A stretch of DNA of 64,000 nt from Amphibalanus amphitrite (taxonomy: Eukaryota > Arthropoda > Thecostraca > Balanomorpha > Balanidae): contig NW_024881518.1 of the NCBI RefSeq assembly GCF_019059575.1, forward strand, positions 434,001 to 498,000. Direction: 5' to 3'. The translations under genes were made by a program, and so were the position numbers. Numbering within the stretch: position 1 is the stretch's first letter; each line of letters begins with the position of its first letter. Under the pieces are notes generated by a model. The model had not been told where the DNA came from and made no database searches. It worked only from the letters and a program-made list of their open reading frames with translations. Positions 1 to 64,000 of this stretch are shown here, piece after piece.

Positions 1-890
1 GCCCGTATAGGAGGGGGGTCGAACGGACCCCCCTCGGTTTTTCGCGAATAACTCGCGTAAAAAGCGGCCGATCGCGACGAAGCTTTCAGTACCCTCGTGT
101 TAATCAATTTTACACCTACCCTGAAATTTTCATGACCCTGACCCTAATGACCTTTGACCTGTGACCTACTTTTCGAGGCCATGTTTGGCCGGAATCGCGA
201 TTCGGCGTATGTCGGCTCGCATTAGCCGCGCGTTTGCAGTCTTTTCGTGGTTTTAAGCGGTCAAACATGGGATATGATGTTGCTCCCATGCATTAGGATG
301 GGTGTCAAGGTCACCGGAAGGTCAGGTCAGGTCATTGACCTTTGATGACCTCGGTTCACTTTTTCGAGTTTTACATGTTTCTTGGCCAGTTTTTGGAGCT
401 GAATTCGAATTTAGCAACCATATTCACATTTACGAAGTAGTTTTGGCACCTTCGTAACATGTTACGAAGCTGTCAGAGGCGGTTGCCACCTACTACGAAG
501 ACCCTTACTGGTTGACCTGACCTGCCCTGACCCGACCTGGCCTAAATGCATGAAGACATCATCTGTGATCAAAATCAACATGATATGCGTGATCAGCACC
601 CCGAAAAACCCCATAGCAGCCACGCTTTACGACTTTCTGACAGGTCCCGATTTTCCCGACTTTTGGGTCATTGACCTGACCTGGAAGGTCAACCGATGAC
701 CTAGGACCTTAAAATTGGGTATCATCTGCTTCCTCTCGTCACGGGCAACACGCTCGTTTTTTTCCGCGAAGCTCTAGCTCGATCAGGGCGAAACGGCAGG
801 GGGGGGGGGTCCAGCGGACCATAGCAACGGACCCCCCCCCCCCCCTTATACGTTCGCGGCTGGAAAAACACCAATACGGGCGAGGGTTAA
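1..890. mobile_element. TTAA-terminal inverted-repeat element (piggyBac-like, non-autonomous), left end cut by window
   Basis: The right end reads ATACGGGCGAGGGTTAA (874-890). The window opens with GCCCGTATAGG, which is the complement of that end beginning about ten bases in, so the element's left TTAACCCTC lies just outside the window. Each end carries a short G-tract/C-tract hairpin (about 10-37 and 800-846). The interior holds many TGACCT/AGGTCA half-sites and no long ORF. The TTAA target with a CCC start is the usual end structure of the piggyBac superfamily; membership is inferred from ends only. Confidence 0.7.
329..341. promoter_or_regulatory. Perfect IR1 nuclear-receptor palindrome (EcRE-like)
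   Basis: The bases AGGTCA-T-TGACCT form a perfect inverted repeat with one spacer base, which is the consensus bound by EcR/USP-type nuclear receptor heterodimers. A second near-perfect copy, GGGTCA-T-TGACCT, is at 665-677. Both lie inside the TTAA element, so they may be passengers rather than working sites. Confidence 0.45.
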
Positions 891-1645
891 GTTGATTTTG
901 CCCGTTACCCTTTGATTTTGCAATTTCTTGTTAACAACAGAATAAAGAGTTCAAAGTTTAAAGTATCCTCATAGTTTTCAGGTCAGTCCTTCAGCTCCAA
1001 AAACCTCGAAAGTGGTAGGAGCTCAACGTCACTGGGGGTTACCAAAGGGTCAGTGTCCTCGAAGTAACTTTCAGAGGACCTTGAAAGTTGAAACCCACCA
1101 ATCACCATAATGCGTGGGACAAACATCACTTTACATGATGGTACGTTTCTAAACACAAAAAAAAAGTCTGGAAATGAATGAATAATGTGGGGCGACATGC
1201 GCCGAATCGCGATTCGTGCATGACAGGTCTCGGGAAACAGGTCACAGATCAATAAGGGCATTTGGGCCAGGTTCGTGAAGGAGCATGATTTTTTTCAGGG
1301 TAGGTACTAGGTAGGTGTAAAAATGATAGCTCTAGGGTACTGCAAGCTCTCTGTCGCGATCAGCAGCGTTTTTCGCAAGTTTTCGTAAAACCCATAGGGG
1401 GGGGGGGGGGTAATCCGATCTTCTGTAAGCGTGAGGATTAAATAATGTTTTACTCTACGCCCCCCCCCCCTCCCCACTGGTAGCTTTCCTGCTGTGCTAC
1501 CACCAACAGCCTTTGGCTTAGAGGACATTTCCCGTTTCTGCACCACTTGTTTGACAACAGATAACATTTTGTTGCAGGTCCCTTGCCATATTTTGCAGCC
1601 AGGGTTTCTGTTCTGCTGTTAAGCTACTTTTAGCGGTAAATATTG
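891..1645. other. SNX 5' flank and 5' UTR region
   Basis: I see no coding sequence here. The stretch contains a G-tract at about 1389-1403 and a C-tract at about 1460-1473. It ends in the leader before the SNX start codon, with an in-frame stop (1637-1639) just upstream of the ATG. The promoter and transcription start cannot be placed from sequence alone. Confidence 0.4.
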
Positions 1646-4600
1646 ATGGCAAGTCCGACAATGGCAACTCTGGATGTTACCCAGGAGGCTGCTGTGAAGC
1701 CTTCAGTTCTGAATCTGGCCGATGAGTCTTCAATGATTGACGAAGTCAACAATTCACAATATGTGAGTTTCACTGACCATGGATGTCTCACAAAGAACTT
1801 TAGTTAGCTGGTCTTCTCTCGCTTCACATCGATGTGCCAAATAATAGCTACAAAATAGCCCTTCTGATGTTATTAAGTATAATTTTGATTGCTCACATAT
1901 AAAGTTATTTTCATGCTCTAATCTTATGCATTGTCTCAGTGCTGCATTTGAGTTGCATATGTTCCATAGTGCAAGGCCCTGAGGTGCTGATTCAGCCCTA
2001 CAGTTATTTTTACAGGCACATTGTTTGTATGTTCAACTTCACAAGCTGTCCAGTTGGTTTCTCATTACCATCCTGTGTCTTTTATGCCCTGCTAAGTCAT
2101 AGCTGACTGATTGCCGTTCCACAGATTGCCACGCCATCCGTGGCCAGCGTCTCCTGGGATGACCTTGACCCGACCGACACACGTGACCTGCAGATCAAGG
2201 TCGATGACCCACAGAAGCATGTCACCAGCATGGAGACCTACATTACATTCCGCATATCAACTAAGGTGTGTGCTTCCTCATCATTTTGCTGCCAACTGTT
2301 TGGGGTTGGCACCAATCTGGAAGTTGTGTTGTGAAAAAAAAAATGGATTGCTTCGTATTTTTTCTCAACATTCTTTTCCTATGCCGTGTCGCGGATGCTG
2401 CGCTAATTGTTGCTTCTCTTGCAGACATCGCGCGCCGAGTTTGACGACAGCGAGTACTCTGTCCGGCGCCGGTACAACGAGTTTCTGTGGCTGAGAGCGC
2501 GCCTCACCGAGGCATACCCTACTCACATTGTCCCGGTATGTGTCCGGCTTCCACATCAGCTATATGTGCATCGAGCTAATAAGACGATGGCAGCTCGTAG
2601 GGCTCAGTCGATTTATTTCTAATGTATTGACTTACCGTGTCTTGATGAGGCTCGAGCTCAGATGTGGTTGATGTATTTTGTATTTGTTACGTTACGATAA
2701 AATGCAGGCGTACTCACGATCATTTTTGTTGACATTGGGGGGACACATCGATTTGTTGCCGATTCTGGAGTCGACTGGTAATTGGTATGCTAACCTACCG
2801 TTCCGTTGATGATGTGACTCCGGAGTCCGGACCCGTATTTTGACTCTCTTTTTGTATCGATCCCACCACAGGCCTCAGCGGCTATTCATGTCACCAAGTG
2901 ATCGTGTATCATGTATAAACTCCACTCGTACATTACGGGCACCGACTGGCTAATCTGCGGTCTGGACGCTCTGAAAATGCCAACACCACCACTCCTCCTC
3001 CCGTGTCCCCAGCCTCTACCGGAGAAGCACAGCCTGCTGGGTCAGCTGGACCGCTACCAGCGCGACTTCATCCGGTCCCGGATGGCGCTGCTGCACCGCT
3101 TCATGAACCGCGTGGCCGACCACCCCGTGCTCAGCTGCAACGACAGCTTCAAGCTGTTCCTCGTCTCCAAACCGTCGGTGAGGAGAGGGACGCTGCTTAC
3201 CGAGGGTGTGCCGAGGACCGGGGTTGGACTGTGGATCAGCTTGCAAATTGCAAGTAGGTCAGCTGGTGATCTGGTGTGCCTGTGGTTGTTTTAATAAGTG
3301 CACCATGCCGTTTCGTTGGGTTTTGGCTCCGGCTGTTTGACGCAGTATTGTTTTTTTTTTTGCATCACATTTATTGGCTTTATATGTGCTTGCAAAATAT
3401 ACTCGCTGTTTTGCACCTTGGTTTTACTTTCAAGATCCATTCCTTTGCCGTTTTCACAACTTATCTTCTCTATGCCTATCAACTTTCCCTCTATTTACAC
3501 CCCCAGATCAACGTGCTTTGTGCATTTTCCCTCTACTCTCTGTGATCAGCCCTTTCCACCCCTAGGCGACTGCTTTCCAAAAGTGTGACCGTTGATACCT
3601 TCTCTCCGCAGGAGTTTGCCGTGCACCGCAGTCGGGGTCGCAGTGTGCTGAACCGCGTCTCCGAGTCGCTGCACGGCCTCACCACTGCCGGCGTCCAGAG
3701 CCGCTCACCGGAGATCCAGCGCGTGCTCGACTACGCCGAGAAGCTGAGCGACAAGCTGACTGCCCTGGAGAAGGCCAGCAGCCGCATCCATAAGGACAAG
3801 ACAGGTGAGGACTGGAACGGACTCAGGGCAGTGAGATGTGGCACTAGCGTTTCGAGTGGTATTTTGCTCAATACGAGGGATGCACCGGTGACTTCGTCAT
3901 TCCGAGCGCCCAAAACACCAAACTACCACCACCATCGTTCAATGCGAGCGTTTTGAGGAGCTGGTGGTGTGCACGTTTTTGTGATGTTGTGGCCTGAAAA
4001 ACAGATGGTTTGCCTCACCGTAGTTCCTAGTTCGGATACTAAACTTTTCAAGCACACTTGTCGGACCATGTTGCCTGTGTTCCACATCTCGTTAACGGTA
4101 GTTGCAGCTCCCCTCACCCCTCCCCTCCCTCTCCGGGCAGTGATGATCGGTGAGATGCAGCGGCTGCATCCGACACTGACGCTGATGTCGGCCTCGGAGC
4201 CGGAGCTGGGGCCGCTGCTGCGCGCCGCCGCCGGCGCCGTATCGCGCTGCGCGGCCGCCGAGCAGGCCGTGACGGACGCGCAGCCGGCGCAGCTCGAGCA
4301 GCCGCTGCGCGAGTACGTGCTGTACGCAGAGGCGATCCGGGAGGCGCTCGGACGCCGGGACGCCGTACAGGCGCAGTTCGAGGCCACGGCGGCGGAAATA
4401 CAGCGGAAGGAGGCCGAGCGGGCGCAGGTCAGAGACGACCGGGTCCGGGGAACCGAGGCTTGACGCGTCGTCAAGACAGAATTGCTGGATGGCTTAACCC
4501 TATTCCTGGCGGGGGGGGGGGCCTCAGGAGCCCCCCCCCCCCTGAGGTTTTTTGGTTATTTCTCCCAAACGCGTTGAGCTAGGAAGCTCAAATTTTCTGA

Positions 4601-7600
4601 CTTTTCCTAAAAGGCTTCTACGCAACATGTCTGAAAATTTTGAGTTGATCTGACCTCAGGTCAGGTCACCAGAGGCGGTTTGGTGACCCTACCTCAGAAA
4701 AGTTTGCAATCACGCCAGAGCTAGAGTTTTTGACCGATCAATTTCTTCTCTTCAGGCTTTAGTTAGGGTACCAGTATGTGCAATTTGTATATCTCGGAAT
4801 TTTGATATCGGTGACCTAAGGTCAGGTCAGTTTCGCGACCTCCCCATTATAAGTCAATGGGGGAAAAATCAACTCCCTGTTTTTACCACTAAAACGGGTC
4901 GGAATGGCCCCATATACCATACATGACTTCATATACGATCAACCTTCACTACCTTGAGGTCTGTTTTGCTGTTGGGCAGCTGTGAGGTCATGTGACGTCA
5001 TCAAAGGTCACCAAAGGTTTTTGGCCAATAACTCCGTACAGGAACAATATACAGACGCGTGGATGGTCTCATTGTGTTCAGCTCGTCAAGACGCATCGAA
5101 TGATATACATGATGACCTCGAGGTCACGTGACCTGAGGTCAACCTTTGACCTTGACCTTGCGAGGTCAACATATATATCATTCGATGCGGATTGACGAGA
5201 GGATCACGATGATGCCCTTAGTTTGTTCCTATCTTGACTAATTCGAAAGTTATTCGAGAAAAACTCTCTCCATATCTAGCGCCGCCATTTTGACTTTTTC
5301 GACCCCTGTGACGTCATCTTTGACCTGACCTGAAAATGACCTTAGTAAAAATTGTAGATCTTGACCGTGCGTATCCGATGCCGTTTACCGTTTGTCGCTA
5401 TCTTGCTTCGTTCTCGAGATCTCAGGGGGGGCCGAATCGGCCCCCCCCCCCCGCCAGTTTCTTGTCCCGGCGGAGCCCGCCAGGAATAGGGTTAATTATT
5501 CATTGTTTTGAAGCTGCATGTGATTTTTATTGGGGTGTATTTCAAAACAGTGGATTGCCTCGATTGATTTTTTTTTTCACAAGTCTGATAAGTCATCACT
5601 AACGAGGGATCATTTCCGGCGGTCATTAAATCAACTGTCAGCCAGGATGGTTTTTCATGATCTAAATGTCTACCACCAGAATATATGTGACCTCGCCGCC
5701 GACCAGTGCTGACCTCTGTGACCCCTGTGATTCAGGTGAACGCCGGTCACGCCCCATCCGGCCTGAGCTGGGTGTTCAGTCGCGCCACCCCCGAGGCCCT
5801 CAAAGCCGAGGAGGAGAAACTCGGCAAACAGCTCCACCAGCTCAAGGTCGATCTGGAGGTATGTCAGCAGCTAAATGTGTGTTGTGTGTGCGTGCTGGGT
5901 CTAGGTGTCAGTTTTCAGCTGGCACCTTGTGTCACTGGGTCTGTCTGTGTGTGACAGTCTCTGAACGACTGTCTTGCGAAACTAGCCGTGTCCACTACCC
6001 ATGTCTTTATCTCTGTTGTTCTCAGTCTCTGAACAACCGTTGAGTGCTTGCAGACTAACCGTGTCGTGTTTCTGTGTCTCATTCTCTGAATGACCGTCTG
6101 GAGTGACTGACCATGCCGTGTTTCTGTCTGTCTCAGTCTCTGAACGACCGTCTGGAGTGACCGGTCGTGCCGTATTTCTGTCTGTCTCAGTCTCTGAACG
6201 ACCGCCTGGAGTGACTGACCGTGCCGCATTTTTGTCTGTATCAGTCTCTGAACGACCGTCTGGGGAGTGACTGACCGTGCCGTGTTTCTGTTTGTCTCAG
6301 TCTCTGAACGACCATCTGGAGTGACTGACCGTGCCGTGTTTCTGTCTGTATCAGTCAGTCTCTGTAGTGACTGACAGTGCCGTGTCTCTGTGTCATTCTC
6401 TGAACGACCGTCTGGAGTGACTGACCATGCCGTCTTTCTGTCTGTATCAGTCTCTGAACGACCGACTGGAGTGACTGACTGCTGTGTTTCTGTCTGTATC
6501 AGTCTCTGAACGACCGTCTGGAGTGACTGACCGTGCCGTGTCTCTGGGTCTCAGGCTCTGAACGACCGTCTGGAGTGACTGACCAGTGATTGTGCCGTAT
6601 TTGTTTATCAGTCTCTGAACGACCGTCTGGAGTGCGCCAACTCGAACCTGCTCGCCGACATGGAGCGCTGGGAGAAGCTCAAGGTTCGCGACATCTCTCA
6701 GTTGCTCGGCGCCATGGGCGACAGCCAGATCAACTTCTACGAGGAGGTGGGTCCTCGCTGCCGGGGTGCCTATCCCATTCTCTCCACATACCCCGCCGCT
6801 GAACATGCGCACTGGCTGCTATGATGAACTGACCAGTTAGGTAGCTTGGACGGGGCATATTTTGAGACCAGTCTTACGAAGTAGCGTACTTTGTCTTATA
6901 CCCCACTTTGCACCAGTATAACGCCTTTTGGGGCGACTAACGGAGCGAGCGAGAGGGTGAGCCTTGCACGTGCGAAATTTCGAGGGGGTACCTCCAACTT
7001 GACTTGTGCACGGCACCCTACTAACCGGTCTCTTGCGATGTGCCAAATTTGAGCACAATCGGCCCAGCCGTTCTCGAGATCTGGAAGCGGCACTCTGCAC
7101 GTGCGCACGTGCAAAATGGGTCCCAACTGACTTGTGCACGGCACCCTACTAACTGGTCCCTAGCCGTGTACCAAATTTGAGCGCCATCGGTCCAGCCGTT
7201 CTCGAGATCTGGAAACGACCCCTGCACGTGCGCACGTGCAGCAGCACCCCAACTCTGGCACATGGATATGCAGTGCCTAGTGGGTGCCTACCTACAGGCC
7301 AACTTTCAGCGCAATCGGCCAAGTAGTTACCGAGATATTGCAACAATTACGAAAGTGACACCTCTTCCTTTTGCACGTGGCACGTGCATAAGGGGTCACC
7401 CACATGTATCGGGAATAGTCCAATACTTGGTAGAAGGAATGAAGCTACCCTACAAAAATTACCGCATGTAAATCGGTCAAGTGGTTGCTGAGATATAAGC
7501 ACGGCCGGCCGGCCGGCCGCTCATACTCAGATATTTCCGTTAATCTAAGGAAAGACTCCGCTCGCTTCGCTCGCTCCGTAATCATTTGTATTTTGCAGTG

Positions 7601-9424
7601 ATGGTTGGAAGTGCTAAACATGAATATTTGTCATTCAATGGAGTCTTAAATCAATATTTGAATACTTGCGCGCAAAACATTTTACACCGACAATGTAGCT
7701 TATTTTCGGTAGCCTATAAAATCGACAGTCAAATCTGCGAAATCAAATAGTTCACGCCACTTCGTAAGACTGGGTCCTGTGGTGGTGGGTGACCCTACGG
7801 GACCTGAGTATATGGTGATGGTCCCCTGAGCATGTGTGCATGTCTGCCTATCCCTGGCTGTTGGTTGTTGGGCCAGTGGTGGAGCGAGAGCCGCCCTCCT
7901 GGAGCGTGGTTCGCCGGCATCCTGCAGCAAGGCGCCCTGCTGCCTGGCTTAGAGTAGTGTACGTCACACTGAATCGTGTGGTGATTATGTAGTTGATGTG
8001 TGGGTTTTCGTAAAACCTGGTGCAAAACAGGTATCACAGTCCCTAATTAGCATTAGGAGCAGCATTTTTAGGATATTGAGATTAATATCAACATGCGACG
8101 CTAGAGATTCCTGAGCATCAATGATGCAATTTTGTCTCTGACGAACATTGTGTCAGGTAGAATACGGGCACTTCTTCTCATTGTTTTTAATGGGTCTCGT
8201 CAAACTTGACGTCGGGGGGTTTCTTCTGTCTGTCGGAAACCATGCTATTTTATCAATTGAATATGTTTTAAGTTCCAACCGATAAAAGGAGCTTACAATC
8301 TATTCACGAGGCATTCTGCAATCTTTGGTGCTTCTTCCATCCCCATAAGACACCGACAGACCGTTGGTCGGAAGGTAAGAGAGCCCCACGTACGTAGAAG
8401 GGATGGGTATCAGACCAAGGGTCGACGTTATCAGGAAGTAGTCGACTGACGCGGCTCGAGTGCTGCCACCTCCACTGTTTCTCACTGCTGAAAGTGATGA
8501 ACAGAGGAGATGCACCATAATATGCGCCGCTACAAAATCACACACCGCTGCTAGTTTAACTAGGCCCCGCCTCCGCTCTATTGATGAATTTCATTGTCAT
8601 TTCATTCATGAGTTCTATTGAAGATTGGTGAGGGGGCGAGGGAACAAACGCGTAGAGACATTAGACGAACCTGCTACTTCCTCGCCCATGCTTCTATGAA
8701 GGCTCTTTTCGCTTGTTTATTATTGTCATCTCGCTTCCGTGGGTGCAGTCGTATCATTTAATGTTTGTAGGTGTGTTCTGCTTGCTTTAGAGCGTTTTGT
8801 ACCATATAACCAATTACCAAGAAAAAGGTACCGTTTGTTAGCTATAACATACCACCCTTCAGCTTTGCTTTTTCAGTTGGGCACCTGTGTATTTTATTTC
8901 AACACTGCACGTCCGGTGGCTGGCTTTTGGTCTTGGTTTGCTGTTGGTGCGTCGGTTTGGCATGCACATATTGTTTCCTTGCTGAGCCTGAAGCTGGCAT
9001 ACAGTGTGCATTATATGTGAGACGGTCGTCTGATGTTCCAATAAGATGAGGTGAGTGCAAGCGGTTATGATGATAAATCAAGGTTTTGATGAAATTATTA
9101 AAACTGGAAGCTTATTCTTATTATAATAAAATCATGCAGAGCCTATATACTATACTTGCCTGCGATTTCTATGTAATCGCTTTGACATGGGAAGCGCTCT
9201 CTGTTCAACATACTTTGCTGAGAGTCTAGCTTTTTATGGCCGACATGGCAGTGACGGAAGCTCTGATCTAATAAGAGGCTCTGAGAGTTGATTTTATACA
9301 GTATGACAGTGCTGCGGTGTAACCAGGCTCTCATCGCCCGCAGTGCCTGGCCTCGTGGGAGTCAGCCCTGGCTGTGTCCGAGATGACACTGGACCCCTCG
9401 CGGGACCGTCCGTCAGCCAACTGA
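1646..9424 (+). CDS. SNX7/30: Sorting nexin 7/30-like PX-BAR protein (nine coding exons)
   Basis: Exons: 1646-1762, 2125-2265, 2425-2535, 3013-3177, 3612-3804, 4141-4427, 5736-5858, 6612-6746 and 9344-9424. All are bounded by AG/GT with matching phases and give 450 codons plus TGA, close to human SNX30. An in-frame stop nine bases upstream supports the start. Exons 2-4 encode the PX domain: [20 protein letters not shown], the [14 protein letters not shown] strand with the phosphoinositide-binding arginine, and PLPEK. Exons 5-9 encode the helical BAR part; [10 protein letters not shown] and the end [13 protein letters not shown] match the SNX7/SNX30 C-terminus. The family acts on endosomal membranes as PI3P-binding curvature-sensing dimers and is linked to SNX4 in recycling and autophagy. 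A TTAA element lies in intron 6. A tandem array of decoy acceptors fills intron 7, and a repeat-rich element lies in intron 8. The assignment to the SNX7/30 pair is firm, but the choice between 7 and 30 is not. Confidence 0.93.
4494..5495. mobile_element. 1.0 kb TTAA-flanked MITE (piggyBac-like) in SNX intron 6
   Basis: The two ends are perfect 20-base inverted repeats (TTAACCCTATTCCTGGCGGG at 4494-4513 and its complement at 5476-5495), each including the TTAA target. Just inside each end is a hairpin made of a G-tract and a C-tract (about 4509-4543 and 5426-5453). The interior is dense in TGACCT/AGGTCA half-sites, including the palindrome AGGTCACGTGACCT at 5121-5134. There is no transposase ORF, so it must have been moved by another element. 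Confidence 0.82.
5926..6611 (+). repeat. Tandem array of decoy 3' splice sites before SNX exon 8
   Basis: About twelve copies of a 50-59 bp unit end flush against exon 8. Each unit contains CTGAC (branch-point-like), a T-rich tract ending in CAG or a variant, then the first exon bases TCTCTGAACGACCGTCTGGA. In the real exon these bases are followed by GTGC. In nearly all intact copies they are followed by GTGA, which puts TGA in the exon-8 frame after seven codons (SLNDRLE then stop). The oldest copies, at 5949-6050, are degenerate. Confidence 0.88.
6862..7775. mobile_element. Possible DNA element with terminal repeats in SNX intron 8
   Basis: Near 6865 the sequence CCAGTCTTACGAAGTAGCGT recurs inverted near 7770 with one mismatch, suggesting terminal inverted repeats about 0.9 kb apart. 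Inside lie two diverged tandem units of about 125 bp (6960-7250), rich in GTGCACGTGC-type palindromes, and a run of GGCC repeats at 7502-7519. I see no clear target duplication and no ORF. Confidence 0.4.
7776..9343. other. Remainder of SNX intron 8
   Basis: There is no exon-like sequence supported by homology or splice sites. Short ORFs here have no recognisable content. Confidence 0.4.
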
Positions 9425-10207
9425 CGCGCCGGACGAGCACACGCCCTACAGGCACCTCCCGGCAGCTAGCTGCGCCGCCACCGACATTCCACGCTCACTG
9501 CACGGCGGCTGGAGACGGACCGCTGAGGAGAGGAGCGCCACCGCTGGCGGGTGGCCGGCCCGGAGATGGAGGAGGGTGAGGTGTTGATGTCAACAGGGTT
9601 ATGGCGTGTCCAGCTCCACTCGCCAAGCGTCCTGGAGCTGGATGGGCGAGAGGGAGCGTTCTAGCGACGGGCGCTTGGAGATGGTGTCCAGCGCCAAAGA
9701 TTGGTATGGGCGGTACGCGGCTTGGCTTCTATGTGTGTTGGTTGGTGCGATACGCGATGTTGTACTGGAGATGGCATCGGATGTCGACTTGGTGTGGCAA
9801 TGGTTTTTTGGCGTCTGAGAAAAGCTATTTGTGGGCTTATGAGAACAGATATCCGCATGTGTACAGGATCTGGGATAGTTGATATCCGCTTGTGGCCAAG
9901 ATCTGAAGGCCTTGCCGGTGGGGAGGCCACAGAATGTGATGGCAGAGGTTGTGTCATAGGCAGTGTTTTCCTGCTCTCTGAGTATTGTTTTGTTTTTGAA
10001 GCTTATACCGATTGTAACCGACAACTGTATATGTCCGATATATATGTTGGCGTCTGTGAGACGCGTTGGCGATCCGCGACCGACCAAAGTCCGCTGCTGC
10101 TTTTCACAACACCCAATCTGAACGTGTTTATTATGTTGCTTCTGTCGTGTAGCATGTCCAAAGTATATTTGTGCTTGCATGCTATGATCTCTTACCCTAC
10201 ACTGTTA

Positions 10208-10213
10208 AATAAA
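10208..10213 (+). terminator. SNX poly(A) signal
   Basis: AATAAA lies about 780 bases after the SNX stop codon, followed by a T-rich stretch (10225-10257). This is the best candidate for the 3' end of the SNX transcript. Confidence 0.5.
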
Positions 10214-10739
10214 GTTATTCGTCTACAATTGTTTTGTTGATTTGATCTTTTTTCTTCAGAAAATTGCTTTGCGTGCTAATTGCTATCGATAGGCATGCTC
10301 GTGTAAAGATGCTGCTCCTCTTTGAAGACAGTATTGAGACTGAAGTTGGATCTAGGCTATCAGACTCAATCCTATTGTTCGTACATGACGTTGATTATTA
10401 TTATTTTCGATTCAAATCCAGCATCTATCATTTATAGATAGATAAGAAAGCTTCGCATTCTTGTCCCTTGTCTGTCGTCTACCATTATAGCACACGGAGA
10501 AGATGGAGATGTCTCAGCAGTCAGCACTGCCTGCATTCCTTCCTCCCTGGCTGAAACCATGACAATTATTACACTACGGTATATATTTGGACCCGTCGAC
10601 GCTGCTGTTTTTCGCTTAAATGCAATCCTGGTGGGTGATGGTCTGAAACCATGAACATTCAGTCGGGGAACACAGCGCCCAGTGCCGCCCATCCGCAGCC
10701 GTCATGCATTTGTTCGGCCTAGGTTCAGCTAGGTATAAT

Positions 10740-11240
10740 CAGTAATCACTGCAGACCGGGCACAGTTCCGCTCACCCGCGCCGGACTGCCTAGGCAGAGG
10801 ACAGTACACAGCCAGGGTCGGTATACCCAGACTCCTGGGCGTGCCAAGGCACACTCTTGCTCAGTCACGGCGGCTAACGTACAGCTACATGCAGTCACGA
10901 CGTGGACAGAGCTGACCTCTATCACAACAGCCAAGGCACAGTTGTGCCCAGTCACGACAGCCTGGGCCTATCGATTATAGGACAGAGCAACGTATACGCG
11001 TCCAGGCTCAGTCCCGACGGTGTCCTAGGCACAGCTAGGCTTAGTTATGGCAGCCTAGTCCAGCTAGACTCAATAATACAGCTATGCCATTTCCCAGTCA
11101 GTGCAGACGAGGCGCAACCATTCTCAGTCCCGAAACCCAACGCACAGCTTGGCTCAGTCACGGTAGTCTAGACCCAGCTATATTCAGTCACGCAAGCTCA
11201 CTCTCTTTTGCCCGAGAGGCGAGACTAGAGCTAGGGTCAT
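10740..11240. repeat. Decayed tandem repeat of roughly 35 bp units
   Basis: Variants of CAGTCACGACAGCCT and GGCACAGCTAGGCT alternate across the stretch at irregular spacing, as in an old minisatellite. No coding sequence is visible in 10240-11918. Confidence 0.45.
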
Positions 11241-11514
11241 TCACTACAGTCCGGACAGTCCCAGCCTTTGTCGTGATTACTTCTGACTTTCTGAGGCTTG
11301 ACTCAGGTACGACAGCCACGGCGTGCCATGACACCAACAGTCAGACTCAGCGGGACTATAGCTGCTCTCAATAACACCCGTTCCATCTTCAGCTCGGAGC
11401 TGGGTTGGCGATCACGGCAGGTCGGAGGAGCCTGCGCGGATCATCTGAACAGAGGGAAGAACGACAGTCGCTGCTGTGACGGCGACAGCTGCAGCGGCCG
11501 GGGAGGCCGCCGGT

Positions 11515-11632
11515 CCGTGCTGAGCTCGACTGCCAGGGGACCTGCGGGTGGAATCGGAGGCTGTCAGAGGGCGGACCGCAGGTCCGGGCTGAGCTCGACT
11601 GCCAGGGGACCTGCGGGTGGAATCGGAGCCTG
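11515..11632. repeat. Two tandem copies of a 69 bp unit
   Basis: The segment GCTGAGCTCGACTGCCAGGG and the bases after it recur 69 bases downstream almost unchanged. Confidence 0.7.
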
Positions 11633-11918
11633 TAAGAGAAAGCGGAAGAGGGGAGAGGGCTGAGAACGGGCTCTGAGAACGGGCCAGCGAGACATAGATC
11701 GATTGACAACTTACGATCGAACTCGAAGGAGGGAGTCCCAGGCGTATATGAACGTTTACTTTGTTGGAGTGTCTGTGGTACGCGATGTTTGTAGAAACGA
11801 TAGTTTGAAGCGTGCAGGATCCATTCAACACATTTCCATCACCATTCGTGACTTATCCAGCCAGTTCTGCCTCTCCCTCGCCGTTTTACCCAGTCTGACG
11901 CTCGCTCCCTGCACCCAC

Positions 11919-14900
11919 CGTTGGGAGTCCCGGCGTTCCGCTGTGTCAGCTCTGCCGTCTCTCTGGCCAGCCCTCCCTCCTGCTGGGCCGGCCATCCGAC
12001 TCCGCTGAGGTGGGCTTCCTCCATCTGTGCTATACAGCGCAGCATCTCCGGCCACGGCCGGCTGAGGAAGTTGCCGTCCCGCAGCGCCAGCAGGATCAGC
12101 ATCTTGACCGTGTCCATGTCCCTGGCCTTGATCTCGGCGTCGCCGGCGCTGGCGGAGGCCAGGGCGAAACGGGCCAGCGTCTGTAGGTAGGCGTCACGCT
12201 CCATCTGTGGGATGGAGGAGGCATGATGTGGCGAGAGGGACACGATGAATAGCTCCATACAAGGGCGTAGCTTTTTCTTAATTTAGACATTACCTTGTGG
12301 GTGTGATTGTGCTTGAGAGTGTAACCTTTAATAACCTTGGCTTCGCAATAGTGTGGGTTGTTTGGGAGCCAGCCGTGGCGGACCCCAACTGTTGCAGTCT
12401 ATACCTGCATCTGGAACAGGCAGTGGGCCCTTACCTGCATCTGGAACACGCAAGGAGCCCGTACCTGCATCTGGAACACGCAGGGAGCCCGTACCTGCAT
12501 CTGTAACACGCACGGAGCCCTTACCTGCATCTGGAACACGCAGGGAGCCCTTACCTGCATCTGGAACACGCAGGGAGCCCGTACCTGCATCTGGAACACA
12601 CAGGGAGCCCGTACCTGCATCTGGAACACGTAGGGAGCCCTTACCTGCATCTGGAACACGCAGGGAGCCCGTACCTGCATCTGGAACACACAGGGAGCCC
12701 GTACCTGCATCTAGAACACGCAGGGAGCCCGTACCTGCATCTGGAACACGTAGGGAGCCCTTACCTGTATCTGGAACACGCAGGGAGCCCGTACCTGCAT
12801 CTGGAACACACGGAGCCCGTACCTGCATCTGGAACACGCAGGGAGCCCGTACCTGCATCTGGAACACGTAGGGAGCCCTTACCTGCATCTGGAACACGCA
12901 GGGAGCCCGTACCTGCATCTGTAACACGCAGGGAGCCCTTACCTGCATCTGGAACACGCAGGGAGCCCGTACCTGCATCTGTAACACGCAGGGAGCCCGT
13001 ACCTGCATCTGTAACACGCAGGGAGCCCGTACCTGCATCTGTAACACGCAGGGAGCCCTTACCTGCATCTGGAACACGCAGGGAGCCCGTACCTGCATCT
13101 GGAACACGCAGGGAACCCGTACCTGCATCTGGAACACGCAGGGAGCCCGTACCTGCATCTGGAACACGCAGGGAGCCCGTACCTGCATCTGTAACACGCA
13201 GGGAGCCCGTACCTGCATCTGTAACACGCAGGGAGCCCGTACCTGCATCTGTAACACGCAGGGAGCCCTTACCTGCATCTGGAACACGCAGGGAGCCCGT
13301 ACCTGCATCTGGAACACGCAGGGAACCCGTACCTGCATCTGGAACACGCAGGGAGCCCGTACCTGCATCTGGAACACGCAGGGAGCCCGTACCTGCATCT
13401 GGAACACGCAGGCGATGTGGATGGCGCAGCGGACGCCGTCCAGACAGAGGTCGTCCACCTCGGCGCCCTCGCCGTCCTGCAGGCCCGTGCTAAACGCCGC
13501 CAGCACCGGCGCCCAGGCCAGCTGGAACATGGGCCGCACGTGCTCCACGTGCGTGGCGCACGTGAACTCGGCCTGCACGTGGCTGGCGGCCTCCATCAGC
13601 GACCTGGCCGCCATCGACATCTGCTCCATCTCCAGGTTGAACAGGAGCCGGCGCTGCTTCTCGTTCTGGGCCACTGCCGGTACAGTTTATGGTGCCGGTC
13701 GGGAAACGAGTCGCAGAGCCTCAACCCGCACCCCTCGAGGATGGTATTGGATGTTACCCTCGCCTTTTCATTATATGAAGTGTTACAGAATAATTAAATG
13801 TCACTTGTCTTGCCACATAAAAAACAAGTTGATATTTAAACTAAAATTTCGTCGCAACCTTAGCTCGATATTATTTAGCAGGGTTACAGGCTACTGACCC
13901 TGTCTGCCAGGTCTGGCGCACGGTATGACCCTCATCTTGATGGCGTTGCCGGCGATGTCGTCGTATATTCTCGTCAGGTAGAGAGGCGGCAGGTCCTCTC
14001 CGCCGTTGATCCCGCGGTTCATCCGGATGTACTGCTCCATGGTGATTTTGTGCTGCGAGAGAGGGGGAGCATGATATCGAAAACGATACCGTTACTTCAT
14101 CTTCATATACCCTTTGTAAATCGTCAGTCCCTCAATGCCATAATGGGGAAAATGCAGTTTCTCGTACCTTGACATGGGCGCTGTGCAGATCAGTAGTCAG
14201 CATGATGATGGAAAATGCCAGCACGTAGGCTGTGTCTGGACTGGTGAACAACTCCTGGCTGCGAACAGATTATGTATACTTTTCAATTGTCTGCGATATT
14301 GATTATGCTGTTTATTGAAATGTTTTAGCGATGTTCAGAATTAGCATTCATACTGCTGAACTAATAATTTCTATTTTTAGTGTCAGAACATAAAGCACTT
14401 TCAAGTGTTATTTCAGACAATCCCTTTTCATTATGGGCTATCACGATGCACGACTGCGACTAAAATTTCGCTACAATGAGTTAAGTGTTTCGCTTCTCAC
14501 TACACTTGCGTGCCAGTACAGCACTCACTCGGGATTGCACTCGCAGTATTTGCTCGCGAACTTTTCCATCAGTCGATCGATCTTCTGCGCCTCGCCTGGG
14601 AGTCTGAAACCGTCCAGGAACTGGCGTAGTGCCGCCAGAAATTCGCAGCCGACAAAGTCCAGACGATCCACGTGTTACGGGCGGCTGTGACCGCCCGTTG
14701 TGGCATGCCTGGCGCCGCCCGTGGCGCCTCCCCGGCTGGCCGCGCCCGGCGCCGCCCCTGCCGCGTGGCCCTCGGGCGGGGTCGAGGGCTGGCGCTGGCT
14801 GGGCGGTCGGCGGCCCGGGAGAGGCAGGGAGACCGTGGTTACGAGCGGTTGGCTCTGTGGTTCTTGTTTGGGCCTCTGCCGATAATACAGTAAAGCATCG

Positions 14901-17900
14901 AGTCTGAGTGTGTTCAGCTCCCGCAACATTTGGCGCGGCAACATTTGGACCCTCCCTCCAATCGCCCAGGCGCAAGCCAGTGACGCGACGCTGTCGGCTC
15001 TCCGAAGAGCACACGAGAGGAAGGAGAAGCCAAGGCCTGCAGCGTTCGCTGGGTGGGGAGTGCTGCGAAAACACTGGAGCAAGGTGCGCGTCATGAATGG
15101 AGTAATCGGCATTGCCTCGGGTCGACAGTTCCAGGCGGCGGTGCCTCAAACTGAACGGGCCGAGATCATCCGACTGGCGCATGATGATCCATCGAGCGGG
15201 CACATGGGTCGCAGACGGACCATCGCCCGGGTGAAGACTCGATTCGTCTGGCCGGGGATGAATGAGGACATCCGGAGCTTCTGTGCCTCGTGCACGCCGT
15301 GTCAGCGGCGGTACAGACCGGCACCCAAAAGACGAGCACCGATGGTTACCGGGGTTACCTCACGACCCTTCCAGAGAATAGCCATGGACATCACGGAGAT
15401 GCCTGTGTCGAGAAGAGGCAACCGATATGTGCTCGTGATCATGGATTACTTCTCAAAGTTCGTACGAATCTTCCCGATGCCGAATCAGAAGACAGAAACG
15501 GTGATGGAGGCACTCCTTCACTGGGTTCAGGAGCTTGGTGTTCCCGAGAGGCTTCACACAGATCAGGGCGCTCAATTCGAATCTCTGATGATGCGTGAGC
15601 TGTATCAGAGGCTCGGCATCCACAAGACTAGAACAACGCCTTATCATCCTGAGAGCGACGGGATGGTGGAGCGCTTCATGAGGACCCTGAAAGACATGGT
15701 GTCGAAATACATCGACAGCCAGGGCCTTGACTGGGACGAAAGTACCAGATCATACGCCATGGCCTACAATTCTTCCCTCCACGAAACCACCGGTCACACA
15801 CCTTTCTACATGATCCATGGCTTTGAGCCTCGGTTGCCTCTGGATGTAATGTACGGAACCGATGAAGTCGCAATACCAGCTGAAACCTTCCTGAACAAAC
15901 GGCTGAAGAACATGAAGCGGGTCTTCGCACAGGTGAGGAGAGCCTCCTCCCAATCAGCTGCTCGAATGGCGGTTCGCCATGACAGCAAACTCAATTTTAC
16001 CGCGTACCCAACGGGCTTGAAGGTGTGGGTACGAGACCACACTGCCGCTGTGGGAGGAAAACCGAAGCTGGGTCTGCCGTTTAAAGGACCGGTGACCATC
16101 GTCGAGAGAAGAGGCACACCGGGGGAGGAAGTTACCTACCGGATACAGGACGTCCGCGGCAAGACACGCGTCGTGCACCACAACGACCTCAAGGAGTTCA
16201 TCCCTCGTCGGACCGACTTGCAGCCAGTTCAGGATCCGAGTGGTCCAAATGGACGTGGTGAGGCCGTGGGGGTGGATCCCGTGAGCGACTGTGGTAACGA
16301 GCATGGCGTTCTGCTCGAGGTGCCGCTAATGCACTTACTCGGGAGAGCTGGCCCATCTGGTGATGTGGGCGTCGCTCAGAGGGGAATGTTGCCGCCAATG
16401 TCATACGTGACCAGATCAGGCCGAGTATCGCGACCACCTGAAAGGTTCCAGGCGGGACTATGAGTGTGGTGGAGGTGGTGAAGGCTGTGATTGTGTATAT
16501 AGTTGTAATGTAAATAGCGTGTCGTAAGTGTCGCATTGTTCAATGTATGATTGTTTCCGTGAGGGGGGAGGGGTGTTACGGGCGGCTGTGACCGCCCGTT
16601 GTGGCATGCCTGGCGCCGCCCGTGGCGCCTCCCCGGCTGGCCGCGCCCGGCGCCGCCCCTGCCGCGTGGCCCTCGGGCGGGGTCGAGGGCTGGCGCTGGC
16701 TGGGCGGTCGGCGGCCCGGGAGAGGCAGGGAGACCGTGGTTACGAGCGGTTGGCTCTGTGGTTCTTGTTTGGGCCTCTGCCGATAATACAGTAAAGCATC
16801 GAGTCTGAGTGTGTTCAGCTCCCGCAACACACGTACGCTTCCATCACCTGGAGAGAATGGACACGCAAGGATGGGAGCGGTTAGGCGTTTGATGCTCTCA
16901 GCTGTCAACCGCCGCGCTGGTGAACCGCGCAGACCTGCACAATTTGTCTTCGAACTGTGCAACAACCCGTCAGCCTTAACGCCTGACACTAGCCTCCGAG
17001 TTTTGACCCTTGGATCATGGCTCCCTTGAATCATTCCTGACCAGCCGCTGGCCCTAACCCCTGGCCTCTCCTGCTGCTACCGACCTGCTGCTGGTCGGGC
17101 CCCCTGGCCTCTCCTGCTGCTGACCAGCCGCTGGCCCTGGCCCCCTGGCCTCTCCTGCTGCTACCGACCTGCTGCTGGTCGGGCCCCCTGGCCTCTCCTG
17201 CTGCTGACCAGCCGCTGGCCCTGGCCCCCTGGCCTCTCCTGCTGCTGACCTGCTGCTGGTCGGGCTCGCCGAGGAAGTCTCCCAGCACGGTCCGGTCTAG
17301 CCGGTGATCCTCGTGGAAAAACGCCGCGATCGAGTCCGGTGTGTCCTTCAGGAGACCCTGACGCTGCAGGAACGCCAGGCCGCGCTTCGGCTTCCGATTA
17401 AACCTTTGGGATGAGACACAGTGAGTCAGTGAAAACTCACTTGAACTGCTTCCGTCATGGCCGGTCTGACAGCAAAGTGCTGGATTATATATGAGAGGGC
17501 TAGAATTTGTGCTTTGATAATTAATTAGTGCTTATTGATAAGCCTGATATTATTATATATAAAAATAAGATTGCTTTTAAAGTATGTGCTTAAAGTCTGG
17601 GTGTCAAAAGGTTTGGGTGTAAAACAATATTTACAAGACCTCGATAAATAGCCAAAAGGACTATCTAGTTACTTCGACGTGTGATCCTTTGCTTTCACCG
17701 TTGCATGGACCTTGGGTTATTTTGTCTGACCGTTCCGCCGTTTTGTAAACAACTCCTGATTACCGATGGCCACGTCGTTATCGACTTACCTATTTTTTTT
17801 TTTTTACACGATGAACACGAATCACACTGTGACCGGGCCAAGTCGATTGTCTAGCTCACAAACACTGTGAAGACGGAATCTTATCGTCTGATCTCTACCG

Positions 17901-18341
17901 AGAAGTTATGTCACCGAATGGTAAAGGCTAGTGATATTTATGGAGACCTGTTTTCGGGAATGTGTAGGCGTCACGAAATGTTAGACAACGGTAAACAGCG
18001 TCGAAAACGCTGAACATGGACGGTTTCGTGTTGCCTGGCAAGGACAGCTCACGGATCGCCCGAGTCATGCAGTTCCAGAGAAATTGCGTGCAAGCGATAC
18101 AGTATCCAGCCGGGCAACGGTAAAAACATCTGAAAACAATCGGCTGTCGGTGAGGGCAGAACAGGGCGACTCACATGTCGATGCCCTGCTCCCAGGTGTC
18201 CTTGATCTGCTTGAGCGACTCGTACGCCTCCGGTGTATGGTCTGAGAGGCTGAGTTCGCTGCCGCGTGTGGACAGGGTGCCGGGGGTGGCCGGGGCCGGC
18301 TCCTCGGTCCAGTCCCGCTCCGAATCTGCCGACGGCTGTGA
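11919..18341 (-). CDS. ARFGEF: ARFGEF1/2 (BIG, Sec71) Arf guanine-exchange factor, central part, one exon split by an LTR element
   Basis: Exons in transcript order: 18341-18175, 17403-17250, 16847-14529 (interrupted by a 2.16 kb LTR element), 14258-14168, 14052-13899, 13673-13393, and 12204 to about 11919. All phases agree. They encode the linker ending EQGIDM, the Sec7 domain starting [16 protein letters not shown] with the glutamic-finger motif [12 protein letters not shown] and motif 2 [11 protein letters not shown], then the segment [15 protein letters not shown] typical of BIG proteins, and the start of HDS1 ([13 protein letters not shown]). BIG proteins activate class I Arfs at the trans-Golgi and endosomes. 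Neither the N-terminal DCB/HUS part nor the C-terminal HDS2-4 part is found. The gene may have very large introns, continue outside the window around the opposite-strand SNX gene, or be a broken duplicate. The last exon's donor (GTGGGT at 11918) is tentative. Confidence 0.88.
12401..13413 (-). repeat. 30 bp minisatellite of repeated 5' splice sites at an ARFGEF exon end
   Basis: About 33 copies of a 30 bp unit start inside the exon and run into the intron. Read on the minus strand, each copy contains TGCGTGTTCCAGATGCAG followed by GTACGGGCTCCC. This is the last six codons of the exon (CVFQMQ) plus its donor site. Because 30 is divisible by three, the first nineteen or so copies keep the reading frame (ten residues per unit). 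A copy two bases short at about 12810-12830 shifts the rest. Variant positions recur every seven units (GGGAACCC at 13111 and 13321), showing higher-order duplication. Confidence 0.93.
14673..14928 (+). repeat. Left LTR of the Gypsy-type element
   Basis: 256 bp, TG...CA ends, identical to the right LTR. The bases after it (TTTGGCGCGGCAAC) occupy the primer-binding-site position. Confidence 0.93.
15093..16463 (+). CDS. Integrase of Gypsy-type element (only remaining coding part)
   Basis: The frame is open from 14910 with the first ATG at 15093, ending at TGA 16461-16463. In order it contains an H2C2 zinc-binding region ([10 protein letters not shown], then CASCTPC), a catalytic core with the three acidic residues in [19 protein letters not shown] and [11 protein letters not shown], and a basic C-terminal part ending near [11 protein letters not shown]. 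It inserts retrotransposon cDNA into chromosomes. The reading frame is undamaged, in line with a young insertion. The upstream fusion sequence retains the spacer that normally joins RNase H to integrase, so the deletion removed gag through RNase H. Confidence 0.88.
   Translation: MNGVIGIASGRQFQAAVPQTERAEIIRLAHDDPSSGHMGRRRTIARVKTRFVWPGMNEDIRSFCASCTPCQRRYRPAPKRRAPMVTGVTSRPFQRIAMDITEMPVSRRGNRYVLVIMDYFSKFVRIFPMPNQKTETVMEALLHWVQELGVPERLHTDQGAQFESLMMRELYQRLGIHKTRTTPYHPESDGMVERFMRTLKDMVSKYIDSQGLDWDESTRSYAMAYNSSLHETTGHTPFYMIHGFEPRLPLDVMYGTDEVAIPAETFLNKRLKNMKRVFAQVRRASSQSAARMAVRHDSKLNFTAYPTGLKVWVRDHTAAVGGKPKLGLPFKGPVTIVERRGTPGEEVTYRIQDVRGKTRVVHHNDLKEFIPRRTDLQPVQDPSGPNGRGEAVGVDPVSDCGNEHGVLLEVPLMHLLGRAGPSGDVGVAQRGMLPPMSYVTRSGRVSRPPERFQAGL
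16574..16829 (+). repeat. Right LTR of the Gypsy-type element
   Basis: 256 bp, identical to the left LTR, preceded by a polypurine tract and followed by the CACG target duplication. Confidence 0.93.
17038..17262 (-). repeat. Composite minisatellite repeating the ARFGEF Sec7 exon end and donor
   Basis: On the minus strand the exon ends GACCAGCAGCAG followed by GTCAGC. That junction recurs twice further into the intron as GACCAGCAGCAG-GTCGGT, alternating with CCAGCGGCTGGTCAGCAG blocks and AGGAGAGGCCAGGGG linkers. The spacings keep the frame (PDQQQ recurs after 27 and then 28 residues). Later donor copies could therefore lengthen the Sec7 domain without a frameshift. Confidence 0.82.
17404..18174. 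other. ARFGEF intron
   Basis: AT-rich, with no coding sequence recognised. A T-rich run is at 17790-17802. Confidence 0.5.
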
Positions 18342-18556
18342 CTGTGTTAACGAGTATCAGAGTCAACTTGGCCTTATGACAAGTATGAATATCTGCCGTA
18401 CAGAGATGCATTTTAGGAGGGTATGTTTTTCAATGCTTTTAGAGAAGCGCATCAATGAATGGCTATCGCTAACCGATATCCTGATCTGGCGCACAAGTGT
18501 CGACTGTCGTGTGTCGGTCCAACTGCACGTTTCGTGTCAGATGTACAACTTTACGA

Positions 18557-19033
18557 GTCTTTGTACTCCCACATGCTTCTGTACGTTGAACGCTTTATTG
18601 TACACAAAAATGAAAGACATAAAGGGAAGGATACATTGAAAGGCAAACAAAGGAAAAAGATAGAAACAGAAGGAATGGCACAAAACACAGCCTTGCGCGC
18701 ATGCAGCAAAGTGGGGTTTCTGCAAGCAGAGACAGCACATAACACAGTCAATGACACAGAAGTTAATGAGCGATGACCATTGACAGAAAAAGAGAAAATG
18801 AAGATGGCAACAACCAATGATAAGCAAACATATGAAAAAGTAGATCATATGCAAAGTAAAGCGTTACCGAAGTTTCCGCTCCCAGTTCATGCCAGTCTCA
18901 GCATAGCAGTCTCAGCATGCCATCTCATCATGCCAGCTTGTCAGTTCAAGCACACACAGTTAATATTTATACATGTCTGTCAGTGCAAGACCTGAGAAAA
19001 GAGAAACCTCAGTAAGACTTGGTGGTCGCAACA
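18557..19033 (-). repeat. 3' LTR of BEL/Pao element
   Basis: 477 bp copy matching 25615-26091 apart from a handful of substitutions. Confidence 0.88.
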
Positions 19034-19781
19034 CTCCCCCCAGTGCTTATCCTAGGCCTGAGGAGAACACTAACTGGAGCGACCATCGTTGATTATTCAC
19101 CGTTCAGCTCAATGACCGCCGAAAACTTACGCTAGACACATTAACTCAAAATACGCACGAACGCACGCGTCAAGCACTGCACATTTCAGAGAAAAGCAGA
19201 TATCGCACAGCAGCTTTAGCGTCCAGCACTCAGCCTCCATGCACTGTCACCTGGGCCTTGGTCACCTGCCCGTTCTCCGGCCAGTCACTCAGATATCGTA
19301 CAGACGCACCGCGCCGGCGAACCGTAACGCCGAAACCGTGCGCAAACTATAGAGTCCATCATCCGCTACACCTCTCCACTCAGCGTTCGCCCGAGCAGCT
19401 CACGCAGTCGCCCTCGCCAGGCAGACGTCTCTCCCCAGCCTCGCATCCTCCGCTCAGCGGCCAGAGCTCAGGAGACCCCGTCGGTGGCGGGCCAGGTCTC
19501 GGAACCAGTCCCGAGCACACAGCCGATCACAGGTCCAGCGCAGCACGCCGCCACCCCTCAGCTCCAGGACGCGGCCATGCAGTACGTCAGCAGCCCGAGC
19601 CTTCTCCAGGTCGAGCATCGAGCAGTACGCTGGGCGCATCGTGTCAGTGCCAATGGATGAGGTACTGTTTAACAGGTAAGACAGGGGGCAGGACGGTACT
19701 TGAATAGGGCTAGGATAAACAGCGCCTAGCACAGAACTTTCACTCTTCTTGACTTTCATTCTCGCTTTCACGGCCGTTTGC

Positions 19782-21863
19782 TCAGTTTCTTCCCTGAACG
19801 CAGCTTTCTAAAAAGCATATCTTGTTCGCTGGTCGTCGATAGGTAGATCCGCTGGAGGTCTGCACTGTCACAGTCCGGACACGACCATCATCTCCCGGAG
19901 AAACTTCCGTGACCTTGGCCAGCGGCCAGCATCCTCGTGGTGACCCTTGCTCGACCATGAGCACGATATCTCCAACTTGCAGATCACGATCTTCATGAAC
20001 CCATTTCTTCCTCTGGATGAGCATGGGCAGGTATTCACGCTGCCAGCGGCGCCAGAGCTGGTTGGCCAGAACCTGGGATTGCCGCCATTTCCCTCGACCC
20101 AACGCATCACCATCAGTGAACATCCCTGGAGGAAAGGCAGCCTGAGGGCTACCCAGAACGAAATGGTTGGGCGTGAGAGGCTCAGGGTCATTGATGTCCG
20201 AACTCACGTAAGTGAGTGGGCGACTGTTGATGGTGAATTCTACTTCCACCAGCGCGGTGTGCAGTACGTCCTCACTGACACACTGGTTGCCCAACACCAC
20301 TCGCAAAGCGCGTTTGACCATCGCCACCAACCTCTCCCAAACACCGCCCATGTGGCTGGCGGTGGGAGGGTTAAAACGCCACTCGATGTGTCGCTGACTA
20401 AGTTCGTCGGTGATCTGTGCCTGATTCCACGCATCCAGACAACTCCTGAGGTCCTTTTCACCTGCGACCAGATTCGTGCCATTATCTGACCAAATGACAC
20501 GCGGACGCCCCCGGCGGGCAAAGAAGCGCCGGAGGGCCATGAGGAACCCATCTGTATCCATCGAGCTCACAAGCTCCAAGTGCAACGCACGCGTCGCCAG
20601 GCAGGTGATGAGCAGCACATAGCGCTTTTCGGTCTTGCGGAACTTCCGAACGGGGAGTGGGCCACAGTAGTCAAGGCCAACACATGCAAACGGTCGAGAC
20701 ATGTCAAACCGACTCGCCGGTAGGTCCGCCATCATTGGAGTCGGGGGCTGCGCACTTCTCCTCCTGCAGTACGCACAGTTGTAGATGAGCTTTCTTGTTA
20801 CTGATCTTGCCTTGGGTATCCAGTAGTGAAGCCGCAGTTCACTGAGCGTCTGCTCCAGACCTGCGTGCAGTGCCCGTCTGTGGACATCGGTGACGATCAG
20901 TCTGATCACGTCATCGTTCCTACTGATGAGGAGAGGATGACGACAGGTCTCAGCCAGTGGGGCATTACGGAGACGTCCCCTCGCTCGGAGCAGTCCCCGC
21001 TCGTCGACATACGGGGAGAGATGGAGAAGCGTGCTGTCCTTCGGCAGCCGAGATCCACTGGCGACAGCTTGCAGTTCGGCATGGTACGCCGCCCGTTGGA
21101 GCTCTCTGAGGACGAACACCTCAGCTGACTGGACCTCAGCCGACGTAAGAGCTCCACTTACACGGCTGTCTTTACTCCGCCTGGCGTTCTCGCAGAATCG
21201 CAGCACCCAAGCCACCGTGCGTTTGTACTTCACCCACGATGAGTACCGGGAAGGATCCACCAGTGGCCCCTCGCTGCTCTGTGCTGCAAATACTGCTTCA
21301 TTTGGAGTCTTCATTTCTGCGTCTTCTGCGCTTTGCGTTGACGTGACGCGTTCCGGAGGCCATTCTTCACGATCCTTGGTCAAGAACTCGGGGCCCGACC
21401 ACCACAGTGAGCATGTCTGGAGGTCCGGGCCTGACATCCCGCGAGAGCAAACGTCTGCTGGATTGAGCTCACCGGGAACATGGTGCCACTGCTCAGTCTC
21501 TGATGAATCTTGTATTTCTGCGATCCTGTTGGCGACGAAAGTGTGGAACCGACGACTTTCGTTTCTTAAGAACCGCAGCACCACAGAGCTGTCGGTCCAC
21601 AGGAAGATTTCATCGAGACTGCACGTGAGCTCTCCTTTGACGAAGTTGGCCAGCCTCACCCCCAACACAGCAGCCTGCAGCTCAAGGCGAACAATTGTCA
21701 ATTGCTTCAAGGGAGCGAGACGAGTCCGTGACATGATGAAGGAGGTGGTTCGTGCCGTCGGCACATGACATCCTGAGGTATGCGACTGCACCAAAGGCCT
21801 TTTGGGATGCGTCACAAAAGATGTGAAGCTCTCGACCTGTGACTTCACCATCCGGCGGAACAT
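19782..21863 (-). pseudogene. BEL/Pao RNase H and integrase region
   Basis: The frame is open for 693 codons. RNase H-like sequence comes first (LTIVRLELQAAVLGVRL, FLWTDSSVVLRFL), then the integrase zinc-binding region (HAGLEQTLSE and CAYCRR) and a core with GLDYCGPLPV, WSDNGTNLV and GGVWERLV carrying the three acidic residues. It ends in a short DUF-like tail (VGDIVLMVEQGSPRGCW). Its start overlaps the previous frame by about 180 bases, so a frame break separates it from reverse transcriptase. Confidence 0.87.
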
Positions 21864-22974
21864 CAGCCGCGTAGCATCGCTGGATCTCGATGGTCTCGAG
21901 ATGAGGCATCTCCGACAACCAGTTCTCCCAAGCCAGGAGTTCTTCTCCGCTCAGCTGGCAGTCCCAGTCGAGCTTCAGCTTCCAGAGGTGCTGGACGAGC
22001 AGCTTGGCCCTGAGAACAAACGGAGAGACGATTCCAATAGGGTCGAAGACCATAGACAGTCTTCTTAGAACGCCACGCTTGGTAGCTGGGACGTCCATGT
22101 CTGTTACCTTCACGCCGAGAGCATCGCTACCAGGCCTCCAGACGCATCCCAGAGCACGCTGAGTGCCCTGGCCGAGATGCGCCAAGTCGAGCCCGGATGC
22201 ACTCATTTCATCAGCTGGGACACCTTGGAGAGCTTCTGGTTTGTTCGTGGTCCACTTCGTCAAACGGAAACCGCCCTTGGCCACCAGCTCAGTCACGTTC
22301 GTACACATCTTCCTCGCCTGTTCTACATCTGGAACCGAAACGAGCAGGTCATCCATGTAGAAGTTGCGCTTGACAGATTCAACAGTGGCTCTCGACTCAT
22401 CTGTGTCCTCCTCATGGTCCTCCGCCGTTCTTCGTAGAGCGTAGTTGGCTAGGGTCGGGCTACATCGGGCGCCAAATATGACGACCATCATTTGATATGT
22501 ATCTGGAGGTCTGCTCCTATCCATGTGCCGCCACAAGAAGCTCAGCGCCGGCTGGTCCTCCACTCTCACCCGCACTTGGTGGAACATTGCTTCCACATCG
22601 GCCACGAGCGCCACTCTCTCCTGTCTGAACCTGATCAGAACACCAACCAGACTTTGCAGGAGATCAGGGCCGGTGATGAGGGCATCGTTGAGGGAGATTC
22701 CTTCACAGCGGGCAGCGGCGTCGAACACTACGCGGACTTTCGACTTGTTCGGGTTGCTTACCGCGTGATGGGGGAGCAGCCATCTCTTTTCGCTGGGCCT
22801 GGCCAGCTCCTCCGGTGACACTTTGCGGGCGTAGTTCTTCGTCACATAGCCCATCAGAACGTCTTCATAAGCGGCAGCTTTTGCTGGGTCACGAGACAGG
22901 CTCCTCTCCAACGATTGCAGTCTTCTCTCGGCCATCTTCCTGTTGTCAGGCATCTTCACGCCGTCTTCTTCCAC
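21682..22974 (-). pseudogene. BEL/Pao reverse transcriptase region
   Basis: 430 codons open. The motifs KVRVVFDAAARCEG, LVADVEAMFHQVRV and YMDDLLVS (the catalytic aspartates) are those of BEL/Pao reverse transcriptase. The frame begins inside the preceding frame's end and stops inside the RNase H region. The two breaks look like single-base indels. Confidence 0.87.
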
Positions 22975-25595
22975 AGCAATCCGACCTCATAGTGACCATC
23001 TCGCAGCTTAGTCATCTCGTTGAGAGTAGCCTGCGCTCGGATGTCATCACGTGAACGAGACACTTGCCCTTCAAACATACTGCCGAACGACTCAGTAGCC
23101 CAGAAATCCTTCACAGCATCACAAAGATCCGATTCCTCAGTGGCCCGATGAATCAACATCACATCTCGCACTTGTCTGGGAACAAGCTCAGCCACAGATC
23201 CGGTGAGCGTCCAACCGAAGACAGTCCTGATTGCTACAGGATCCCCTGGGTTTCCTGTCCTCACCTCGAGCTGGAGAACTGCCTCGATGACGTTAGCCCC
23301 TAAGAGGAGCTCTACCTTCCGTCCACGGCAGTCCGGTAGCTTCAGGCCCTGGACATGATGCCAGTGCTTCACTGGGAAGTGAGGCACCGTCAGATTGATT
23401 TCCTTCACTGAGAAGGCTTCCGGCACTACAACTGCGTAGCCTTCATCTCCGTCAGTGATCAGCTGCAACTGCAACCTCCTCGTCCTCTGCTGGGAGCCAC
23501 TGCCTTCCACGTTTCGCAGCCGAAGTGTCTGCTGCTCTCCCTCCAGACCAAGTTCTTCAACAACATCCTCTGCAACCAGGGACGTCTGAGAGCCAGGATC
23601 AAGGAGCGCACACACCTTCCTGGTCTTACCACCTTTGCCGACAATAGTGACCTGCACCACCTGCAGGAGAGTTGTTACAGGCTTGCCACCCAGAGATGCG
23701 GCAGCAACCACTCGCTGTCCGTCCACCTCAGAGCCTGGCACCTGGCTACTGGACTGAACGCCGACCCTCTTGCTGCCATGCAGCAGCCTGTGGTGCTTCA
23801 TCTTGCAACCCTCGATGTTACATCGTTTTGCAAAACGACAATGTCTGACTACATGACCTTTCCTCAGGCAGAAGAAGCATGCTCCGGACTTGGAGACAAG
23901 GATGGCTTTCTCGTCCACAGGCTTGCTGAGGAACGTGGGACAGGTTGTTACATCATGGAGAGCTTCACAGCAGATGCAGACCTTGCCCGACATGTGCTGA
24001 GCCTCCGTCACCAGTGCCGTTCGCTGGACTGTCCGTTCCATGGCGCCTCCTTGTTTCCTCCCCTCGTTGGCACTTCTTCCTGTTGGCTGCCTGCCAGGCT
24101 GCTTCGAGACAGCAGCATAGTTCAGGGCTATCCTGACTTGCCTGCGCAACCAGGAATCCAGGTGCAGAAGACTGGGTCTTGCAGGCTCGAGACTCAGAAC
24201 ATGTTCACTCCACCTTTTCATGAGATCTGAAGGCAGCTTTTGCACGACACGCCTCAGATTCTCAAAACTGTTCAGGTCCCCATCGTATTTCATACTTTCA
24301 AACACAGCTATGGCGCAATGGATTGTGGACTGGAATCTTTCTAGGCTGATCGGGTCCTGCAGAGAAGGAGAGGGACATGCAAACACCTTCTCCAGAGTTG
24401 AGCTCACAATGTCCTCCTGTCTGCCGAATCTTTCCTGGAGCATCTTGATCGCCTCACCGTACAAATTCCCATCATACAGCAGCCCCTTTATGGTCTGTTG
24501 CGCCAATCCGGTTACTGCAGACTGAAGATGAATCATCTTTTCAGTGGGCGTCAGCATCTCCTGATCATGTACCAGGGTGCGAAAGAGCGCAAACCACTTC
24601 ACCCACTCTCCCGGATTACCATCAAACTTCGGAAGTGTGAGTCGGGGAAGGGCACAGTGAAGCAGTGGTTCTGAAACACCACGGGTTTGTAGTTGAGAAG
24701 CACCTGGATGCTGGTTGGCTCCATCAGTGGTAAGCTCATTCCCATTCCGAGTGGGTACATTGACACCAGCACTGGTCACAGCAGCGTCAGCTACACCAGC
24801 TGTAACAGGACACTGATCAGGATGGGGACGTTCAGAACGATCACGTGGTACATTGAGACAATGGGGGAGGTCTGAACCCAGTGTCGCAGGTTCCACAGCA
24901 GAGCCACGATCCAGCCCAGGACGGTCAGTGGGAAGCTGAGCCGCGGGTTCTCCAACAAAGTCATCCATCCGATCCCTGTTAAGATCATCCCCAGTCTCTG
25001 CGGCGCACAGAAGCTGGGCCTCGAGTTCAGCAGCTGCTCTGGCGTCCTCTGCCGCCTGTAGCTGAAGTTTCCTCTGTATTTCCTGTTCTTGCTTTTGCAA
25101 CTCCAGCCGTTGTCCAAGTTGCTTAGCTTCAAGACGCTTTACCTTTGCCGCAATCCTGGCTCTGTCAGATGCCGTGGACTTGGAATTGGAGACATGGCTG
25201 CCAGATGCCACAGATGGTGCCTCGTCCTTCCGGCTGATCAAATGCTCTTCGATTCTGCTAACAGCGTCCTCATATTGTTTCTCTACATCCTTCATGTACA
25301 CTGCAGCTGATTCGAGCTCCACGTCTTCTGTCAGCAATGACACATACTGCTCATTCACCTCCTGAATTGCCTCCAAGGCCTGATCCAGATCCTTCAATAG
25401 CTCACTTAGCTGGGTGCGGCTTCCCTTTGCATCGATGATGATGAAGGCACGTCTCCTGATCCTGGTCAGGTTTCCCAGCTTCTTAGCCCTGGCACCTTTC
25501 AGCGACTTGACATCCATTTTGTACAATAATTCAACAGACTGAGCAGCAGAGAGATGAGCCGATCCTTGTAGGTATGAGACTTCAATGTCCAACAC
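22956..25595 (-). pseudogene. BEL/Pao gag and aspartic protease region
   Basis: 879 codons open. A coiled, charged N-terminal gag is followed by the capsid-like part (LPKFDGNPGEWVKWFALFRT). Cysteine/histidine knuckles come next (CICCEALHDVTTC, CFFCLRKGHVVRHC), then a retropepsin-like site CALLDPGSQTSLV. The usual D-S/T-G is here D-P-G, which may weaken the protease. The frame ends at the first break, just before reverse transcriptase. Confidence 0.87.
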
Positions 25596-25614
25596 GGACT
25601 TCGAAACTGTAGCG

Positions 25615-26091
25615 GTCTTTGTACTCCAACATGCTTCTGTACGTTGAACGCTTTATTGTACACAAAAATGAAAGACGTAAAGGGAAGGATACATTGAAAG
25701 GCAAACAAAGGAAAAAGATAGAAACAGAAGGAATGGCACAAAACACAGCCTTGCGCGCATGCAGCAAAGTGGGGTTTCTGCAAGCAGAGACAGCACATAA
25801 CACAGTCAATGACACAGAAGTTAATGAGCGATGACCATTGACAGACAAAGAGAAAATGAAGATGGCAACAACCAATGATAAGCAAACATATGAAAAAGTA
25901 GATCATATGCAAAGTAAAGCGTTACCGAAGTTTCCGCTCCCAGTTCATGCCAGTCTCAGCATAGCAGTCTCAGCATGCCATCTCATCATGCCAGCTTGTC
26001 AGTTCAGGCACACACAGTTAATATTTATACATGTCTGTCAGTGCAAGACCTGAGAAAAGAGAAACCTCAGTAAGACTCGGTGGTCGCAACA
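25615..26091 (-). repeat. 5' LTR of BEL/Pao element
   Basis: 477 bp copy matching 18557-19033. The minus-strand start TGTTGCGACC is at 26091. Confidence 0.88.
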
Positions 26092-26432
26092 AAAATCTTG
26101 CCGACTCTGACTTAGGAGACGGAGCACTACGTGCTCCAAAGTCATACTCTTCACCTGTTTGCTTGACCATATTACGCTCGTTGATCTTACGCTCGTTTTC
26201 AAATTATACCTTATCGATGCTCTCAGCCCATACTTTTATTTTGGACGAGTGTTTTCAGCGAAAAACAGCAGAACACGGCGTTATCTGATATTATCTTATA
26301 TTAGATTGTATTTTTACTTGTATTTACGTCAGCACAAACTCCACAACAGGGTGGCTATTACGTGTCAATTGTCAGAATAAAATGGTTAGGAGAGTCAAAA
26401 AAAGGTATACGGCAACGGGCAAACAGCAATCA

Positions 26433-26759
26433 TCAGCCGCCGCAAAAGCACACAAAACACCAACACAGCGAAGCGAGCTCCTCGGGCTCTCCCAGGGCAC
26501 GCACTCTGTGTGCCGCAATGATCGCAGTCTGCGTGTCACACATCTGGCGCGGTGTGTGCAGGCCCAGGTCGCACCGCGCGCCAGACACATGATCGTAACC
26601 GCAGGTTGTTTGAAATAAACAAACAGCATTCGCTAGCATTGTGTTTACGACTTTCAATAGCCTCTCGTTAGTCGCGGAGTCGTTCCCGTATACAAACAGA
26701 CAATATCTCACGCGCGAGACGACCAGGCCCTGCACGACTGCAAGAAGCATCCGCCGCAT
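26433..26759 (-). pseudogene. Non-LTR retrotransposon (LINE) reverse-transcriptase tail fragment
   Basis: The 108-codon stretch has the pattern of the thumb region of LINE reverse transcriptases: VVQGLVVSRVRYCLFVYGN, then RLLKVVNTMLANAV, then YDHVSGARCDLGLHTPRQ. No palm motifs are present, so it is a short fragment. The family cannot be fixed. Confidence 0.6.
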
Positions 26760-27023
26760 GTTTGTTGCTTTACATGATATTCATATTCTGCATTATGCAA
26801 GCTTTTTGTTATGTAAGGAAATGGAACGCGCAACGGCTCGTTTCAAGCAAGAAAACAAGATCTCCGACATAAACTTTACTATCATGATATGGACTTTGAG
26901 AAATGTCCGGAGTCGGAGCTGCAAGCGGAGTCGGAGTCGAGGTCGATTTTTTAAGTCAAAGTGTGAGTCGGAGTCACCAAAACAATCCGTCGACTCTTCG
27001 GCCCTGGGTGCGACACTGTCGCC

Positions 27024-27026
<3 letters not shown>

Positions 27027-27102
<76 letters not shown>

Positions 27103-27186
27103 GAGGGAGGGAGGGAGGGAGGGAGGGAGGGAGGGAGGGAGGGAGGGAGAGAGGGAGAGAGGGAGGGAGAGAGGGAGAGAGGGAGG

Positions 27187-27285
<99 letters not shown>
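27027..27285. repeat. GA / GGGA microsatellite
   Basis: A GAn run (27027-27099), a GGGA block (about 27100-27190) and another GAn run to 27285. The strand-matching ORFs of repeated RERE or LSLS are by-products. Confidence 0.97.
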
Positions 27286-27820
27286 ATACCTAATGTGCGT
27301 TAGAATTGGCAGTTTGCTCATATGTAAGTAAGACAATTTATTGAAAAAGTCCGGAATATACCTATTTTTGATCCTGGTTCTTCTTCGGAGGGCGTTTCAT
27401 TCCACCGAAGAAGAATCAGATTCGAAAAAAAATATTTGGGACTTTTCAATTAATTTTCTGTCGGTATGAGCAAAAGCTTCATTCTAGCACCCACATAAGT
27501 AATTATTTTTGTGGAGCTTATGAGGCGTCACAACGCTTTGGAGGTAAATTACGCATATGCAATTGCGAATAAGCATATGATTAATGATATTAGCATAGTC
27601 TTACGCATTGTCACAGTGAATGGTAAGATCTTCTTTTAATTTCATCGCGCTGGCTGCACTTCGCCTGATGCTGATTATTCCCCCTGTCGCTGTTACAACC
27701 TTATCAAATGTGTCCACGATACAGATATTCTTTAGAGGCGTTTTACTTATCGTTGGAGGCCATAATCGTGCTTTTCGGTAATGTTTCTTAGCAAACTGAC
27801 TGTTGTACCCTACTTTTCAC
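27286..27820. other. Non-coding stretch
   Basis: AT-rich; nothing recognised. Confidence 0.4.
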
Positions 27821-27834
27821 GTCCAGCTGTGGCC

Positions 27835-28189
27835 ATGCCTCTCTCGAAGGTGACCTTACGTGGGCTCGCGGCCGCCGTCTCGCCGTCTGCGTGCAGTGAA
27901 GATCAGTCTCCACACCACTTCAGTCAAGGAACAGTACCCATCCTACAAGAGCATTACGACAACAAATGTCACGAGCCCACCGATTTTGACTGCCCAACAA
28001 GCGATGACGCTTCGCAACAGCCGGCGGCGGCGTCCGCAGAACAGCTGGGCGGACTGGTCAGCGACATCGTTCAAAGACTGCTGCCCAACGGGTCGGCGCC
28101 TAAGGTTGAGCCAGCACCCCTGGCCAGCGCGCCAGGGTCTGATGACCCGACACCGGCGACCGCCGTCTGCAACGGGAAGCGCTCAGCAG
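27835..28189 (+). CDS. Orphan exon-like ORF, function unknown
   Basis: From ATG 27835 the frame runs 118 codons to a good donor (CAGCAG-GTAGGC at 28190), starting just after a possible acceptor (CGTCCAG). The peptide is low in hydrophobics and rich in A, S, P and D, with EQLGGLVSDIVQRLLPNG as its only helix-like segment. I do not recognise it. No phase-matching downstream exon was found, so it could be an alternative first exon or a chance ORF. Confidence 0.3.
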
Positions 28190-28379
28190 GTAGGCGCGGC
28201 CTCCGGGGTCCTTGGAGGTGTGGGAGTTACGAGATATACACATTATTGGCACTGATTCATGCATGATGAACTCATACACTCACGCAATACTTATGCAATA
28301 CTCCGAGTGACAAACTTCTAGGACATAAACTGTAGGAATGACAGAATCACAAGGTTTTTTAGAGGCATGATCACTTAAT

Positions 28380-28562
28380 TTGACCAGGTGACCTGACCTC
28401 ATGTGACCTGTGGTAAAAATTTCACACACGACGCGAAATTGATGTAGTAAAAGGTATAGCAAGTTTCGCGTCGCGTCTGGTGGGCAGCTTCCCTAGCGCC
28501 AAGTTTGCCCCCCCCCCCCCCCATCTGGGCGAAGATTAGGTAATTTTGTACAGGGAGAGTTA
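28380..28562. mobile_element. Remnant of TTAA element (right end)
   Basis: Clustered TGACCT half-sites at 28389-28413, a C-tract at 28507-28522 and the end CAGGGAGAGTTAA (to 28562) match the plan of the TTAA elements elsewhere in the window. The left end was not found. Confidence 0.4.
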
Positions 28563-29149
28563 ACAATGCAGCAAGTAAAATAGCTCCCGGACGAAATGCC
28601 TGAATGAGAAGGTAATGATGTGAGCGTAGGTACGTACTTTTAGCCAAAACGTCGCAAGATGCCGAAGCCTAAATAATGTGAGAATATGCATCGGGGCGAT
28701 AAAAATAAATGCAAAAATCGATCAGAATGTCATTTACATAAACATCTGCATCTTCAACACAAACACAGTCATCTTAGTGATCTAAGTGTCTGTTCGATCC
28801 GATTTGTTTTGATTGTTTTGTTGGGTAAGGCTCTCGGTCTTATGAAACCATTTCAGAGCCGGAAGGATGATAGGAAGTAGGGGAATACATTAGTCTGGGC
28901 GGGCACCCTAGTGACTCGTTGGGGCTGAGCCCATCGCGAGGACGGGCTACCCGGCCTCCTGACAGGTGGCGCTACCCGCCTGGGATAGAGCTGCCCGTCC
29001 AGCCCGGAGCACGGGGTGGAGGCGTGGAGGAGAAGGATTTGACAGGAGAAGGATTCGACTATCCTGAGGATGGGCACGACGGAACGGAGGTATTTGATCC
29101 AATCTGAGCATTACATGTCTTCCTCGTGAAGACGATTTATTGAGTGCGA

Positions 29150-29340
29150 TCATTTCCCCGTCGACCCCCCTCCCCCCCGCGGCTGGGCCTGGGCGCGCCC
29201 CTGTGACCGGTCAGTCAGCTGACCGCCCCCGGAGCCCCGCGGGCCGGCCGCCCAGTGCAGTGACCCGCAGTGACCGATCGGGTTGTGGCGGTGAGCGCTC
29301 GGTGGCGCGGCGGCGCGGTGCTGGACGACGGTGAAAACAG
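29150..29340. promoter_or_regulatory. CpG-rich block, possible promoter of sugar-porter paralogue 1
   Basis: This stretch is markedly GC- and CpG-rich compared with its flanks. It lies about 450 bases before the acceptor (CCCTGCAG, ending 29778) of the first coding exon, so it could contain the promoter and an untranslated first exon. This rests on base composition only. Confidence 0.35.
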
Positions 29341-29785
29341 GCGCCTGGGGCGATTTGATCAAGGCTCTTGACATTTACTCGCACAAACCACGTGACAATC
29401 ACTGTGTAGAATCGAGAGGGGGAGAACTTCTCCATAGTCACGTGACCAAATATGCCCTCCGGCGCCCTGTCTTCACCAGTGCAGTGTCCGCAGTGCTGCT
29501 TTCTTCTCAGTTTCTCATCGTTCTCTTTCTCTCGCTGACAGTAAGGATAGGAATGCCAGTGAAAACGCACAAAAGAACATCGGATTTTACCGAAGTTAAG
29601 TAGCAGTACCAATTGAGTGAACACCAAATTCCGGTCTAGTGGCGCATTTCGAAACGGATTCAACTTGTCCGCTTACTACTACTGGTCAATAGCGGCACCG
29701 TTCGTCTCTACCATTAATTTGTTCATCGCATTACGCCTCCAACAGAAGCTAAGACGTACATTTTTCTCGCCCTGCAGGTCACCCG

Positions 29786-32700
29786 ATGGCAGTGAGGGCT
29801 TCTCCACAGCGCTTCTCTCGAGCTCCCGACAACGAATACCCGCGAGATCCGACCCCAGTGAGCAGGGTCCCGGGATGGACTGTGCGCGCCGCCCTGGCGC
29901 TCAAACAGGTGAGCAGATGTCTGTACTTTTTTTCTCTGAATGAGCGGATACGGTTTTGGTGGTGCAACTACAAAAATTACGTGATTCAAATGCATTGGAA
30001 ACATAATGACTTTAGAGAACTGTTACACTGTCATCGAAGGAATGGCGACACAATGCCTTTCAAAGCGAAGTATCCACAGCATTGACATTAGCAAAAACGA
30101 ATTAATACTTATCATTTAGCACTTAACTCTTGTGAGCTATCGATGTTTTTTTCCAGGTTTCCTATCTTTCATAGTTTTCGAGATGATCAGGTGTAGCCAA
30201 AGAAGCCTCTCCTCACCAATTCACAGTGGTGAATACGGGCCTTACTAACAACTGGATAAAATAAGATGGCTGGCCAGGCGACGTACGATAGCTATGATGC
30301 TTTTTTAATATAAACACGGTAATAGATGGACGTGAAACCGTAAAATGGCACTCATAGACAAATCAATAAGTAGATATTTATTCGTTCATATCTAGCATTG
30401 ATATATAACAAGCTCTGCTAGCGCCATCATACGGCGTCAGCTGGCAAACTATCCAGAAAATAGCACGGCCCGTGAATACGACCGAGATCCCATCCAGGCG
30501 CAGCGGATTTCGTAATAATTCGTAACAAGGAGTCGCTATAATACCATTATATACACATCTAAAAACATAAGCAGGGCTGGTAACCCTTTGCTTATTTGAA
30601 AGCGGAGTCATGATGCTGATGGACGATTGCCAGGTGCAAATAACTGCGACGAACGCCTTGCGCCGACAGCCATTGTAAATCTAACGGCATACAGATAAAC
30701 AGCTCGAATAATCGTCCAAGATCTGCAATCAATCACGGGGTTTAGGGGGGACGAGAGGCCGCATAATTGAAAAACACATTAATTAGTGTTGTCAGCACCT
30801 CACCAAAGAAATAACTAGAGTAGATACCATATATGAGATTATATTTAATACAACAATGACCAAGACGTTATCCCTTTGAACTGTTCACTTATCATTTCTA
30901 TTCAGTTTTTTTTTTATGGGCGTCCAGTTCAGAGCATGATGGAGAAAGGCAAGGGAAGGGCACTGAGAGGAAACCTGGGAGCGAAAAAGTATAATAAGCG
31001 AAACGTGACGCCATAGACCGGTGCCCAGTGATGTCACCGGCCGGTGTGTGCCCAGTGACGTCACTCACCTGGCTCGCGCTGGCTCGGCCGTGTCCTCTGT
31101 AGATACGATAGATGCCCGCTCCTGGCGGTCCGCCTCTCGTCGCTGGTGGCCAGACATGGAGCCAGAGTCTCCGTTTTCATCGTCCATGGGAAACACTCCT
31201 GAGAAACACCAGGGACGGGACCGGTCACAGACGGGTAACGAGGGGCAACACGCAGGGTAATGGTCAGGTTACGGACCCGTAAGTCAGGAATCTGTGGCCA
31301 GTGTACCCAGCAAAAAAAAAAAATGCTGCCTGTGATTATCTATTGTTCAAGTCACCACCGAATTTCCCCAGCCACACGAAATAAGTTACTAACCGATTAT
31401 GTGAAAAAAAAATATCGACTTATGTTTCAACATCTGTATTTTGTGTGTGTGTTTTTTAAATTATTTAGTTGAATCACAAGGTCATGATTTCAACATTTGC
31501 ATTTGTTTTTGATCAAGTTGATGGATACATGCATCCGGGGTAGGTTGATCACGTAGGGACCTACCACATAACATCCACAAATAACGGTGCCCCATATTCG
31601 GTTCACCACCTGCACAACATATTAATTATCGATTTATGCACTAAACGCGCTTTTAGCTGCCCCAGCTCCTCATTTAAACCCACAAAGCAGCTGGTCCCAA
31701 GACAGCACATCGAGGTCGCTGCCAAACAGTACCGGTAGGGGGCGCAGCAGTCTGGGAGGGCCGAGGCACGGAGGGCTGGCCGGGGGCGCGGGGTACAGGG
31801 CAGGGGCAGGGGCGGTGTCCTGCAGGTCACCTCAGGGGATACACAATACACATGCCGGGGGTGTCTCCGTGGCGACGGCAGAGCGCCAGTGGCCGGCTCC
31901 ACTGACAACAGCGGCAGACAGAGTCGGTGCCCCGCGCCCGCCGCGCGCCGCGCGCCGCAGTAGAGCGGCGCTATCGATTGAGACCGGCCGCGTGGGAGCT
32001 GGTCGGGCCGGCACCTCGGGAGCAAACACAACACTGCGAGGACCGTGGAGAGTGGCTGGTGAAAACGAAATTAAAGCGAGTACATCCTACGAAGCATTAC
32101 GAAGGGCGACAACCATCATTTCAAAAGTAATTGAAACGATCAAGATCTAAGTAATAATTGAAAACCGCCAACTTGCAAGATAAGTGGACATTTAACTGGA
32201 AGCTGAAATATTCAAAATCTGTACATGAAATGTCCCCTTTCTAATCGTTTCAGAATTCGCTCACTAAGCTGAACATCTGTCAGCCTGGTTGGCTAACTGC
32301 AGATTTGAGCGTTTGTTAGAAAGATAAGACTAAAAATGAGCACAGAAACTACCACCGGCAACATCAGACACCAGGTGAGCTGTGTGATGTGATCGGTCTG
32401 AATTTTAACCCATAATCGCACCTCAGAAACGTGCAGTGCTTAATAGTGTCATATGTAAGATGCGAGCTTAAAGTACTGGCTAAGTGTTGTTCGTTTGAAA
32501 TTTTGGAAAGTGTCTGTACCGTTCGGGGCCATTTTCAGCTGATTATGGCAAAGGCCAGGTCACGGCAAGGTAAAAAAAGACCCCCAGTCATGCGTCAAAT
32601 ATTTACCAAAGCATCTTTATTTAGGTTTAGAGAAGCCTATGTATAGGGAACTCTGTGCTACGACCCAAACCAAAACAAAACAAACGATTCCTGCGTGCCA

Positions 32701-35700
32701 CCGCTGTAATAGACCCGCGGCAATTCACACATCATTGGCAGCCACCGGCGGGGCAGCGACCGTTTTTTGGCGCCTAAAGGAACCCTCGGCCGCTGCCAAA
32801 TAGCTCGGCCCAACATCGGTAAACAGGGGTCAAACCGGGGTGTTTCTGTGCGCCGGGTGAACTCACTGGCCCACCGATGGCCTCAGTGGGTGCTGGCTCG
32901 GTGTGATCGCGCTAACGTCAAGAGTACTGAATTTATGTACATTTCATTGTACAGTCGTGTACAGGTTGATGGTCCCCCACTCTTTATCCACCGGGTTCCT
33001 ATGGCTCAGCATTGGCAGCAGCCGCCTGGTACCGGTAGGCTGTGCCGCATGACCCGAGAGTGAAGCGGCACAGTCTACCCACGCCGTTTGACATCGGCTC
33101 GGGTCGCCGGGTGGAGCGCTTTGTAGACCAGCTGTCGCGTCAGACCAGCGCGGGGGGAGGGGCTCGTCTCGGTGGTTGGCGTGGGCTGGCGAGTGGTGTG
33201 GGGCGTGCTGGTGGACCATGGGGGCTGGGCGGGTGTGTACTGTGTGTGGTCACTTGCTGCATTGCACATTTTGCGTCGCTTAACAATTGCATTCTTGTTT
33301 TTGCTAAGCACAATGCACGGAAGACCCAGCGAATATAATTTACTTGTGCATTGTGCAAAACGTGATTTGGCACGGTATCGAGGCAACCACAGGTCTTGTG
33401 CCACATATATGCATGATATTTAGGCAATACGCTTATGAAAATGGTAGATTGATCGGATTGATCCTGGATGTCAATTCGTATGCTAAATGTCGACATGTAT
33501 TAAACGAACGAATGAATGAATCAATCAATCAATTGACAATCGACATGTAGATATAAAACCGTATAAATGGCTCGCAACCACTAAAATCAAACCAGATCCT
33601 AACTCGGAAAAGTAGCCGGTGCCCCGATGAGGCTCGAACCGGGACTCCACGCTGAAAGTTTTGCCAATGATCCATCATCATTCCACCAAGCTAGAGCGAC
33701 CGGCACCCGAAACCACAAAAACATTCATTGACTTTGCTGCCGACCTCCGGCCCCGCCGCTCGCCCGGCCAGACTTTGCCCCGGCCGTGGCCACCATCCGG
33801 TGTGGCTCAGCGTAGGAGTGCTAGACTGTCAAACTGACCGGTAGTGAGAGGCCCGGTTCGAGACGCTTCGCGTGCTGGATGTTTATTTCTGTGTCCGAGG
33901 CTACGCGATTAGTCCACTTTTCAAAAAAAAAATATTTGGTGACAGGTCTGTTTTCTTTCTTTGCTGCAATTCATGAGGAGACCGTATGGACCCTTACCTG
34001 TCCTTCCGCACCCCACTTGGGAGATGGATGCTTGAACCCCCCTGGGTTTTGCGAATATCTTTAAAGCGAATTTTTGGAGGGTGGATTACGATCGGTTCTA
34101 TGCGACAAGTGACCACACACACCCAGCCCCAGGTCCGCTCACTCCCTCCCCACATCACCCCCGCCCCACACCACACTCCAGCCCGCCTCATCCACCGAGC
34201 CGAGCCAAATAGACAGACCTGACCCTTACCCCCCCCCCTCCCCCCAGCCGGTGTAACGCAGCGTCCGGTCAAATCGCTCTTCCAGGCGACCCGAGCCGGT
34301 GTCATACAGTGTGGGTAGGCTGTGCCGCTTCACTCTCGGGTCATGCGGCACAGCCTACCGGTACCAGGCGGCTGCTGCCAATGCTGAGCCATAGGAACCC
34401 GGTGGATAAAGAGTAGGGGACCATCAACCTGTACACGACTGTACACACCCGTTCAGTGGGGTAATAGATGCGAAGTTAATCCTAATTTTAGAACAGCTTG
34501 GGGTGTTTTTTCGTGGGTGACGTTAACCAGCATCAACAATTAACAATCAAAAGTTTTTGCGACATAAAAAATAACAGGGGAAAATGCCATCTTTAGAGAA
34601 AAAGAACACAAAAACAGGTATCAAGGTATGTGTCAACCCATCGCACTCGACTTGAAACTTAACGGCGTTGTAATATCAACCTGTCAAAAACTTATCCACT
34701 ACCTATCTTCGCCACAGATCTAGCCCTGGCGAACACACTGAGAAGTCTGCCTACACCTTTCGATGGGGTATTCTTTGTCGCACTGTTATCGACAACAAGA
34801 GCAAAATCAAAACAAAAGCCACACCCGCTGACTAGTCGACAATATCCATTTTCACGACGATTTATCCGGCAAATGCACAAAACTTTACCAAATCTATCCG
34901 AATTCTTTTACAACAAATACCTTGTCATTCCAAAGTTAAATACGTCAATAAAGTTTAATAATTTGATGGGGAAAGCAAGAAGGTATATAAACATAAATTG
35001 CTCACAAATTTTAAAACTAGTAAGAATTAGCTTCGTACCTAATCCGACCAAATCGCACCCAAGGTTCCGTCGTGAAAACGGCTAATAAAGACGCCCAAAG
35101 TGACTCCTCTATTCCTACGTCCACAGGTGCTGGCAGCTCTGGTGCTGTCACAGGCGAACGTGGTGTTCGGCGTCATGGTGGCGTACGGCAGTCTGTTCGT
35201 CAGCAGCTCCGACACGGGCGAGTACCGTCACTGGCGGACGCAGGACGTCACCTGGGTGCTCTCGGCGCCGTCCGTCGGCAGCGCGGCCGGTGAGTGGACG
35301 GTCGGGAGGCGGGGTGTAGACTGCAGACGAGACGAGAAATGGGGATCGATAGCTAGGGGTAACATTTAGAAAAAGGTCTGGTTGGACGGGCGAGGAGCGA
35401 TTAGAACAGAAGCTATCTGCTGTAAAGATACAACGGTGTGCATTCGTAGTGTGGAAAGCATTGTTCGATTAGCATCACTCTATCAGTATCACTCAAGAAA
35501 ATCAATTCAAAGTCTGGTAATCACAATGCTCTAGAATAAAAACTACGCCGAAGGCCCGAATATAGGGTCTGAAAGGCATTAACACTAGGTGGTCGAACCA
35601 TGGTGTTTGTCTGGCATGAGAATATCTCTAATGACCTGGGTACAGCGTTCATCAGTTTGTGTACGATTGAGCTCGATATAAGCTAGCACATCACTGACCC

Positions 35701-37419
35701 AATGACTCAGCAGTCGGCATATTGGATCACGTCCCATGACCCCATCTATGTGAGGTACTGGTGCTGCCCCCTACACCACTCTAACGGCGCTCGACACGCC
35801 ATCTGCCGCCGCGTCCCCAGGCTGTCTGCTGGCGGCGCCGCTGACGAACCGGTTCGGCGCATTGTGGGTCATCGTGGGCAGCAGCGCTCTCAGCCTGGCC
35901 TCCTGGGGCGCACTCTGTTTCGGTAACACCGTCACCGTGCTGGTGATCGGACGCATCTTCTCCGGAATATTTGTGGGTCTCAACATCGGCAACAGCCGCC
36001 TCTACATCGCCGAGGTAAGGAGAATGTCTGTCGGAAGAGGAATCAGACCGGGATAAGCGCCTGGCGGCTGCTCAATTCAGACGAGTTTGGATACGATGCT
36101 TTAAATGAAACAGACGCTGATGGTTATATACTGCTTTCGTTTTTGTCTTTTTTTTTTGCATATTAAAAGCAAACTTTCTTTAAAAAAAAAACATGCAAGA
36201 TCAGGTGTGCTCCAGAAAGACACCTAAATATTTCATAACCCAAACCAGATGCATCATGTGAGCTGAATCACGACCCCCAAACCAGATGCCCGCCTCACTC
36301 AGTCAGTCCGCCGTTACCAGTGACCGCTCTGACCTCCCCTCCGCTCGGCAGGTGTGCTCTGAGCGCCTGCGCGGCGTGCTCTGCCACCTGCCAGCCGTCT
36401 CCATCTCGGCCTCGTTCCTGGGCTGTCTGTGCCTGGCCGGCGTCGTGCCCTGGCACTGGGCGGTGCTCGGCTGCGGCTGCGTGCCCACCGTCATCCACCT
36501 CACCGGCGCTCTGCTGCTGCCGCAGTCGGCCCGCTGGCTGCTGGCCTCTGGCGGCAGCAAGGCTGAAGCCGAGCGCTCCATCGCCTTCTACCGCGGTCAC
36601 GACCACGACATCGCCGCGGAGGTGCGCGCTATCGAGAAGGCGCTGGGCGGCGCGGCGCACGCGACAACCCTGGCACACCAGGCGCGCCGGCTGGCCACCG
36701 AGTGGGACTGCGCCAAACCGGTGCTGCTGCTCTGCGGACAGTTTGTGTTCGACGCCTTCTGCGGCGGCATGATCATGACCCAGTTCGCGCCGATGATCTT
36801 CCGTCGCGCCGCGCCGCAGCTGGACCCCAACACGTGCACTATCTACCTGGCAGCCGCGCAGCTGGCGGCGCTCTGCGCCAGCGGCCTGCTGGTGCGCCGC
36901 GTCGGCCGGCGCGTGGTGCTGATGGCCGCTGGCGCCGGCGGCGCGGCCGGCTACGTCCTGGTGGCCGCCTCCCTGCTCATCCCGTCGCTGGGCGCATACA
37001 ACTGGGTGCCTCTGGTGGGCGTGCTGGCGGCCAACGCGTGCGCCCAGGCGGGCATCACGCCCGTCTCGTTCCTGTACCTCTCCGAGCTGATCCCGGGCGG
37101 CGTGCGGCCGCTGCTGGGCAACTGTTTCACCATCTACATCAGCGCAATGAACATGGCGTCCGTGCACCTGTTCCCGCTCGCCACCGCGGCGCTGGGCACC
37201 CACGGCGTGTTCCTGGCCGTGGCCGGTCTGTGCGCCGCCCAGCTGCTCTACGCCCTGCTGCTGCTGCCGGAGACCAAGGATCTGACGCTGGAGGAGGTGC
37301 ACAACCGACACTTCTCCAGCCGGCGACGCTGGGGCCGCAAACCAGACACGGAGGCCCTACAGGATAAGAGAATGACAGATTGTCTTAGCATCTCTAGTGC
37401 CGACGAACTGGTGGCCTGA
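29786..37419 (+). CDS. Sugar-porter-like MFS transporter, paralogue 1 (four coding exons)
   Basis: Coding exons 29786-29908, 35127-35289, 35821-36014 and 36352-37419 give 515 codons; intron phases are 0, 1 and 0. An acceptor eight bases before the ATG implies a leader exon upstream. Twelve membrane helices are expected from the hydrophobic pattern. Family marks: NRFG after TM2, GRIFSGIFVGLNIGNSRLYI in TM4, LPQSARWLL after TM6 (PESPRWL-like), RRVGRRVV in the TM8-9 loop and LLLPETKDLTLEEV at the end. In TM7 the QQLSGIN-type motif of SLC2 hexose/trehalose carriers is replaced by FDAFCGG, so the substrate is uncertain. The last exon is very GC-rich and equals five exons of paralogue 2. AATAAA at 37671 may end the transcript. 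Confidence 0.9.
31069..31187 (-). CDS. Possible orphan first exon on the minus strand
   Basis: From ATG at 31187 the minus strand codes MDDENGDSGSMSGHQRREAD and nineteen further residues to a strong donor (GCCAG-GTGAGT at 31069/31068). The peptide is hydrophilic and not recognised. No partner exon was found, so this is tentative. Confidence 0.25.
33612..33707 (-). other. tRNA-like segment (SINE head?)
   Basis: Minus strand: GGTGCC at the start pairs with GGCACC at the end, a five-base stem with a seven-base loop sits in the anticodon position, and CCCGGTTCGAGCC is a good B box. U33 is missing and the T stem does not pair, so it is not a working tRNA. Confidence 0.45.
33800..33880 (+). other. 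tRNA-like segment (SINE head?)
   Basis: Plus strand: TGGCTCAGCGTAGGAGTGC resembles an A box and CCCGGTTCGAGAC a B box, about 45 bases apart. Stems are poor, so it is probably a polymerase III promoter relic. Confidence 0.4.
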
Positions 37420-37670
37420 TAGCTCAACTAGTAGCCTGAGAGCTCCAACAAGGCTGTTGTCAAGTGGACCAGCACAGAGCAACACTTATCTGTCAGAGAA
37501 GAAACTCATAAAATGGAGCTCATGAACTAGTACAAGCCAGGTAACAAATCACGATCTGCAAGCCATGCAATCAAAACGCACCAATCGACACTTATTACGG
37601 TCTTCGGAAATGCAGTGAAATTAATATCGACATACGCATCCTTGTCAAACAAAGGAGAGGAACGACGAAA

Positions 37671-37676
37671 AATAAA
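37671..37676 (+). terminator. Candidate poly(A) signal of paralogue 1
   Basis: AATAAA about 250 bases after the stop codon. Confidence 0.4.
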
Positions 37677-37986
37677 AGCTTAAGTCCAACAACGCAATTG
37701 GTGCAGAACGTGTAACAAACAACGAGCGCCATAACATTTTATACTGTGTGCATTTGCAACATGTATATCGTAATCGGCTGTGCCGTCATATATGTGCTTA
37801 ACAAATGTTCACTGCCTGGCATCGAATCTGAGAAAATATAATCCAATAGCTAAACGTGCAAACGTTTTTTCCTCCGACCAATACAGTGTTCCATTTCGTC
37901 GCTTATATCAAACAACGAACGTCTCGGATCTGCCACATTTATCATAAAGATAGATAGGTCCCAAGTGTAGAGACATTGCGCATGAA

Positions 37987-40873
37987 TTAACCCTCGCCAG
38001 GCTAGGGCCTTTTTCATAACGCGGACGGCCAGGGGGGGGGGGGTACCACCCCCCGGAGATTAGCTCCTATGGCACTTAGAAACGCCCAATTTACAGCGTA
38101 GGTGAGCCCATAGGATATCTCGCCGCTGTGACAATTTGGTTGCTCTAGGTCAATATCTAGGGGGGTTTTGGGGGGGGGGTAAAAATGTAAAAATTTCGCT
38201 AAAACAGGCCAGAGGTTATTCGCTTATAACTGTTGATCTAATCAAGATAGAGCAAAAATAAAAGCACGAGTGAACTCAGCACGTCCGTTCGCATCGAATG
38301 GTTTCCTTTTTTACAAGCTAAGTGAATTTAAAATTTTCCTAATTTTTAAGTGAAGTTAAATCAATTAAGTTAAAGTTTAAAAAAAAATTGCAGTATATCG
38401 CATATCATTCGATTCGGCTGATCACAAGGAACACAATGACACTATCTTTGAAGCTCTAGCCCCATTGTGTGTAGAGTTATTAGCAAAAACGTACTTTGAC
38501 CTCATTTGACATCAGATGTCCGGACTTAAGTGCTTTTTTTCAGCAAGCAAACACTGAATTCATCTTAAATGGAGCTAAAAAACATAAACGTTAAAATGGA
38601 GCATATCTTTGCAATTTGAGCTATTAAGACAAATTTTCGTGACCGGCTCTAGATGACCTCATGTCACCCGAACTTGAAAAACGTGGATGTAGTTTATACA
38701 ACTCGGTGGGCTTAGCATATCCTGCCAGTTCGAATCAAATCGATAAACAACTCTAGATTTCATTGACAAAATAGCGCATTTTCAGTGCCATTTTGACCAT
38801 GTACCGGTTTTTGGGACCTTGTCACCTGACCTGAGGTCACTGGAACACAAACTCCTAGGACACGTGTCAAATGGCTGCCCTAAGTTGTGTCTGTAATTTG
38901 GTGGCCCTAAGTCTTACGGTTCTTAGTTCTTACGCTATTAACGATAAACTTAGCGATTCCGTTGCCGCTATTATAGTCCAATTTTACCCTGACATTGTAC
39001 CGGTTTTGGTGACCTAGTGACCTGACCTGAAAAGACAGAGACCTGAAATTTTCAGGGAAGGTGCCAAAAGGTTGCCCCAGAGAGTAGGGGAGAGTGAGGA
39101 AAGATGCCCAGGGTTTTGCTATGTCATATATTATTCGAAAATGACGATGGGAAACCAAAAACTTGGAGGTTCAACGGAAGCCGACATATTTTTTCTCCAA
39201 AAATATCACACTTTCGTGCCTGAAATATGATAACTTTTTTTTGCTATTAAGCATTTTCCTGAAAAAGTGAAAGGGGGCATCTTACCCCACATGGTGGGAA
39301 AGACGCCCCCTGGCGTTGGGGAAGATGCCCCCTGCACTATAAGTGACATAAATGGGCACGTGAATCGCCTGAACGAATCAGTAGTCCCTTCGAGCCTGCA
39401 GTAGACACCAAACGTCATCATAAGGGCCCTCAACAGTAGTCGTAAGGGGCTTCAGAGGTCATCGTTAGGGCCATCATAGTCCAGCGCGGCCAAAAAAGCC
39501 TCCGTGGTGGCGTTCGGAGACCACTGTGGGGCTCTTATAGGTCTTCATGATGCTTGAGGGCCCTCGAGCCCATCGTGGGGACCTCAGATGCCAGCGCGGC
39601 CCGTGGATTCAACGTGGGAGCCCTCAAAGGATGTCGTGAGGGGCCCTGGAGCCAATAATGTGGCCCACAGAGGTCGTCGTGAGGGCTCTCAGAGTCAGAT
39701 GCCGCCCCAAAAAGTCGCTGTGTGGGCCGAGAGACCGGCATGGGGAGCACCCGGCCGTACTGGACTCTCAATAGTCCCAGATCGGCTTTTGTCTACATCA
39801 CAAGTACCTATGTAATAAATGATTTGACGGGCTGTTTGAAGGACAGCCTGCGGATTTATGGGGGCGTCTTTCCCCATCAGGACAGGGGGCATCTTACCCC
39901 AAGGTACCGAAGTAACATTAAATCAGTACAATTTGTTAGCCATAAAACTACACCCTGAAACAAACTGTTTGGGACACAGTACACGCATGCTAATGTATCA
40001 CGACTATAGCAAGGAACGCAAAAATTATCTAGCTTCTTTGATATTTACAATGTTTTGACACCAAAATATTTTTTGAAAGCAGCAATCATAGATAACATGA
40101 ATCTGGATTGGACACGAAATCTGTCTGATGCAGAATGGGGCCGAAAATTGGATACGTAAATCTGACGCTAAAACTTGAATTTCACACGCTTAAATACGTA
40201 TCCAAGATTGACAACATCTCGTTAAACATATTTTTTATTACTTTATACTCATTTTGTTTCATGAAGGTATGAAGAAAATGTTGTGATTTGATGCATGCCT
40301 TGATCTTTTTCATAGACAATGAGGTTTTGCAGCAAGTGCTACAAACATTAAAAAGACGACATATAGGGCATCATGAGTATGTATTCACGGCAGAGAATAG
40401 GTACAAATCGGAGGCACTGGTATTTTCGCTGTCTGGGCCCATGGGACATCGGAGATAAGATACTAACGCTCAGAATCGCTATGAACATGGAATAACTGAA
40501 TACATGTTTCTATGCACATATGGGACGGGATTGCTGCCGGATGCTGTTCTGTCGGTGCTTGAAGTAGAAGTAGATTCATGTTATCTATGCAGCAATTAAA
40601 AAACATGCAATCATCAGCCAGCCGTTGCCCAACTGAGCTTCGCAAATTTTTGTGCAGTTAACAAGGCAGGCTTCCGCTTTACGCTAAGAACATTAATTTC
40701 CAGGCTCGATTCTTTGTTTCGCCGCTAGATGGGGTGGGGCGTCTTTCCCACCCTGGGCATCTTACCCCACTCTCCCCTATGCCAAAGTTGGCGGCGCTAC
40801 GCGCCGCCGTTTTTACGCTAATGCGAAAAACCTCGGCGTTGCATCAAATACCCCCTGGCCTGGCGAGGGTTAA
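37987..40873. mobile_element. 2.9 kb TTAA-flanked element (piggyBac-like), with another element nested inside
   Basis: Ends are TTAACCCTCGCCAGGC at 37987-38002 and its complement at 40858-40873. A G-tract/C-tract hairpin lies inside the left end (38033-38056). The left third has many AGGTCA half-sites, among them a perfect everted pair TGACCT-G-AGGTCA at about 38829-38841. A second inverted-repeat pair at 39085 and 40779 marks a nested insertion. No transposase ORF was found. Confidence 0.8.
39085..40779. mobile_element. Inner inverted-repeat element nested in the TTAA element
   Basis: TAGGGGAGAGTGAGGAAAGA at the left is mirrored by TAGGGGAGAGTGGGGTAAGA (complement) at the right. GCATCTTACCCCA and GGCGTCTTTCCC blocks recur at 39275-39335, 39865-39905 and 40735-40775. 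The target duplication is not clear and no ORF is recognised. Confidence 0.6.
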
Positions 40874-43800
40874 CGCGCGTGTGTCTACGCCCTTCAACAG
40901 AACGCCGTTGGCTATGGGATTGTGGAGGGGGTACTTTTACACTCTCCTCCACGATCAACTAGAAAAAGTTAAGCATCTTGGGAAAAGTCCGATAAAATAG
41001 CGTTGTAAAACCTCATCGCCACGCATATGAAGCATCCCAGTAAGGTGAATGCTGAGCGAGACCAAGGTCGGGCCTTAAATCAAAATTGAGCATTTAATGC
41101 TCTTGCGAGAGTAGTCGAGCCTAGCGAGATTGTTTCGGGACCAACTTTGAACAGTTTGCCAATTGGCTGATAAAGACATTGCGTAATTCTCTTACGCCAA
41201 CCCAGTACTCCCCAAGACCAACGTCAGGTAGAATGGTAGAACGACTGACTAGGTATCTTCTCGTCCCCTGTTTGCACATTGATCGTTGATAGCATCGCAT
41301 TTTCTTTTGGATAGCATGTCTAAAGTACGATGGCATGTTTAAAACAAAATGATAACTCCTCACTACACCCCAATATACGCGGAAACGAAAGGAAACTGAC
41401 TGAATGCGCCCTCTAAATGATCAATCAATCAATCAATCAATCGATCAATTAATCAATTAGCCAATAAATCGTGTAATGTTGAAGTGCTGTAAGGACGCAA
41501 ATCCCGAAAAGCCACCCAGTAGACGGATTTTAGACCAATACAAACATATATACATACTCGTAAGTCGTACATACAATCATTCAAGTATCGCCCATGGGTG
41601 GATGAGGTGAAAAGTACGGTAATCTGTGTGTCGACGAGCTGTCGGTAGGTGCAGGAATCGTTCACATAGATGTCGCCACCATCACGGTGAAATCTCCGCC
41701 TGACCAACAACCAACTGACGAGGGCGACAGGGCCCTGCCAGAGTGGACGTAGTCCATACAACCTAGTGGCAATGGGAGACCCGTACCTGTAGATGTCGCC
41801 ACCACAGCGACCAAAGAGGTATCCAAGCCTGAATTGTCTAAAATAAAACAATAGTCATTTCTGCATTAACAGCTGTCAATTTTAGAGGTAGAGCATCAAC
41901 CGAGCTTTAGGGTGTACGACTCGAGAGTCAAACTACGTTTATCGCAAAGCTAAAAACGATGCATGAGTAAATTGCGAACCATGGTCAATGACCGTTCACA
42001 CAGCGAGCAGTCATAGCGGCCCACAGGGAGTGCGTTTATAATCTGACTTACGTCTTACCTACATACATAACAAAACAAAAACGTTACTTACACGGGGAGT
42101 AACCGGTAACGTTTTTCCTATAAGAACTCCGAAAAACAATAAAAAATGATGATCTTCCTGAAAGTCGCACTTTAAACAGGTCACTAAAGAAGCTGTCCAA
42201 AGATCAACTGTACCTAGGTATGTCCTGTGCAAAGTTATGAAGAGAGATTAAAACGGCGAAACTATAAAACCAGTAAAAAAGTGGGCAAAGGACCGCAACG
42301 CAGACCTAAAAAGAAAAACATTACGGTTTGGTAAGCGATCAACCAAGGAGCTTGGATTCACCAATGATCTTGTAGCAGTGAACATTACGAAAAAAATTGA
42401 TGCGCACTATTTAAACGCTGTTTCGAACCAAAAACACCAGTAGAAAACAGCCTGTTTTGGCGTATCTACCATCGGCGACCAACACAAGGACGTCTCAGCA
42501 TAGCTCCAAGATCCCTTTGGGTGAACTCCCACTGCCTTAAATCAGTCAGATATAATACCTAAAAAAGCTTTAAAAAGCGTTAATGACGGCAGCTGTGCAA
42601 CGGCTTTGCAGCCACCGCTACACGTTTTTCTTTTCTTTTTTGTACGTACATATGTCAAAAAAGTGTCGACCTACATATGGTCCCGATGAAGATCTTGACA
42701 AAATGAAGGAACTCGATCTATGATTCAATTGGATCCAAGAGAATGTTTCTTGGGACGAATCCATATTCACATATCCACGCACAATGCACATGTCTGTTGC
42801 TCACTATACATGCAGCGTCTATGAAAACAAGACAGTCGCCCGAAAACCCCTGCCGCCCAATATCTTAACTCATCCCGAAACTTTCCACGCAGCTCCTGGC
42901 ATGCATCCGCGACCGATTCCTGTCACGTTTCATGCAACTTGAGCTCACACCGGCCTCAGGGGCACCTTTAGAGGCGACGTGTCAGCGAGGCCAGGCGTGC
43001 AGCAGAATCTAGCAGTAAGTGGCGTGACCAGTCCCCGTTATTGATCCTACGCGGTGCGTTACGTCAGATAGACATAGCTGAACGGGATGCAGGTATGCTG
43101 TGGATCCACAACGGCAAGGAGTGCTAGTCGGGGCGTGCGCAGGGGCCTCTGCAATATAAATAAGATGTCAGGAGAAAATTAGAAAGCTTCATTACAAATG
43201 CGTAGATAAAAGTCAGCAAGATTACCTTACTATCAAAGTTGGAGCTTTGGGAATTTTTATGTTTCGGTAAAAGTTCAAATTGGAGTTCGGCTGAAATCAG
43301 ACATGTAAATGTTGCATGTTAAAGTTATATGTCACAAATGTAACAAACAAAGTTGCATCTGAAAGTAACATGTTTGGGCGACAAAAAAAACATTTTATCT
43401 GTGAAAAAGATTAAGTGTATGCAAAGTAGTTACTGGTTTAAGCAAACACAACAATCACCACGTCCGCACCGCATTCTTCAAATAATTATGGTTATTATAT
43501 TATCATCTCCAGAAAACTGACACTACATAGCTACACCATGTCATGAGGTCTTCCCAGAACTTTCAAAAATTAAGGCTGTTGCCTATGTAAACCAAAGCGG
43601 TGCACGAACCCCAATTGGTCCATGAGAGGGCTGGAACATGTCGCCTCCTGTTGATGCTCACTTCGTTACCTCAGCACTCTGCAGCCAGTTTCCGTACAAA
43701 TGGGTAAACAAAATCCGCCGGCTATACTGAGCCTGGGTTAGAATGCCAGCCCTAACTAAGGTTCCAGTATATGATGTTGTTTTCAAGCATCGCATACTAT

Positions 43801-44340
43801 ATGCATCTTAAAATCAATGCGAAGTTCTTTAGATGTAAAAATTGCAGAGCGCGATTCCCTGACAGGAGCAAAGAAAGCTAAGAAGTGCTCCATGAGCAAA
43901 AACACCAAACACCAAATGAAAGGTCTCAGCGAGGCGATTCTAAAGCATCTAAAATTTTCACCTCGGGTTAATTTACAGGGTCTGAGATCAAAGACAAAAT
44001 CGGTGCATGCGATCGAGCTGTGTGTTCCAGAGAACGGCAAGATGCGTAAAATCGAGCAAATCTGGATGGAAACAACAGAAGTCATTCTGAGAAAGACGAT
44101 GACAAGATCAAAATCAAAGGTCAAGCTCATCCTCAATAGTCAATAGTGACCTCGAGCCTTGCACTTATTGAGTCTTATACATCGAATTCGAGTGCTAATT
44201 TGAATTATCTTTAAGCTTATCAGGCCCTACATGTGGTTCATGTAACGGTGCAAGGTCATGCAACAGTATCCTTGCTGGAGGCTATTCCACCAATTCAAAT
44301 AAGCCATAATCCGGTCATTTTGTGCAGTATCCTGAGGCTC
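40874..44340. other. Intergenic stretch
   Basis: 3.5 kb with no recognised gene. An ATCA repeat is at 41427-41450. Two short copies of an ATGTCGCCACCA block lie at 41670 and 41795. Scattered ORFs give no known family. Confidence 0.4.
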
Positions 44341-44347
44341 TCAACGC

Positions 44348-44537
44348 TTAAGGCTGAAACAGACTCTTTCCGCGTTCAGGAAATTGCATGCGAGAGCCTA
44401 TTCAAATGCATTATAATTTTCCCGCATCAATCGCATCCGGGAGGTGCGTGCGATTGATGCGAGCGTGCTTCCATGTATTTGAATAGGCTCTCGCATGCGA
44501 TTTCCTGACTGCGGAAAGAGTCTGTTTCAGGCGTTAA
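44348..44537. mobile_element. Hairpin MITE of about 190 bp
   Basis: The two halves are inverted copies over nearly their full length. CTGAAACAGACTCTTTCCGC at the left and its complement at the right surround GCATGCGAGAGCCTATTCAA and its complement. Both ends abut TTAA. It would fold into one long stem; no coding capacity. Confidence 0.75.
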
Positions 44538-44579
44538 AGCAAAGTGCATGCAGATTCCTGATCTGCGCCCACGAATACA

Positions 44580-45480
44580 TCATATAGAACCTTTTTTGTC
44601 CAGGTCACCCGAAGTAGTCCAAGGACATTCGAGATCACAAGAGGTCAACATAAAACTATGTCGTCTCCCCAAAAATGTGCACATCTCGACGCGTCTTGAC
44701 ATGAAAAATGCGTAGGTGCCACTGTCTGAGCTATAGGAACTTTTATTTTTGTTGAAGTATTTTGCGAAAAAAAAAACTGAAAGCCAGGATAGGGGTTGAC
44801 CTCTGAGGTCATCTGTTGATCTGAGAGCAGAACAATGGGTACCGTTGAATTCGTATCATGGTGTGCAGCATGTTTAATTTCAGATTTTCTACTTTTTCAT
44901 TTCTTTTACGGATTAGGCGCTAGCATGGGTGTCAGGACTTCATGCAAACTTAGGCAGTAGGCACATTGATACCTCTTTTTGGGTCTCCTGACCTGACCTG
45001 ACCTGATGTAGAGCTGAAACTTTTAGAACTGATAGACCACGATTATCTTTATCACAGATATCCCGGTTTTGATGTGGAATAAAACGCCCAGTCGGTGACA
45101 GTATTTGAGTTTAAGATATTGACTTGACCTGTTGAGCTTACCTCAGGTCACCAAAATTATTTTGAAGTTTTTTTACAAATCAGATGCTACAGAGCTATGT
45201 TCGCACCTAATTTGACAATCTCTAAAACTTTATTTTGGCAGCTGTTTGAAGATTATGTTTGTGACGTCGAAATTTGGCTGGCAAGGGTCTAGAAATCTCG
45301 ACTCCGTGACATCATCGGGGGACTGGGTCCAATATTTTTCCCAAGCAGAAGGCAAATTGATTAGGGAAAAAATATCGAAAGTTTTGCACTCCTGCCTCTA
45401 AACTTTCGGGAAGTATCGCAAATATTCGTCAGGGAGGGGGCAAAAAAACCTGGGCTTCCGTTTTTCCTGGCCAGGGATAA
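44580..45480. mobile_element. Remnant of TTAA element (right end)
   Basis: TGACCT half-site clusters, including an everted TGACCT-CTG-AGGTCA near 44800 and three tandem TGACCT near 44990, lead to the end CTGGCCAGGGATAA. That end is the complement of TTATCCCTGGCCAG, close to the ends of the complete copies. Confidence 0.45.
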
Positions 45481-46335
45481 CAAGTCCCGTGTTTTTCACC
45501 CGACAGAGGCTAGCAGCTCTGTCGAACAAAGCACACAAGGAGGGAGAGGGAGCAGCGGTGTGACGGAGGGGACAGGGAGGCAGGGGGGGGGGGGCGGGGG
45601 CGTTCGCTCCCGTTGGTCGATTCTGAAGCCGTCGGCGTCTCGTAAAGGGGGCGGCGGGGTGCGGCCGGAGGCAGTCGCGAGCCACTGCTGGTCCGAAAGG
45701 GCCGCCACATCAGGAGCACAGGCGACGATAAGACGGTTCGGTGTCACTCAAACGGACACCCGCAGCACCACGGGAGGTCAGCAGACCTCGAGATATCGGC
45801 CGAGGCGTCAGGAATCCGACGGAACAGACTCAGCTGAGACATAATTATAACCGTGAGACAGCCTCAGCAGTCTTCAAAAAACCCGGACTCAGCTGAGGCA
45901 TCAGACAGACGGAGGTGCATATCAGCCCCGTGAGTCGAGCCCACCCCGGCCGCTCAGCCTCAGCTTCGAGTCGCCTTGAATCAAGTGAGACAGATTCTCG
46001 ACCCAACAACTAAGAAAAATCTCAGGCTTGGAGCCAGTTTGAACTCAACAAGAACGCATTTCCGAGCTCAGATAAACCTTCAGTCAACAGAGACGAGCCA
46101 GTTTTGAAATCACTCCGCCCCTGTGACTGGGGAGACAACTCCTCAGCCCAGTGGAACGAACAAGACACCGGAAGTCCTCCAACGCCTTCAGTTCAAGTCG
46201 GACTGACAAAATCACGATCTGACTAGTGCAGCATAAAGGAAATAGCCAGCCACCCGATCTTCCACGAGGTTCAGCAGACGAAGCTGGCGATACGGTGGTA
46301 GCAGCTCCAACTGAAGAAGACACAGGGGTCCAGCC

Positions 46336-49300
46336 ATGAGTCGAGCCCTGCTGGGACAGGTGAGGTGCCGATACTTGTAAAGTGTTTGATTGCACGATAA
46401 ATTGAAAGCTGTTTGTACAAATGAACGTCTGCATTAGGCATCACGTTTCCATACTCGTGCTAAAAACTTAAGATTGCGCATTCTAGCTTGACCCAGTTGG
46501 CCATTCCGCGACTTAAATGTTCCATCCTAAAAGAGACAAAGCTGAAACAACAAAAGAAGCTTAAACGGAAGTTAATTGCCAAAAACGACCCTTTTGCAGA
46601 TTGTGCTATGGGTTACTCTAGCGCCCATGATTAACAGCCACCATTTATCAGTATCATGATCTAGCGAGGTCTTTATTTTTCTCACGTATTCCTAAATTAA
46701 ACTCAAACGTAATGAAGGAGGTAGGTACACGCATTGAAGCTGCCACCGGTCGACGAGTAGAAAATCGAGGCACTGAGAGGGTGATGCAAATGCTTCCGCT
46801 CCTTGCCAGCGCCGTTGGGCGACCGTCTTGGCAGAGGCGACAGGAGCAGTTTTTGCCGGCAGTTTTTGCCGGCAGGATCGCGTCAGTTCTGCCACAGGCA
46901 CAAAGTCAGATGCTGCTGTGTGCCACTGACCCATAACTGCACGCTCTAAATTCCTGGGTACACATGCACTTGGAGAATGGCAGCACATCAGCTTATGTTT
47001 AGAGTGTAGTGATTGGGAAACTGATATTAGTGATTTAGGGATAAGATCGACCTCTCCCCATTCCACCCCCACCCACAAACTTATAAATACCGAAACGTTC
47101 AAAACATTTAAAAAGGACAAGAAGTTATCCTTGTCTCTTTTTATATAAGACCTGAAGACTAGTGATATCAGTTACGGAAAATCGTGATACCGATACCAAA
47201 CCAAATACCAACAATAACCACGGGGAAATACCGAAACCAAACCAACTCGGGAAAATCAGGTAAATACCAATTTTTTACCAAACCCACTGCCTCTTTTGCA
47301 TCAGCGACGATTCAAAATACCAACAAAATACCAAAATACACTAGCCTTAAAATACCAAATGCCAAGTTGGTATCGGTTTGGTATCGGTATACCAAAAAGT
47401 AGGTATCTGATTGACATCTCTACTGGAGACCACAATAAGGACCTGATAACAAAACAGCACTGTGCCTGCGATCATTGCTAAACAAGGAAAAATCAATGAA
47501 AATATGCAGAAATGGCCACCACTGGCCGTTCTTTTCGCCTGACGCCCCTCTCCGTTTCGCCGCAGGTGGCGGCCGCGGTGGTGATGTCGATGACACCGTT
47601 CATCTACGGCACGACGTTGAGTTTCGGCGGCCTGCTACTGGCCGAGTCGCAGCTGGCTGAGAGGGCCCGACTCACTATCGGAGATGCAGTCATGATCGCC
47701 GCCGCATCAAACTTCGGACGCATGGCCGGTGAGTGACGGCAGACAGCTGATGCTCGGCGCAAAAGGCGAGGGTTCGAGCCTCAGCACGGACGGATAGGAC
47801 TAGCTTTGTAAGAAAAAGGAAGTGAACTCAGTCAATTCGTAGCTTGAGTAGTCATCTCAACTGTTATGTCAAGTCCTATTTTCAAGTTTCCTTTTTTTAT
47901 TAGACAAGCAAGCTCAAGCTTGGTATCCCCAATCACAGCTCAACTAAGAATAAACCCGTCTAACCGAAATCGTCCCCGTTTCCGTCCACACCCCCAGCGT
48001 GCCTGCTCTCCGCCCAGCTGACCGACCGCCTGGGCGTGCTGCGGGTCATCCAGCTCGGCACGCCCATCAACCTGCTCGCCTGGCCTCTGATGACCCTCAC
48101 GAGCGGCCGGGGCACGGTGCTCGCCGGTTCGGTGCTGGCTGGTTCCGTGGTGGGCCTCACGGGCCTCACTGGAAGGCTGTACATCGCAGAGGTAGGGACA
48201 GGCTCGACACGGTGCACACTGGTCGGAAACGCCCTCACGAGAGGCCACGGGCGATTCCGGAGTTTCGGATTATTTTTCATATAGATCGATTTGAAATTGA
48301 TCAAATTATTATAATTAGGCCAAAAAAACTAATTCGGGTGACCAAAAATAACTGTAATCAGCCCCCGAAGATGGGGTATCCCAGAACTCGGAAACTGACG
48401 CGGAGCAAGAGGTTTCTTGAGCCGGATATTCAGAGTCTTATTGCTGATAGACACCAAATTGAAATCCCACATATTATGCATCAAAATGTTTGTTATGAAG
48501 TTGCCGACTGGTCAGTGCAAATTTTTTGGTATACTTTTTTCCCAACTAAGATCTACTGTAGCTTTTTTATGAGGGCTCTCCTAGAGTGATTCTGGAATAT
48601 AACTGCAAAGTTTAGGTAAGGAAACAACAGGTAGTCCCATCTAGTCCCACTCTGATTTTTTGTGAGATGAAACAGGATTTAAATTTACACCAGGGCAACA
48701 TAAAAGCTAACTGCGCATATTTGCGCAAAATTTGCAGGAGCCGCTATTCCTACCCAACTACCGCCCGCCCCGCCCCAGTTTCGGCTCGGCCGCCGCGCCC
48801 GGCTTACGCTGACCTGTGTGGCCTGCACGCATCCATGCGTAGTTGACTGGTCATTAAAAACAGACGCGCTTGAGTTTATGAATTTTGTGGAAAGCGCATA
48901 CAATATGGTTTTATTATTGCATTTATGTATGTATTGACATCAAAAGCCTTCCACATATTGCGTGGCGATTACGGCTTGCATTTAGAGAGCCTTGCTATTA
49001 GTAACCATCACTCGGCTGAAGAAAGTGGAAATTGAGACCTTCGTGAATATAAGACGCTGCGAATATAGGACACCTGTCACTGGCGTCAGGTTACCTTGGG
49101 CCGTCTTTTTACATTAGATCACAATTCCGGTATTAAGCCCTGGCCGGACCGATTGGTTTTCTATATTGACCGGGGAGGGTTGATACAACTCCCTCGCCGT
49201 TTTGCCTCTAATTGAGCTAGAGCCTCGCGGAAAAAACGAGCTTGTGTGCCGTTATAAGACACAGCAAGTACTACCCGATTTAAGGTCTTAGGTCAGCCAG

Positions 49301-52300
49301 TGACCTCTTAGGTCAGGTAAGTGCCACAAGGCACGGGCTCGGTTTTTGGTTAATTACTTTGCCAAAAATGGTCGCACTGCCGCGATTTTGGCATCACCGT
49401 GCTTGTCTAGCTCAGGAGCGTCGAATGCTATACTTGGTGTTCGGGTGAAGTCAACTGAAGGCGTTAACCTCGGGTCAAGGTCAGGTCGGAGCCCCTCAGG
49501 TCACGAAAATGGTTGAAGGAGGACATATCGCATATCACTCGATTCGGCAGGTCTTCCCGAGTCCAATGGTGGCTTTCCCGACTCTCTAGCTCCATCTGAT
49601 CAGGAGTTATTGACGAAAAACTTATATGGCCTTAGTGACGTCATAAATGACGTCACGCAAAGTCAACAATGCTAAAGTGAAGCACCGGACCCTGCAAGGA
49701 GTGCATGAAACCATTCCTGGTGCCCGAATAGCAGCTTCCAATTTCCCTTGTTCACTTAAAGTGGTGCTAGATCCTGTATTATACTCAATTATGACGTCAT
49801 AACTTAACAGATTCACGTCATATATTTAGTGCTTGACATCCAAATGATAGCTTACATATGACAGAGAAGGTATGCAAAGTTTTATGAAGTTTGCTTCACT
49901 AGTTGTGGAATAACAAGCAAAAAACTTTTGCGGAAAGGCCGCTGGCCTCTCGCTGGAGCGTTTCCGACCAGTGTGCGGTGTGGCGGAGGAGGTTTCTTCG
50001 CGGGGAGTAGAGGAGGTGAAAGGATTGGGAGGGATACAGATCATTGAGCTCTGCCGTTGAGCTTCATGTGTTCCAATCTTTCCGCCACCAAATGACTTCT
50101 TAAGCACTTGCTTGGCCCCAATCTGCAAATATCACACCAACGTGAGCGTTGTCGGCGTGTGTAAAAACAATCAACCAATTAACCACCCGCAAACTTGATA
50201 AGCTATAAACCGCCTTTGAGCTACCTATAATGCATCACCCTACAGGTGACGACGAGCCGGTACCGTCCTGTGCTCTGCTACCTGCCGGGGGTGGCGCTCG
50301 GCCTCGGACTGCTGCTTAGTTTCTCCCTGAGCGCCCTGATACCGTGGCGGTACGCGGTCATCGTCTGCGGCATCGTGCCGTCCGTGGTGCAGGTCGTCGG
50401 CACGCTGCTGCTGCCCAACTCACCCAGGTGAGAACGGCGTCATGGACAGGACTGCGGTTGTAAGTCAGTGGTGCTTCTGCTCTAGTAGCTAGGACCATTG
50501 AACAGGATAGATCCAGTTGCTTTCGTAGAGTTCAAGTGAGCCAAGTACGTCAAGTCCTTCTTTTATTCTTGCTCTTTATCGACCCTCCCCGATGAAAAAA
50601 TTAAAGTCGGAAAAGTTGAGGCAAGTGTCTAACCTACGCTCTTAAACTCTCTACCAGGTGGCTCATGAACCGAGGTTTCGCTGACGAGGAGGTGCGAAAG
50701 TCGATAGTGTTTTACCGAGGGCGAACAACGGACATCGGTAACGAGCTGAAGGAGATCCGTCAGTCGCTGCAGGGCCGGCACAACCTCAACATCGCCAGAC
50801 AGGTCAGAACGCAACCAAAGAACGTGACGAGACTTGACGTCTTGATTCTCACCAAATACCACTTGTCCTCTGGCAATGATGACCGCACTTGGATTTGATT
50901 ATAGCTGATAACTGCGTTATCGAGCGTTATGAAACCTCCAGGGGTGTTGTCAGAACACCGAAGCATTGCAGTTGTTTCCAAAGTCTTGATTCTCCATGTG
51001 ACAAAATTTTATAAGTTGGGCTTCTATACAACTACCTACAAGTTTTTACCAGCATAGCCTGGGAGAACACTCTCCGCCCCTCCCCCCTTCCAGTTTCCCC
51101 GCTCTAACCTCCACCCTTACCCGCAGATCCACCTCATCTTCACCGACTGGGACGTGGGCAAGCCCTGCCTGCTGATGTTCATCCAGTTTACGTTCGAGAC
51201 CTTCTGCGGCGGCGTGGTGCTCACGCAGTTCGCGCAGAGCGTGTTCCAGCAGGCCGTCCAGTCGCTGTCACCAATCAACTGCACACAGATCCTGGCCGCA
51301 CTCCAGGTGGGAGCCAACTCCAACCGAAACAGCAGCTCCTCGACTTACGCACATAGTTACGTGCAGCTATCGTTACGTTACGGAATGTGTAGCTCCTGAT
51401 TTACATCAAATCTTGATCAATCTGCAGTCAAGGATAGTCATAGAAATCCTGTTTTCACGCTCGGAAAACATGTCGCCGGAATTGGTCAAGATCGTCAGCA
51501 TAAAATATTGCACTATTCATGACTCATGAGAAGTCGTTTCCGATGATGAGGTATGACCAGCGCATCAAAGTTTTCACCCTTCACCTAACCTTGGCCGTTG
51601 ACGTTACTTGTGAAATACATTGGCAAAAAATGGTGCTCCAAATATCCGTCTTGTTGAAAGCTTTCGACTGCCGCTTTACCAGTGTCAAGGTAGACGGGGG
51701 CATAATCTCTCCCTCCAGGGCGCGTCCGGCTCCATCGAGACGCGGGTTTGAGGGCACACGTGTCTTTTTTCTTCTCCTTCTTCTAAGGCTTATGATTGTG
51801 GCCATCTCATGCAGCTGTCCCCCTGTAGAACACCCAGTTACAGCTCTCACACGCTGATGTTCCTCCGTCGCCTTCAGATGGCGGCAATAGCCGGTTCCGG
51901 CTATCTCCTGCAGCTGTTCGGTAGAAAGACGATCCTAATTGGCGCAGCCGTGCTCACCTGTTCTGCACAGCTAGTGGTAGCCGCATTTTTCCAATTCGAG
52001 GTAAGACATGTTCTCCAATAAAGGCTAAATCAGACTCGTTGTGACAAACGTACTTAATTACTCAGTGTTGATACCCATGCTTGAAACATACACAGCATGT
52101 CTACTGTCAATTTTTTCGCCCTATCAGAAAATCAGTTCCGCACATTACCGATGTGTATTGTTTATTATTCCTATAACAAAACATCGAAAGCGAAGGCCCA
52201 GCTACGTCAAAATGCAGCATGCAGCATGGACGCCTTCCCGGCTCAGCGTTCTGCTCGCGTTGACTGTCGTTTCTCTGCCCTCCGGCAGGACACTCTGGGC

Positions 52301-53050
52301 TCCCAGCAGTGGCTGGTGGTGGTCGGTATCGTGGTGGCCAATGCCGCCAGTAACGGAGGCATCTCGCAGCTCTCGCACCTCTTCCTTGGCGAGCTGCTGC
52401 CCACGAGGGTTCGTCAGATGGTCGGCAGCGCCGTGTCCCTCTACATGGGGGCGCTCAGCGCCGTCTTCATCCACCTCTTCCCCGTGTTGACCTCCGCGGT
52501 GGGATCGGCGGGGCTCTTCGCCGTGCTGGCCGCTGTGAACGTGCTGCAGGTGACGTTTGCGTACTTCTGCCTGCCCGAGACCAGAGGTTTGAGTCTGGAG
52601 GAGGTTCAGGTGCGACATTTCAGCAGCAAAAAGAAGATGGAAGCTGAAAAGGCGATTGAACAGAGAGAGCAGGAAGTGCCAAGCATAGAGATAATCACAG
52701 GTGACAGCTTGGGTGGCCTAAGGAACGGAATGAAGACACCAAGTAACGTGAACACGACGAATGATAGCCACAGCGGCAACAATGAGAACCCGAAGGCAGA
52801 CGAGAAGCAACACAAAGGCACGCTAAACGCAGCTTATGAAGATACTGAGCAAGGACTTAGACGACGGAAAACTAGCGACCGGTCCGAGTCCGAATGCTAC
52901 AGCAGCGACTGTAACAGTCAGCGAAAGGCATCAACGACGACTTTGGAAACACCGACAGATAAAGAAATGAGCTTCAGTCAAATACCGCTGGAGGACGATA
53001 CACCACATGAGCAGCCAGCTGCGACGGTGGAGGAGAGCGATCACGTGTAA
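46336..53050 (+). CDS. Sugar-porter-like MFS transporter, paralogue 2 (eight coding exons)
   Basis: Exons 46336-46359, 47566-47728, 47998-48191, 50246-50427, 50658-50802, 51127-51306, 51878-52000 and 52289-53050 join in phase to 590 codons. Exon 1 codes only MSRALLGQ; its start is supported by the matching position and phase in the paralogues. Marks: TDRLG after TM2, GLTGRLYIAE in TM4, LPNSPRWL after TM6, LFGRKT in the TM8-9 loop and YFCLPETRGLSLEEV at the end. In TM7, ETFCGGV stands where hexose carriers have QLSGIN. About 145 hydrophilic residues follow the last helix, rich in Ser, Thr and charge with RRRKTS, a possible kinase site. This tail is absent from paralogue 1. Probable plasma-membrane transporter of unknown substrate. 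Confidence 0.9.
47158..47425. mobile_element. Possible hAT-like MITE in intron 1 of paralogue 2
   Basis: The right end, complement CAGTAGAGATGTCAATCAG, resembles hAT termini and leads into GGTATACCGATACCAAACCG. The left end, CTAGTGATATCAG with GATACCGATACCAAACC, is a diverged mirror copy. No clear 8 bp target duplication. Confidence 0.35.
49133..49660. mobile_element. Remnant of TTAA element (left end) in intron 3 of paralogue 2
   Basis: It starts TTAAGCCCTGGCCGG and continues with AGGTCA/TGACCT half-sites (49290-49505) like the complete copies. The right end was not found. Confidence 0.45.
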
Positions 53051-53221
53051 TTGAGTTTGACAAGCTGCGTTGCATGATGTATTGCCAAGTGACTACCTTA
53101 TACAACTTTGTAAATATCGTTCCTGGATCCCAGAGAGTATGTGTGACCTCTGTTTGGGATCAAACGGAAGCAGATTTATATAGCGTCGGAGCATCCCCGC
53201 ATTGATATGCGGAAAACAGAG

Positions 53222-53359
53222 AATAAATCGCAAATAAGTAGCCGTAATGAGACGAGGAGTGACGCAGCTGCATCGTCATGTGTACATACATGCGTACGTA
53301 CAAGGTGAGCTTAAACTTGTATTATTGTCCATGGAGTCGCGGCGCGTGTGACAAATAAA
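53222..53359 (+). terminator. Candidate poly(A) signals of paralogue 2
   Basis: AATAAA occurs at 53222-53227 and 53354-53359, 170 and 300 bases after the stop. The second is followed by a TG-rich stretch. Confidence 0.4.
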
Positions 53360-53399
53360 TGCAATGTGATCTGTTGAGGCAAACTGCGTCATTTCATTC

Positions 53400-55250
53400 C
53401 AATAATGCACGACTCGAAATACAAAATGAACGGAAGATTACCGAGACTGTTCTTGTGAGCCGCGGAGGCACGAAGGTAAAGGGCAGGGGCCGCGGTTTCA
53501 TCAGCCAGGGTGTGTCCCAGCATGTAGACAGGGTTTAATCAACAGCATAAATCATATACCCGAGAGTAGAGACAGCTGAAGGAGTGAGCAGATCCAGGTA
53601 AATGGTAAAATCTGACTCGTCCTAATAGAAATATGTATTAGCCCTGAATGCATGTGAACAATTACCTAGATCTATGTAGAAACAAAGAAAAATGATAGAC
53701 GATGAACAAAAAAGTAACCAAAGGTTTGTTGTCAATAGTCAAAACACTTCATTAGAATTGTTTTTCAATTGAAAAACAAATCTGAATACCCTGATAATTT
53801 GGCAATATGTAAGATTGCATTATGTTTGAAATCGATAGGTATGTAACGTAGAGAAAGGGAAGCACACAGGAAATTTTAAACTTTCCTGTTTGCAGTGCAA
53901 AAAAAAAAACGTTTTTATGTATGAAGTAGGTCTTTTCATCAACGCTTATCCAAAAACGAAGTTTTGATACATGAACGGACGGTACAAACTAAGATAGGTT
54001 CGCTTTAGCAAAACGAATCGATTGATGTGTTGTATAACTTATTGCTGTGAAATTCATTACTTTTCTTACAAAAAGAAACAACTACAAAATTGTTACTTCA
54101 CCTTGTTTGGCAACGGGGAATGGCAACTTTTTTTGCATATACAACATAGCGTCATATACAACGATGTATATTCAAAGCAAGTATGAGAGGAACAATTTTC
54201 TTTTGAATGCTTAGCATCATTTCATAGACAATAGTTTGACAGGTTATTAATAACAACTGCTGAAATAACCATCGTACGTTTAAAGTAGTTGGAAAATTTT
54301 GAGGTCAAATCTGAGCCAATAAATAACTACCTACTTCAGCCGCAAAATGAACAAGTGGCCACTGCCTGTTACGAACCAGCTAGACTCATTTCCCTTACGA
54401 GAAATGCACTTTATTCTGACGGTGTATCTCAACAAAATCAGGAACATTCAACTTCAATGAGCTTTCCAATGTAACATCAGCTCAAGCTCTCACTGCAATG
54501 TTGACAAAATCCTATGATTAAAACGAAATTCCTTGCGCTGTTACATACATGTCATGTTAGAAGCGAGCGCCTCTCACAGAGAACATGCAAACAGTTTCCT
54601 TCAGCCCAGCACGGCATGCTGAGAGCACTAAAACCTGATGCTAAAAGTCATGGCGTAAATATGTGGAATAAACAGAGTACTGTCCCGGAATCAGGAGCGC
54701 AGGCCGCTGCAATAGCAGATGCAGCGGAAACTTTCCATGAGCCATCGGTCTGGACTCGACTGATACGGGTCCACGAGCCACTGAGGTCAGAATGTTTCCG
54801 GTTCAGTGACACTACAGACATTGCATCATAAAAAGAATCGAATCTCTTTCGCCGCACAAATAAGTACATTTCCCTTGCAACAGGTCTGAACTAAACCTGA
54901 CGCACCCATTGTTCAAGACTTTTTTATATAACGCCCCGCGACATTGAATGACCTCTCCTGGCATGCATTCTTCCATCCAATCGAGGCGCAAAAACAGTGC
55001 ACCGGACAGGCGCTGCCGTTTGTTATTAATTCACGACACGGTTGAGATAAGCGACAAAATTAGGACGAATCACGGCTCTTGAACCAGCGAGCTGTGTCAA
55101 CAGCGAACCCCCAGCTCAGTAGCACGTGACCGGCCAAAGGGTAGCGGAGCTTGGCCAGGCGCCATGATGCTGTGACACAGACGCGACCGGTCGACGGTAT
55201 CGTGTGTGTAACCCGAGTAGTACTGTGGCGCTCCGGGCTGAGCAGGGTCA
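53400..55250. other. Intergenic stretch between paralogues 2 and 3
   Basis: AT-rich; no gene or repeat recognised. Confidence 0.45.
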
Positions 55251-55265
55251 GAGCGGCGACCTCAG

Positions 55266-55334
55266 TGGTCAAAGGTCAGCGCGGCCACCTCAAAGGTCAA
55301 AGGTCAGAGTGGCAGCCTCAGAGGTCACAGGTCA
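55266..55334 (+). promoter_or_regulatory. Three DR1 nuclear-receptor sites before paralogue 3
   Basis: TGGTCA-A-AGGTCA (55266-55278), AGGTCA-A-AGGTCA (55294-55306) and AGGTCA-C-AGGTCA (55322-55334) are spaced 28 bases apart in related tandem units. DR1 is the preferred site of HNF4, RXR/USP and COUP-TF-type receptors. The last site ends three bases before the start codon, so the cluster lies in the promoter or leader. Confidence 0.5.
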
Positions 55335-55337
55335 GCG

Positions 55338-58300
55338 ATGGCGGTCGAGGTCAAGGGTCCACGTGAGCGGCTATGGGCGCAGGTGAGGAGCAATTAGAAT
55401 AGAAGGTGTTATTAATGGTCGCTGCATGGAAAATTGGTTGGATTTTCCGGAGCTTTTGGTATTGAGAAATTTGGAAATTTGTTTGAAAAACGGAAACATA
55501 GTTTGTTACTTATTTGTTCTTGTTGTTTCATTTACTTGTTAAAATTTGCTGTGCAGCATGTCAGGATAAGACCTCTTTACCTTTCAGTTTGGTGCACCAT
55601 TCATTTGCCATACAAAGACTGATGTTCAGTGTGTTCTTTGTCAACATTACAACGGATATCACTGAGCAGACAGAGAGAATAACGATATTGAATAATAAAG
55701 GCACCAAGGCCAGATGTAAAGCTTTCTACTACGTAGAGTCGAGTCTTTCACTGTAATCTTATTAGGACTTTTCTATTCATAACAATAGTTTTTAAGGCTA
55801 GAATAGTGCTTTGGTATTGCTTTTATACTTAAGAGAGCCCATGTAGACTGTGGAGTTGAGCAGATATTTAAAGCAGCAAAACAGTGAACAACTTCGACAC
55901 CGAAATATTTCGGTAGGTACACGAAGTCTCGTAGGATATTCAAGCAATGGAAAGTCCTGACCTTGGCCAGTTCGGGGATGTTTATTTTCCTAGACGAAAA
56001 CTTATTTTCGTCCCGATTACAGTGAGACAAAAACGTCAACATGAGTGAAAAAACATTTTTAACGAATTAATTCAAGATTATAATTTATAATGAATAAACT
56101 ACTTGTTAAATTTGGTCATTTACATTTGTCTTGAACCAAACTTCAAATTTCAGTGAACAAATTGAATAGCACCAAATTATCACTTCAAAATATCAAAATC
56201 CGACAGCTTGCATGCCGTTGTAAAACATACTAGATGAACGACATTTGACATATTCGAAAACTAAGTACCTAACGATCAATTTATTAAATTACTTCAAGTG
56301 ACCCATTCCAAACTTATCATCATAATGAATAACAACAAACTAGTCTCAAACTTTGCCACCTACCTAGATTTACGCCTAATGATGAATATTGTTGAAAACC
56401 TCGCTCGCCACTAACTTAGATTCTCCATTGATAGCACACCAGCTTTTGAATAGGTGACATTGTATTGGTGGTATAGAGCATAAGCAATTTTAATGAAGAA
56501 ATGCTTGCATTTTTAAAGAACGCCGTTCCACTAACCTTAAATTGATCACTTCTCTATTCCCTATCTTAAATAAATAATCCTTCCCTCGCTACTGACAGCT
56601 GAGAGTCAAGCTCACGTGAAATTGGCACGTGACTTATTTCTATTTGATCACTTGCAATAACTTTTCAAGCAATCAATCACACAAGACGATTGTAGGCGTT
56701 ATAGCAACAAACAAACTCCTAGAATAATCAGAGAGCCCCGTACTTACTTCAATGAATATCTAACCAGTGAATCATTTTATATCATATTTAATCATTGCAT
56801 ACAATAAGCCAGAACAAAAAGCCTCACGATGTTTTGGGAGATTTTGAAAAAGGCTATTGTGGCCCACATTGCCATGATAAGATTAGAGAGGGCCAAAATG
56901 AATAGCTGGCGGAAAAGAATAGGGTTGAGGCCCAAATACCCAATATGGGACGAAGTCGTTTGGTGGTGGGGCGGAATATGCCGTGAGCTTCTAGTAAGAG
57001 GAATATGTCCCTGCTTCTTCCTCTTCAAGAACCGTCAAACCGAGGAAGAAATCAAAGAAGAGCTCGCCAAGCAAGAGGCGGAAAAGCGCAAGGCCGAACG
57101 GAAAAAGCGGAAAAATCCCCCGCTGTGGCGAGTCAAAGGGACGTGGCACAACCAGATCGTGATGGCGCTGTTTGGCTTCGCGTGCGGCGCCGTGGCCACG
57201 CTCGCCATCTACTTCTTCATGGTGTTCCAGCTGACGTACAATCCCTTCACGGCCACCATGTTCTGCCTCTGCGTCGGCCCCTTCCTTACCATCGGCCTGG
57301 CATTCAGCGAGGAGTTCAGACTGATGGGCATCCTCATCTTCCCCTACATGTTCGCGGGGCGCGGGCGGGCCATGCTGCTATCCTTCTGTCTCGTTCTGGC
57401 CGTCAACGGTCCCGGCAAGTCGATCATCTTCAACGCGGAGGTGCTCAACGACTCACTGGCGTGCTACTACAACGTCCTGGTCAACGTCATCTGCGACGTC
57501 ATCAAGCAGGGCTTGAACGGCGTCATGAGCGTAGTGCAGGCAATCGTCAACATGGCCACTCAGATGATGTGCATCTACAAGAAGATCATGAAGGTCTTTG
57601 CCCAAATAAAGAACGCTATGATGGACATTGGCGTTGCCATCAAGAGTGCGTTCACATGGCTGCAAGCCATAGAAGGTGTCTGTGACGAAAAATACGGCGG
57701 ACCCATGCAGCGATGTGAGAAGACGTTCAACGACGCCACCGACAACTGCATGGCCACGCTGGGACTGGGCGCACTGAACTACCATCTCTGCAGTATCGTG
57801 GACTGGTTCAAGGGAATCTGTATGTTTGCCCGTATCATCGAGTATCTGTGTCAGCCTGCTCGGGGAGCGAGAAAGGGCAGTGTTGATGACGCCAGGAGCT
57901 ACATGTACCAAGCTTCGGGGAAGTATCACTCCTTCTTCCTCTTCGGACTGGAGCTCTACAGTGACTTTGACATGAAGGTAAACATGTCCAAGTCCCTGAA
58001 GCAGATTCGCAAGGAGATCTTTGACGAGGTGGTCGACAGAGGCGGCTGGGTGTTCTTCATCATGGACGCGTTTAGCTGGAGCTGCGTCGTGTACATCCTA
58101 CTCATCCTCGCCAAGGCAGTCATGTACCGCTACCGCTACGTCACCGACGACGGCTACGACAACCACTACTTGTCCGTGCTCATCAAACGCGTGGATGACA
58201 AGCGCGAACAGATGGAGAAGCCCACCGTGCTCCCGCTGAAGACACGCGAAATGCGTCGGTACATCGACCCCATGTCGCTAGCACTCACACGCACAGAGAT

Positions 58301-61300
58301 TCGTGAGCTGACTCGCGTGGCTGTGAACCTCATCGCCACCGGGTTCCAAATCGGCTACCTCATGTTCGTCGACACGTCGCTCTACTTCATCATGGAGACA
58401 ATCCGGAGCAACGGCTACGTCAAGACCAACTTCAAGCGCCGCACGCCTGCCAAGGCGGTCGTACAAGGCGATGGATTCATGGCGGACGCTATCCGTTCAA
58501 CATTCACCCACATGCCGCAGTCCTTCTCCAGTAACATCCCCGAGATTGACACCACCGAGTGTGTTCCGTACGGCTGGCCGCCGAACCACGACCGCTACCG
58601 CCAGATCATCGTCTTCTACCTCATGGTTCTCGTGTTCGGTCTCGCGCAGCCTCTGGCATTGCGTCTTCGCCATATCGCCTGCGGGTGGTACTACCCAGAA
58701 CGTGCCAGAAAGCGGGCGCTCTGGCTTTACAACGCCATACTGAAACGCCGCGGCGGTTTTATATCATTCGTGCAGCGAACCCTCCGTCGCAAGCAGCTCG
58801 TCGACCCAAACATGGATGTGGTGGGGAGGATTCTGGAGCGGCTGGCGATCTCGATCCCTTGTCTTCGCGTGATGCTCACCTACCTCGGCATGGTTCGCGT
58901 CTACTGCGGCGTCTGCTCGGAGAGCTATGACCCGGAGGCTGACGAGGGCGCCTTCCGTCGCTGTGATAACTACGGCTGCGAGGGTGTGTACTGCCACGAG
59001 TGTTTCTCCGACATGAACAACCGGTGCACTATCTGTCTGAAGCCAGTTGACTACGGAGACATCTCTGACATCAGCGAAGAGGTCGACTCCAGCTCTGACG
59101 AGGAACTCATCAAGAAGCGAGAAGAGCGCCTTCTTATGAAGGAGCTGGGACTGCCTCCTCTTGAAGAGGATGAAAAGGAAGACGAGGATCTCGAGTACGA
59201 CTACCAGGAGGATCCTGACCAAGCTGATGGCTGGGATTCAGACCAAGAGCGGTGGCAAAACCGACGCAAAGCGAGGCGTGACGTCGAGAATCAAAACAAG
59301 GACGGCGGAGCGACTATGGATATGCTGGAGAGTGAGGAGGAGAGCGACGATGAAGAGGCAGACGAAGTGATCGACACGTTCCACCCAGACGAGCTCAATG
59401 ACGCCGACGATGAGGAGGAAGAGGAGGGCGAGGACGAAGAAGATGACGAGGTGGCCAAACTCCTGCCGCTTCCAAAGAACAAAGCGAGCGCGGCGGCCGC
59501 TAACTTGATTTCCACTGCAGTGTAATGGGGTTGGGGTAGGTGGCGCGCTTCTACGAAGTCCATGCCTTCTCCAATGTGTGAAATGCATCAGCACACACGC
59601 TGGTTCGTGTGCTATACTTTCCCGTGGCGCCAGTAAACGTGTGTTTCTCTCAATTAGCTGTCATGTCTCTGTGCTGTCCAATCCGTGTAATGAGCCCACA
59701 GTGTCCCTTGTGGTGTGAATTGTGAATTGTGATGTCCTTTGTCGAGTAACGTCCTACTAAGGAGAGTGGCTCTTGTAAACTAGCTGTGATTGAATGCGCA
59801 TGCTGTAGCAATTATTTTCAAAGGGTATGCCGTATGTACTAGAATGAATTGCGCCATGCAACTAATAAAGTTGGGACTGAAACCAAGAATAGCTATCTCT
59901 TTCATACAACACAGCACTGTTGGCAGTACGAAATGCCGGCCGAATCGGCCCTTTTACAACAGATAATACACTGAATTAAATCGGACATCAAAGAGCTGAC
60001 GCATACTTTAATCAGTTAGCTGCGAACATTTTTCGTATGCCATATCATTAAACTTATACGAGTATATCTCACGAAATAATAATCATCACTCATTTTAACG
60101 ACTCCTTCTTTCGCGCCATCAACACAGTCATAGGCATGCTCAGAGCTCTCTATCTGCATCCTTCCGAATGCCAACATCTCCGTTGTTCCCAGTACACTAC
60201 ACAGAAAAACGGACCAGTTTCCCAGAGTTCCGCATCTATCAGGCGTTTCAGTAATATCATCAAGTATCCTTCCACTTTCAATCTAACGTCAACATCTTGA
60301 TTCAGATTACCTCACACCTTCAACTCATCACATAATCCACAGCTCCAACAGCAGACTTGGATTTCCCGTACATACCCGCACACTGCGGTCTAACCCCACC
60401 ACCTCCATCCCTCAGCCGACCGTCCCACTGCGGTCTAACACCACCCCATCCCTCAGCCGACCGTCCCACTGCGGTCTAACCCCACCCCATCTCTCAGCCG
60501 ACCGTCCCACTGCGGTCTAACCCCACCCCATCCCTCAGCCGACCGTCCCACTGCGGTCTAACCCCACCCCATCCCTCAGCTGGCCGTCCCACTGCGGTCT
60601 AATCCCACCCCATCCCTCAGCCGACCGTCCCACTGCGGTCTAACCCCACCTCCATCCCTCAGCCGACCGTCCAACTGCGGTCTAACCCCACCCCATCCCT
60701 CAGCCGACCGTCCCACTGCGGTCTAACCCCACCCCATCCCTCAGCCGACCGTCCCACTGCGGTCTAACCCCACCCCCATCCCTCAGCCGACCGTCCCACT
60801 GCGGTTTAACCCCGGACCTCCATTCCTCAGCCGACCGTCTCACTGCGGTCTAACACCACCCCATCCCTCAGCCGACCGTCCCACTGCGGTCTAACCCCAC
60901 CTCCATCCCTCAGCCGACCGTCCCACTGCAGTCTAACCCCCATGACCTCCATCCCTCAGCCGACCGTCCCACTGCGGTCTAACCCCATCCCATCCCTCAG
61001 CCGACCGTCCCACTGCGGTCTAAAGGCCTGGCTACACTATGCGTTTTCTTCGTGCGTTTTTTGCGTGTTTGCGTGTTTTGCGTGATATCGTTCTAGAAAA
61101 AAGAACGATATTACGTTTTTGTGATGTTTTTCACCTTAAATTTTAGTTACATAAGAGTTATATTAGCTTTTGTATATAACCAAAGTAAAAATTATATTGT
61201 TTATAACTTTTTTCCTAGAACGATATTACGCAAAACACGCAAACTTGCAAAAACGCACGCAGAAAACGCATAGTGTAGCCAGGCCTTAACACCACCCCAT

Positions 61301-63780
61301 CCCTCAGCCGACCGTCCCACTGCGGTCTAACCCCACCCCATCCCCCCGCCGACCGTCCCACTGCGGTCTAACCCCGGACCCCCATCCCTCAGCCGACCGT
61401 CCCACTGCGGTCTAACCCCACCCCATCCCTCAGCCGACCGTCCCACTGCGGTCTAACCCCACCCCATCCCTCAGCTGACCGACCCACTGCGGTCTAACCC
61501 CACCTCCTCCATCCCTCAGCCGACCGTCCCACTGCGGTCTAACCCCACCTCCTCCATCCCTCAGCCGACCGTCCCACTGCGGTCTAACCCCACCCCATCC
61601 CTCAGCCGACCGTCCCACTGCGGTCTAGCCCCACCCCATCCCTCATCCGACCGTCCCACTGTGGTCTAACCCCACCCCATCCCTCAGCCGACCGTCCCAC
61701 TGCGGTCTAACCCCACCCCATCCCTCAGCCGACCGTCCCACTGCAGTCTAACCCCCATCACCTCCATCCCTCAGCCGACCGTCCCACTGCGGTCTAACAC
61801 CACCCCATCCCTCAGCCGACCGTCCCACTGCGGTCTAACCCCACCCCATCCCTCAGCCGACCGTCCCACTGCGGTCTAACCCCGGACCCCATCCCTCAGC
61901 CGACCGTCCCACTGCGGTCTAACACCACCCCATCCCTCAGCCGACCGTCCCACTGCAGTCTAACCCCACCACCCCATCCCTCAGCCGACCGTCCCACTGC
62001 GGTCTAACCCCACCCCCATCCCTCAGCCGACCGTCCAACTGCGGTCTAACACCACCCCATCCCTCAGCCGACCGTCCCACTGCAGTCTAACCCCACCACC
62101 CCATCCCTCAGCCGACCGTCCCACTGCAGTCTAACCCCACCCCATCCCTCAGCTGGCTGCGGCACTCGTGATGTCGCATACCCACTGGATTTACGGCACC
62201 TTCATCAGCTTCAACGGACTGCTGATCGCAGAGTCTCAGTCAGAGACAGCGCGCCTCAGTCTACCTGAAGCCACTCTGGTGGCTTCCATTGCGCAGGCCG
62301 GCCGCGTCCTAGGTTAGTGGGGGTGGGGGGGGGGGACAGAGCGTCATAGTGTATGAGATTAGTCATAGGCTAGTGGAAAAGTGTCTAGATTCTAGGGGAA
62401 GGTATAAGTTTGTGTGATAGCAAGGGAACAAAAAGTGATTCTCGGGCTGGCAATATTACTAGGAGCGAATGGATAATGCCAATGCTTGTGCGCCATCAAC
62501 TCCCCAGTCCCCAGTCCCATCTACTAGCTCAACTTCATCCTATCTCTTCAGATAACCTGACAGCACCCGATTTCTCGCCAGGCTGCCTGCTCTCCGCCCA
62601 GCTGACCGACCGCCTGGGCGTGCTGCGGGTCATCCAGCTCGGCACGCCCATCAACCTGCTGGCCTGGCCTCTGATGACCCTAACCAGCGGCATGACCACG
62701 ATGGTAGCCGGATCGATCCTGCTTGGGGTATTTGTAGGCCTCAACGCGTTCGGAGGACGGCTATACATCGCCGAGGTAGGCACAGAGACAGGGGGAGGGG
62801 TATGTACCTAGTGTCTGCTGCCAACAAAGTAACTACATAGTGACGCAGCTGGTGGTGTATGTAAGGTGTGAATGCAATTTATTTCCATGAGCTTGCTTAT
62901 GGAAAGTGATACAAACTGATTTTTAGCAGCACTTATCGTTAATTTAGCGCAGCACTAAGTACTAACGAATAATCACATTGCACGTGTGTGGGGGTGCAGC
63001 CGAGACAGAGGTCCAGGTATGTACCACATAGCCAAGCCGTTAATTTAGTTGGCCTTTTTTGAACTGATTTATTTTCGTGAATGGGTGTTTTTACGGTAGT
63101 CCGTACGCCCTACCCCGTTTAGCAGCTCAGCGACGGCAGTGATTTCGTTACGCGATCCAGTGACGTCATTTGCCCGCTCGGCCAGGTGAGCTCAGTGCAC
63201 CGTAGGGCCACACTCTGCTATCTGCCGACCACCGCGGTCGGTGTGGCCCTGTTGGCCTGCTTCTCGCTCAGTGCTGCCATCCCGTGGCGATACGCGGCAC
63301 TACTCTGCGGCTGTGTGCCCTCTGTTCTGCACTTCTTTGGAGCGACTCTGCTGCCAAACTCGCCAAGGTAGGCGAGAGCCATAACATTGCCGAGTAGAAT
63401 CGTCGTAAAGCATGCCAGTGGACGTTCTTGCGTATGCAAATAAGTTGGAATGGATATTGGCACATGCCACATAATCTACTTGTCGTAACAAACGTGTGTT
63501 ACCAAACATGCTTTTTCCAAATACAGATGCGGGTTATCCATTTTCGAACATAAGTTGCATTTCGCACTGTGCAAAGAAAGCTACAAAGGGATAAGTCACA
63601 CACGAATTGACCTTAGTACCGCGAACTGCCGACAGATGGCTCTTGCATCACGGCGCTGCCGAGGAGCAGGCCCGGAAATCCATCGCTTTCTACCGTGGAC
63701 CACAAGCGGACATATCGTCTGAGCTTAGGGATATCCGGCTCTCCCTCAAAGGCGGCAAGAATCTCAATATTCTCCGGCAG
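55338..63780 (+). CDS. Sugar-porter-like MFS transporter, paralogue 3 (first five coding exons; continues beyond window)
   Basis: Exons 55338-55382, 62153-62312, 62582-62775, 63186-63367 and 63636-63780 join in phase. Intron positions and phases (0, 1, 0, 2, 0) equal those of paralogue 2. Exon 1, MAVEVKGPRERLWAQ with a GTGAGG donor, is inferred from its phase and its likeness in position to paralogues 1 and 2; it is less certain than the rest. TM1 is LAAALVMSHTHWIYGTF; then TDRLG, GRLYIAE, LLPNSPRWL and RKSIAFYRG follow as in the paralogues. Helices 7-12 lie outside the window. Intron 1 (6.8 kb) contains the DC-STAMP gene and a minisatellite that abuts exon 2. Confidence 0.85.
55383..56828. 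other. Intron 1 of paralogue 3 before the nested gene
   Basis: AT-rich with no coding sequence recognised. It must contain the promoter of the DC-STAMP gene; a weak TATA-like TTTTATAT lies at about 56775. Confidence 0.4.
56829..59525 (+). CDS. DC-STAMP domain protein with C-terminal RING-like finger (sneaky/DCST1/2 family), intronless
   Basis: A single 898-codon frame with its own AATAAA at 59864. A basic coiled stretch (residues about 70-100) precedes membrane helices near 108-135, 138-160, 165-200 and 410-435. The DC-STAMP domain ends near 620-650 with LAQPLALRLRHIACGWYYPE. At about 691-737, CGVCSESYDP, RRCDNYGCEGVYCHECF and CTICLKP form a RING-like zinc finger as in sneaky, SPE-42 and DCST1/2. 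The remaining 150 residues are highly acidic, longer than in the human proteins. Family members act in sperm-egg fusion or sperm membrane breakdown, so sperm expression is expected (inference). No introns interrupt the frame, unlike every neighbour. It sits in the first intron of sugar-porter paralogue 3 on the same strand. DCST1 versus DCST2 cannot be decided. Confidence 0.9.
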   Translation: MFWEILKKAIVAHIAMIRLERAKMNSWRKRIGLRPKYPIWDEVVWWWGGICRELLVRGICPCFFLFKNRQTEEEIKEELAKQEAEKRKAERKKRKNPPLWRVKGTWHNQIVMALFGFACGAVATLAIYFFMVFQLTYNPFTATMFCLCVGPFLTIGLAFSEEFRLMGILIFPYMFAGRGRAMLLSFCLVLAVNGPGKSIIFNAEVLNDSLACYYNVLVNVICDVIKQGLNGVMSVVQAIVNMATQMMCIYKKIMKVFAQIKNAMMDIGVAIKSAFTWLQAIEGVCDEKYGGPMQRCEKTFNDATDNCMATLGLGALNYHLCSIVDWFKGICMFARIIEYLCQPARGARKGSVDDARSYMYQASGKYHSFFLFGLELYSDFDMKVNMSKSLKQIRKEIFDEVVDRGGWVFFIMDAFSWSCVVYILLILAKAVMYRYRYVTDDGYDNHYLSVLIKRVDDKREQMEKPTVLPLKTREMRRYIDPMSLALTRTEIRELTRVAVNLIATGFQIGYLMFVDTSLYFIMETIRSNGYVKTNFKRRTPAKAVVQGDGFMADAIRSTFTHMPQSFSSNIPEIDTTECVPYGWPPNHDRYRQIIVFYLMVLVFGLAQPLALRLRHIACGWYYPERARKRALWLYNAILKRRGGFISFVQRTLRRKQLVDPNMDVVGRILERLAISIPCLRVMLTYLGMVRVYCGVCSESYDPEADEGAFRRCDNYGCEGVYCHECFSDMNNRCTICLKPVDYGDISDISEEVDSSSDEELIKKREERLLMKELGLPPLEEDEKEDEDLEYDYQEDPDQADGWDSDQERWQNRRKARRDVENQNKDGGATMDMLESEEESDDEEADEVIDTFHPDELNDADDEEEEEGEDEEDDEVAKLLPLPKNKASAAAANLISTAV
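59864..59869 (+). terminator. Poly(A) signal of the DC-STAMP gene
   Basis: AATAAA about 340 bases after the stop codon, followed by a T/G-containing stretch. Confidence 0.6.
60379..62152 (+). repeat. 41 bp minisatellite ending on the 3' splice site of paralogue 3 exon 2
   Basis: About 37 copies of a roughly 41 bp unit. Each holds CTAAC (branch-point-like), the pyrimidine-rich CCCACCCCATCCCTCAG and then CCGACCGTCCCACTGCGGT. The last copy's CCATCCCTCAG is the acceptor of exon 2 (CTGGCTGCGGCACT...), which itself resembles the unit after CAG. A copy at 60567-60590 reads CAGCTGGCC, as the exon does. A MITE interrupts the array at 61024-61286. Confidence 0.93.
61024..61286. mobile_element. 263 bp MITE (PIF/Harbinger-like) inside the minisatellite
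   Basis: About 80 bp terminal inverted repeats begin AGGCCTGGCTACACTATGCG on both strands. The 3 bp target TAA is duplicated (61021-61023 and 61287-61289). The repeat unit's CTAACACCACC is restored when the element is removed. A TWA target and GGCC-type ends fit PIF/Harbinger. No coding capacity. Confidence 0.85.
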
Positions 63781-64000
63781 GTACGCTTCATATTTATGCA
63801 CGCTGCGCAGTGGCAGTGAATTGCATATCTCTGAGAAAAGTGGGCCATGGGCAAAGAGCTAGGAAGTTATGATAAGAATATATCCATTTTGATATAAATA
63901 TATAAACAAGGGAATGGGAGTGATACAAAACAAAAGTAAAAAAAAATCACGAGTTAATCAATTTTTTTGCGAAACGCAACTTATGCAACTGGTGTCCGGT

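Follow-up and report, generated by a model that had tools for sequence, protein, structure and literature searches.

The window analysed here is the whole 64,000-nucleotide stretch C21:434001-498000 of Amphibalanus amphitrite, which belongs to a searchable eukaryotic genome of 807.6 Mb in 2,644 contigs. It carries one SNX-like gene, one ARFGEF/BIG-like gene and three sugar-transporter-like genes. The Sec7 domain gives the sole strong database match among them, and the other gene names are presumptive, some of them with weak matches. Splice junctions were placed by eye through reading frame and splice consensus. This gave 53 junctions, where an earlier sequence-only reading had counted about 25, and an ARFGEF exon that bears a retroelement was left out of the 53.

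That reading had also placed four minisatellites exactly on exon edges of three genes, with the complete splice signal and some exon bases in every unit. All four are detected by TRF, and they form an acceptor array in the SNX-like gene (A1), two donor arrays in the ARFGEF/BIG-like gene (A2 and A3) and an acceptor array in a transporter-like gene (A4). Thus, the three kinds of gene stand, with the correction that two of the four arrays share one gene. The exon edges agree with two acceptors (6612 and 62153) and two donors (13393 and 17250, minus strand). Splice signal and exon bases do recur in nearly all units, except that the CAG has been lost in some copies of A1 and A4. The exon always adjoins the 5'-most copy at the donors and the 3'-most copy at the acceptors (4/4 arrays). 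The exon part of the copies is close to the real exon in A1, A2 and A3 and has diverged in A4.

There are 13 copies of about 54 bp in A1 (5958..6634, plus strand). TRF reports a 54 bp unit at 6053-6634, since the 5' end of the array is degenerate; copies are readable from 5958, and the earlier start at 5926 is replaced accordingly. A CTGAC motif that resembles a branch point is seen in most copies, together with a pyrimidine-rich tract, CAG and 22 exon bases; the CAG is kept in 11 of the 13. The exon that follows (6612..6746, plus strand) has the authentic acceptor at its start, with 6612 as its first base. We take it to be sorting-nexin-like, and its match to BAR_3_WASP_bdg (E 0.0013) is below the Pfam cut-off. 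With a matrix made without array junctions, the authentic acceptor scores 0.2 and seven of the ten scored copies score higher. Assuming the same incoming phase, a stop is reached within 24 codons from all ten upstream copies.

The A2 array (12402..13412, minus strand) has 34 copies of CAG/GTA in 30-bp units, one of them of 28 (TRF: 12402-13412, 30 bp, 33.8 copies), and the CAG/GTA is present in every copy. Each unit includes 18 exon bases by reading and 20 by automatic count. The exon that ends in the authentic donor (13393..13673, minus strand) is presumably ARFGEF, with no match for it in a Pfam search, and the next exon starts at 12204 on the same strand. The authentic donor scores 8.5, and nine of the 33 other copies score higher, at 10.6. 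The reading frame is open to the 20th copy, with copies 2 to 20 in frame, so each later donor up to copy 20 would add ten residues.

The A3 array (17037..17265, minus strand) is in the same gene as A2, within the part that encodes the Sec7 domain. Its units are 40-44 bp long with about 16 exon bases each, and CAG/GTC alternates with CTG/GTC (TRF period 41/84 bp). The Sec7 exon that ends in its first donor (17250..17403, minus strand) matches PDB entry 3ltl with E 3e-14. Once fused to the following exon, in the form found on the other contig described below, it matches the Sec7 domain with E 4e-40. An LTR retroelement lies in a Sec7 exon of this gene at 14674-16829, with 257-bp LTRs that are 100% identical. 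It is missing from the second contig, and the five bases ACGTG are found on both sides of it. These features suggest a very recent insertion, by which this ARFGEF-like allele would be disrupted.

The A4 array (60381..62153, plus strand) is composed of 41-46 bp units (TRF: 60381-62153, 41 bp, 41.8 copies). There are 34 copies of CAG, namely 33 upstream and the authentic one, and two more copies without CAG. CTAAC and a pyrimidine tract are present in most copies, along with about 14 exon bases that have diverged. The exon that follows (LAAALVMSHTHWIYGTFISFNGLL..., 62153..62312, plus strand, first exon base 62153) had no match in a Pfam search, and we take it to be that of a sugar transporter. 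The same acceptor position is free of an array in two paralogues within the window, at 35127 and 47566, and therefore the gene family does not have the array in common. The authentic acceptor scores 9.3 and its 33 copies range from 7.6 to 11.1. A stop follows within 24 codons from 32 of the 33 upstream copies, again assuming the same incoming phase. Thus, a normal protein from the genes of A1 and A4 would need the outermost copy. Splice-site strength does not mark the authentic site in A1, A2 or A4. A MITE-like insertion with terminal inverted repeats (GGCCTGGCTACACTATGCG..., judged by eye) is found inside one A4 unit at 61034..61289. Upstream of this array, a single open frame of 905 codons (56808-59525) presumably encodes a DC-STAMP family membrane protein-like product with a cysteine-rich C-terminal part.

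Contig C484 holds A1, A2 and A3 with their flanks, letter for letter identical to the window, although the two contigs may not be independent. No second genomic copy of the A4 flank is found at high similarity. The match to C484 stops at the end of a long retroelement with near-identical terminal repeats (about 18547-26091), whose open reading frames we take to be BEL/Pao-like, and therefore one contig may be misjoined there. At the position of window 5683, C484 has about 0.7 kb extra, with 96% identity to window 6911-7500 along 590 bases; this is a dispersed element that only one of the two contigs has at this place.

Another pair of contigs bears on array length. C16:487185-487702 and C329:619070-619737 have common flanks, with 16 and 30 exact donor-motif copies, respectively, of a 30-bp unit. 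The unit reads VSGLPLWPVS in frame and coding-like sequence follows it, so this candidate, at first taken for a donor array, could be a coding repeat or a donor array and is treated as ambiguous. Copy number differs between these two contigs at one related, possibly coding, array.

Excess of array units derived from exon ends

Four such arrays had seemed too many for chance placement, and two null models bear on this. When six minisatellites were placed at random in the window in 20,000 runs, at least four overlapped a junction in 2% of runs. The stricter outcome, at least four overlapping arrays with an end no more than 25 bp from a junction, came up in a single run of the 20,000. A second null starts each array from a seed one unit long, dropped anywhere in the window, and predicts 0.25 junction arrays compared with the four seen (P = 1.4e-4).

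A larger sample of 231 kb is composed of the window, 120 kb of C21 flank and the 47 kb of C484 that do not match the window. There are 22 arrays in this sample by TRF (period at least 10, 2.5 copies, about 70 bp), and two GA microsatellites were dropped. Among the 20 that remain, nine are junction-derived, two lie inside coding exons and nine lie elsewhere. The expectation is 0.86 junction-derived arrays (P = 3e-7, or 8e-5 with doubled junction density), wherein the flanks are given the junction density of the window as a guess. Outside the window, five of 14 arrays are junction-derived compared with 0.64 expected under the same assumed density (P = 5e-4). The nine comprise six donors and three acceptors. 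Four of the five in the flanks were picked for a donor-like unit, and the fifth was reached via open frames in the flanks.

These five are found in a variety of genes. A donor array at C21:404059 belongs to a DEPDC5-like gene (PDB match 5e-30), another at C21:536803 to a DUF3719 protein (Pfam 2.5e-7), and a third at C21:399313 is assigned on an open frame only. A degenerate donor array at C21:498381 starts 68 bp past the donor of the next transporter exon. The remaining one is an acceptor array at C484:13460 in an OSGEP/KAE1-like gene (PDB 2.5e-19).

Across the genome, triples of the donor motif AGGTGAGT at gaps of 14-44 bases were compared with triples of the reversed motif. There are 376 triples compared with 147, where single occurrences differ by 1.16-fold only (24,012 versus 20,752). 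On contigs C1-C203, among the first 100 matches for each, these reduce to 31 and 12 loci (P = 0.010). The loci on C56 and C161, both among the 31, have a common unit and may be one locus, and the other units differ. The reversed control is not clean, because TGAGTGGA after G is itself donor-like, and this arrangement is the first copy at seven of the 12 control loci. When both strands of the control loci were read by eye, an exon was found alongside at up to seven of the 12 (six with G before the motif), and a Pfam search with two of these exons gave no usable match. The C16 locus, which may be a coding repeat, is one of these seven. With three donor-like control loci omitted, the contrast is 31 versus 9 (P = 0.0016).

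The 5' flanks of the first 20 AGGTGAGT loci, in list order, were scored for codon bias after training on 2,225 codons of window and SNF exons. The score up to the first copy exceeds 0.1 at 18 of the 20 array loci and at 23 of 25 window donors that were already known (the training set includes some of these). The same holds for 6/12 reversed-motif arrays, 4/10 unrepeated AGGTGAGT sites and 14.6% of 3,000 random window positions. At a threshold of 0.3, the corresponding values are 13/20, 16/25, 2/12, 2/10 and 7.3%. Arrays differ from unrepeated sites, a null of ten sites in local sequence, with P = 0.007. Two array loci (L052 and L058) are below the coding score, and at a third (L059) the coding sequence seems to run on the other strand, so that this array would be of the acceptor type.

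Ten of the 20 exons were tried in Pfam or PDB, and four matched: DP (1.9e-11), CBM_14 (1.3e-5), PHO4 (2.2e-8) and TFIIB (7e-21, PDB). An Ig match for the exon of L061 is below the cut-off, and searches with the exons of L048, L051, L053, L058 and L062 gave no match. Some exons among the array loci are, we presume, FOXP-, CMTR2-, XPG- and kinesin-like. A genome search with the rarer motif CAGGTAAGT gives no excess, with 14 matches at three loci (two of them with a common unit) compared with 38 reversed matches, the latter counted as matches and not listed as loci. There are two matches to CAGTGAAGT, which is also a rarer motif.

A test of base coverage gives another view. A profile search of the genome with PF00209 (SNF) yields 122 matches, from which a sample of 20 stretches (49.4 kb, 51 matches) was drawn with intronless copies and apparent second haplotypes excluded. 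The 100 junctions of this sample comprise 99 placed automatically, two of which were moved and some of which are probably wrong, and one added by eye. Two of the 100 lie in repeats (95% interval 0.2-7%), compared with 2.4-4% of control positions, so there is no excess. Both are clear donor arrays, on C10 (66 bp, 5.8 copies) and C485 (80 bp, 2.1 copies), and are too few to judge alone. A third junction is spanned by a 20-bp duplication of 1.9 copies, which is below the 30-base test. In the window, four of 53 junctions lie in repeats at 22-23 of 30 identical bases compared with 6.6% of other positions, and at 27 of 30 the values are 1/53 and 5.1%. There is also a long array in an SNF transporter gene at C485:385923-386650 and beyond (L035, L079), whose units have CAGTGAGTG and a pyrimidine tract. 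It could be of donor or acceptor origin and was left out of the junction counts.

Coverage is silent on where a duplication began, because long junction-derived arrays also fill control positions. Since coverage at junctions is no higher than background, the claim of enrichment rests on the origin of the array units. Thus, the expectation that arrays overlap junctions more often than by chance fails for base coverage and holds for unit origin, which is in excess at junctions. The broader proposal, by which splice junctions are places where tandem duplications start or are either tolerated or selected, is supported by a sampled genome-wide test, through the flank arrays, the donor-motif triples and the coding-like flanks.

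Similar repeats in other animals

The closest resemblance is to the mirages of the amphioxus globin and Adh3 genes, which are described as minisatellite-like tandem duplications of 10-160 bp units over an exon-intron edge, proposed as a route to intron gain, with RT-PCR that suggests normal splicing and with copy numbers that differ between haplotypes (PMC3087553). The arrays described here share the involvement of either the 5' or the 3' boundary, the many copies of AG or GT and the presence of further copies inside the intron. In the four window arrays and the five further ones, of which that at C21:498381 is degenerate and starts 68 bp past its donor, the duplication spans the exon-intron edge of a coding gene. 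An AG or GT splice signal together with exon bases is found in the units of the window arrays and of a set of 24 donor arrays. Boundaries of both kinds are affected (six donors and three acceptors among the nine local arrays). Mirages are reported there gene by gene, whereas the excess at exon ends is seen here in a genome sample from an arthropod; most units here are about 28-90 bp long, with up to 34 copies of the splice core.

A donor minisatellite in the human gene IFI6 was reportedly described by Turri in 1995. According to a later source, two downstream units of the IFI6 (6-16/G1P3) minisatellite are reported to be used as donors and to yield three mRNAs (PMC4526556). The likeness lies in a minisatellite with donor sites in its units where an exon ends. 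The differences are that many genes are concerned here and that acceptors are affected too. Use of this type is predicted to be compatible with the frame of A2 up to its 20th copy, and not with A1 or with all but one of the A4 copies.

In human duplicated genes, variable internal tandem repeats at exon-intron boundaries can change splicing; they were compared between recent paralogues and tied to novel introns, and the available text leaves a junction excess untouched (PMC2812944). An account of Caenorhabditis elegans intronic minisatellites does not describe junction arrays in its accessible part (PMC4039745). Among the literature matches listed, from a search that left subscription journals mostly outside its scope, none reports barnacle junction minisatellites or a genome-wide junction excess. 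Junction minisatellites are known as a kind of repeat, although descriptions of them are rare; here they are present at many genes.

Origin and significance of the arrays

These observations cause us to favour, as the rather probable explanation, that the arrays are mirage-type minisatellites that arise as junction-spanning duplications, grow on the intron side and are born unusually frequently near exon ends. A short tandem duplication would span the exon-intron edge and then grow by slippage or unequal exchange. The outermost copy would remain the splice site, so that the exon is unchanged and further copies fall inside the intron. Perhaps splicing hides such duplications and makes them almost harmless, so that they survive and grow, whereas selection would remove any duplication that lies completely within an exon. 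Under this model, the outermost copy is presumably the one that is spliced and the others are mostly silent decoys; usually, only the outermost splice site of an array should give the normal protein.

The counts are the basis for suggesting an unusually high birth rate of duplications near exon ends. A uniform birth rate accounts for about one tenth of the observed number, and therefore a higher rate near exon ends is needed. Even with a selection sieve added, uniform birth falls short of 9/20, so an extra birth bias, for which the model offers no cause, is required. A rival explanation, which we consider unlikely, is that junctions are mutational hot spots at which transcription or splicing (R-loops, polymerase pausing or nascent RNA bound by snRNPs) promotes slippage or template switching. 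The tenfold surplus of junction-derived arrays, the genome-wide enrichment of donor motifs in arrays and the local predominance of donors over acceptors (6 versus 3) are all consistent with such a process. However, the donor excess is small and comes in part from the manner of looking, and GC-rich exon sequence that is generally prone to slippage would look alike.

Selection might instead keep the arrays for added isoforms, for protein variants of differing repeat length or for robustness to splice-site mutation, which we regard as improbable. The best case for this is A2, where each in-frame donor up to the 20th would lengthen the protein by ten residues and where the splice cores show no changes in 33 copies, together with the reported donor use in IFI6 (PMC4526556). 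However, the conservation of A2 has low power because most of its columns vary little, and the A1 and A4 copies lead to stops. Unit lengths in 24 donor arrays are multiples of three no more often than by chance (9/24). The first spacing modulo 3 is 0, 1 and 2 in 9, 9 and 6 of these arrays, an even distribution that is expected if most copies are not translated. The exon bases per unit in the same arrays have a median of 20 (range 1-40, automatic measure). In the comparison of columns, conservation in the repeated splice cores does not clearly exceed that elsewhere in the unit. Thus, neither length nor core conservation gives a clear sign that the copies are used or selected.

It is very improbable that the arrays are a coincidence wherein repeats make up several per cent of the genome and strike junctions in proportion. 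Coverage at junctions does equal background and simple overlap of four of six arrays has P of about 0.02, but coincidence leaves unexplained the array ends within 25 bp of junctions, the junction content of nine of 20 arrays and the coding-like sequence that runs to the first copy at 18 of 20 donor-motif loci. An assembly artefact, with repeats collapsed or falsely expanded, is hardly credible: short-unit arrays are easily mis-sized and the match of C484 to the window does end at the edge of an LTR element, but A1 to A3 recur exactly on that possibly non-independent contig, junction sequence is present in many different units at different genes, and mis-sizing would alter copy number without creating junction content.

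The arrays are of interest in several ways. The choice of the spliceosome between equal sites is usually studied in built reporters; in these arrays, copies that score as high as the authentic site or higher lie beside it, yet in A1 and A4 the outermost would have to win for a normal protein. They also offer intron gain, and the movement of exon boundaries, something concrete to start from. Their distribution suggests that the birth of minisatellites along genes is not random, and a bias that proves to be mutational would tie the processing of transcripts to DNA instability. We propose more tentatively that junctions in this lineage are hot spots of tandem duplication through a transcription or splicing process, and that position is the sole cue by which the spliceosome settles on the outermost site among as many as 34 that are nearly identical. 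If this is true, the genome would amount to a collection of natural experiments on exon definition, perhaps a hundred of them or more.
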